A stretch of DNA of 64,000 nt from Pteria penguin. Lineage: Eukaryota > Mollusca > Bivalvia > Pterioida > Pteriidae. This document shows, piece by piece, positions 1-64,000 of the stretch. Positions within the stretch are counted from its first letter, which is position 1; each line of letters starts with the position of its first letter. The notes below the pieces were generated by a model. That model was not told the origin of the DNA and searched no databases. It was given only the letters and a program-made list of their open reading frames with translations. The stretch spans positions 12,939,501-13,003,500 of the forward strand of contig CM068585.1 in assembly GCA_035048485.1 (NCBI GenBank). Reading direction: 5' to 3'. Both the position numbers and the translations under genes were made by a program.

Positions 1-655
1 CCACCTAAACGTTAAAGCCAAAGAACACATCTAAGGACAGAGCTGTGCACGAGGGGAAGCCTTCTTACCAAAACCGGATCCACCTAAACGTGAAAGCCAA
101 AGAACACATCTAAGGACAGAGCTGTGCACGAGGGAGAGCCTTCTTACCAAATCCACCTAAACGTTAAAGCCAAAGAACCCATCTAAGGACAGAGCTGTGC
201 ACGAGGGGAAGCCTTCTTACCAAATCCACCTAAACATTAAAGCCAAAGAACCCATCTAAGGACAGAGCTGTGCACGAGGGAGAGCCTTCTTACCAAATCC
301 ACCTAAACGTTAAAGCCAAAGAACCCATCTAAGGACAGAGCTGTGCACGAGGGAGAGCATTCTTACCAAATCCACCTAAACGTTAAAGCCAAAGAACACA
401 TCTAAGGACAGAGCTGTGCACGAGGGAGAGCCTTCTTACAAAATCCACTTAAACGTGGAAGCCAAAGAAACCCATCTAAGGACAGAGCTGTGCACGAGGG
501 AGAAACTTCTTACCAAATCCACCTAAATGTTAAAGCCAAAGAACCCATCTAAGGACAGAGCTATGCACGAGGGAGAAACTTCTTACCAAATCCACTTAAA
601 CCTGGAAGCAAGAAAACCCATCTAAGGACAGAGCTGTGCACGAGGGAAAGACTGC
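1..655. repeat. 73-bp tandem repeat array
   Basis: About nine copies of a unit of roughly 73 bp, each containing CTAAGGACAGAGCTGTGCAC and a CTTCTTACCAAATCCAC junction. The array runs in from the left edge and ends near 655, with the last copies most diverged. No open frame or exon is visible. It probably lies in an intron or 5' flank of gene A. Confidence 0.9.
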
Positions 656-1499
656 TTGGATTTAGAATAATTTACAAAGTTTGGAGTATATATTTCGGGT
701 CAGTACAGATGTTCTAAAAACTGAGAAGATGTGGGCTAAGAACATGTGCGCTGAGAACATATGGGCTTAGAACATGTGAGCAGAGCACACCCTCGGGTAC
801 TAGCAGTTCACCAGCATTTGTATCGGCCAAGTGTTTTGTTTTCAGCATTATAGATGCACAATTTACAAATATGAAATGTTTTGTAGAAGAGAATAATTAC
901 AATAATCTAAACTGTTTTCAATATGTCAAACTTTATCTTCCAAATATCTTTTACATGCTCTCTTCATAAGAAAGCTTATGTTCCACAATGAAGTTAGCTT
1001 CTCTGTAATCTATCTGAAAAGCTTTGATCATCTAGGTCCGGCGACATAAACAGTGAATACACTTAAGTCACATATTTCATTTTAACTTATTCCTTTGTCA
1101 AACATTCAAATAAATTCTCATGCAGAGTGATTTAATTCTATTTATCAATAGAATAAAACTAAATAAAATCCTAATCCCAGTTATGAATTCATTGATGAAC
1201 AGAACAACATGAAATTTTGACTCAAGTGTATACTCAGTTTATAGCGCCGGTCCCTCAACGTATAAATAAAGGCTCAGAGGAATTGTATATTTTCATCATT
1301 TTTATATTTCAGTATTCTATTCAATGTTCTACAAAAAAAGCTCCGAGGTTTTTCAATTTATTGACGTACATATATAATTTATAGGTATATTTCATGTATC
1401 TCTATGGTGTATTCCATAGCTGTTTATCTGATTTGTATTATCAAGAAATGCTATCTATTGTCTTGATCATAGAATCGTTGCATTTTGATGATATTACAG
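656..1499. other. Non-coding stretch before the first gene A exon
   Basis: AT-rich DNA without a recognisable exon. I looked for the first half of a MAM domain, which gene B carries only 290 bp upstream of the equivalent exon, and did not find it. The missing 5' exons of gene A are therefore probably left of the window. Confidence 0.5.
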
Positions 1500-1548
1500 G
1501 ACATTATATGGCGTTGCATTTTGATGATATTACAGGACATTATATGGC
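1477..1548 (+). promoter_or_regulatory. Duplicated 3' splice site
   Basis: A 36-bp segment containing the end of the intron, the ACAG acceptor and the first 12 exon bases is present twice in tandem (1477-1512 and 1513-1548). It creates two equally strong acceptors, at 1499 and 1535, exactly 12 codons apart. The longer form would repeat GHYMA and insert LHFDDIT between the two copies. Confidence 0.8.
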
Positions 1549-4500
1549 TATAGATGCATATTCGTTGGCTGAACACTCTTCTTCTTCATCAATGCATTCT
1601 ATCAGGCTTACGTCAGCAATACTAGAACCCGCCCATCGGTACTGTGTTCGATTCTGGTATAACATGCACGGCAGTGACGTCCAACCTATATTAGTATACA
1701 CTCGGGTAAGTGTTGATGAATAAGTACGGCAAATGACATTCACGTCATTGTAGTGTATACCAATATGATTCATACTGAACATCTTAAGCGATCTAACCCA
1801 TTTAATTGTGTACCACTGTAAGTTGTTAATTATATATTCACAATGAAAGTAATAAAAATAAAAGACAAAATGACTAGAAATACTCTGCACATTATTCCCT
1901 AACGTCCAATATAAATCACATGTATTCTGTAAACTAGGAAGTTACCTGTTACTTGTCCACAGAAACATTCACTACAACGTATCATAGTGGACAGTCGTGG
2001 ACTCTGTGATGACCGCAGTAACGTTCACTACAACGTATCATAGTGGACAGTCGTGGACTCTGTGATGACCGCAGTAACGTTCACTACAACGTATCATAGT
2101 GGACAGTCGTGGACTGTGATAACCACAGTGACGTTCACTACAACGTATCATAGTGGACAGTCGTGGACTGTGATAACCACAGTGACGTTCACTACAACGT
2201 ATCATAGTGGACAGTCGTGGACTGTGATAATCACAGTGACGTTCACTACAACGTATCATAGTGGACAGTCGTGGACTGTGATAACCACAGTGACGTTCAC
2301 TACAACGTATCATAGTGGACAGTCGTGGACTCTGTGATGACCGCAGTAACGTTCACTACAACGTATCATAGTGGACAGTCGTGGACTGTGATAACCACAG
2401 TGACGTTCACTACAACGTATCATAGTGGACAGTCGTGGACTGTGATAACCACAGTGACGTTCACTACAACGTATCATAGTGGACAGTCGTGGACTCTGTG
2501 ATGACCGCAGTGACGTTCACTACAACGTATCATAGTGGACAGTCGTGGACTGTGATAACCACAGTGACGTTCACTACAACGTATCATAGTGGACAGTCGT
2601 GGACTCTGTGATGACCGCAGTGACGTTCACTACAACGTATCATACTGGACAGTCGTGGACTCTGTGGTAACCACAGTAACGTTCACTATAACGTATCATG
2701 GTGGACAGTCGTGGACTGTGTGGTAACCGCAGTAACGTTAGCTACAGCGTATCATAGTGGACAGTCGTGGACTGTGGATACCGCAGTAACGTTCTCTACA
2801 ACGTATCATAGTGGACAGTCGTGGACTGTGGATACCGCAGTAACGTTCTCTACAACGTATCATAGTGGACAGTCGTTGACTCTGCGGTAACCACAGTATC
2901 GTTCACTATAACGAATCATAGTGGACAGTCGTTGACTCTGCGGTAACCACAGTATCGTTCACTATAACGAATCATAGTGGACAGTCGTTGACTCTGCGGT
3001 AACCACAGTATCGTTCACTATAACGTATCATAGTGGACAGTCGTTGACTCTGCGGTAACCACAGTATCGTTCACTATAACGTATCATAGTGGACAGTCGT
3101 GGACTGTGTGGTAACCGCAGTATCGTTCACTATAACGTATCATAGTGGACAGTCGTGGACTGTGTGGTAACCACAGTATCGTTCACTACAACGTATCATA
3201 GTGGACAGTCGTGGACTGTGTGGTAACCACAGTATCGTTCACTATAACGAATCATAGTGGACAGTCGTGGACTGTGTGGTAACCACAGTATCGTTCACTA
3301 TAACGAATCATAGTGGACAGTCGTTGACTCTGCGGTAACCACAGTATCGTTCACTATAACGAATCATAGTGGACAGTCGTGGACTGTGTGATAAACGCAG
3401 TAACGTTCACTACAACGTATCATTGATTAATTGATTTTTGTGTAACGTCACACCACGAATATTTCACGTACATGGTGACGGCATCTGTCTGATGCAAGGC
3501 ATACAAATTTTTACCTTTGCAACGGACCAACCCGAAGCAGTGTAGGATCTTTAACGTGCCATGCATACCAGGACACGGGGCCTCGGTTTTTACTGTTTCG
3601 TCCGAAAGACAGGACACCGGCATGACCAGAGCGGGACTCGAACCCCGGCCTCCCGATCAGGAGTCCAGCGCGATACCACTAGGCCACGCCGGCTTCACAA
3701 CGTATCATAGTTGACAGTCGTGGACTGTGATAACCACATTAACGTTCAATACAACGTATCATAGTGGACAGTCGTGGACTGTGATTACCGCAGTAACGTT
3801 CACTATAACGTATCATAGTGGACAGTCGTGGACTGTGATTACCGCATTAACGTTCACTACAAAATATCATAGTGGACAGTCGTGGACTGTGTGGTAACCA
3901 GAGTAACGTTTACTACAGCGTATCAGAGTGGGCAGTCGTGGACTGTGTGGTAACCACAGTAACGTTAGCTACAGCGTATCATAGTGGGCAGTCGTGGTAT
4001 CTATGGTAATCACATTGTCTAGGTTAACTAGAATCTTCCGTCGTCAATGCCAGTATTATGACATTTAATACGTAACTATTAGTGGTTCAGGTACTCGGCG
4101 CGGTCCGGTTTTTAATTCAGCCCTAAAATCTAATTGTGTGTCTTTCGGATACAGTGATCCCGTGGTAGGTTAGAATTTGTCAATAAAACAACCTTCATAT
4201 ACGTTTTATGATAAATGCATTTAGCAATGTGCCACATATGTGAGATATTCTTACAGCAGTGTCATTCAACAAAACATGAAAGAAATGAAAAGGCTAGGGT
4301 ATGTAATGATAGTTGGACGACCTCATATTTAATTTTCATTTTCATAAGATTTCATTTTTTTAATTTACTTAAATAAGACGTATATTTTCATGAACTTACA
4401 AGGAATATTAAAAAAAATTAAAGACGTTCATATCCATGTGCTAGAAGACGATGAAATACCGTATGTCTGTAAAAAATGTCAAAAATGGACGAGGATAAGG

Positions 4501-7500
4501 CAAGTAAGAAGGCAAATAAGAATTGGCCCCATGAATGTTCATTCACAATATTTCGTATATTTGTGGAAAATTAAGAATTCAACCATACTACAAAATATTT
4601 GAATAAATACATATGGGGCCATCCATAAAATAAAATCCCATGTGCCGTTGATAACCATTCTTTGACCTATACAAGACCATAGACTACTGGGGTTTTTTTA
4701 ACCTCCTCACAACAGCGTTACCAGAGAAGGGATTAATATAATGGTACTATCGTGTGCGGGTGCGGGGGTGAAACTAAACCCCGTAGACGCTCTAGAAGTC
4801 ACAGTTTTGACCGTCTTTGGTAAATACCTCACATATATTTTAAATATAATGAGAGGAAATCCCTATTGTCTTTGGGATTAAAAGGTCAAAAGTTAAGGTC
4901 ACAAGGAGTCATTACATATAAATCTTGTAGACACCTTAGAAGTCAAAGTTCGGCCCTATTGTGTTCATACTTCTCATATTGTTTAAGTTTAATGAGAGGA
5001 AGGTCCCTATTGACTTCGGGTCAAAAGGTCAAAGTAGTAACTTAGATTTTGCTGCCGTGTAAGAGGGTGTCATGCTTGGCGTTGCTCTTATCCCTATTAT
5101 TTTCTTTGTAAATTAATACTTCATTGCCAAACTCCCACCGTTTATTTTTGTTTTTCTGAGAAATATATAATTCGTTATATCAGATAAGAATTGTCATTTC
5201 TTTTTCTAAAGTAAAAGGTGAAAATTGCATACGTCAAACTCAGAATATCCACCAATACATATCTTGACCCTTATAATCTCACTCTTTTACTTTATAGCGA
5301 TTATTTCCAGAAATCCATGATTTTTAATAATAAGGGCAACACCAACATACATATATCATAATATGCCTGGGTATAGATTATTCAAACGCAACAGATACCG
5401 GTATCTTGAAGTACAAATCTCAAAATGTGTAATAAATCAGATGCACTGTGACCTAGACCTTGGAGGTGGGACACTGGTGAAGGTCATTACAAACATTTAG
5501 CAACACGGGCAGCAATTCTCTGAGATATTATTCGAATCGATGAAGGCCGTAAACACTTATGGCCGAGACAAGTTGTACCCATTCTATATATTGTAATCTT
5601 GAGCTTAGAGGTATGACCTTGGTTCTAGGTCATGACACGCTGTCTTTCTATAATGAACATTTCTACCAGTTAATCCAACAAGGCATATAGAGACTAAGCC
5701 TTAGGCAAAGTGTTACTTGATTTGATTCTAAACATATGTGATTTTTCATCCAAATTTGAACTATTGCCCGGAAATTTATAAAGTATGAGAGATAAAATAT
5801 TAAATGCATAAAAACTTCCTAAAATAGCTATAATATAAAATAGCTGATCTCACTCCATCACAGGGGTTCACATATGCTCTTCAAGTAGACATATTTTGTT
5901 ATTTTCCATTTGTTTTTCATTTTCACTGATTTTGTATGTTTCATGATTTTTGGACTTGTTGTTTGGATTTATCCATCATCTTTACATAACATTTTCTATA
6001 AGAAAAACAACGAAAGGAATTTTTCCAAAGTGGGGCAGAACTAACCTTATTTATTGTTTTCAAAGGTACTTTCCTTTGATTCCATTGCATATGAGATAAG
6101 ATGGAAAGTAAATAGCTCGTATGTATACCGGTTAACCACATCATTTGAGTGACTTGTGTCACTCAATAGACAATCCTAAGAGGGTATTGTTACTCCTCAG
6201 TAATGTTGCCATGTGTCATTTCCTTTCTTTTGCAATAGGTAAATGGTGGTTTGGGTACTCCAATTCTCACCTTACCAGCACATAGCTCTACGGAGTGGAA
6301 GATGGCAGAAGTCGAAATCGACGACGAGCATACCAGGAACCGATTTCAGGTAAATTTTCAAGTGACTTAGAAAGCTGAGTAGCAAGCTGTCTGGTTACCT
6401 TTGTGACTAATTTGTAAAGTTGCTCTACAATAAACTCAAATTTAGTTTCTGGTTATATATTAAATTTGATTGCAATTGTACTCCCAGTAAAATTTAGAAC
6501 ACTAGTTAGATCAATTCACAACGCTTGGAATCACCCGACGATTGTATACGTTATATTATATCTATAACTGCTGTATTCATTATTTATATGCTTATTTGTA
6601 CAACTTGTTTGTTTACTACTTTTACATACAGAAGCAAGTGTCGATGTAGTTTTAATAAACCTCCGCTTACAGTTATTAAAATAACAATCGAAAAACACCA
6701 GTAATACATACAAATTATGTACATTCAGTCAAAAACAAACCCAACCAGTAATACATACAAATTATGTACATTCAGTCAAAAAAAAAACACCAGTAAACAT
6801 ACAAATTATGTACATTCAGTCAAAAAAAAAACACACCAGAAATAATACAAATTATGTACGTTCAGTAAAAAAAACACCAGTAATACATACGAAATATTTA
6901 CTTTCAGTCAAAAAAACCCCACCAGTAATACATACAAATTATGTACATTCAGTCAAAAAATAAAATAAAGCATGTATATAAATATATCGAATTAATGTTT
7001 GGTTTTATTTAAGTAGTTGTAAAAACTTAAACTGGGTGATATAGCCATTGATGCAATGTCAGTTTACATGGAGTGATATTTGAACAAGGGCCGGTTTATC
7101 CGAGATTTATATGCACATGTAGACACGTTTTCCAGACAATAGATAGTTTAAAATCTAATGTTTTTGCCCAGTGCACTAAAATGTTGTCTTTGTTCTGTGT
7201 AAATAAAACGTTGACCATATATGGCATTTGCCAATATTTATGACATGAATATGGTAAATACTTTCCTCTTCAATCATTTTAGACAACGGCATATATGTAT
7301 TTAGTTAGTGTTGTTTCCTTGAGAGGTTATTTAATTTAATTTTATAAGGGCACTGGTGTTTTCTGTTATTGCCTGGTGATTGTTTGTAGAACAAACAGAC
7401 ATACTATTCTCGTTTTCCAGGTGGTTATTGAAGGAGCCACCGATGCACACTATTCTTATTCATACCATTCAAACGGTGGCTCTTACTATCACTCTACAAA

Positions 7501-9088
7501 AAACTACGTCCGTAGATATGGCAATGTAGCGGTAGATGACATCTTCATTGCAAATACCACATGCCAAGGTTAGATACAGCTATAACATATCTTCTCAGTG
7601 TCATATATAATATATATGAAAATATAATAATATATACCGTTGATTATATCTATTATAGGATTTTAAAGGTACAAAATTCCATTATTTCTATTGACCAAAA
7701 TTCATGGAATTACAATTATGCATAACTTCTTGCAATAATACTAAATCATTTAAATCTAAGAGTAATATTCACTGTATTTCAGCAATGGATGAGATAGTAA
7801 AAAATCCTATATTCCGCTTGGAAAAGATGGTGTGTTTCGTAAACTTATATATTGAATGTTTTGAAAATGATGAAACATTAATATATTAGTCATAAAATTA
7901 TATCTTATGAAAAGACTGTGGTAAATAGATATTAGTTTAAAATTTGCTACGTATCTTTTTAAAATGTTAAGATACATATAAAAAAGTTTTTATCAAGTAA
8001 AGTGGTATGGGATACATACTCAAATTTCTCTTATTCATGACTTTGGGCTGCACAAAAATAAGTACCATAAGCCTTTTTCAATGATACAGCAACCTTGGTC
8101 GTCCGCTGCACATTTTTCAAACCATTCATAATTTTCTTTCGTTTGCAGACATTCCTGTGTGTCCTCCATCGTCTTATAAACGCCTTAACTCCGATAACAC
8201 CACTTCCTGTTATATATTCCATACCACACCAGCCACGTGGTACCAAGCGGCTACCATTTGTCAACAAGAATCTTACAGAGGCCATCTGGTAGCCGTGACT
8301 TCTAGCGAGGAACAACAATACCTTGTTAATACAATTCAGTCAGATATATGTTAGTATGCTATATCTTCAAAGATAATATTACATTATCAATGAAAGATTT
8401 CACATAAATATAATGCTACACAAGGTCGAAATTGAAAATTGACATTAGTCCTTTATCTTAGCGCATTTGCCCTTTTTCTGAAAATTATGGGGGGGGGGGG
8501 GTGTTTCTTTTTCTTTCTTTCTTTTTTTTTTTTTTTTGGTTTTTTTTTTTCTTACAAACAGAAGGAATGACAATTTAATTTTACTCAAGACAAATCATAA
8601 TTATAATGATGTTGCACAACCGACTTGCTTTAATGGGACACTCTAAAATATCTTTTTATAAGAGTGTCAGCATTGAATAAGTTCGACTTTAATGAAACAA
8701 ACCCAACGACAATACAATAATTGTAATTAATGTAGAAATCCACAAACTGCCCGCAATCTGTAATAATAAAGGTTTAAAATGACAGCAAAACCATGTATGT
8801 GTGATTGTGGTGTTTCTTGGAAATTCCTTATTTGTTTCAGCCTTGATCATCGCCGGTCAAACAGGGTTTTACATCAATGCTAATGACCAAAGGTCCGAGG
8901 GATCATTTCAGTGGACGGATACTGGATTACCTTATAGTTTAACGTACACAGCGTGGCATTCTGGACAACCTAATAATGTGGGCAGTGCGCAGGACTGTGT
9001 TCTCATGGAATATCCGGACGACAACTACACTTGGGGCGATATCAATTGTAATGAAAAACACGCATTTATTTGTGAAGTTGAATACTAA
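1500..9088 (+). CDS. Gene A: secreted MAM plus C-type lectin protein (3' part)
   Basis: Five exons join in frame: 1536-1705 (or 1500-1705), 6239-6349, 7421-7568, 8149-8349 and 8841-9088. They encode the second half of a MAM domain (GHYMAIDAYS, FWYNMHGSD, GNVAVDDIFIANTTC) followed by a complete long-form C-type lectin domain and a stop. MAM domains mediate extracellular adhesion or oligomerisation, and C-type lectin domains bind glycans, often as secreted pattern-recognition proteins in bivalves. The Ca-site motif is QPN (HSGQPNNVG), and WGD replaces the usual WND. Six lectin cysteines are present, including the extra N-terminal pair (VCPPSS, TTSCYIF). Signal peptide and MAM first half are missing from the window. 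Gene B downstream is its tandem paralogue with matching exon sizes and phases. The ligand is unknown. Confidence 0.88.
1536..1705 (+). CDS. Gene A exon: MAM domain, central part
   Basis: Encodes GHYMAIDAYSLAEH and, further on, RYCVRFWYNMHGSD, the conserved core of MAM domains. It starts in phase 1 after ATTACAG and ends in phase 0 before GTAAGT. The acceptor at 1535 gives 170 nt, close to the 164 nt of the gene B equivalent, so I prefer it. An identical acceptor at 1499 would lengthen the exon by 36 nt in frame. Confidence 0.88.
1960..4010. repeat. 54/57-bp minisatellite in gene A intron
   Basis: More than 30 copies of a unit centred on CGTATCATAGTGGACAGTCG. Two length classes alternate: 54 bp with ACTGTGATAACC and 57 bp with ACTCTGTGATGACC. 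The first half is homogeneous and the second half is mixed and more diverged. Because 54 and 57 are multiples of three, long spurious reading frames arise on both strands. A SINE is inserted at 3424-3696. Confidence 0.95.
3424..3696 (-). mobile_element. tRNA-derived SINE (family 1), nested in minisatellite
   Basis: Read on the minus strand it has a tRNA-like head with an A box (GGCCTAGTGGTATCGCG) and a B box (GGTTCGAGTCC), a conserved body, and a tail of CAAAAATCAAT repeats. The 12-bp target duplication ACAACGTATCAT flanks it (3412-3423 and 3697-3708). The same family recurs at 23536-23814 and 56379-56655, with a decayed copy at 51056-51290. Confidence 0.9.
4011..6238. repeat. Gene A intron with dispersed-repeat fragments
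   Basis: No exon is visible. Around 4780-5095 there are decayed direct repeats of the AGGTCAAAAGTTAAGGTCA kind ending in GGCGTTGCTCTTA, which resembles the right end of the element at 55508-56130. At 5845-5992 a segment is nearly identical to 43635-43790, starting TGATCTCACTCCATCACAGG, and marks a dispersed family. A 70-codon open frame at 4390-4602 shows no recognisable domain. Confidence 0.55.
6239..6349 (+). CDS. Gene A exon: MAM domain, third part
   Basis: A 111-nt exon, phase 0 to 0, with acceptor TGCAATAG and donor GTAAAT. It encodes VNGGLGTPILTLPAHSSTEW then KMAEVEIDDEHTRNRFQ, the MAM segment with the conserved W and RFQ strand. It has no open frame long enough to be flagged and was found by phase and homology. 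The gene B counterpart (16955-17065) is also exactly 111 nt. Confidence 0.88.
6699..6960. repeat. 45-bp tandem repeat
   Basis: Five to six copies of a unit containing ATACAAATTATGTACATTCA followed by an A-rich stretch of variable length. It lies within the gene A intron between 6349 and 7421, which otherwise shows nothing coding. Confidence 0.85.
7421..7568 (+). CDS. Gene A exon: MAM domain, C-terminal part
   Basis: Phase 0 to phase 1, with acceptor TTTTCCAG and donor GTTAGA. It encodes VVIEGATDAHYSYSYHSNGG and ends GNVAVDDIFIANTTCQ. The VAVDDI strand and the closing cysteine are the hallmark end of a MAM domain. The donor is weaker than its neighbours. Confidence 0.88.
8149..8349 (+). CDS. 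Gene A exon: C-type lectin domain, N-terminal half
   Basis: Phase 1 to 1. It encodes DIPVCPPSSYKRL, then TSCYIFHTTPATWYQAATIC and RGHLVAVTSSEEQQYLV: the typical lectin start with WYQA helix, cysteine, and the HLVAV strand. The two early cysteines mark the long form. The donor is GTTAGT. Confidence 0.9.
8490..8552. repeat. Poly-G and poly-T tract
   Basis: A run of about 11 G followed by T-rich sequence with CTTT repeats, inside the gene A lectin intron (8350-8840). Nothing else is seen in that intron. Confidence 0.8.
8841..9088 (+). CDS. Gene A last exon: C-type lectin domain, C-terminal half
   Basis: It starts in phase 1 after TTTGTTTCAG and ends at TAA (9086-9088). It encodes GFYINANDQRSEG, AWHSGQPNNVGSAQDC and YTWGDINCNEKHAFICEVEY. 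QPN occupies the sugar-specificity position (EPN is typical for mannose, QPD for galactose), and WGD replaces WND. Specificity cannot be predicted with confidence. Confidence 0.92.
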
Positions 9089-9188
9089 TAGTGAATACAT
9101 TAAAATGTGATGAGCTTTGCTTCATTTGTTTGTATCATATTCGTTTTAATTTATTTGTTACTTATATGAGATGCCTTATGACAATGAA

Positions 9189-9194
9189 AATAAA
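9189..9194 (+). terminator. Gene A polyadenylation signal
   Basis: AATAAA about 100 bases after the gene A stop codon. It is the first canonical hexamer in the 3' flank. Confidence 0.55.
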
Positions 9195-9485
9195 TATTCT
9201 ATTTAATTTAATGCCTTCTCTAGAAAATGAAGCAAACATCGGACCAGATCTACTTGAAAAACAAAATCGTCAAATTTAATTTCAAATCCTTATCTTCGTG
9301 TATTATATTATAGACACTAGCAAAAGTAAAGCGTGGATTTGTTGACATGATTAATACAGAAGTAAGAGCAAAAAACAAAAGGTAGCCTAAGGACAGAAGA
9401 AACTACGTCTTCGCTTTTGATTATTTTTTAATTTACAACAATTTCAGATATAATTAGGAGTCCTCCAAAGGGAAGTAAAATATAC

Positions 9486-9744
9486 TAAAAGAAATAACAC
9501 AAACACTCTTTGCCGCAAATTTTGGGCCTCCTGGCATTTATCAAGCAATAGTTAGAATAGTACAGTAGATCTACATAACATCCATCTTTACATGTCTAAT
9601 ACAAACAAGGTAATGAGAAGCTTGTCTATATTAGACATGTAAAGATGGATGTTGCGTAGATCTACTGTACTATCCTAACTATTGCATGATAAAGGCCAGG
9701 ATGCCCAAAATTTGCGGAAGAGAGTGTTTGTGTTATTTCTTTTA
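9486..9744. repeat. Long near-perfect inverted repeat
   Basis: Two arms of about 118-126 bases are reverse complements with few mismatches around a loop of about 20 bases near 9600-9625. The outer ends are AAAAGAAATAACACAAACAC and its complement; the inner arms contain CATCCATCTTTACATGTCTA. It lies between genes A and B. It could be a palindromic MITE or a transcribed hairpin. Confidence 0.9.
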
Positions 9745-9904
9745 TAACAATTTCGTTTAATTAATTCATATTCTAAAACAAAAAAAACACCACTGTATTA
9801 TATCAATCAATTAAGATCCCACTATTACGTTTCTGAATTTCCTTGGACTAAGGAATGTAATGTAAAATACGAAAGTAATTGGTGTTATAGGACTGGCACT
9901 AAAA

Positions 9905-10016
9905 ACAATGTACCACAGTGGACATTCACGGACCCATGAAACTCATAGGTGAGACCAGGTGCCCACGAGGAGTGTTTGGCTAGCCACACCCGCCGTGAAT
10001 GTCCTTAAATACAGAC
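9905..10016. repeat. Dispersed repeat fragment
   Basis: Contains GGTGAGACCAGGTGCCCACG and CCACACCCGCCGTGAATGTC. Related wording recurs near 35905-35960 and 50485-50575 (CTGTCACACCCGCCGTAATG), and weaker pieces near 12360-12420 and 21940-22020. It is a dispersed family of unknown class. Confidence 0.6.
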
Positions 10017-10025
10017 GAAACAAAT

Positions 10026-10027
<2 letters not shown>

Positions 10028-10076
<49 letters not shown>

Positions 10077-10116
10077 GTTTATATTTATATTTATATTTAT
10101 ATTTATATTTATATAT
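10028..10116. repeat. AT and TTTATA microsatellites
   Basis: About 21 AT dinucleotides followed by about seven copies of TTTATA. The rest of the 9.1-11.6 kb intergenic DNA contains only AT-rich sequence and fragments, such as CCGACTTAGGACGGTCATTT near 10630, which recurs inverted near 18320-18345. Confidence 0.9.
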
Positions 10117-11664
10117 GAATGTGAACAAAGAATGTGTAGACACAACATTAGGAAAAAGAATATAATAACACTTGAGTCAAATCCCCTACGGGAAACTTTT
10201 TTACGAGCTCTACACTGTAAAGTGTAACGTCAATGTAAAATACGACAGTAACTGGTATCACATTACAATGGCCCTATGAACAATGTACCAAAATGTTAGT
10301 ATTATTCAACATTTTATATTCAACAAACCGAATTATATATTAACTAAGAAAATATTAATCATTCAACATTTGAAAATTTATAATAATCATAATTTTTTCA
10401 AATTAGTTTTTTAAGTTTGTTGAAAACATCAATCATTATTTGATCTTTGAATATTTGGCAATGCAGGATTATCTCTTTTTTATTATTATTATAGAAGAAA
10501 AAAGAGGAGTTACCGGCTCAGTTATGTGGCAAAAGTCACCATGGAGCTATACAATACATGAATATAAATAATATACTAGCACATATAACAATTTACAAAA
10601 ATATTTGATTGTAGTGCAATTAGGATACCGACTTAGGACGGTCATTTAATTTGACAAAAGCCAAACAAATGGTGTGGTTAACCGGTTTACGGGCCCACCT
10701 TCCCACTCACTTTATTTATTTACTTACTTTATTTACTTTACATGACATAAAATATGAATATGTATGCCGATTTTCTGGAAAATTCTCTTCAACTCTTTCA
10801 TTATTTTGCTCAAATTTGCATTTTGACTATGTTGTAGAAGCATCTGAGCATTATTTCTTACAATTTCAATAAATGTAATTTTAGTGGCCTACTACCACCT
10901 CATAGTATGCCGTCTTGTGACCGAAATACTGAAACGCGATTGACTGAATCTAGTTTGAGATATCATTATTATATGGTTCATAATTATCATTAATATATCA
11001 TTTCAATTATAACAATTATTATCATCATCTTTAATATTAGAAGAGCAAATTCTGATGTCATGTTAAAATAAATGATGAACTATTCCTGGACTCTATACTA
11101 CAGTATTTTCTTTTATATTTTACTGGATATCTCCATTTATTCAAAGTATTTTCTAGGTAAAGCAATGTAATAATTTAGATAATACAGTAGATAAATCTTA
11201 TTATGTCCACACAATAGAACAAGAAACACAGTATAATGAGTATTGGCAGTTTTTGTCATGGCTTTACTTATTATAGTTTAACAATGTAATACAGCATAAT
11301 AATAAAAGTGAAATATTATACGACAATGAACAATGAAGTTACAATGATATCACAATTGTCACTAAATAATTATTGTTCTTCGAGTCAATAGTTGAGTTAC
11401 AAAATTAATAGTCTCATGATCACTGATTTCAACGGCAATGGTATCAGTAACAGATCTACAGCGACCTTCAAACGGTATATGTCGTAGAGTTTTGCAATGA
11501 CAATGATAATTTTGGAAAAGTGTTCCAAGACATTCAGTGTACAAACTTACGACGTGACACGATGCTATCTAACTTTACTGTAGGACTGGTCATTCTGTAA
11601 TGTCATGTGACCTAGATAACGATTATCATACCGTAATATCATGCGACCTGAATAAGGATTAACA

Positions 11665-21432
<9,768 letters not shown>

Positions 21433-22227
21433 AATAAACGTAAAATGTCACTTTTTTTTATTTTTTATTCTATCGTGTGTGTACTGTAGAGAAGCCATGC
21501 ATTGCATTCCATTATAAATTCTTTATTAAATAAGCAGCACATTACACAAACTGAATCAAATCTAATTTTTTCTCGTTGCGTGGAACTTACATTCTACCAA
21601 ATACAATTGACTGAGTTCAATTTTGAATGCACACAGTATCAACTGATTTTACATTAATGTGTGTCTCAATTAGTCGACCCTTGAGCAAAATTATTTCTCC
21701 AAATGCATGTCTGTGAGTAAGCACCCGAAATTCTTGTAGTTCACATCCACACTTTGATTTTTGATTTATAATGAGGAACATTTCCGACTCTATCAAAGAT
21801 CATATTTCTTTGTTTTAGTACGCATAGTAAACATTGTTCATTTTACCACAACCAGTAATTTAACGTTCATATACACGTAAAATAATGATTGAGGACCTTG
21901 TGCAATACCACTGCATCACTAAATATATTGACCACGGCATTAATGACAGCCAGAGCTACCAGCTGCATTAGAATTGTAAGCGTCTCCCGTATAGCTAGCC
22001 ACATCCGCAACAAAACTCCAAAACATACAGACGACACAAAATCTTTAGCAATGCACATAAAAATAGAATCATTAATTGTTGTATTTTTTGTGTGCAGGAC
22101 CTTGGTGATTTGTGTCATACAGCTTTGTCAGATGTCTTCTGTTTTCTCTTTTGTATATTTTTGTTAATACACAAGATCGCAAATACTCACTCCGTTCATG
22201 TTTTGTATTTTAATCATCTACCAAATC

Positions 22228-22397
22228 AGGAGCAGGCGTGGTGTAGTGGTTAAGCGCTTGGCTTGCAGCGCCGACGATCCGGGTTCGATTCCCGGGTTGC
22301 GCCACTATGTTTAAGAGGTTGGTAACCTCCTGCTTCCATGTCGCGATATAACTGAAATATTGTTGAAAGCGACGTAAAACACCAATCAACCAACCAA
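22228..22397 (+). mobile_element. tRNA-derived SINE (family 3) with perfect target duplication
   Basis: It has a tRNA-like head (A box TGGTGTAGTGGTTAAGCGC, B box GGGTTCGATTCC), a short body, and a tail of CAAC/CAAT repeats after GACGTAAAACACCAAT. The 13-bp duplication CATCTACCAAATC flanks it (22215-22227, 22398-22410), so the insertion is fairly recent. Confidence 0.9.
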
Positions 22398-23535
22398 CAT
22401 CTACCAAATCTATGGTTCTAAACTTGAGCAAATTTTCTACCCCACTGGAGAACAAAAGAATGGTGTATATAAGAGCACGAGTCAAAACGGTATATCAGAA
22501 ATCAGGATCTTGCATATTCATTAAGATAAGTCAGTGTAAGTCATTTACAACTTATTTGCTTTGGCAAAGTCAAAGTATAGGCGAGACATACTCGTCGTTC
22601 GTTTGATGGAAGTTCAAAATTTCCTTCTGCTAGGCCTTGATCTTTCGAAAGGTTGGGCATTGATACAAGGATACAATACAGAGTTAAAACCATTGTGATC
22701 TTCATTCGTAATAAAATCAATAATCTCATTAGCACATGAAACTTCACACAACCATATATTCAAAATGTCACATTCAAACAATAGGAACATGACCATTCAA
22801 AATCATGAAAAAGTCTTTGCGGTGTGCCAACTATGTGTGTAATGTATACCAGTATATAATATTATTTGCTCAACTATGCCCAACAACATCTTCCGTATCA
22901 TTGTACCTGCACAATAATGGCGAGTTTAGAGTAGTGCGTGTGATGGATGACAAATAGTTCATAAGATCAAAATATTCATGCATTCCCTATTTACATCAAA
23001 CAGTTGGAAGCTATTCCATCAATTGCTATTTGTCTAATTGATTACTCTGTTTGTCACCGACTTCACAACTGATGCATCTTAATCAAGCAAATTATTTGAA
23101 TTGGCACGTACCTAGTTTGAATTGAAGTAACCGAACATTACATTGATGAAATTCAATGTGTATAGTATTGATGCCATTGTCTTAAAAGATAAGTGTTTAG
23201 CGTGAATTCTTTTTGGACTTATACTCTACACCTGGACAATAAGAGGTAAAATATTTTGAGAACCTAAATATTATGTTTACATGGCATTTCATGGCCTAAA
23301 GGTTTTAGATCGAATTTAGTATGTTGAACGATGCATAAACATGACATTATTTTTAAGTATCACACTAACACTAGATAGTGATTAACCTAAGTAGAACTTA
23401 ATTCTATAATTTCTTTGATATTTCCTTTCAGTTCTAATACAAAAAGACGTATATTTTTTATCATTGGAAATTTATTACTTACTTCCATGAATGTCCGCTG
23501 TGGCACATTGTTGTTATTGCCATAGTCACTTGACA

Positions 23536-23814
23536 AGCCGGCGTGGCCTAGTGGTATCGCGTCGGACTCCTGATCGGGAGGCCGGGATTCGAGTCCCGCT
23601 CTGGTCATGCCGGTGTCATGTCTTTCGGATAAGACAGTAAAAACTGACGCCACGTGTCGTGGTAGGCATGGCACGTTAAAGATCCCTCAATGCTTCGGGT
23701 GGGTCCGTTGCAAAGGTCAAAATTTGTATGCCCAGCATCATGCAGATGCCGTCACCATTTACGTGAAATATTCGTGGTGTGTCGTAAAACAAAAATCAAT
23801 CAATTAATCAATCA
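23536..23814 (+). mobile_element. tRNA-derived SINE (family 1), full copy
   Basis: tRNA-like head GCGTGGCCTAGTGGTATCGC with B box GATTCGAGTCC, a body of about 170 bases, and a tail of ATCAATCAATTAATCAATCA. The target duplication ATAGTSACTTGACA (one mismatch) lies at 23522-23535 and 23815-23828. Confidence 0.92.
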
Positions 23815-24258
23815 ATAGTGACTTGACACCAGTTACTTCCGTATTGTGTGTGCAAGATTTGTATTTAATTCTAAGCTGATGAGGTTATATATACGAAGCA
23901 CGGGTACAGTTGTGACTGTCGTAATTAGTATCTTTTGAGAAGTCTCATTATTTAGGTTTTAGGTAAGAACCCCTAGCGTTTAATAAGTTCAATTGTGCTG
24001 TGGGAAATTTAAAAGGTAAATTTGACAGATAAGCCTAAATTTAGGATGTGTCAAAACATAAGTTCAAAACGCAAAAACTGACTGCCTTAAAGCCTATTAA
24101 ATTGATGAGATCTAACCATCTTCATGCGTAATTATGACCTTAAACATCTGTAGGGTTTAGACTTTAGTTATATGATATTAATGTCGTTATGTACTGTAAT
24201 CATTACACATGACATTCGTTATTGAAATACAATGAATATCTGGGTTGGTTTGCATTGC

Positions 24259-24442
24259 ATGCGCGGATACAGAGGGGGGGGTGTTCGGGGGTCTGGAACC
24301 TACCGCCTGGCATCCGAAAATTTTACCAAAAAAGGTAATATTTGGGCATTTTTGGGGTTAAACCCCCCCCCCCCTCGTCTAAGAGAAAAATTGACCCTTT
24401 TTGGTTGCACCCCCTCTGACAAAAATTTCTGGATCCGCGCAT
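24259..24442. mobile_element. Small non-autonomous TIR element (hAT-like size duplication)
   Basis: The ends TGCGCGGATACAGA and TCTGGATCCGCGCA are inverted repeats with one mismatch, flanked by a direct GCATTGC (24252-24258, 24443-24449) that can be extended to 8-9 bp. The interior has G-rich and C-rich tracts. A decayed relative lies at 59860-60015. Class assignment rests only on the duplication length. Confidence 0.7.
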
Positions 24443-24634
24443 GCATTGCAGTCAGACCAAATAAGACGATACCAAGAAATCAACTTATTGTCAAGGTGTC
24501 CGACATTTACTATCATTAATTCTACCTTACTGATACAAAGATATTGCTCTCTAAAGTAAATTCTGTTCACACATTTTATAATACAATGGCAAATTACATA
24601 CATTTTGTTTTATATTATGATAGCTGACACAGTG

Positions 24635-24686
24635 ATGAAGAATGTGGTAACCCTCTTAATAGCGTTAGCTGTACAGCATATAGAAG
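24635..24686 (+). CDS. Gene C exon S1: signal peptide
   Basis: ATG at 24635 starts MKNVVTLLIALAVQHIE and ends in phase 1 before GTACGG. A short basic start followed by a leucine/alanine-rich core is a standard secretion signal. Joined to exon A1 it reads IEA-QPGDPC, placing likely cleavage just before the first cysteine module. Confidence 0.85.
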
Positions 24687-27600
24687 GTACGGATTAACTT
24701 GATTGAACATATGGTTCCTTTAAATCAGTAGCTTCCGTATTTTACATTTTGCCATGATTTTACAATTGAATTATTTTCCTATAAATCTTTCTGATATTAG
24801 AACTATTTATAAAAGTTCATTAATTTTGTCTTTATTGACTTTCAATATCACGATTATAATTTCATGCATATTTCTTACTCTAGCTCAGCCGGGAGATCCA
24901 TGCGTAAGTATACCACACGATGACCTTTGTGATGACATATTTCTTACTCTAGCTCAGCCGGGAGATCCATGCGTAAGTATACCACATGATGACCTTTGTG
25001 ATGACATATTTCTTACTCTAGCTCAGCCGGGAGACGCATTGATGACATATTTCTTACTCTAGCTCAGCCGGGAGATCCATGCGTAAGTATACCACATGAT
25101 GACCTTTGTGATGACATATTTCTTACTCTAGCTCAGCCGGGAGATCCATGCGTAAGTGTACCACACGATGACCTTTGTGATGACATATATCTTACTCTAG
25201 CTCAGCCGGGAGATCCATGCGTAAGTATACCACACGATGACCTTTGTGATGACAGATTTCTTACTCTAGCTCAGCCGGGAGATCCATGCGTAAGTATACC
25301 ACACGATGACCTTTGTGATGACAGATTTCTTACTCTAGCTCAGCCGGGAGATCCATGCGTAAGTATACCACACGATGACCTTTGTGATGACATATTTCTT
25401 ACTCTAGCTCAGCCGGGAGATCCATGCGTAAGTATACCACATGATGACCTTTGTGATGACATATTTTAACATAAACAACATAACCAGAGAGATCTTTTGT
25501 CAGAATCCTTCTTAAAGATTGATGTGTTAGTAATACCAGCGAGATCAAATGTAAGTATGACATATGAAGATTGATATCTAGTATAACCAGGCAGGACTGT
25601 GTGTAAGTATGCCACATGATGATTGGTAAGTTAGCATAAATCGAGAAAGCACGTACAAGTATGCCACATGATAATTACTACGTTAGCATAACTCGAGAGA
25701 TGAGTTGTAAATATGCCACATGAGGATTGATACGTTGGCATAACTCGAGAGATCACGTGTAAGTATGCCACATGATGATTAACACGTTAGCTTAACTCAA
25801 TAGACCACGCATGAATATGCTACATGGTGATTGATATCTGGCATAACCAGCAGAAGTGTGTGTATGTACGCCACATGATGATTGATACGTCAGCGTAACT
25901 CGAGAGATCACGTAAGTTTGCCACATGACGATTGATATCTTTTATAATTAGCAGGATTACATGCAAGCATGCCACATGATGATTGATACGTAATCCAGGA
26001 GATAACCTACGATTGTCGAATGAAGATTGATACAATGACATTAAAGTTGAGATCGTATGTAACATGATGATAAAGATTCTGATACAACCAGCGGGACCAC
26101 GTCAAAGTTTACTTCATGTTAGTCCTTATTCTAATACAGCCAGCGGGACAACATCAAAGTATACCTCATGATAGTCCTTATTCTAATACAGCCAGCGGGA
26201 CCACGTCAAAGTATACCTCATTATAGTCCTTATTCTAATACAGCCATCGGGACCACATCAAAGTATACCTAATGATAGTCCTTATTCTAATACAGCCAGC
26301 GGAACCACATCAAAGTATACCTCATGATAGTCCTTATTCTAATACAGCCAGCGGAACCACGTCAAAGTATACCTCATGATAGTCCTTATTCTAATACAAC
26401 CAGCGGGACCACATCAAAGTATGCCTCATGATAGTCTTTAATCTAATACAGCCAGTGGGACCACATCTAAGTATACCTCATGATAGTCCTTTTTCTAATA
26501 CAACCAGCGGGACCACATCAAAGTATGCCTCATGATAGTCCTTATTCTAATACAACCAGCGGGACCACATCAAAGTATGCCTCATGATAGTCCTTATTCT
26601 AATACAGCCTGTGATACTACGTCAAAGTATACCTCATGATAGTCATCATTCTAATACAACCAGCGGGACCACATCAAAGTATACCTCATGATAGTCCTTA
26701 TTCTAATACAGCCAGCGGGACCAAATCAAAGTATACCTCATGATAGTCCTCATTCTAATACAGCCAGCGGAACCACATCAAAGTATACCTCATGATAGTC
26801 CTTATTCTAATACAGCCAGCGGGACCACGTCAAAGTATACCTCATGATAGTCCTTATTCTAATACAGCCAGCGGGACCACATCAAAGTATACCTAATGAT
26901 AGTCCTTATTCTAATACAGCCAGCGGAACCACATCAAAGTATACCTCATGATAGTCCTTATTCCTGTGATACTACGTCAAAGTATACCTCATGATAGTCA
27001 TCATTCTAATACAACCAGCGGGACCACATCAAAGTATACCTCATGATAGTCCTTATTCTAATACAGCCAGCGGGACCAAATCAAAGTATACCTCATGATA
27101 GTCCTCATTCTAATACAGCCAGCGGAACCACATCAAAGTATACCTCATGATAGTCCTTATTCTAATACAGCCAGCGGGACCACGTCAAAGTATACCTCAT
27201 GATAGTCCTTATTCTAATACAGCCAGCGGGACCACATCAAAGTATACCTAATGATAGTCCTTATTCTAATACAGCCAGCGGAACCACATCAAAGTATACC
27301 TCATGATAGTCCTTATTCTAATACAGCCAGCGGAACCACGTCAAAGTATACCTCATGATAGTCCTTATTCTAATACAGCCAGCGGAACCACGTCAGAGTA
27401 TACCTCATGATAGTCCTTATTCTAATACAACCAGTGGGACCACATCAAAGTATGCCTCATGATAGTCTTTAATCTAATACAGCCAGTGGGACCACATCTA
27501 AGTATACCTCATGATAATCCTTATTCTAATACAACCAGCGGAACCACATCAAAGTATGTCTCATGATAGTCTTTAATCTAATACAGCCAGTGGGACCACA

Positions 27601-30600
27601 TCAAAGTATACCTCATGATAGTCCTTATTCTAATACAGCCAGCGGGACCACATCAAAGTATGCCTCATGATAGTCCTTATTCTAATACAGCCAGCGAAAC
27701 CACGTCAAAGTATACCTCATGATAGTGATCATTCTAATACAACCAGCGGGACTACGTCAAAGTATACCTCATGATAGTCCTTATTCTAATACAACCAGCG
27801 GGACCACATCAAAGTATGCATCATGATGGTCCTTATTCTAATAGAGCCAGTGGAACTACGTCAAAGTATACCTCATGATAGTCCTTATTCTAATACAACC
27901 ATCGGGGCCACATCAAAGTATACCTCATGATAGTCCTTATTCTAATACAGCCAGCGAAACCACGTCAAAGTATACCTCCTGATAATCCTTATTGTAATAC
28001 AACCAGCGGGACCACATCAAAGTATGCCTCATGATAGTTCTTATTATAGTACAGCCAGCGGGACCATATCTATGTATACCTCATGATAGTCCTCATTCTA
28101 ATACAGCCAGCGGGACCACATCAAAGTATACCTCATGATAGTCCTTATTCTAATACAGCCAGCGGGACCACATCTAAGTATACCTCATGATAGTCCTCAT
28201 TCTAATACAGCCAGCGGGACCACATCAAAGTATACCTCATGATAGTCCTTATTCTAATACAGCCAGCGGGACCACGTCAAAGTATACCTCATGATAATCC
28301 TCATTCTAATACAACCAGCGGGACCACATCAAAGTATACCTCATGACAGTCCTTATTCTAATACAACCAGCGGGACCAAATCAAAGTATGTCTCATGATA
28401 GTCTTTAATCTAATACAGCCAGTGGGACCACATCAAAGTATACCTCATGATAGTCCTTATTCTAATACAACCAGCGGGACCACATCAAAGTATGCCTCAT
28501 GATAGTCCTTATTCTAATACAGCCAGCGGAACCACATCAAAGTATACCTCATGATAGTCTTTATTCTAATACAACCAGCGGGATCACGTCAAAGTATGCC
28601 TCATGATAGTCCTTATTCTAATACAGCCAGCGGAACCACATCAAAGTATACCTCATGATAGTCCTCATTCTAATACAACCAGCGGGACCACATCAAAGTA
28701 TAACTCATGATAGTCCTTATTCTAATACAGCGAGCGGAACTACATCAAAGTATACCTCATGATAGTCCTTATTCTAATACAGCCAGCGGGACCACATCAA
28801 AGTATACCTCATGATAGTCCTTATTCTAATAGAACCAGCGGGACCACATCAATGTATACCTCATGATAGTCTTTAATCTAATACAGCCAGCCGGACCACA
28901 TCAAAGTATACCTCATGATAGTCCTTATTCTAATACAGCCAGCGGGACCACATCAAAGTATACCTCATGATAGTCCTTATTCTAATACAACCAGCGGGAC
29001 CACATCAATTTATACCTCATAATAGTCTTTAATCTAATACAACCAGCGGGGCCACATCAAAGTATACCTCATGATAGTCCTTATTCTAATACAACAAATA
29101 ACTCATGGTTAAATATACGTAGTATGCTGAATGTTATGGTATTTCATATGTTGACTTTATCACGTTTCACTTTTATTCTTTATTTTATAAGCATTGTATA
29201 GACATATAATTTTTTAAATTATAAACAAAATGAAGACTCTCATAAACATGCTATCCTGGTAACTACGTTTGTTAAACTACACGCACATTCATGGGTCTTT
29301 GTATTTAGGGAGGACGATGTTTACCATGGATGGTATGTGATACTGCACAAAGGAGATGTGGTAAGATAATCTTGTATTCTGTAACCCAGACAATAGTTAC
29401 TGACCACTACAACAGTTACTGACCACTAGTATTGGTATTAAAATACAGACAATTGTTGTTACAAATCTTCCGTAGACTTATAAATATGAACTTTTATATA
29501 GTTCTATTCTATGCGTAACACTTCTATACAAGATATTAATTTTTGCGTTCTAAAAATTTTCAATTTCTGATCAATATGGTGAATTTCTCAAGGATAGATA
29601 CTCTAAAATTATCATCTGAATATATCACAGCATTGCAAGACATATTTACCAGTTATCATAACTATCATGAAAACTGAATGATGGATTTCTCTTCTTAAGA
29701 ACATCGGTATAACATGTGACTGGAGGTTATTCACAAAGTATAAAGATTGCAATGTCTGATGGTTGATAGTGCTCTTGTCATTTTAGATGAATCTTTAAAA
29801 TGAAAACTTATATAAAGATTAGGGATTTCTGTTTTGTTCATTTAAAGTACCTAACATTGTATATATCCTGACTGGGATATCCTCTTTTAAAGTATTTATT
29901 GCATGGGCATTTTGTAAATATTAAGTACACTTTATAAAGTTGATCATCTTGAATTTTAAAATTAATGCGATCTCGTCTATCCAATTTTTTAATAATTTCA
30001 TTGTTGTTGAATTTTTTTTTTTAATGTTATAATGAAAGAATATAAAGATAGATGATTGTTAAAATATAAATACCGTACCTGGCTATACATGTACGAACTT
30101 GTTTTTATTTTACAGTGCAAGAAGAAGGTTTTGGATGTTTGGTAAGCATGTCAAAGGTCATAAACATAGTACAATATAAAGAAGATCGGCCAGCTAGACA
30201 GTTAAGATCTATAGTTGATAAATGCTCGCCAATTGGTTAAAATTACATTATTTTTAGAAAATCCTAATATCAGCGAAGAACAATACTCTTCACCAGTTTG
30301 CAAAATGATTTTGCATAATAGATTCACAATAGGAGACAGAATTAGGTAAGGATGAATTCAGGACATTCTTTGAAAAAAGTTTTCCTTGAACCTCCACATA
30401 AAGTTTATTCGTCATTGTCCCTTCCATACCCCGAAATATTTCATAGTATGTTTGTTATAATTGAAATACAATCTGCGAGGGGAATAGGTGTGATGCATAA
30501 TTTTTTATATAATTGGTTTTATTTTACTCAGAATTTAAGTTCTTTTCCAACGGAATCGGTGTGGGACTGTTATAGGCACTACTAGGACAAGATGACATAT

Positions 30601-32911
30601 ATAACTTAGTGCATGTATGATATAGTAGACGCTACCAAAAAAACAATACAACAAAGCCATAACTTTAATTTTTGTAGGGATTTTCATTTCTATTGTAGGA
30701 AGCAGCAAAGTTTGGCCCTTTTTTCATATGATACTGTAATGAATGTAAGAAGCAGCAAACTCTGATTTTATTGTAATGCTGTAGGAAAATACTTATTACA
30801 TATATCTATCTACAGCTCATTCCCAACAACGTAATGATACGCATTATAAGTTGAGTGACCCTGTTTCCATACATCATACAGACCTTTTCACGATAAGTGC
30901 GGTCTTACAATTTGTATATGAACAACAGCACTTCCGCGAGGTTAGCTACAAAATTTGAACGTAATGAACAAGACTCAATTGTAGGAGATCACTATTCTTT
31001 CAGGTTTGTGGATAACTTCCAGAAGGGCTATTGCGCATAAAAATTTGTAAGACCGCATTTATCATGAAAAGGTCTGTAGTGATATTGATGTTTACAAGTC
31101 TATATGCCAAAATACCCATTCATTATTTAGAATATAATGTCAGTGACACACTGACTGTGTGATGTCCGGTTAACCTCAGTGTGGTTCTAACGTGCCGCTA
31201 GCATTCTTTTGTTATGTATATTATTTTATTTCCAGCTCGTTCCATGTGTGACAGGTACTTGTGATCGGAGAACAGGGCGATGTGTGAATGGTATGGAATC
31301 CTAATACTATAGTAAGATTCATTGATACAAAACCGACATGACTTATACCGCATATTGTGACAAAGACAAGCCACATAGTCGATAGATTGATACAAAGAAA
31401 AGCCATATAGTCTATAGACTTGTGTAGAAAAAAATCTTCATTCGATTGATTGTATTTAAATGATAAGCACAAAATGGGTACATGAAATGTCTATGTTGTG
31501 TGTATGCAATGAAATGCCGATTTTATGAATAATTTTTTAAATATTAATAACTCATATATAAAAAGCATATTCTATTTACATGTATGTAGATCTTTATGAT
31601 AACAGGTCTCAGTCTTCATTAATTATTCTTTTCAATTGTCGTGAGAGTCATAGTGACTTACCTCGTGTTTCTTTTGAAATATAACTCATTAACGCATAAA
31701 TGTGTATCTAACGCTTTTCGTCATATACATGTTTATCTAATGCTTTTCGTGATAAAAATCTATTTGTGATATACATGTATATTTCACTCTGTTCGTAAAA
31801 TACATTTTTATCTACCGCTTATGCATGTATATCTAACGTTTTTCAAAATATAAATGTATATCTAACGCTTGTCGTGATAAAAATGTATATCTAACGCCTT
31901 TCGTGATATACATGTATATTTCACGCTTCCTGTGATGTGCATGTATATCTAACCTTTTTCGTGATATACATGTATAATTCATGCTTCTTGTGATATGCGT
32001 GTATATCTAACGCTTTTCGTGATATACATATATAATTCACGCTTCTTGTGATATGCATGTATATCTAACGCTTTTCGTGATATACATATATAATTCACGC
32101 TTCTTGTGATATGTATGTATATCTAACGCTTTTCGTGATATACATGTATATTTCACGCTTCCTTTGTTATACATGTGTCTCTAATGCTTTTCGTGATACA
32201 CGTGTATATCTCGCTCTATTAGTAATATACATGTATTTCTGGACGGCTGTTCGTGATATGCAGGTAGATCCAAGGCTATTTGTTTATTACATGTATATCT
32301 AATGCTGTTCGTGATATAGTTTCCTTTAATGATCGTCAGCTTTATCCAGGGAGCAATGATAATGGTATTCTTCTTTGTAAAGTTACATGAAGTGTTTTCG
32401 TTAATCAATCAAAAGTAATATATGGCGAGGCACGTAATTCAGTATCAATATTTGTCACACACCTCCAGATATTTCCATGGAATAACTAATGTCGTATATA
32501 CCTGTATACAATCACACCCCTGTTCAAAACCGACAACTCATTTAAACGAATATTCCTAGTTCAGTAAAGAAAGTAGGCATTATGCTATATCTATTATACA
32601 TTTTATTCACATTTTCAGATGCCTTAAATCCTTGTGCCGTGAGTATATTTAAATTCCGTTGTTTTGAAAATAATTTTCATACAATGATGTTGAATTTTAA
32701 TTTGTCTTTTGCATATTTCAATATTTGATGCTCCCTTTTTGTATTTTCTTCAAATTCACAAAAACAGTCGGACACTGTATGCTGCTTTGGTAGCAAATAC
32801 TTAATCAACAATCATTTTTGAAATAAAAAAAAAACCCGTAAATCTCATCATAGTACAGATGAGCATTATTTGATATTGACATAACAAAATGGTTTTTTGA
32901 TTATGTTTTAG

Positions 32912-32944
<33 letters not shown>

Positions 32945-32976
32945 TTTATTTATTTATTTATTATTATTATTGTTAA

Positions 32977-33059
<83 letters not shown>

Positions 33060-33075
33060 ATTATTATTATTATTA

Positions 33076-33147
<72 letters not shown>

Positions 33148-35290
33148 TTGTGGGTGGTTGTTTACTTAAGAGGTTCGTTTGTTCATTCGTAAGTATTATA
33201 ATAAACAATATGATTATGATATTATTCGATAATAACCATCTGTATTTATCAAAAGAAAACGTTCCTGTGCTTTTATAATTACAGGGCATTGATTGTGATC
33301 CAGGATTTGTCTGTCGGAATGGACAATGTGTAAATGGTAAGCCAAGTGTCAAACAGTGTCGTCATAGTGGAAGAATATCTTACAATTAACCTAGCTCATT
33401 ATATATTCCTATTTAGCATTTCCTTGCCTCATGATCTCCGTTTATCATAGCATACAAATGTTAAATATATTATAAATTCTTCATAAATATGTACTATAAA
33501 TCAATTCTTTCTATCAAGATGTCGTAAGTATAAATTTTTAAGTGACCAATGAATATCATAATCATTACTCTTACTTTTCAAATTTAATATTATTTCAATA
33601 TCGGTACAAGGTTATTAAATATTTACAGCCGGGAATGCGGCGTGTAGCAATGTAAGTATGATTAGATTTATTTCATTTTATGACATTATGAAGTGATTTA
33701 CTCACTACATAATTTGTATTCAGATATTACATATATTTGAGTAGCTACAATTATAAATGAAGAATTGTTCATAATCTGTGAAAGTCAAACATATTTGAAG
33801 AGGAAATACATTCCTAATAAGGGAGAGCAAGTCTGCATTCTAAAATCAGGGATATGCCTAAGGGAGATATAACTTAAAGTATAAATAATATACATTTATA
33901 TACTTATAGAAAATTTTTAAGTATATAATTCAAAAAAGAAGTCCCAAAACCGGAATGGATAAACCCTCTAACAGTTCTACACAGTGGTGGAGATTTCGGG
34001 AACAATGTCCTGTTTTTGTGATTCATACAGAAATATATGTATACAGTATATAGGCATAATGGAAATTATCATAACATTTACCACTTGGATTAATATGTAT
34101 ACAGTATATAGACATAATGTAAATTATCACAACATTTACCACTTGGATTAATATGTATACAGTATATAGACATAATGTAAATTATCACAACATTTACCAC
34201 TTGGATTAATATGTATACAGTATATAGACATTATGTAAATTATCACAACATTTACCACTTGGATTAATATGTATACAGTATATAGACATAATGTAAATTG
34301 TCACAACATTTACCACTTGGATTAATATGTATACAGTATATAGACATTATGTAAATTATCACAACATTTACCACTTGGATTAATATGTATACAGTATATA
34401 GACATAATGTAAATTGTCACAACATTTACCACTTGGATTAATATGTATACAGTATATAGACATTATGTAAATTATCACAACATTTACCACTTGGATTAAT
34501 ATGTATACAGTATATAGACATTATGTAAATTATCACAACATTTACCACTTGGATTAATATTTATAATTTCAGGAGTTGATTTGCCCACAAGGATTCGTGT
34601 GTAGAAATGGATTTTGTATCAGAGATACAACAAGTAATAATTCCACCATTATTTTATTGTATTGCTAAATTACAAGTTTTGATATGTACTTGACTGACTG
34701 ACTGATTTTATTTCGGGCCATGGTTTTGATATGTACTTTACTAACTGACTGATTTTATTTCGGGCCATGGTTTTCGATAAGCCCAAAAATACTGTATTCA
34801 TGTAAACAATATGTACAGAACCAGATTTAATATTTTGACTATAAAATGTTTCTTTACCATCGTGATACATTAATGTGATTTCCACTTTGATTGTTCGTGG
34901 TGTATTTTACACTTTACTACAAGTTCGTGTAATTTGTTCCTACAAAAAAAATAATAGCATTGTAATGCAAAACAAATCGACAAATAAAATGCTCAAGTAA
35001 CTGTATCTCTGCTTACACGTTTGGTCAACTAAATGCTTGTAAATATATTTTGTTGATCTTTTATGCAAAATATTCATTAAAGGGTAAGAAGATACGATAA
35101 AAAAATCTAATGTTTTCGAAGTAATTGATGTGAAAGTTATACGAGTAATTGAAAATGGTTTTTCATTATGTGATATTTTTAAAATCTTATTATAATTTAC
35201 TCTTCTTGTAGTTGATATGTGTCAGGTATGTATGAACTTTTTTTCGGTAATAGTTGTAACTAGCACCAGCTGCAGCAGCAGCAGTAGTAA

Positions 35291-35367
<77 letters not shown>

Positions 35368-38300
35368 ATTGTTGTTGTTGTTTTCATTGTTGTTATTCAG
35401 TCTTTTTAATTATTAAAACATTTACAGGATGTAATTTGTCCCCCGGGATCCCTTTGCGTCGACGGACAATGCCAGATACCAGGTATGCACATTACATCGT
35501 TTCTTTTGCCAAATATATTCGGGTTGTATACATCATTCCTGAGTCATAATATCTTATTTAACATAGTGGTGTGTCCACTATCCTCCTAACACTTTGATAA
35601 GAATATCCTATTTATTTTTGTAGATCCATGTAGGGTAAGTATCTTTTAGGCCTCTACACAATTATGTGCATGCGTATGTACTTTATATATACTTTTACTG
35701 GTACTGATAAAACTAATCAGTTTGCATATATTTTAATCAAGTCATATAGGGAGGTGTTAAACGCAGAGTTATGGCCGGTATGAAATTAACTCTTGCCAGA
35801 AATATATTAAGTAAAACAATAAGATACCGAGTAACGTGATCGAGATAAAAGACAAAATAATCAGTAAAGGAAATCACGGACCCTCAGCAAAATCCAGACG
35901 TGGTATCAGGTGCTATGGCGGAGTAGACACACCCCTGCCAAACGGCCACACCGGCCATGATGCCATAATATAAGTCGGAAGTCACATTCAGTAGACGGTG
36001 TAATACTATAATCACATTCAGTAGACGGTATAATACTGTAATCACATTCAGTTGACGGTGTAATACTGTAATCACATTCAGTAGACGGTGTTATACTGTT
36101 ATCACATTCAGAAGACGGTGTAATACTGTAATCACATTCAGTAGACGGTGTAATACTGTAATTACATTCAGTAGAGGGTGTAATATTGTAGTCACGTTCA
36201 GTTGACGGCGTAATACTGTAATCGCATTCAGTAGACGCTGTAATACTGTAATCACATTCAGTAGACGGAGTAATATTGTAGTCACATTCAGTTAACGGCG
36301 TAATACTGTAATCACATTCAGTAGACGGTGTAATACTGTAATCACATTCAGTAGACGGTGTAATACTGTAATCACATTCAGTAGACGGAGTAATATTGTA
36401 GTCACATTCAGTTGACGGCGTAATACTATAATTACATTCAGTAGATGTCGGACAATGATATCCGATAATTGTACACAAGATCTTTGTATCGTCCGTCTGA
36501 TGAATGTTAATCTTTTATTTGATATCCTTGTGATAACAAATTTTCACTAAGTTATTTGCCTCGGTGAATGAAGGGACCGTAGTGAGCTGGTAGTCAACAT
36601 GGTCAACGTATGCAGGTGATGAAGAAATGTTATGAAATCAAACTAGTTTAATTCATGTTCAAGTTCTCGAACAACGTAACCTGTCGTATTACAATACAAT
36701 ACAATAACTTATATAGCGCATTATAATAAAGTCACTCTAGTGCGCTTCACATTAAAAAAAATATGTGTACAATATGGAAAGAAACTATAAAAATACATGT
36801 GTGCATACAGTATAAAAATTACTGAACAAATCTAAAAAACAAATAAAACTAGTTTGAATTAATATTTACCTAGTGTAAAAAGGAATAAATGTGCAATTGT
36901 AAATTTACACTATATCTCTGAATTTTATTCTTTAATGAAGATTTCTCAAATTTATCATTCTAGAACGTAAACTGTCCAGCTAATACTCGCTGTCGTGAGG
37001 GATTATGTGTAGATATTGGTAAGAAACAGCTTATATCTTTGAATATCTGAGATGCTTAAATCTGCATATCGTGTATGTTTCACCTTACATTTTGTAATAA
37101 TATTTACTCATTCAGCTTGATATTAATGAACCAAATTGTCAGGGCAGTGGATTGATTGTTATCAAAAATCCGCTTACATATAAAGGAAATACAAAGTCAA
37201 ATTCTATTTCCCCCAAGTCCACAATATTTATATTTGTCTATTATGCCCTATCGTCTTCTTATTACAACACGTTGAATCTATATTCTAACCTAAATGTTAT
37301 TTTGGAATAGTTTCTAAACTTACAGTGGCTCTTCCACTCTTCATATCAGTCATACCTTTTATAAACATGTATATTTACTATACATTAACATTATTTAACA
37401 TCTATTCTATGTATAACTGATTACAGACCCGTGTCAGGTAAGCTGCCTTTTTTCTGTTTTTTAAAAATGAGAAGAAAACAAATTATGATCTGTCGTCAAA
37501 ACCTGTTGATCCTTGTGCTCCATATGAAGGAAACTTTACAAATTTTAAAATGTGTGTCTTTGATTGTGCTGATTTGGCCTGAGTGGGAAGACTGGTATCC
37601 GCAAACCAGGTAAACGCACAAATTGAGTGACGTTTGTTATTTTGATTGAAGGTTCTAAGTCTGTATCGTAACTTCAATACAAATGAATATTTTTGATTAC
37701 TTGTATTATATGTATATTATTATGTTGTTTTGATTTTTTCTGTTTCTGTGTTATTTAACTATTATCATGTTTTATGTGCATGTCCTTGGTGATTTCTGTC
37801 ATACATCAGATGCCCACGCAATAGTAATCAATTGTAGTTTTGTGCCTTATTTCAAAGAATAGTAAGCTTTGCAATAGACATTTAGCTTAGATTCATTTTG
37901 TTTCATTTATTGTATTAATTTTATGTCGTTTATTGTCTGTATGACGGGTATTGCTAACAACCTAGGGAACATGTAGTCCAAGAATCAGACATTATCTTAT
38001 TTCCAATGTTCAATGAATATTCATCGTAATACGCTGTTGCAATTGTCACAATAACGTTGAATAAATATTTTCCTTTTTAACATTAAAATAGTTTAATCCC
38101 GCTTTCATTGTTCATATCCCTGAGCACTTATTGGCTTATGTATCATAAAACTTTTCTTTAAGGCCAGAGGCGGGAGTCAAATTTTTTATATCTCCGCGTT
38201 GAAGAGTTCCACGCCGTCCGTGCACTATAATCGGCAGAAGTTCCGTTTTGACTCCGTACTTTATAATAACACTTGAGTCAATCCCATTGTTAGTCACTCT

Positions 38301-40389
38301 TCAATGCTCATATAAATCATGATTCATAACCTGAGTAGTCATTATAATTCTCCAAGGAAAGGAAATGAATCAATTGAAACCCCTGTTCAAAAGGAATCTG
38401 AAGAAGAAAGGTAATTTTGTGATATATGTTTTCGCAAGGGTATACTTGCATGACCCCCCCCCCCTCCCTTGTCCAGGACCTCTTTTCAAAAATTACGGTG
38501 TTTACCAATGATTATAATATTTTGCATTCTATGACATGAAAGCAATGTCAATTAGATACAATCATTATTACATGAAAATTGTCAAAGAGTCTAGTGCAAA
38601 ACCTGCATGTATTATGATATACCGTTTTGGACAATATATTCCCAGTGAGGCAAATATTTCCAATCATTTTCTTGGAATTGCCTAATAAGTAGTTTATATT
38701 CTTCATGCATACTTTTTGCAAAGATTGCAATACATTTTGTAGGTACTGAGCGTTGTGCTGGCAAGAGTATATCATCAAGAGAGATAACTCTTATTCATGG
38801 TTTACATAATAAATGCAAGTGTCACTTTCCCAGTGCCATTTTCATGAAAGGTACAAGGGAAAGATGCCAAGTTCCTGTCTTTAGTTAGAAATATGTATTT
38901 CAGAGATCTTGTATTTGAATTCTGAACAGAAAATATCTGCCATATCAAAGGTTACAATGAAACTCAGTAATGCTCAAGTTTGATACAGCACCTCAAAATT
39001 GATAGAAAGATATCTGAAAATTCAATAACCGGGATCTGTCCTTAAAAGGTTTTCAATTGAGTAACGATCACCAATGACAAGTTAGTACCACATTTATTTA
39101 ATCAAACGTATTTGTAATTTTCCGTCGGTGAATTAATTTATAAGAAATTAAGAAATAACTTGAATATTATAGTTTCTTTTTATTGGAAGTACAAATTTGA
39201 AAGAGCACCATTCCATGTCCGGCATTCAACGTTGAGTTAAAATACTGTAAATTCGGTGGTAATGGTATCAGCGAAAACAATAGCGAATCTCATATGGGAT
39301 GAAAGCAAGAGTCCGGAAGGAGTGAGCGTCTCCTGCTAGCATATTTCACCCATCACAAATGTTCTATAGAAACCCCTCGTGTTCTGTAATAAAATTATAT
39401 AGGTAACTTGTCAGATTTGTGTAAGTACGTCACTGCGTATGTGGTCGTGTTCCAGAATTTCATATAAGATTCTAGAAAGGGGATCCTCTTATTGTCCAAC
39501 AATATTTTTGTATTGACCACATCGAACATAATATAAAAACGAACATAATATAAAAACGATTCATACAAAAAATGTAATCCATTATATGCACTACAGTACA
39601 TTATGTTTTCTTTCAATCATTGTAAATTTATTGTAATAAAGGGCCACAGGTTCAAGCTTCCCTTTAATTTCGATCGCTTGTCCTATTTGACAATGGCACA
39701 TAAATCATTTTAAGCTGTCTATGGCAAACGTGTTAAGCAGCAGGTCAGAAGTTTATATTCTATATCAATTAAGGGAAAGCTCTCGAGACTGGATAATTAA
39801 ACACCAATTAACCAAATACGCAGATTCTTTATATGAGTATAAAGAGTACGGGTTCACTTTATGTTTATATCTAGGGAGTCACGTGTAGCAACGATGAAGT
39901 GTGCGAGAATGGACGATGTGTTCAAATAGGTAAGCCCAAGATCCATCTTCGTAGGGGCCATTGACAACATAATAATTTCCTAGTCTCTCTCATGTGATGT
40001 AATGGTTTTCAGAGTATGATACTGATAATATAGATATATCTATAAAGATACCTCATCAAAGTATGTGTATATTTCATCTCCTTCTTATTACTACATTATA
40101 TACATGTTATGTAATGATTCATCCTCCTGTAATAGATGCTTTTGACTCGGGATTTTATTATGCCTAATCCACCTTTTTATGTATAATGTTTGGGGGGGGG
40201 GGGGGGTTCATTTTCTTCATTTGACTCAATAACTTTTAGAATATTAATGACTTTCTAATCCTTAGATCCATGTTGGGTAAGTCAATTTCAGTCAGTTTCA
40301 GTTTTTATACATAAGTATAACTATATTAAATATAATTTCCATATGCATGTTTAGCTATGTATCTATATAATTGCTTATATATTTGCTTA

Positions 40390-40487
<98 letters not shown>

Positions 40488-41011
40488 TATTGTTTTACGT
40501 CGCGCCGGGAATATTTCAACCATATGGCAACTATTTGCTTAATACATTAATATTATTATATACGCATTGTATATTGCACACTGCATATTTTACAGACACT
40601 TTACAACAATTTCAATTCTTGATAGGTTAACTCGCATAAACCGGTACTTGTGACGGGGAATTCTTCAATGAAAAATTCGGGCGAAGCAACCTAGACATTT
40701 TCTCATGTAAATATTTTTCTCAGATAAGACTGGGTAGTTAGATGATATCTGCAAGTATTCAACAATCATGATTGTTGTATTAAACGCAAAGGTTTGGTAT
40801 GACAATACCAGAAAAAAAATTGTAAAAAAACGATAATAATCTGCAATATATGTCAGAGGAAGTATAATGTTCTAAAGATCAGAATGAATATTTTTTACTT
40901 CGACGCCATGTGGCAGAACATATTTGTTGCTAATTTGAAGAATGCACAGAAATGCACTTTGTAAAAATTAAAAGTTGAGAGGCGAGAAAACTGTAACAAA
41001 ATTTATGAGGT

Positions 41012-41079
<68 letters not shown>

Positions 41080-44000
41080 AATGATTGTAAATGTTCTAGA
41101 TTTTTTGATAAGACAAAAGTCATCGTATATCAGTACAATACTCCCTCGTCATACATATTACATAGCTATTCGATGATATGCTATTTTGATATTTTTAAAA
41201 AGTAGAATTATAATAAGAAGTATAAATAATGTGTAACAGCTTCATTAAATCTGCTTTCAAGCTTTATCTTGTTAATTTCTGTTGAATTGATTACCTGTCA
41301 GTTTTAAAGTAATTTGCACTATAATCGTGGATTATGATACTAGCATTGTGAATGTTATCCATTACATTAAGAAAAGTTCATTATGTATTGTATTGAAGCG
41401 ACAAAAGTTGTCGAAATGCGCATCTGGTGCACAAAATTGAAAAGTATATATGTTCTATATTTATTATGACCACTAGGCCGGTGTCACTGCTGGTGGACTG
41501 ATAACCCCGAGGGCATTATAAGTCTAGTTTTAAGTGCTTTTGTACTGACATGAAATATATACTTTAAATTTTCAGTCGTCAAATTAAGTAAATCACTCTA
41601 AAACTAAGGAGAATCTTCCTCATGCATAACTCTCTCCTTAGATAGATTCTTTGGTTCAATTTTCGGTCACTTGGTTTCAACACTGGTCTTTAAATATTTA
41701 TATATTATGAGAATTCTAATCATTCGGCCACGAGCATCGTCGAAATGCGCATCTGGTGCACAAAATTAAAAGGTATATATGTTCTATATTTATTGTACTC
41801 TAACACAGCTTCCCATTGCCCTTTTCAGAATTTTATCAAGTAGTATGGTTTATCTAATAAAGAATATCTATTTTCTTGTCTTTTACCTGAATATTTTATT
41901 ACTGTTTTACATTAGTCCGGAGATTAGAGTCTCAATGATATTTAATTGCGTTCCAGCTGGTGATTTGCCCTGTGCCTGAACAGTGTGTCGATGGTAGATG
42001 CGTAGCAAGAGGTATATATATCATATGATTATTTGGTTTCGAAATTAATACAATTATTTACCTCATTATTATTGATATTATTATTATCGATATGACAGAT
42101 AAAGCAATATAATTGGTCTAGAAAATCATGTAAGCGGTAGACAATTGTTCGCATCTTAATGTCTGATGGAACTTTTATGTCTCACAATCGAATTATTGAC
42201 CTCTGATAGAGTAGACTTGAAGATATGTGATCCCCAAAATGTCATATCAGCGTTCGGTTTCGGAAGTACTCGAGAATCATAAATCTGTCCTCAATACGTT
42301 TGGTATTGACTCAAATAAATTGAATTTAGAACTTCCATATTTGTACTGTATTCCAAAAATGCACAAAACTCCGTACAAACAACGCTTTATCGCTGGTTCT
42401 TCGAAGTGTTCCACAAAATCTGTATCGATGCTACTCACAAAAATATTATCAGAAATTAAATCTGGCCTTCATAGATATTGCGAAACAGTATATTCCAGAA
42501 GTGAAATTAATCAAATGTGGATCCTTAAAAATTCAAAAGAGTTGTTAGAACATCTAAAATCAAAAAGTTTTACTAAAATTCACTCCATCAAGTCTTTTGA
42601 CTTTTCGACTCTGTACACAACGATCCCTCATCAGAAATTAAAAGACAGATTAGCGGAAATTATTCAAAATGCATTTACTAGTAAAAACGGAAGCCGCAAA
42701 TTCAAATATATAGTAATAGGCCACGATAAAACTTACTTTGTTAGGGAAAATTCTGATTCCAAAAATAAATACACTGAAACAGCTGTCATTCAGATGTTGA
42801 ACTTTCTTATCGATAACATTTTTGTGGTGTTTGGAGGTAAAGTTTTTCAACAAATTGTCGGCATTCCAATGGGCACTAACTGTGCTCCGCTTCTGGCTGA
42901 CATATTCCTTTATTCATACGAAGCTGAGTTCATTCAGTCTTTGCTTTCGCAAGGAAAAAAACAATTGGCTCTTGGCTTCAATTTTACTTACAGATATATA
43001 GATGACTTGCTTTGAATTAATAATCCTTCATTCGCGGATTACCTTAGCATCATCTATCCAAGTGAACTGGAGGTCAAAGAAACCACAGAAACTAGTAATT
43101 CTACTTCGTATTTAGATATTATGTTGTCTTTCGACATTAATGGTCAATTGAACACCTCACTCTATGACAAACGTGACGATTTCAATTTCGCTATCACAAA
43201 CTTTCCTTTCATAAGTAGCAACATTCCATCATCGCCCGCATACGGCGTATTCATATCTCAGTTAATACGTTATTCCAGAGCATGTTCAAATTACAATGAC
43301 TTTGTTCTGAGGGCTAGGCGACTTTCAGTTAAGCTGCTCAACCAGGGTTATATATGTGCTAGACTAGCATCGTCACTGAGGATGTTCTACGGTCGTTACG
43401 AGACTCTTATTACTCCATATGATATCTCGTTATCCAGACTTTTAAATGATATTCTGGACCGAGACCGATTCCGATCACTTTACACAGATTTGACACCTTC
43501 TATACTAGAAGGTTACCTACTTCGACTTCTCCATATATAGATACATATGGAATTCACACGATATGACTCTTTCTACGGGGTATATGTGACGGGTGTTGCT
43601 AGCAAGCAGGAGATGCTCACTCTCCCCGGGCACCTGATCTCACTCCATCACAGGGGTTCACATATGCTCTTCAAGTAGACATATTTTGTTATTTTCCATT
43701 TGTTTTTCATTTTCACTGATTTTGTATGTCCTATGGTTTCATGATTTTTGGATTTGTGGTTTGGATTTATCCATCATCTTTACATTGTTAAAGAATCTAT
43801 TGAACCCAAAAATATCATACCTCCCGTTGGCCTCGGGAGAAACTAACTGTATAAATATTTGCCATATATTTTGCCCTCTTATGTGAAATGCTAAGATACC
43901 GATCAGTAGACAATAAAAACATTTATCGTATATAGAATATTGTTCATTCTTATTCTACATTTACTGAATGCAGATCTAAACACAAAAAGAGAGTTTATCA

Positions 44001-44775
44001 ATTACTAATATAACATTTCTTTGAAATGTATTAAACTTTTAAAAGCATAACGTTATTTGATCAATACAAATATAAAACAAGCTTGTAACAAATATATTCA
44101 CACCAATAATTTACATCCATATTGATCTCACGTTCAAAGTTTTCATTCATTTTCATTCACTTCCTTTTCAGATCTGTGCCGGGTATGACATACTCCATGT
44201 TTCCTTATTGTTTTATTTACAATTAAGTTTTTATGTTTGTATTATAACACTTTCTAAATATTATTGTGGCTTTCAACTGAAACTCCGAGTTGGAAATTCT
44301 AGTTAATAATACACTTGTCTAAATCAAATACAAAGTATGGCTTTTGTCTTCAACGCAATTCATTTTAAACTTTTATACTGACCTCCTAATTAAATGCTGT
44401 TTTATGGTAACACTAATATTCTGAACTTCTAATAAAATGCTGACGCATGGTAACACTAATAAAGATTCAACTGGCGAGTACTTATATAAAAATTATATAT
44501 ATATAACATTTTGAAACAGGATATAGTATGTCCGCCTGGTGCAAGGTGTGTCCAAGGTGTCTGTACACAAGGTATGTTAAATTTAGATTTCTTTCTGTAA
44601 AACATCTAAAGGTAAATCGAGATGTACGTTATTTATACCATATGTACATCATGTAATTTGTAATTCGTACCGAATTCGCATCAGATATCGGTGGGGATTT
44701 TTCTAAGGTCTTTTTTCATATCCTGCCTCTCTGTTTGTCATTGCCTCTCTATTTGTCCTTTTCCTTAATCATATT

Positions 44776-44810
<35 letters not shown>

Positions 44811-47800
44811 TCACTGCCTCTCTATTTGTCCTTTTCCTTAATCAAATTGTTTTTATGTAGCGTAAAACAAGTAACATACAAAATAGTTGAAATGCAGGTG
44901 CTCTCGTACAAATGAAAATGTATTGTATTACTTAAATAGTATTAATAGACTACTGAAATCAAATTTTAAATTGTTTGCTCTGGTTTTAATAACCATTTAT
45001 TGTTTGGTATTTAAAAAACGAAGATTTATAGGTAATTTGCATTTATTTTATGACTTGTCTATTTTTCTATTGATTTATATATTTAAGGTGGCTGTCCTGT
45101 AAGTTCATAAGTAATCGTAAGTTCTGACATATATCTTGACGTATATTTCAGCGGTCTGTATATCTACTGCCATTACTAATTCTATGGTAACACAGTACTT
45201 GTATTACTACTGTGTCTATTGTCTACACTAAACGATATAACAATATCCATTGCTTTAATTAAATACTCCTGATTTTCTGGCGATAAATGTTTCATGAACG
45301 CAATATGCTTCTCTTTCTCTGTTTCCGATAATATCAACTAAAGGAGACGAACATTTTTTTGACATGATGAGTAAGTTATCAGAGTTATCAATACAAATAT
45401 TTAAAGTCATTCCGATAGTATTTCTTCCAATGAAATGTGTTCTGTGTGATGATAATCATTTGTTAGTATCGGTGCTATCAAAATTAAGTACAATGTTTGT
45501 ATAAATCTCTGAACTCTCAAATGTCTTTACTCTTGAACTTTACCTATATTCAAGTTTGGAATACATCATTGTAGGTTGAACCTTGTGCACCAAATCAAAG
45601 ATGCATTCTTGGACAATGCATTGATGTTATTGGTATGTACAAATTGTACGTCATTATTTTGACTTTTCAAATACTAGTGTTCTGCCGCACAAGTCATTAA
45701 TATTCGATTCCCGATTGCGCAAATATGATATAAACATTGGTTTCCTCCTTCTCTTTGACATGATATGAACAAACCTGAAAGTAAAACCCCAATAAATAAA
45801 AAGAACCAACTATTTCGTATAAAATAGAATTAATCCCTTTCCTTGGTCACTCTATTCTATGCATGGTTGCATTTCAATATTTTCTTACATGTTTTCCATT
45901 AATTATATGTTCTTTGATTGTACTGTTTTAGTGATGAGTCGGTAGATAACTCCGATCTTAACCACGGTGACGGTTGTCCCTTGAATTGACCGTCCTTAGT
46001 TGGTACCACAACGTCATTACAATTAAATATTTTTGTGATGCCTTTTTATGTGCTTATTTTTGTATTCTCTACATGCCCATAGCCATCTTTCAGTATACAA
46101 TTCAGATATCTTCTTTCATTTTATTTTTTCTACAGAATCATTCCTTTTAATTATTAACTTTTACGATTTTTCTTTTAATTTCATGGTATTCTTTACAAGT
46201 TTATTCATTTATTTGGCTTAAGGACGGTTTACTTCTCCTATTTAATATTTCTCCACACTGTTGTCCTAATTTTCTGGAATTATTCTGGAGGTGTTTTAAT
46301 TTAAACAACGAAGACGTACCGAAGGATTAACCATATCTCGTAGTCCATGGAATGTCTATTTCCTAAATATAGGTATTTATTTGATTGATTAAGAAGTATT
46401 GCTGTTTTGTTTTTCAGATCCATGTGCGGTAAGCAATCAAAGAAAGCATCTTTATCTACATGTATTCATATTTCTCTTTCATCTTAACTTCTTTGATTTT
46501 CTACATTGTACTTAAAATGCCGAGATAAGTATACTTTCTCCAACTCAACATATTAAAAAGATAAAAGTTAAATGATGTAGCCTCATTTATCATTTAAATA
46601 TGTAATGAATATATCCAGGGTGTGAGTTGTCCAAGCGGATCAAGGTGCATAGACGGAAGCTGTCAGGCCCAAGGTAGGTATACAAATTTTCTCCAGATCG
46701 AAGATTGTAAAGTAAATAATTCTATAAATAACAATGTCAGATCACAATATACATAAATATGTTATTGTTTATTCATTTAAAATAAATCAAACTTTCAAGA
46801 ATTTTGTATTTATACTTATCTTTTAATTACATTGTAAGGACCGGTTCTATAATTTTTTACTGCTATACAGATATAAAGTTTTTTGACCGATGCACGTACA
46901 TGGTGTTTCGATACGCGAATTATAGAAACAAAACAACTTTATATATACCTTATATATACATATATAAGGGATATATAAAGTTGTTTTGTTTCTATAATAT
47001 TTTGCTGTTATACAGATAGGAAGGTTATATATATATATTTTTCTTTGTTTTAATTTATTTATTTAGTTGTTTTTCGTTTTTATTTATTGCCATATTTATT
47101 TATATTTTAGATCCATGTCAAGTAAGTATGCATTAGTGTAAAAAGGTAACACAGTAGAAGTAAAAATTAATACTAATGAGGAACATATTTTGACTTTTTA
47201 ATATACATCTTATACATACCAGTATATCAAATTTTACATTTTTCACATAGATTTGCAACCGTATTTTACATCTTTTCATAGTCAAAAAATAATAGTGTCG
47301 AAGAATGGAAAAAGCATATGCCGTTTGAATCTGTCCATGTATATGTTAGTAATTTTAATTTTGATAATAAAATAAATTATAAACCTTGATATCTATAATA
47401 CAATGTCACATTCCAAAGCTTGAAAATAGATTTATTTGAGAATGATGTCCCTGCAGAATGTAAACTGTCCACCTAACACACGATGCCGTGCCGGGGAATG
47501 TGTTACAAGAGGTAAGAACTATTCGTCACTTTTGACTTGTGATAAATTTCTCTCCACTCAAGAACATTTAATCGCTACAGTGTGTCGGTCGACATTGAAC
47601 TTTCAGATAAATAAATTATAGGCATCATAAGTCTAGTTTTCAGTGCTTTTGTACTGACATGAAATATATACTTCAAATTTTCAGTCATCAAATTAAGTTA
47701 ATCACTCTAAAACTAAGGAGTATCTCCCTCTTGTATAGCTCTGTCCTTAGATGGATTCTTTAGTTCAATTTTCGGTCATTTTGGTTTCAAAACTGCTCTT

Positions 47801-49518
47801 CAAATATTTACATATTTTGAGAATTCCAATCATTTGGCCACGAGCATCACTGAAGAGACATAAGTTGTCGAAATGCGCATATGGTGCACTAAATTATAAG
47901 GTATATACGTTCTATATTTATATTGATGATATATTGAAGATTTAAGATTATTTCTGATATCATTACTGCGAATATAACGATAAGTTAAAATACCTGATTT
48001 CCGAAAACAAGTTTTTAAATCTAAAAGGTTAAGTAATTTTTAAGCTAGTTGCAGATATTATAATATCGATTTACATGATAGTGCTTGACCATCAATCGCT
48101 TTGATATAACAACGGACTCATAGTAAATATGAATGGTGTGTAAGCAATGATTTTTCAATGGCCACTGATAAAATCTCTGTTTCTACAGAAATCTGCAATG
48201 TGCAGTATCACTGACGTTGTTATATTCTCATATATTTGTAATTAAGATTGCATCTGACCTAATGTCAACATCCGACAAAGCAATTCAAGAACAATCTTCT
48301 CTTGTTGCTATCTCTCTAGACCTGCGTAGACAAAGCACTTTGCATTTCATCATTCAGTAACTTTTTCTCTCTAGATGTTTCTATATGGTGTTTCATAATA
48401 ATTTACTTTTTGAGTTTGTAAGAGATTATAACATAAACCCATATTAGATTAGGTGTTCGTTTGTACATATATACTGTGAAATTAAACATGGTAAATATGG
48501 TTAGCTGACAGGAGATTCTTTCTCCTATTAGGCGCTTGCTCCGTATTTCTATTTACCATTTCTGACTTTCACCGTCAAACTGTTGTTTCTCAATTTATTT
48601 CATTTGATAATGTGAATAAAACAAATAATTTAACAATAAAAAATTTCATACAAACTTTATAATTGTAAAGTCAAATGAAATCTTTCATGCTTTGAGTCCG
48701 TGTTTTAACAAATTTCGCATGTATTTTATCCATATACCAAAACATGACTATTAAAGAGGCAAGCATAAAAAGTTTTTTGCATGCAGTTCACGACAGTATG
48801 CATTCTTTGCCAATAAAGCGCCACATAATGATGATTATATTTATCCAGTAGAAAATCAACACCTTGTTATGTGTAACTATCCCTCTTTCAGATCCCTGTG
48901 AGGTAAGTTATAACACTGAATAAAATGAAAGATTTATTACTATACGGTAGCAGTAAACATAAAGTTTCTATCATAAATAAAAGTTGAAAAGTTTACAACA
49001 ATATCATAATAGAAAAATCACTTCTAAAACAATTGAATTGCTTCATTTTCTTATTATTTCAAAAATTGGTGCATGTTGTCATAAGCTGATTCCACTTTTT
49101 TCTATTTTTGTAGAACGTGAATTGTCCCGCTAATACTCGATGCCGCGCCGGAGAATGTGTACTGATAGGTAAGACTATCGCCCGAAATATCCTTTAAATT
49201 TTTTATTTTGTGATTTTATATTTTTATTGCACGGCTTTATAATATGTGTTATGTATTTTGCAAATTACTTATGTTACGAGATTATGATAGCATTATATAT
49301 TGGCTTCTGTTTGGCTATTTTAGTCGTATACTCTTATGTTACCATCACACATTAAAGACAGCAAGGAAGATATTTATCGTTTATCGTTTTTGTGTTTAAT
49401 GTTGTATTTTTTCCCTTGTGCTTTTGTTTGTTTTGTTTTCTTTCTTTGATTTTCATTTTCATTACACGGTTTGTTTCTTTCTTTGTTATTGTTTGTTTGT
49501 TAGTTCCGTTTAATTTCA

Positions 49519-49582
<64 letters not shown>

Positions 49583-52500
49583 TCACTAGATAATGTAGTT
49601 TAAAAACAAATTAGTAAATTTTGATATATTTATATTATTTATCGTAAAACAAATCCGTATATTAATTTCTATTGCAGATCTGTGTGAGGTAAGGTTAAAC
49701 GTCATGCATGTTAAAGTGTCAGTACATCTCAATTTTAAAAAATATTAAAATCTTGCTTTATCAACATTAATAAAATAAAAATAAGATTTAATAAAAAATC
49801 AAATTTTGACTGTAGCTTTATATATATCTGATGCACAAAATTATAACGTATATACGCTTTAATGTTTATGTAAAATATGCATAATTATCATGAGAAAAAT
49901 AACGTCGATAAAACAAAATTTGATAGTAGGATAACCCACCACATTATTTCTGATACTAGAGTTCAGAGTTAAATAATATACCATAATTCAGGATTGCGAT
50001 TATATTGCTGTATAAATGAATAAATTTGGCTTCCCTTTCTCTGTATACAGGGAATTATTTGTAACAGAAATGAAGTTTGTCGGAGAGGACAATGCGTTGC
50101 TGTTGGTAAGTACAATGACATTTTAGACATATCGTCCATGAACTTTGTAAGGATGATAAACACGATGTTTTATTTTCTAATTCTAATACAATCACCTTTA
50201 CTTCAAGTCTATGATTATAATTATATTACTAGTTGCATTTATACCGTACACATGTTTAGAGTCACAAACCTTATTCAGTGACCCTAAACCTGATTATTCC
50301 CTAAATTTCAATTTTGAATTCTAAAATTGTTCACAATTCTTGACATTTCGAATGGTAATACCTGTAAAATTTTCAGAACTGAATAATATTGCGTTTGATA
50401 CAATAATGTAAACATCTAAGATAACGATCCAAATTCCACAACAAAAAGTCCAAACAACATGACAATATATGTATATACAACAATCACGGACCCCTGTTAA
50501 AACAGAGGTGAGATCAGATGCCATGGAAGAGTAAGCATCCCCGGGCTACCTGTCACACCCGCCGTAATGTTAAAAGTATATGTGAATTAGTATATCCTCG
50601 GTCACAGCAGGATCGGTACAGCCGTAGTCACAATCGCTGTATGTCATATCAGTATAAATAATACAAAATTGTAATATGGTAATGTACACGGTTTAACTAC
50701 TCTGAGATTAAAAAAAGTCAACATGTCAGATAACGATATATGATATGATTATTTTTAAGTTTCATCAAATAATTGAAACAGAGTTTTCAATTTCATCATT
50801 GACATATACATGAATGCATCAAAGAGCATACACATTACCAACAATATTAAAATCATATAATAACATGAGGAGTTCATACATTAAGGCTTTATAGTTATAA
50901 CAACATATTTAATGTAACACACACACTACTATACCATAATTTGAACTCAATTATCACCAAAGGCGGACATTTATGTTTTCAGAATGAAAGCTCTTTCAAG
51001 TACTGATAATTAAAAAGTAACAAGAGTTTATTTTTTATATGTAATCAATCGCTTGCGTGATTCATTATTCTTTTACGTGTCTCCACGATTATTTCACGTA
51101 CCTTGTGACGGCACCTACCCAATGCATTGCATAGAAATGGATACATTTGCAACATACCCATCCAAAGTGAAGTCCTTTATGTACCACACCTTTGGTGAAA
51201 ATCCAAAGAACAGGACACCGGTGTGACCACGGATGTAGCCCGCATCTCCTCAGTCATGAGCTGAGTACCTTATCCATTGAACTAGATCGACTATATACAG
51301 TATAGAAAACATAAAGACATACTAACAGACAGAAAGAAAGACAGATATGGTAATAATGCAAACGTTGAATCCTTTTCATTATGAGTTTGTGTCGTTTATC
51401 TATTCGTGTAAATAGCTATTCAAGATTTGAAAATATCTTCTTTTCCTAAATGTGATACACAAGATGATGTTTATGCTTTTAAACATTTTCGCCAAACAAT
51501 CCCTATGCCATTATCCTTTATATGTCATATTAGAATAGTTTTTTTTCCAATATTTATTTATATATAACACAACAAAAGTTACAGACCCGTTACATTTGAC
51601 AAATATAGCACAACGACAAAACAAAAAAATTATAGGTGGATAACTACAGTGTAAATGGATGGTACTGTGAAGAACAATTCACAGAGTAGATAATATGCTT
51701 TTGATAACACCTGCATATGCTTGCATATCACTAGTATTTGATATGATATTTAAAAGCAAAATCATCGAATTTTTTAAATTAATCCTTAAAGCATTTTATT
51801 TTTAATCATGTTATGAAATTTGCAGTACATTCTATATTTATATATCTTAAAAGCAATTAATGAAATCAAGTTGTTAAAGAATTCTATCTTTTCGTTCTCC
51901 TAAAAATTGAATCCTACCATTACATGTCTCCATTTTATTTCTGTTTTAACAAAACACTAATATTCCTCCAGATTGTTGTAACAGTTTTACAATCAAATAA
52001 TAGATGTGTAGTATTCTCTATTTCATTTTCACAAGTATTACATTTATCATTTATTTTAACAATAAATAAACGCATTCGATCAAAGGCCAAATATATTACA
52101 GAGGGAGAAAAAAATACTAAATTTTTCTTAAGTTTAGAAAAGCAGCATCAATGTAATAATGTGATAAAGGAATTGCATGCCGAAAATGGCAAAAATGAAA
52201 TGTGTCATATTTATAAAAAAAAAATTGTATACAAGTAAATACGTAGATTCTAAATTGATTGATGACTATCTTGCAAGTGTGGGTGTTCCTGTCTTAAATG
52301 AAAATCAGAAAACATATTTTGAAGAAATTCCATGTATGAAAGAATGTAAAGACGCTGTGTTTGATATGAAGAAAAACAAATCACCTGGCTCTGATGGTTT
52401 GCCATGTGAATTCTATCAATGTTTTGGTCATGCATAGAAAAAATGTTCTATGATGTAATTTTGAGTATTTTTTATAAACAAGAAATGAGTTTTTCACAAC

Positions 52501-55500
52501 GTTTAGCAATTATTACTTTGCTATTCACAAAAGGTGATAAAACCAATTTGAAAAATTATAGACCCCGGTGTCGAACTAACACTGATAATAAAATCATAGC
52601 TTTTATTTTTGCAAAAAGATTGCAAAAAATTATTGATAATCTTATAGGCAAAAAACAATCAGCCTATATAAAAGGTCGTTATATCGGTGAAAACGCTAGA
52701 CTAATTTTAGATGTTTTTGATTACTGTAATGATATGTGTGAAGATGGTTTATTACTTTTTATAGATTTTGAAAAAGCGTTTGATGCTGTCGAATGGAATT
52801 TTCTGTTTAGTGTATTACAGAGGTTCAATTTTGGTAGTAATTTTATAACATGGATTAAGGTATTGTATACAAATCCTAATTTTAGACTTAAGAATAATGG
52901 ATGGATTTCCAAATCAACTAAAATGTCAAGAGGCATACGACAGGGATGTCCAATTTCAGCGATTTTATACTTATTTGTAGCTGAAGTACTAGCTTTAAAA
53001 ATCAAACAAAATAATCATATTCAAGGAATATCTTTTCCAAATATAGTTTTAGAAATAAAAAATATACAACACGCAGATGACTTAACCTTAGTGCTAAAAG
53101 ACGAAAATTCGCTACATAACGCCATTGAAACTATTAATCTATTCAGTTGCCATGCAGGTTCAAAAATCGATTTAAATAAAACGCAATGCATTTTACTGGG
53201 AAATTTAAAGGATAAATATGAAAAACTGTTTGGAATAAATGTAAGTAAAAGATTAGTTAAATGCCTTGGGATTTATATCGGTCAGGAAAAAGAGGAATGC
53301 TACAATCACAATTGGATGAAAATTTATAATGAAATGGAAAAACTCTTTGAATATTGGAAAAAAAGAAATTTTACTATTTTTTGTAAAACATGTATTGTTA
53401 ATATTTTAGCAATTTCTAGATTTATTTATGTTGCTTCTGTATTACCTATTCCTGATAATGACATTATAAGAAAAATACAAAGTTGCATATTTAACTTCAT
53501 ATGGAATAAAACAGACAGAATTAAAAGAAATGCTTTAATTGGAAAAATTGAAGATGGGGGCACTGGGATAATAGATATTGAAACTAAACTGAAAGCAGCT
53601 AAAGCGTCTTGGATTCAAAGAATTGTCAATACAAAAAGTTTATTATATCATTTTCTGAGTAACCTTTGTGTAACTGAAAATATTACCATTGAATTTGTAT
53701 TGAGAACATCTGAGAGAAAACTACAAGATTTCAAAATTATACATAAAATGCCTTTATTCTACCAACAGATTTTTCTCAGTTTTAATAAATGCAAAAAGTT
53801 ATGCAAATAGAAAACTTCTCAAATGGTAATTTTGTAACTCAACCTATATGGAATAATGAATTATCTAGAAACAAAGGTAAAACAGTATGTTTTTCGAGCT
53901 GGATAAAAAGTAATATACTGTATGTCAAAGATTTGCTGGATGCTGATGGTGTTTTTAAAACACTAGATAACTTTTCCCAGATTTTGGTAAATAAAGCAAA
54001 CTGGTTATGTGAATATAAAATCTTAAGAAGTATCTTTAAAAATATTCTTAAACTTTTTGATCTGTCTAATTGCAAGTATACACAAAGTATATTCTTTCAG
54101 TTTTAAATTAGGTTTCGAGCAAAACAAAAATAAAAAAATGTAAATATTTCTATGAAAATCTACTATTGCTAAAATTTCAATGGCCTTGCTATCAATCATA
54201 TATATTGCGAGAATTCAATATAGATAAAAACTCTGGGGTTTTTTTATGATTTAAATAGTTGTCCAATATTTCCTTAAAACCGCCATCTTGTCTTTACTGT
54301 TAGTCATGACCTATATATATATCTTGATATCTAACTTCTTTACATCAATGTCTTCTAAATTTTAAATTGTTCTTCAATTGTTCCACGAACTAACCACTCT
54401 GTTTTTTTATATATGTACTGAATTTGATCCTGCATGGGCATGTTTTGAGTGCATGTGTAAACGAGTTTATATTTTCGATGTCAAAACAATTGCTTGCTAC
54501 ACGCTTTTTATCTCATTACTCATATTTGGTTTCTGATATCCATTAATATTATCATTGAATCTGCTTTAGTAGAGAAAAATTTAGCCCTATCTAAATGTAC
54601 AATTTACCAGAAATTTAGCATTCTTATCTAATACCATTTATACCATTGATATATTCAATGTCCCTCCAATCCGGACCATTACTTCTAAGTACTACTGTTA
54701 TATAAATTTATATCTTTTAAAAAAAGAAATTCCCAAGAAAATAAATGAAAACCACATTACAAGTAAATATTCTATTAAATGAATTGCTTTTTTGAAACCT
54801 ACAGAATAAACACAAAATATAGTATTGATCATTTTCTTTATAATATTTGAAATGTATCTCAAACATCTTGTTTTTGAAGGTGATCATGTGATCATGTGAT
54901 CGGTTTCCAATAGTAAAAGCCCATTTCGACAGTGTTCATCTACTTCTAATATATATGTACTATACGTTAATGTAGTATTGCAAGATATAGACCCTAATTG
55001 GTAACTTGGTTTTATTACGTGGTCTGTTACAGTTCCATACATTTCATGTTTCTGACTATTTTTCAAAAAGATTTTAAAGTTGCAATGCATCGGATGTGGG
55101 TTAATATGAAAAAGGAGCGATGTTTTGTAAACAAGGACCTGGAGAAACACTAATCCAATAACTTAATGCTTCGTAGTATTTCTTACATTGATACTTTAAG
55201 ACTATCCTTAGTTTGATTTTGTATTGGCGAGACTCAATCGATTTTGTGCTTTATTTCTGACCGAGATATCACCGCTTAAGTTGCACCAGTTTTCTATCTC
55301 TGCTTTTTGCAGTAGTCCGTGATACACTACATTTCTTTTTTGAATTAAAGAATGTTCCTTATTGATGAGCGCTTGGTATCTTAACACTTTTCTGTGTATA
55401 TTCAGATGTTCTAAAAGTTGTCTTTCAGTAGATAAAAATGATGCAGCATGATGCTATTTTACTTCCATCTAGTTAATGTAATATGTGAATATAGATTTTT

Positions 55501-58500
55501 AGTTTTTATACGCCCGTCATAAGACGGGACGTATTATATTATGGCGTTGTCCGTCCGTCCGTGGGTCCGTCCGTCCGTCCGGGGTCACGTTTTCCTTACT
55601 TCTTTCTGTGCTCTTTCAAGATATTGGATTGAAACTTGAAACTCAAGAATTTTACAGTTTTCCGGACTTTTTTTGCAGTCTTTAAAGGTATTGAATTAAA
55701 ACTTAGTATATAACTTTATATCAACGAGGGTCAGTAGCAGTATGCATTTGGGTTTGATTGCTTTGTTTCTGCCAGAGTTACAGCCCTTGAACTTGGACTT
55801 TTTTCTGCAGTCTTTAAAGGTATTGGAATAAAACTTTGTATATTGCTTTATATCAATTAGGGTCAGTACCAATTCGCATTCGGGTATGATTGTTTTGTTT
55901 CTGCTAGAATTAAGGCCCTTGAACATAGAAATTCTCAAGGATTTTACAGTTTTCCGGACTTTTTTCTGCAGTCTTTATAGGTATTGATTAAAACTTCATA
56001 TGCAACTATATATCAATAAGGGTCGGTGCCAGTTGGAATTTGGGGATTGGATTGTAACTTCATTCAAATTGATCCCCTTCAAGCTAAGCGACGGGCGTAT
56101 TATGCTATGCTAGGCGGCGTTGCTCTTGTTTGATTGGGGCTTTTTTAAAGATATTGAGTAGGGATTTTTATTTTAACTTAATCATTGTAACTTCTCTCTG
56201 ATCAATAATTTCATTAGCTACGTTCTTTTTGTTTTCTTACAGATCTATGTGCGGTAAGTAAGATTATTGTACATGGCTATGAAGTATTCTGCTTTCTATA
56301 TATAGCGATGTAGCTAGCGGTATATATAGATGAATTTCATTGTTCAATATTACATTTCTTCTATTGTTCTTTTTTTAAGCCGGTGTGGCCTAGTGGTATC
56401 GCGCTGGACTCCTGATCGGGAGCCGGGGTTCGAGTCCCGCTCTGGTCATGCCGGTGTTCTGTCTTTCGGATGAGACAGTAAAAACCGAGGTCCCGTGTTG
56501 TAGTATACATTGCACGTTAAAGAACCCTCACTGCTTCGGGTGGGTCCGTTGCAAAGGTCAAAATTTGTATGCCCCGCATCAGGCAGATGCCGTCACTATA
56601 TACGTGAAATATTCGTGGTGTGACGTTAAACAAAAATCAATCAATCAATCAATCTATTGTTTTTAATTTCTTTCTATACAAAACCGCCATTGTCTACATG
56701 TATCTAGTGCATTATGTGAAACAGCATTGAAAAAAGCGTATGTTTTTTATGCAGTTTAAGGTCTAATCATGAAAACCTATTTCTCGTATCTTTTAAATGA
56801 TCATCATTACTTATATAATGTAAGTCTTCGTGATACAGGGTGTGACATGTCCCCAAGGATCAAGGTGTGTAAGAGGCAGATGTAGACAACAAGGTAGGGT
56901 GAATATAAAGCTATCGATTACATACAAAATTTTAAAAATATGGACCGATACTCGTTTTTCCGTTTTCACTCATAATTGAAATGTCTTATGCGTGTTTATT
57001 TATACAATCTGAATTATTTAACAGAAAACATACTCAAAGTATGATACTAAGGATTGTGTATCGCATATTTCATTTATATATTTATTTGTTTATTTGCATT
57101 GTGTATTTATTTATCCATGTGTTTATCTTCCTTTCAGATATTAATTTTCCATTAATATTTCCATTATTGATTTATTTGTTTATTCTATAGTTTTTTATTT
57201 ATGTTTTTTTCAGCAGGCTGTCCCGTAAGTAATTATATAACTTTACAATCATTGAGTATTTTCAAAACAAATTCATTGTTACGCAATAAAACATGCGTAG
57301 ATTTCGAAGTTTCTTATTTATGTTGGAATAATATAAAGTATCTTTCACAATAATTGTCAAAAACTACACAAATTATTACCACTACATTTTAACGCAATGT
57401 CCATATTACTTGATAGGCTACTCCGTGTGAACCTAATCAGAGATGTTTCCTTGGACGATGCATCGATTTCATTGGTAAGTTTTAAAGCCGTAAAAGTCTC
57501 GTGCTACATACCTTTTGTATGTACCTTTTACCAACCCATATTTAGTAAAATAATGCTTACTCAGTCGTTTACCTCTGATATGTTCTAATTCACAAGTTGG
57601 TCTTTATTTGTCGAAAAGCCCTATTTTAATCCATGTATTTACAGTACCGCCGTAATATGGGTGAAGCATAGTAAAGTAAAACAATCAGTCCTTTTATATC
57701 ACAGTCTACTATCCTTGCTTTCCCTATAGATTTGCTCTTGTAAGTCAGGGTTCCTTATGATTGGGCATATGATATTTAAGATTTTCATTTCTTTACAAAT
57801 GCCAATTTTATTATATTTTTAATTTGTTTTTCATATAACAGATCCCTGTGAGGTAAGTATGTGTACATACATACACTTATCATATCAAATTTCCATTTAC
57901 TTCTTTTGATATTGATGTTTAAGTAGACTGAAGGCACAAAATGCTTTGAAACCTATTTTAATTGACCACAATTCACTGCACCTTGAAATTTACTTTAATA
58001 TCGACTTCAGCCAAATTTTTGATACTCCTTAGGCACTTGCTAAGCAAATACAAACAAAATAACAAAGCCAGAGGTAATATCTTTTTAATATATGAAGATG
58101 GCCCTATGAAAAGCTAAAAATTAAGGCTACATATTTTTTTATTTCCCTAAAATTATGGTATCATACGTGATTTGAATACATCAAAGTATACATTGATTGT
58201 TTACTGTTCAGTTGATAGATTGTGACCCCGCATCAAGATGTATAAGTGGCCGCTGTGTACCTGTAACAGGTGAGTATTTTCATGTAGCTTGATATTGTTT
58301 GATTAAAGCGTTTCATCCCTATTTTGCATTTTTGGGGGGATGAAATGCTTTCTGTACAAGTTCTGGTTGGCTGCAGTCATCTCGTGCTGTGGAGTTGAGA
58401 CATTGTCTATACAAGTATTTTGTTGTATGTTGAGTTGGGTATTATATGATTTGGTGTAATTGACCACCCTGGTGTACTGTTGGGTATTTTATGCTTTGGT

Positions 58501-61500
58501 GTAGCTGACCACCGTGGTGTGCTGTTGGGTATTTTATGCTTTGGTGTGGGTGACCACCGTGGTGTGCTGTTGGGTATTTTATGATTTGGTACTGTAATGT
58601 ATAAAACTGTTGTATTTTATAAATTTTGATTTTCTTTTTTTACAGACACATGCTTGGTAAGTTAACCCATTTTATACCGTAAAGTAGTTTTATATTACAC
58701 AATCGTTATTATCGTAATGTATCATTGTCATAATTAGTTACAGTGTATCTGTAATATTGCGCATTTTCATTATGCAGTCTTTATACAGTTCTAAATTGTT
58801 ATAACATCACAAAGACAAAATACTTTATATAAATTTGTTATTTTAGACCGTTAGATGTGGACCTAGAGAGCGTTGTGTCAGAGGTCGTTGTATTCCAGGT
58901 AAGACATTCGGTATTCATTTCATTTATTTCTCATTAAAACATATAATTACAGAATTTCAAACATATTATACTAGATACTGATTTATATGTAACAATACTA
59001 CTATATATTATTGTATTTGAATTAAAACAAAAGAAAAGACATCAAAAGCAGTAAATGTTTACTTTTCCCAAATTACATACCACACTCATCCTAAGCATGT
59101 ACATCTATTCGTATACTACATTTCTATATATGTTTTTACTAATTTATTACATTTACAGATTTCATAGGAGGCTCTTGTGACGTAAGTATTATCAATACTA
59201 CTCTAACAAAGACGAATATTTAATTATTAAAAGGTCGTATATGGTCTCTGCAATAGACTCCGTATGGATAAAAATATCTTAAATCATTGTCAAACATTTT
59301 GGTGAGAAATAATTAGGGAATATGAAAGTTCAATTAAGATATTTTTAAATTAGTATGAAGAATGAAGTAATTGTTTTTTGTTTTGTTTTTGTTTTTCTCT
59401 TCCTGAGGCACTTGTCTCACCTTCCTGAGTACATAAATGTCCACCATGTGGTACACTATTTTAATTTAAATGTCCGTTACATTTCTAGTTACTATTTACA
59501 TTTCTTTTGATGTGAATATGACATGATAAGTATGGAAAAGTCTTCTCAATCATAAACAGAGTCGATTACTATTCTAGTCTCTAATCCAGTACGTTGTACT
59601 TCTTCAACCGTCATATGTAGCCCGTAGGATGTGCAACTAAATCGAGATGTACATGTACAAAACAATTTATTCTGAACAATTATTGTCAGAGTCTACACAA
59701 AAGAGCATATAAAACGCGTTTTATATCAGTTATGATTACTTTCCAATGTCAAATTAAAATAACTATGAATAAATGCCAAATAGTGTTTTTAAAACATGCG
59801 AGAAAAGAAAAGGTGAATAACTGAAACGTGTTCGACAGAATTTTGAAAGCAGGACATTGGTGGATTTGGTCGGAAAATTTTATCAAAAAAGGTTCATTTT
59901 TGACCACTTTAGGGCTGCACCCCCTCCCCCCCCCCCTTTCCAGACCGAATAGTGCAAAACATTAATCATGGGAAACTGCAACACCCCCTTTCAAAAATTT
60001 CTAGATCTGCCTATGCAGGATAACTCTAAATATACGAGAAATTTATAGTTTTTGTTATAATTCTAACTTTTCAACTTCGATTTACTGTATTAACAAATAA
60101 TTGTAAATTATTTTTTTAAGATTAAAAAGTATCTACCTCATGAATAGTTCTGTCCATAGATTGGTTCTTTGCAATTGGTTTGCTCTTCAGACATATATAC
60201 CTTGGATTTCCACAAATTTACCGTGATAAAAGGGATGTGTAAATTATTCTAAAACTAAGGAATAGCATTGTCCTAACTTAAATTGTCTTTTTCTTGGTTA
60301 TATAAACAGTTTCTGATTTTAAATGAACATTTCAAATTATACAGAATAAATATTCCTGCTGCCAAAGTTATATTTCATAGTATGTACATGTTCAATAACT
60401 GAATAACTTATGCTACGATGTCTTCATTTCAGAATGTACAATGTGGCCCAGGAAGAAGATGTGTCTTAGGAATATGTACAAGAGGTATTTAGTTTTTAAA
60501 GAGTATCACAATTTTTATTGATTCAACAATTTCAATACGACAATAACTTGCATTAGTTATAGAATTTGGTCATACACGACAGTATACCTCTTTGGACATT
60601 CATAGACCCTAGGAATCCTAGGTCAAAACAGGTGACCGAGATAAGCAAGTAAACTTCGTTATTTGGACCCCTCTGTATTATCCTCCCATAACAAATATGG
60701 ATGTGGTTTAAGTCTCCATATAAGAGATAATCATACATTGAGATAAAAACATAAAATCAATATAATAGTGATTATGATAGTGATTATGATAGTGATTATG
60801 ATAGTGATTATGACATAATAGTAAATATATAACAGCTTCCAAAGTGTCATATCAAGACATTAGAACATGTATTTATGTATTTTTAATTCATTTTAGATCG
60901 ACCAAATGACCCTTGCGCAGTAAGTTTTTGGCATTTTTACACTCTTACATGTATGATACTTACAATATTTCATACAACTACCTTAACGTAAATAGAAAAG
61001 AAATTGGTTACCAACGAAAAACAAATACACGCCAAGTCATATCCACGTAATAATACACGTTAAGTCATATCCAAGTAATAATACACGTCAAGTCATACCC
61101 AAGTAATAATATACGTCAAGTCATACCACAAGTAATAATACATGTCAAGTCATACCACAAGTAGTAATACACGTCAAGTCATACCACAAGTAATAATACA
61201 CGTCAAAATCATGTCACAGGTAACAATACACGTCAAGTCATACCACAAGTAACAAATCACGTCAAGTCATACCACAAGTAACAATACATGTCAAGTCATC
61301 TGACTTTAAGTCATAGTCAGTATACTGATTTGTAGCATATGAAACAAGCGCTGTAGCGTAATTTAGATTTTAATGCAGAAATCTTACAAGTTAATTTATA
61401 ATTGCTCTCAAATTTAGTGGTTAAAATTTCGAACAATTGGCCCCTGAATGATACAAACACAAAGGAACTTATTAATTCCAATGTTATTCACGACTAGCTT

Positions 61501-63260
61501 TATCCTGCCACTATACTTTTACTTTTGTTAGACGGTAACGTGTAGAAGAGGAGACAAATGCGTGCACGGCAGATGTATTAGGGGTAATTAACTAACTATA
61601 TAGTTCATCTAATATTTTAATAGACTGATGATTTGATATGGGCAAAACCAGGAATACAAAGAATATATAGCATATTGTTGTTGTACAAAGTTTCATCACG
61701 ACACTCAAATTAAGATTACTTAAGGGAGTCCAGAATTTTCTTTATTTCTGAATCTTGCTTTAAAGCATGCTCGTAAATTTAAAATAATGTAAATAGACCC
61801 CACGGTTTAGTAAGCCATTAAAACCAACAAACGTAAATACATATCAAGATATTTAATCCATAACGTATTTTCAGATCGGCCGACTGACCCTTGCGCGGTA
61901 CGTGTTCAGAACATTTATGCATCTTTCATATTTCATGGTTATCCTGCATAACGAGAATATAACACTTATATTTTCTAACGTGGCTAATCTTTTCTTATAA
62001 ACGTCGTATCTTTTAAGTGGACTTTGATAAGAAAACTGAAAATCTATTTTTCCATATATAATAACTCCTATCTTTCAAATGTGAAATTGAAATACGAAGA
62101 ACATAATTTTTATTTCATTTATTTATTTTGTTTTATTTTATTATTATTATTGTTTTTTCAAGGATAGATCTTTTTCACAAACAATGATTTTGTACCATAA
62201 TTCCTTTCTATTTTGATAGACGGTATCATGTATGACAGGAGAGACATGTATCCTGGGCAGGTGTATCAGAGGTATTTCACATTAATTACGCAAATTAATT
62301 AAACTAGACCTGAAATATATTGAAATTAATATAATGAAAATAAAATATGAAATAGAATGCATAGCATGACATTTTTTTTTTCTGAAATACAGCTATTAAG
62401 GAAATTTAGTTATATATTCCTTTCTTTAAATGATTCATGTAATACCAATCTGATTTGTAATACCAATATGATTTGTAATACCAATATGATTTGATATATT
62501 ATTTCAAATAAAATTGTGTTTTCAAAACAAAATGTGAAGGGACCCGTAGTATTGCGCACAATTCAATTCCAAGTCAGACAAAATCATTCGAAAAATATAC
62601 CAAATCAGTAATCAAGAAGTCATGGGATAAATGTCAACAAGGAAAATGTAGCAACTGTTTCATTTCATTATCTGATATTCTCCCATATCAGATATGTAAG
62701 GGATAGAGGGCAGAGTTATAGGTACATGTATATAAAATATAAACAATTAAACGAAAAGTAGGGGCAAAACCCTCTTTACTTGCTTCCCCCCACCGCTTAC
62801 ACCGGTGGCCATTTCAATACAGTTACAATATGGATCATATGAATATGTTTCCAATAACGAGCCTTTTAAGCATATCTCGGTTATCCTTAATTCAAACCAA
62901 ATATTAACCAATCTTATCAAGAGGTAACCAATATATCTCATCAACGACATAAACAAAACGAGATGCACAATGAAGTGTACAATGAAGTGTACAATGAGGT
63001 GTACAATGAGCCGCAATGTAAAAAATTTCCAATGTTTAGGTATCTGTAAATCTATAATGCTCTTTAAATTGGCGTATTCAGCTTCCTAGACCGTGATAAA
63101 TTGCATTAGCATCATTGATTTACAATTTATCAATAATATTCCTTAAGTGTTCATTCATCGTTCATTCACAACAAGATTATCATAGACACCTTTGACAAGA
63201 ATTAACACATGTACACGATGATTTTTATTTTATTTAGATCGTTTCACAGATCCTTGTAGG
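24635..63260 (+). CDS. Gene C: microexon gene for a secreted four-cysteine repeat protein (5' part)
   Basis: 44 exons join in one open frame of 513 codons if one copy of exon A1 is used, and the gene continues past the right edge. After a signal-peptide exon, short A exons (11, 14, 20, 23 or 26 nt, phase 1 to 0) alternate with B exons (52, 55, 58 or 61 nt, phase 0 to 1). Each A+B pair encodes one module, commonly D-P-C-x-x-V-x-C-P-x-x-x-x-C-x-x-G-x-C-V. Thirteen A exons are exactly 11 nt. The cysteine spacing resembles the first half of follistatin N-terminal (FOLN/EGF-like) modules, but I cannot assign a family. The protein is probably extracellular, with two disulfides per module. Any whole A+B pair can be skipped in frame. 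Coding density is 4 percent. I do not recognise a named homologue. Confidence 0.87.
24870..25470. repeat. 69-bp tandem repeat carrying a complete exon
   Basis: Nine units of 69 bp (one internally deleted to 41 bp), each made of acceptor, 20-nt exon, donor and about 40 bp of intron (GTAAGTATACCACACGATGA). Units are more than 95 percent alike, so the amplification is recent or homogenised. Confidence 0.93.
24884..25427 (+). CDS. Gene C exon A1: eight tandem copies of a 20-nt exon
   Basis: Identical 20-nt exons CTCAGCCGGGAGATCCATGC at 24884-24903, 24953-24972, 25063-25082, 25132-25151, 25201-25220, 25270-25289, 25339-25358 and 25408-25427. Each follows CTTACTCTAG and precedes GTAAGT. They encode AQPGDPC (phase 1 to 0). 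A ninth copy at 25022 has lost its donor. One copy, or any 3n+1 copies, keeps frame with exon B1, and the unit has no stop in any frame. Which copy is used cannot be told from sequence. Confidence 0.85.
25471..26069. repeat. Diverged exon-repeat units
   Basis: About nine units of 60-69 bp related to the 69-bp repeat. Most keep the donor-side block (GTAAGTATGCCACATGATGA or variants), but the acceptor and exon are eroded (ATAACTCGAGAGATCACG instead of the exon). It bridges the intact array and the 52-bp satellite. Confidence 0.8.
26070..29095. repeat. 52-bp satellite derived from the exon repeat
   Basis: About 58 copies of a 52-bp unit containing TAATACAGCCAGCGGGACCA and CATCAAAGTATACCTCATGA. 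Aligned with the 69-bp unit, CTAATACAGCCAGCGGGAcc matches the acceptor and exon start, and AAAGTATACC matches the donor with its GT changed (CGTAAGT to TCAAAGT). A 355-bp block starting at 26608 is repeated at 26963. Confidence 0.88.
29309..29360 (+). CDS. Gene C exon B1
   Basis: 52 nt, phase 0 to 1, acceptor GTATTTAG, donor GTAAGA. It encodes GGRCLPWMVCDTAQRRC, completing module 1 with the DPC from A1. Cysteine spacing is slightly unusual (C-x3-C-x5-C-x6-C), and this module is the least typical. Confidence 0.75.
30116..31290 (+). CDS. Gene C module 2 (exons A2 and B2)
   Basis: A2 at 30116-30141 (26 nt) encodes VQEEGFGCL and has donor GTAAGC. B2 at 31236-31290 (55 nt) encodes LVPCVTGTCDRRTGRCVN. 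A2 is the longest short exon. The intron between them holds a MITE at 30877-31078. Confidence 0.8.
30877..31078. mobile_element. TA-flanked MITE with 33-bp inverted ends, copy 2
   Basis: The left end, CAGACCTTTTCACGATAAGT followed by GCGGTCTTACAA, is the reverse complement of the right end with few mismatches. TA flanks both sides (30877-30878, 31077-31078). It is the same family as 15840-16044. It has no coding capacity. Confidence 0.88.
31690..32310. repeat. Degenerate tandem repeat in intron B2-A3
   Basis: About 17 irregular copies of a 28-40 bp motif built from ATCTAACGCTTTTCGTGATA and ACATGTATAT. It is interspersed with TTCACGCTTCTTGTGATATG variants, suggesting a two-part higher-order unit in the middle. 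Confidence 0.8.
32619..33336 (+). CDS. Gene C module 3 (exons A3 and B3)
   Basis: A3 at 32619-32638 (20 nt) encodes DALNPCA. B3 at 33285-33336 (52 nt) encodes GIDCDPGFVCRNGQCVN. Donors are GTGAGT and GTAAGC. The intron contains the TTA microsatellite. Confidence 0.87.
32917..33148. repeat. TTA trinucleotide microsatellite
   Basis: About 230 bp of ATT/TTA repeats with a few interruptions, in intron A3-B3. It produces false poly-leucine and poly-tyrosine frames. Confidence 0.97.
33629..34633 (+). CDS. Gene C module 4 (exons A4 and B4)
   Basis: A4 at 33629-33651 (23 nt) encodes AGNAACSN. B4 at 34573-34633 (61 nt, the longest B exon) encodes ELICPQGFVCRNGFCIRDTT. B4 follows a 58-bp tandem array that ends 12 bases before its acceptor. 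Confidence 0.86.
34033..34562. repeat. 58-bp tandem array against a splice acceptor
   Basis: Nine copies of a 58-bp unit (AATATGTATACAGTATATAG then ACATTTACCACTTGGATT), with little divergence. The last unit runs directly into the acceptor of exon B4 (TTTATAATTTCAG), so the branch-point region lies within or next to the repeat. Confidence 0.93.
34680..34792. repeat. Short direct duplication
   Basis: A segment of about 55 bp with GATTTTATTTCGGGCCATGG occurs twice in tandem in intron B4-A5. Confidence 0.8.
35212..35482 (+). CDS. Gene C module 5 (exons A5 and B5)
   Basis: A5 at 35212-35225 (14 nt) encodes IDMCQ. B5 at 35428-35482 (55 nt) encodes DVICPPGSLCVDGQCQIP. The intron is only 202 bp, and its middle is mostly a TAG microsatellite (35268-35382). 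Confidence 0.88.
35268..35382. repeat. AGC/TAG microsatellite
   Basis: CAG repeats pass into about 28 TAG/AGT trinucleotides and then TTG repeats, in intron A5-B5. It produces a false poly-serine frame. Confidence 0.95.
35624..37018 (+). CDS. Gene C module 6 (exons A6 and B6)
   Basis: A6 at 35624-35634 is the first 11-nt microexon (DPCR), with donor GTAAGT. B6 at 36964-37018 (55 nt) encodes NVNCPANTRCREGLCVDI. B6 is closest to B12 and B13 (NVNCPxNTRCR). Confidence 0.87.
35966..36448. repeat. 30-bp tandem repeat in intron A6-B6
   Basis: About 16 copies of a 30-bp unit (ATCACATTCAGTAGACGG). The period is a multiple of three, which creates a false 190-residue repeat protein on the minus strand. 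Fragments at 35905-35960 belong to the dispersed family at 9905. Confidence 0.93.
36690..36765. repeat. Short dispersed-repeat-like segment
   Basis: ACTTATATAGCGCATTATAA and CTAGTGCGCTTCACATT resemble the AGCGC-rich tail common in interspersed repeats of many animals. Only one copy is in this window, so the call is weak. Confidence 0.35.
37427..39929 (+). CDS. Gene C module 7 (exons A7 and B7)
   Basis: A7 at 37427-37437 (11 nt) encodes DPCQ. B7 at 39875-39929 (55 nt) encodes GVTCSNDEVCENGRCVQI, most like B14 (NRNEVCRRGQC). The intron is 2.4 kb, AT-rich, with a dispersed-repeat fragment near 37570-37690 and a C tract near 38454. Confidence 0.87.
40266..42011 (+). CDS. Gene C module 8 (exons A8 and B8)
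   Basis: A8 at 40266-40276 (11 nt) encodes DPCW. B8 at 41957-42011 (55 nt) encodes LVICPVPEQCVDGRCVAR. The intron holds a GATA array, a CT array and Penelope LTR-like repeats. The reverse transcriptase starts about 100 bp after B8, in the next intron. Confidence 0.87.
40390..40488. repeat. GATA microsatellite and SINE tail
   Basis: About 24 GATA repeats in intron A8-B8. The next bases (TTGTTTTACGTCGCGCCGGG, then AATATTTC) look like the reversed 3' end of a family 1 SINE, so the array may have grown from a SINE tail. Confidence 0.85.
41012..41078. repeat. CT microsatellite
   Basis: About 33 CT dinucleotides in intron A8-B8. Confidence 0.97.
41384..41800 (+). mobile_element. Penelope-type LTR-like repeats with broken hammerhead motifs
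   Basis: Two partial copies in tandem. Each ends with TCGAAATGCGCATCTGGTGC followed by TATATATGTTCTATATTTAT. The first (41391-41431) has a mutated hammerhead core. The second (about 41479-41790) has lost the core and stem II between AGCATC and GTCGAAA. The 41505-41790 part matches 47622-47935. Confidence 0.75.
42120..43550 (+). pseudogene. Penelope-like reverse transcriptase, inactivated
   Basis: An open segment at about 42227-43015 continues after one in-frame stop (TGA at 43013-43015) through 43540. Motifs in order: LYCIPKMHKTPYKQRF, IKSFDFSTLYTTIP, GIPMGTNCAPLLADIF, YRYIDDLL (catalytic aspartates), TSYLDIML, and a C-terminal thumb-like part. This order fits Penelope-like elements. No GIY-YIG endonuclease is seen. 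The lost 5' end and the stop make it inactive. It lies in gene C intron B8-A9 in the same orientation as the gene. Confidence 0.8.
43560..43800. repeat. Dispersed repeat after the Penelope copy
   Basis: Segment 43635-43790 is nearly identical to 5845-5992. Before it, AGCAAGCAGGAGATGCTCAC resembles the CAGGAGACGCTTACTCCT units at 17.8-18.5 kb. It may be the 3' flank of the element family. Confidence 0.7.
44172..44571 (+). CDS. Gene C module 9 (exons A9 and B9)
   Basis: A9 at 44172-44182 (11 nt) encodes DLCR; its donor GTATGA is the weakest of the microexons. B9 at 44520-44571 (52 nt) encodes DIVCPPGARCVQGVCTQ. Confidence 0.87.
44738..44850. repeat. Direct repeat split by poly-T
   Basis: A segment of about 40 bp (CTCTCTATTTGTCCTTTTCC) is present on both sides of a 31-base T run, in intron B9-A10. 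Confidence 0.85.
45088..45632 (+). CDS. Gene C module 10 (exons A10 and B10)
   Basis: A10 at 45088-45098 (11 nt) encodes GGCP, replacing the usual DPC. B10 at 45575-45632 (58 nt) encodes VEPCAPNQRCILGQCIDVI. The same odd pairing occurs in module 16. Confidence 0.88.
45950..46060. repeat. Dispersed repeat fragment
   Basis: TTGACCGTCCTTAGTTGGTA and TTTTTGTGATGCCTTTTTAT match 18330-18380 at moderate identity. Confidence 0.55.
46418..46673 (+). CDS. Gene C module 11 (exons A11 and B11)
   Basis: A11 at 46418-46428 (11 nt) encodes DPCA. B11 at 46619-46673 (55 nt) encodes GVSCPSGSRCIDGSCQAQ, a textbook example of the module. The intron is 190 bp. Confidence 0.9.
46921..46996. repeat. Short perfect-stem inverted repeat
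   Basis: TATAGAAACAAAACAACTTT followed by TATATA is matched inverted by ATATATAAAGTTGTTTTGTT followed by TCTATA around an AT-rich loop of about 20 bases. It lies in intron B11-A12. It may be a hairpin or the remnant of a palindromic MITE. Confidence 0.85.
47111..47511 (+). CDS. Gene C module 12 (exons A12 and B12)
   Basis: A12 at 47111-47121 (11 nt) encodes DPCQ. B12 at 47457-47511 (55 nt) encodes NVNCPPNTRCRAGECVTR. It is nearly a duplicate of B13 at the protein level. Confidence 0.9.
47622..47935 (+). mobile_element. Solo Penelope-type LTR-like repeat
   Basis: It matches 41505-41790 over about 285 bp (AAGTCTAGTTTTCAGTGCTT to TATATACGTTCTATATTTAT) and has no coding sequence. It carries a complete hammerhead motif near its end. 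It lies in intron B12-A13. Confidence 0.8.
47843..47888 (+). ncRNA. Hammerhead ribozyme motif (short stem III)
   Basis: All conserved positions are present: core CTGAAGA (47850-47856, fitting CTGANGA), stem II GACA/TGTC (47857-47860, 47866-47869), GAAA (47870-47873), and a short stem III closed by A-T. The cleavage triplet is ATA (47879-47881). Stem I is AGCATCA-side GCATCA with TGGTGC (47844-47849, 47882-47887). Penelope-like elements are known to carry hammerheads with short stem III. Confidence 0.75.
48892..49168 (+). CDS. Gene C module 13 (exons A13 and B13)
   Basis: A13 at 48892-48902 (11 nt) encodes DPCE. B13 at 49114-49168 (55 nt) encodes NVNCPANTRCRAGECVLI. The intron is 211 bp. Confidence 0.9.
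49520..49577. repeat. GT and GA microsatellites
   Basis: Five GT repeats followed by about 23 GA repeats in intron B13-A14. Confidence 0.95.
49678..50105 (+). CDS. Gene C module 14 (exons A14 and B14)
   Basis: A14 at 49678-49688 (11 nt) encodes DLCE. B14 at 50051-50105 (55 nt) encodes GIICNRNEVCRRGQCVAV, most like B7. It is followed by the largest intron after the satellite intron (6.1 kb). Confidence 0.9.
50485..50575. repeat. Dispersed repeat fragment
   Basis: GGTGAGATCAGATGCCATGG and GTCACACCCGCCGTAATG match the family at 9905-10016. Confidence 0.65.
51056..51290 (-). mobile_element. Decayed family 1 SINE
   Basis: The body (ATTTCACGTACCTTGTGACG, AGAACAGGACACCGGTGTGA) matches the other family 1 copies at low identity. 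The tRNA-like head is badly eroded. It is an old insertion in intron B14-A15. Confidence 0.7.
51900..52065 (-). mobile_element. LINE C-terminal fragment, inverted
   Basis: The minus strand encodes NDKCNTCENEIENTTHLL followed by FDCKTVTTIW, the CX2C-X8-H-X4-C zinc-binding tail of L1/Tx1-type LINE ORF2 proteins. It abuts a plus-strand LINE at about 52068, so the two pieces are inverted relative to each other. Confidence 0.7.
52068..54106 (+). pseudogene. Broken LINE ORF2 (L1/Tx1-like reverse transcriptase)
   Basis: Three frames in series (to 52238, 52177-52437, 52419-53810, then 53789-54106) make one RT with frameshifts. Motifs: KYITEGEKNTKFFLSLEKQ, KNKSPGSDGLPCEFY, LLFIDFEKAFDAVEW, GIRQGCPISAILYLF, IQHADDLTLVLKDE (the catalytic ADD), then IWNKTDRIKRNALIGK and GGTGIIDIETKLKA. 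No endonuclease domain is found upstream, so the copy is 5'-truncated as well as frameshifted. It lies in gene C intron B14-A15, sense orientation. Confidence 0.87.
54107..55507. other. Unassigned intron DNA after the LINE
   Basis: 1.4 kb of AT-rich DNA without a recognised exon. Some may be decayed LINE 3' sequence, but no motif was identified. Confidence 0.4.
55508..56130. mobile_element. Composite repeat with ACGCCCGTC / GACGGGCGT ends
   Basis: The left end (TACGCCCGTCATAAGACGGG) and the right end (GACGGGCGTATTATGCTATG) are partly inverted. Inside are CCGTCCGT repeats and three tandem units of about 125-180 bp containing GTCTTTAAAGGTATTG and AGGGTCAGT. It ends in GGCGTTGCTCTTG, similar to 5070-5095. 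It is probably a non-autonomous DNA element. Confidence 0.65.
56243..56893 (+). CDS. Gene C module 15 (exons A15 and B15)
   Basis: A15 at 56243-56253 (11 nt) encodes DLCA. B15 at 56839-56893 (55 nt) encodes GVTCPQGSRCVRGRCRQQ. A SINE lies in the intron between them. Confidence 0.9.
56379..56655 (+). mobile_element. tRNA-derived SINE (family 1)
   Basis: The head GTGTGGCCTAGTGGTATCGC with B box GGTTCGAGTCC, the body, and a tail of AATCAATCAATCAATCAAT match the copy at 23536 closely. Likely target duplication: CTATTGTT plus a T run on both sides. It lies inside the intron of module 15. Confidence 0.9.
57214..57474 (+). CDS. Gene C module 16 (exons A16 and B16)
   Basis: A16 at 57214-57224 (11 nt) encodes AGCP. 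B16 at 57417-57474 (58 nt) encodes ATPCEPNQRCFLGRCIDFI. Both match module 10, including the missing D-P before cysteine. Confidence 0.9.
57842..58269 (+). CDS. Gene C module 17 (exons A17 and B17)
   Basis: A17 at 57842-57852 (11 nt) encodes DPCE. B17 at 58212-58269 (58 nt) encodes LIDCDPASRCISGRCVPVT. Confidence 0.9.
58432..58595. repeat. 48-60 bp tandem repeat in intron B17-A18
   Basis: Three to four copies of GTTGGGTATTTTATGCTTTG plus TGACCACCGTGGTGTGCT, ending 50 bp before microexon A18. Confidence 0.85.
58646..58898 (+). CDS. Gene C module 18 (exons A18 and B18)
   Basis: A18 at 58646-58656 (11 nt) encodes DTCL and is the last 11-nt microexon in the window. B18 at 58847-58898 (52 nt) encodes TVRCGPRERCVRGRCIP. 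Confidence 0.9.
59159..60484 (+). CDS. Gene C module 19 (exons A19 and B19)
   Basis: A19 at 59159-59181 (23 nt) encodes DFIGGSCD. B19 at 60433-60484 (52 nt) encodes NVQCGPGRRCVLGICTR. From here on A exons are 23 nt and add four residues before the cysteine. Confidence 0.88.
59860..60015. mobile_element. Decayed relative of the 24259 TIR element
   Basis: It shares TTTTATCAAAAAAGGT, a C-rich tract, and CAAAAATTTCTAGATCTGCC, with the ends partly lost. It lies in intron A19-B19. Confidence 0.6.
60757..60812. repeat. 12-bp tandem repeat
   Basis: Four to five copies of ATAGTGATTATG in intron B19-A20. Confidence 0.9.
60897..61583 (+). CDS. Gene C module 20 (exons A20 and B20)
   Basis: A20 at 60897-60919 (23 nt) encodes DRPNDPCA. 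B20 at 61532-61583 (52 nt) encodes TVTCRRGDKCVHGRCIR. The donor is GTAATT. Confidence 0.88.
61020..61300. repeat. 29-bp tandem repeat in intron A20-B20
   Basis: About ten copies of AATACACGTCAAGTCATACC with CACAAGTAAT spacers. Confidence 0.9.
61875..62271 (+). CDS. Gene C module 21 (exons A21 and B21)
   Basis: A21 at 61875-61897 (23 nt) encodes DRPTDPCA. B21 at 62220-62271 (52 nt) encodes TVSCMTGETCILGRCIR. It is nearly a copy of module 20, a recent duplication. Confidence 0.88.
63238..63260 (+). CDS. Gene C exon A22 (module 22, partial)
   Basis: 23 nt encoding DRFTDPCR, acceptor TATTTAG, donor GTAAGT. The matching B exon lies beyond the right edge, so the gene continues. Confidence 0.85.
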
Positions 63261-63329
63261 GTAAGTATATTTTCTTAATTAAAAGCATGTGTATCATACA
63301 ATGTGCGATATTGTATCTATGAAACCAGC

Positions 63330-63530
63330 CTACCTCTGTCGTTAATGTGTATGGCTCGTGACCGATAGGTCACGGGTTCGAAATGATTGGCGAATCGTCT
63401 GTGCCGATGTCTTGTGTCATGATAGACACGTAAAAGCTCCCTTCCTGCTTCTACATCTATATGCGGTGCATCAGAAAAATGCACCGACTTTACAGCTACT
63501 TCATCTTGGATTGAAATACACACAAAAGCC
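63330..63530. mobile_element. Possible decayed tRNA-derived SINE
   Basis: GGTCACGGGTTCGAAAT resembles a B box, and the following body has ACACGTAAAAGCTCCCTTCC, but the A box is weak and no target duplication was found. Confidence 0.4.
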
Positions 63531-63624
63531 TAAACATACATAGCAAAACATACATAGCAAAACAATTCCATTTTTACGTTCTCGTTCCTAAAAGCAATCT
63601 TAAAGTGTAACTTCCATACGATAT

Positions 63625-64000
63625 GATTTCTCTCCTACTACTAGTAACTCTGATCTGTAAGGCTAGGCTTTTTACTACTACTAGTATCTCTGATCTGTAG
63701 GGCTAGGCTTTCTCCTACTATTACTAGTATCTCTGATCTGTAGGGCTAGGCTTTCTACTACTACTAGTAAACCTGATCTGTAGGACTAGGCTTTCTCCTA
63801 CTACTGCTAACACTGATCTGTAGGGCTAGGCTTTTTCCTACTCCTAGTATCTCTGATCTGTAGGGCTAGGCTTTCTACTTCTATTAATATCTCTGATCTG
63901 TAGGACTAGGCTTTCTTCTACTACTACTAGTATCTCTGATCTGTAGGGCTATGCTTTCTCCTACTACTAGTAACTCTGATCTCTAGGGTTAGGCTTTTTC
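63625..64000. repeat. About 41-bp tandem repeat at the right edge
   Basis: Nine copies of a unit with CTACTACTAGTATCTCTGAT and CTGTAGGGCTAGGCTTTCT, running off the window, inside gene C. Confidence 0.93.

What the first reader, a model, noticed from the sequence alone, without database searches (positions are those of the whole stretch)
35624..63260. Gene built from alternating 11-nt microexons and 52-61-nt exons
At least 22 short exons alternate with 21 longer ones, and thirteen of the short ones are exactly 11 nt. Every short exon runs phase 1 to 0 and every long exon phase 0 to 1, with consensus AG/GT borders, and all join in one open frame. A microexon encodes only the D-P-C of each module; the other three cysteines come from the next exon. 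This is an extreme exon organisation for a repeat protein. Eleven-nt exons are hard to define by the normal exon-definition machinery.
Basis: seen in the sequence. Interest (0 to 1): 0.93.

Follow-up and report, generated by a model that had tools for sequence, protein, structure and literature searches.

The report
Secreted-protein gene of alternating tiny exons
An animal gene, probably from a shellfish, appears to be cut into more than forty tiny exons, half of them only 11 to 26 bases long and each carrying one cysteine of a small repeated module, so a secreted disulfide-rich protein can be made only if the tiny exons are spliced in.

Summary
On the + strand 21 long exons (52-61 nt) alternate with 22 short ones (11-26 nt, 13 of them exactly 11); short exons run phase 1 to 0, long ones 0 to 1. 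With a signal-peptide-like exon at 24635 they give one 513-codon frame over 38.6 kb that runs off the window. The quoted interval holds only 17 short and 16 long exons. Controls: an 11-nt D.C+GTAAG motif occurs 11 times in the gene, never on the other strand, mean 0.01 in shuffles; short candidates score at least 9 in 18 of 20 gaps, against 0 of 20 reversed. Related long exons differ mainly at third positions. Skipping any tested exon shifts the frame; dropping any adjacent pair does not. Best reading: a class 1-1 four-cysteine module, resembling FOLN but below its Pfam cut-off, split by an extra phase-0 intron after its first cysteine and multiplied about 20 times, so that its microexons must all be included. 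How they are recognised is inferred. No transcript or relative with this exon structure was available. Exon 2 sits in 8 identical copies in a minisatellite.

The parts
24635..24686 (+). Exon 1: start codon and signal-peptide-like sequence MKNVVTLLIALAVQHIE, ends phase 1
   Evidence: read; joined in frame; signal peptide judged by eye
24867..25466 (+). 69-bp minisatellite holding eight identical 20-nt copies of exon 2 (24884, 24953, 25063, 25132, 25201, 25270, 25339, 25408), each with ag and gtaagt(a/g)t, and one broken copy at 25022
25553..29093 (+). 52-bp minisatellites (25553-25991 and 26076-29093) related to the exon-2 repeat unit
   Evidence: alignment of each 52-bp unit to the 69-bp unit reached by 0 of 1000 shuffles
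29309..29360 (+). long exon 1 (52 nt, divergent module)
30116..30141 (+). short exon, 26 nt, VQEEGFGCL
31236..31290 (+). long exon 2 (55 nt, divergent module, weakest of the series)
32619..32638 (+). short exon, 20 nt, DALNPCA (weak donor score)
33285..33336 (+). long exon 3 (52 nt)
33629..33651 (+). short exon, 23 nt, AGNAACSN
34573..34633 (+). long exon 4 (61 nt)
35212..35225 (+). short exon, 14 nt, IDMCQ
35428..35482 (+). long exon 5 (55 nt)
35624..35634 (+). microexon, 11 nt, DPCR
36964..37018 (+). long exon 6 (55 nt)
37427..37437 (+). microexon, 11 nt, DPCQ
39875..39929 (+). long exon 7 (55 nt)
40266..40276 (+). microexon, 11 nt, DPCW
41957..42011 (+). long exon 8 (55 nt)
44172..44182 (+). 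microexon, 11 nt, DLCR
44520..44571 (+). long exon 9 (52 nt)
45088..45098 (+). microexon, 11 nt, GGCP
45575..45632 (+). long exon 10 (58 nt)
46418..46428 (+). microexon, 11 nt, DPCA
46619..46673 (+). long exon 11 (55 nt)
47111..47121 (+). microexon, 11 nt, DPCQ
47457..47511 (+). long exon 12 (55 nt)
48892..48902 (+). microexon, 11 nt, DPCE
49114..49168 (+). long exon 13 (55 nt)
49678..49688 (+). microexon, 11 nt, DLCE
50051..50105 (+). long exon 14 (55 nt)
56243..56253 (+). microexon, 11 nt, DLCA
56839..56893 (+). long exon 15 (55 nt)
57214..57224 (+). microexon, 11 nt, AGCP; the 8-nt version from 57217 (cagcag acceptor) scores higher
57417..57474 (+). long exon 16 (58 nt)
57842..57852 (+). 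microexon, 11 nt, DPCE
58212..58269 (+). long exon 17 (58 nt)
58646..58656 (+). microexon, 11 nt, DTCL
58847..58898 (+). long exon 18 (52 nt)
59159..59181 (+). short exon, 23 nt (or 11 nt from 59171), DFIGGSCD
60433..60484 (+). long exon 19 (52 nt)
60897..60919 (+). short exon, 23 nt, DRPNDPCA
61532..61583 (+). long exon 20 (52 nt)
61875..61897 (+). short exon, 23 nt, DRPTDPCA
62220..62271 (+). long exon 21 (52 nt)
63238..63260 (+). short exon, 23 nt (or 11 nt from 63250), DRFTDPCR; the next exon would lie beyond the window

Best explanation
This is a functional animal gene, probably of a bivalve, for a secreted protein made of at least 21 tandem modules of about 22 residues, 18 of them with the exact spacing C-x4-C-x5-C-x4-C. 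Each module is a symmetric class 1-1 unit (phase-1 introns on both sides), as is usual for extracellular modules (recalled), but a further phase-0 intron cuts it just after its first cysteine, leaving an 11-nt (sometimes 14-26-nt) microexon, typically G|AY-CCN-TGY-NNG. The two-exon cassette was multiplied, partly perhaps as blocks of several modules. Because neither exon is a multiple of three, losing one shifts the frame while losing a cassette does not; so the microexons must be included constitutively. I infer that strong GTAAGT donors and T-rich acceptors do this, with recognition across the flanking introns (intron definition, with PRP40/PRPF40A-type factors) more likely than across the exon. 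In the protein, the cysteine of the microexon would be tied by a disulfide to the part encoded by the next exon. Shown: anatomy, frame, coding constraint, donor difference. Inferred: transcription, inclusion, mode of recognition, disulfides, secretion.
For: One open frame through 44 exons. Motif and gap controls. In four pairs of related long exons that share no exon, differences at codon positions 1/2/3 are 8/11/28 (P = 0.0006); pair 47457/49114 has pS 0.71 and pN 0.03, and pS > pN in 159 of 171 pairs of the 19 long exons compared. Self-BLAST finds four exon pairs and each match ends within 11 nt of the exon borders; identity 21-60 nt upstream of six pairs is 0.18-0.43. In twelve D.C 11-mers the A of Asp and the first two bases of the Cys codon never vary. 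In 21 short against 21 long exons, donors match GTAAGT better (mean 5.57 against 4.76 of 6, P = 0.0003; G at +5 in 21 against 16) and T content upstream is higher (0.58 against 0.49, P = 0.016). Single skips shift the frame in 42 of 42, with a stop within 28 codons in 41; adjacent pairs are multiples of 3 in 41 of 41. PRP-40 intron-definition model: PMC8378409, passages. Constitutive 4-nt exon of MPC1: PMC9929638, passages.
Against: No RNA evidence, and no relative with this exon structure: the collections at hand are mainly prokaryotic and viral, and the genome search was never reachable. Seven of 20 short exons do not beat every shuffle. In 3 of 20 gaps the short exon kept was not the top scorer (44172, 47111, 57214); with a size limit of 26 nt and the cysteine spacing required, only 57214 remains second, to its own 8-nt version. 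Short exons were picked partly by donor score, which may inflate the donor difference. Whole 9-base U1 match (P = 0.11), longest U1 run (P = 0.09) and pyrimidine fraction (P = 0.09) do not differ clearly, and the last exon base is G in only 14 of 21 short against 20 of 21 long exons. pN reaches or exceeds pS in 12 of 171 pairs. The MPC1 authors explain their microexon by exon definition through proximal intron sequence, not by intron definition. No UGC enrichment upstream (3 of 21 against 5 of 21). The 3' end of the gene is outside the window.
Confidence: 0.82

Rival explanations
1. A diversity generator in the manner of schistosome micro-exon genes: two-exon cassettes are skipped or included as units, giving proteins with different numbers and orders of modules.
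For: Every adjacent exon pair tested is a multiple of three (41 of 41), so a cassette or run of cassettes can be dropped in frame; MEG genes encode secreted proteins, have very short exons and long introns, and vary by splicing of central exons (PMC10526429, passages).
Against: Single-exon skipping shifts the frame in 42 of 42, whereas MEG exons are mostly multiples of three. Good donors and constraint on the closest modules fit constitutive use. Sequence alone cannot exclude cassette skipping.
Confidence: 0.2
2. The long exons are real, but some of the assigned short exons are wrong, for example 8 instead of 11 nt at 57217, 11 instead of 23 nt at 59171 and 63250, or a different exon in the weak gaps (32619, 45088, 40266).
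For: Frame-preserving alternative acceptors exist; scores in these gaps are matched by some shuffles; at 47111 a 32-nt candidate (46871) scored marginally higher, 12.9 against 12.8.
Against: One Cys per short exon in 22 of 22; 18 of 20 gaps score at least 9 with the spacing required, against 0 of 20 reversed.
Confidence: 0.3
3. A decayed pseudogene.
For: Minisatellites, two reverse-transcriptase remnants and other repeats lie in the introns.
Against: No stop in 513 codons over 44 exons; third-position bias of differences.
Confidence: 0.04
4. A chance alignment of splice-like words.
For: Such words do occur by chance in single introns (0.70 per 20 gaps).
Against: 11 GTAAG motif hits against a shuffle mean of 0.01; long-exon pattern rows 30 on + against 3 on -, the latter all one place.
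Confidence: 0.01

Closest known systems
Schistosoma micro-exon genes (MEG)
   Same: Secreted proteins with a signal peptide; 10 to 20 very short exons between introns of 0.1-5 kb; hard to annotate (PMC10526429, passages)
   Different: MEG exons are mostly multiples of three, in the majority 15 bp, and central ones are alternatively spliced; here all 42 tested exons are non-3n, short and long exons alternate strictly, and the protein is an array of four-cysteine modules
Constitutive non-3n microexons such as the 4-bp exon of MPC1
   Same: Skipping breaks the frame and inclusion is constitutive (PMC9929638, passages)
   Different: One microexon in that gene, about 20 in series here; recognition there is ascribed to exon definition by proximal intron sequence
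Plant microexons of 1-15 nt
   Same: Many constitutive, conserved in position and phase, with strong signals in flanking introns (PMC8831610, passages)
   Different: No repeated cassette is described in the passages seen
Neural microexons (SRRM4/eMIC programme)
   Same: Exons of up to about 27-30 nt
   Different: Those are neuron-regulated (abstract starts of PMC8797185 and PMC12287369 in the listing); mostly in frame (recalled); here non-3n, no UGC enrichment, secreted protein
FOLN / follistatin N-terminal subdomain; RhTx peptide
   Same: Best profile matches to solved structures, over the first three cysteines only: follistatin 1lr7 E 0.0066 and RhTx 2mva E 0.011; Pfam FOLN E 0.0058
   Different: Pfam score 17.2 under the 21.1 cut-off; the match does not reach the fourth cysteine; no Kazal part follows (Kazal recalled as the usual partner)
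Tandem DPC modules of Myxococcota and other bacterial or metagenomic proteins
   Same: Same cysteine spacing and DPC start in the proteins read; 30-48% identity in the 120 of 166 hits listed
   Different: Predicted without introns; their contigs were not inspected

Membership tests
Micro-exon gene (MEG) | many very short exons between longer introns | tested here: met
   44 exons of 11-61 nt, introns 141-6137 nt, median 437
Micro-exon gene (MEG) | exons mostly multiples of three | tested here: not met
   42 of 42 tested internal exons are non-3n; MEG feature from PMC10526429
Micro-exon gene (MEG) | alternative splicing of central exons | not testable with these tools
   no transcripts
Micro-exon gene (MEG) | signal peptide | tested here: inconclusive
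   exon 1 encodes MKNVVTLLIALAVQHIE, judged by eye, no predictor run
FOLN domain (PF09289) | Pfam gathering score | tested here: not met
   17.2 bits, cut-off 21.1, on the 489-residue protein without exons 1 and 2
DUF7107 (PF23416) | Pfam gathering score | tested here: not met
   20.5 bits, cut-off 24.6
Constitutive microexon | 30 nt or less, included in every transcript | not testable with these tools
   size met for 22 short exons; inclusion rests on frame logic only
Class 1-1 extracellular module | phase-1 introns on both sides of the module | tested here: met
   every short+long cassette of the 42 exons begins and ends at a phase-1 junction

The most novel reading that the evidence does not exclude
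A single gene needs more than 20 non-3n microexons to be included one after another in the same transcript, so its frame acts as an all-or-nothing check on splicing; the 11-nt size has been kept through many rounds of cassette duplication by selection on splice sites as much as on protein; and its exon 2 has spread into a minisatellite of eight identical exon copies of which only 1, 4 or 7 can be used in frame. This would be a natural multi-copy test bed for constitutive microexon recognition.
Probability: 0.45. Interest if true: 0.72.

Novelty: new variant of a known kind. Interest (0 to 1): 0.62.

Why it matters
Microexons are mostly studied as single, tissue-regulated exons. A gene that depends on about twenty obligatory 11-26-nt exons would show that the spliceosome of an ordinary animal can handle them in series, would allow the cis signals to be read from many parallel copies within one gene, and warns that gene finders which drop very small exons will miss or break such genes.

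Tried and rejected
Neural-microexon signals: no UGC enrichment upstream of short exons (3 of 21 against 5 of 21); UGCAUG within 200 nt downstream 4 of 21 against 1 of 21, too few to use. Intron-length asymmetry between the two sides of short exons: none (medians 437 and 419, P = 0.67). Extra long exons: an HMM of the 21 gave no further hit above 8 bits in six frames; it was trained on those 21. PDB search with the joined protein gave one hit, E 0.97, taken as chance. Structure of a bacterial or metagenomic relative (P0001, alignment A2 of 13 of the 166 proteins found): its tandem modules come out as repeated two-stranded hairpins with block pLDDT 77-92, pTM 0.40; the fold search gave, by titles, barrel proteins of FABP, avidin and similar kinds, which I take to match its N-terminal barrel, so it says nothing on the modules' kin. 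Cassette relatedness hints at block duplication (modules 6-7 like 13-14, 10 like 16, 11 like 15), not tested with a tree. The two 52-bp repeat units compared with each other were matched by 7 of 1000 shuffles. Literature: microexon+bivalve 0 papers; microexon+mussel 1, on LSD1/RCOR; micro-exon+Mytilus 0; microexon+mollusc 15, none on such a gene by title and abstract start, two of them looked at by passages; other searches, listings only. The library is open-access papers only, so absence from print is not shown. SCREP paper PMC6262176: outline and abstract only.

Full report
What is there. A scan for long exons (AG, 40-79 nt, open in phase 0 to 1, C-x4-7-C-x3-6-C, GT) gave 30 rows on the + strand: 21 distinct exons between 29309 and 62271 form the series; rows at 804, 807 and 56490 and variant ends of the same exons were set aside. 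The - strand gave 3 rows, all one place at the edge of a tandem repeat. Between neighbours, short exons of the right phase were sought with splice matrices trained on the long exons only; the one kept was the top scorer in 17 of 20 gaps (the others: 44172, where the top row lies inside the next long exon; 47111, 12.8 against 12.9; 57214, whose 8-nt version scores higher). The 42 exons join in one open frame of 1467 nt. Upstream, 24635-24686 reads ATG...G with a signal-peptide-like sequence, followed by a 20-nt exon ending in DPC; with them the model has 44 exons, 1539 nt, 513 codons, no stop, over 38.6 kb. Further 5' exons were not sought. The gene runs off the right end of the window.

Is it chance. 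The 11-nt motif with GTAAG, written after seeing the exons: 11 on + in 29-64 kb, 0 on -, 0 and 0 in the first 29 kb, mean 0.01 in 100 Markov shuffles; without GTAAG 13, 0, 1, 1 and mean 0.61. Best in-phase short candidate with cysteine spacing: >= 9 in 18 of 20 gaps, 0 of 20 reversed gaps, 0.70 per 20 shuffled gaps; better than the reversed gap in 20 of 20; better than all 60 shuffles in 13 of 20. So the series is secure as a whole, single weak members less so; the first two long exons are also weak.

Is it coding. Four pairs of related long exons sharing no exon differ at positions 1/2/3 by 8/11/28 (P = 0.0006). The closest pair has 8 silent and 1 replacement difference; pS exceeds pN in 159 of 171 pairs of 19 long exons, the two divergent ones left out. 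Self-BLAST shows four exon pairs whose matches stop within 11 nt of the borders. Among twelve D.C 11-mers the fixed bases are those of the Asp second position and the Cys first and second positions; Pro is Leu in three and Thr in one. This fits long selection on protein with introns free to drift; retroelement remnants and minisatellites lie in those introns.

How it is built. Each cassette of one short and one long exon is bounded by phase-1 introns and so is a 1-1 module; the extra phase-0 intron falls, in the 11-mers of DPCx type, one codon after the first cysteine. The codon split by the phase-1 intron begins with G in 21 of 22 cases, so the residue is D, G, A or V (I once): the conserved Asp may be favoured by the splice site as well as by the protein. 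Single skips of internal exons shift the frame in 42 of 42 and lead to a stop within 28 codons in 41 (the last one tested meets none before the window's last exon); adjacent pairs are multiples of three in 41 of 41.

How it may be spliced. Short exons have better intronic donor bases (GTAAGT match 5.57 against 4.76 of 6; G at +5 in 21 of 21 against 16 of 21) and more T upstream (P = 0.016); whole-U1 measures and pyrimidine fraction differ only weakly, and the exonic -1 G is rarer in short exons (14 against 20 of 21). Printed work holds that exons this small cannot be defined across the exon and proposes intron definition with PRP-40 (PMC8378409, passages); a constitutive 4-nt exon is instead ascribed to exon definition through proximal intron sequence (PMC9929638, passages); plant microexons have strong intronic signals (PMC8831610, passages). 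I lean to intron definition here, as an inference.

What the protein is. Consensus DPCxxVxCxxxxRCxxGxC over 19 modules, 18 of them with exact spacing. Nearest solved structures by profile are the follistatin N-terminal subdomain and the RhTx peptide, over three cysteines; nearest Pfam models are DUF7107 and FOLN, both under their cut-offs. The same module occurs in tandem in bacterial proteins, one of which is modelled as repeated hairpins. A secreted, disulfide-rich extracellular protein is likely; its task (matrix, byssus, shell or defence) cannot be told from this.

The exon-2 minisatellite. The 20-nt exon is repeated exactly eight times in 24867-25466, each copy with its acceptor and donor; one further copy is broken. 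Neighbouring copies are 49 nt apart (once 90), less than the smallest intron of the model (141), and two copies together would shift the frame, so one is presumably used at a time. The 69-bp unit is 23 codons and open in the same frame, so that retention of whole units, for example 25063-25427, would also keep the frame. The 52-bp arrays down to 29093 are related to it.

Organism. Repeats look like those of a bivalve; this is recalled, not tested. The window's assembly could not be searched.

Noticed in passing
24867-25466: Eight exact copies of a 20-nt exon with splice sites form a 69-bp minisatellite; much of the array is also an open frame in the exon's own frame.
   Followed up: yes
26076-29093: 52-bp minisatellite of about 58 copies, related to the exon-2 unit.
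   Followed up: partly
42221-43540: Open frames inside an intron, the first reverse-transcriptase-like (RVT_1 E 0.00026, under cut-off), the second without a Pfam hit.
   Followed up: partly
52410-53810: Reverse-transcriptase open frame (RVT_1 E 2e-28), probably a LINE remnant, in the 6.1-kb intron.
   Followed up: partly
11656-12222: Open frame with a possible signal peptide, cysteines and a coiled coil; perhaps an exon of another secreted protein. No Pfam family above its cut-off.
   Followed up: partly
59159/59171 and 63238/63250: Paired acceptors 12 nt apart, both in frame: a possible route between 11-nt and 23-nt exons.
   Followed up: no
22231-22303: tRNA-Cys (anticodon gca) found by ARAGORN; may be gene or repeat.
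   Followed up: no
56380-56650: Repeat that looks like a tRNA-derived SINE (recalled), ending in CAATCAATCAATC, just before long exon 15.
   Followed up: no
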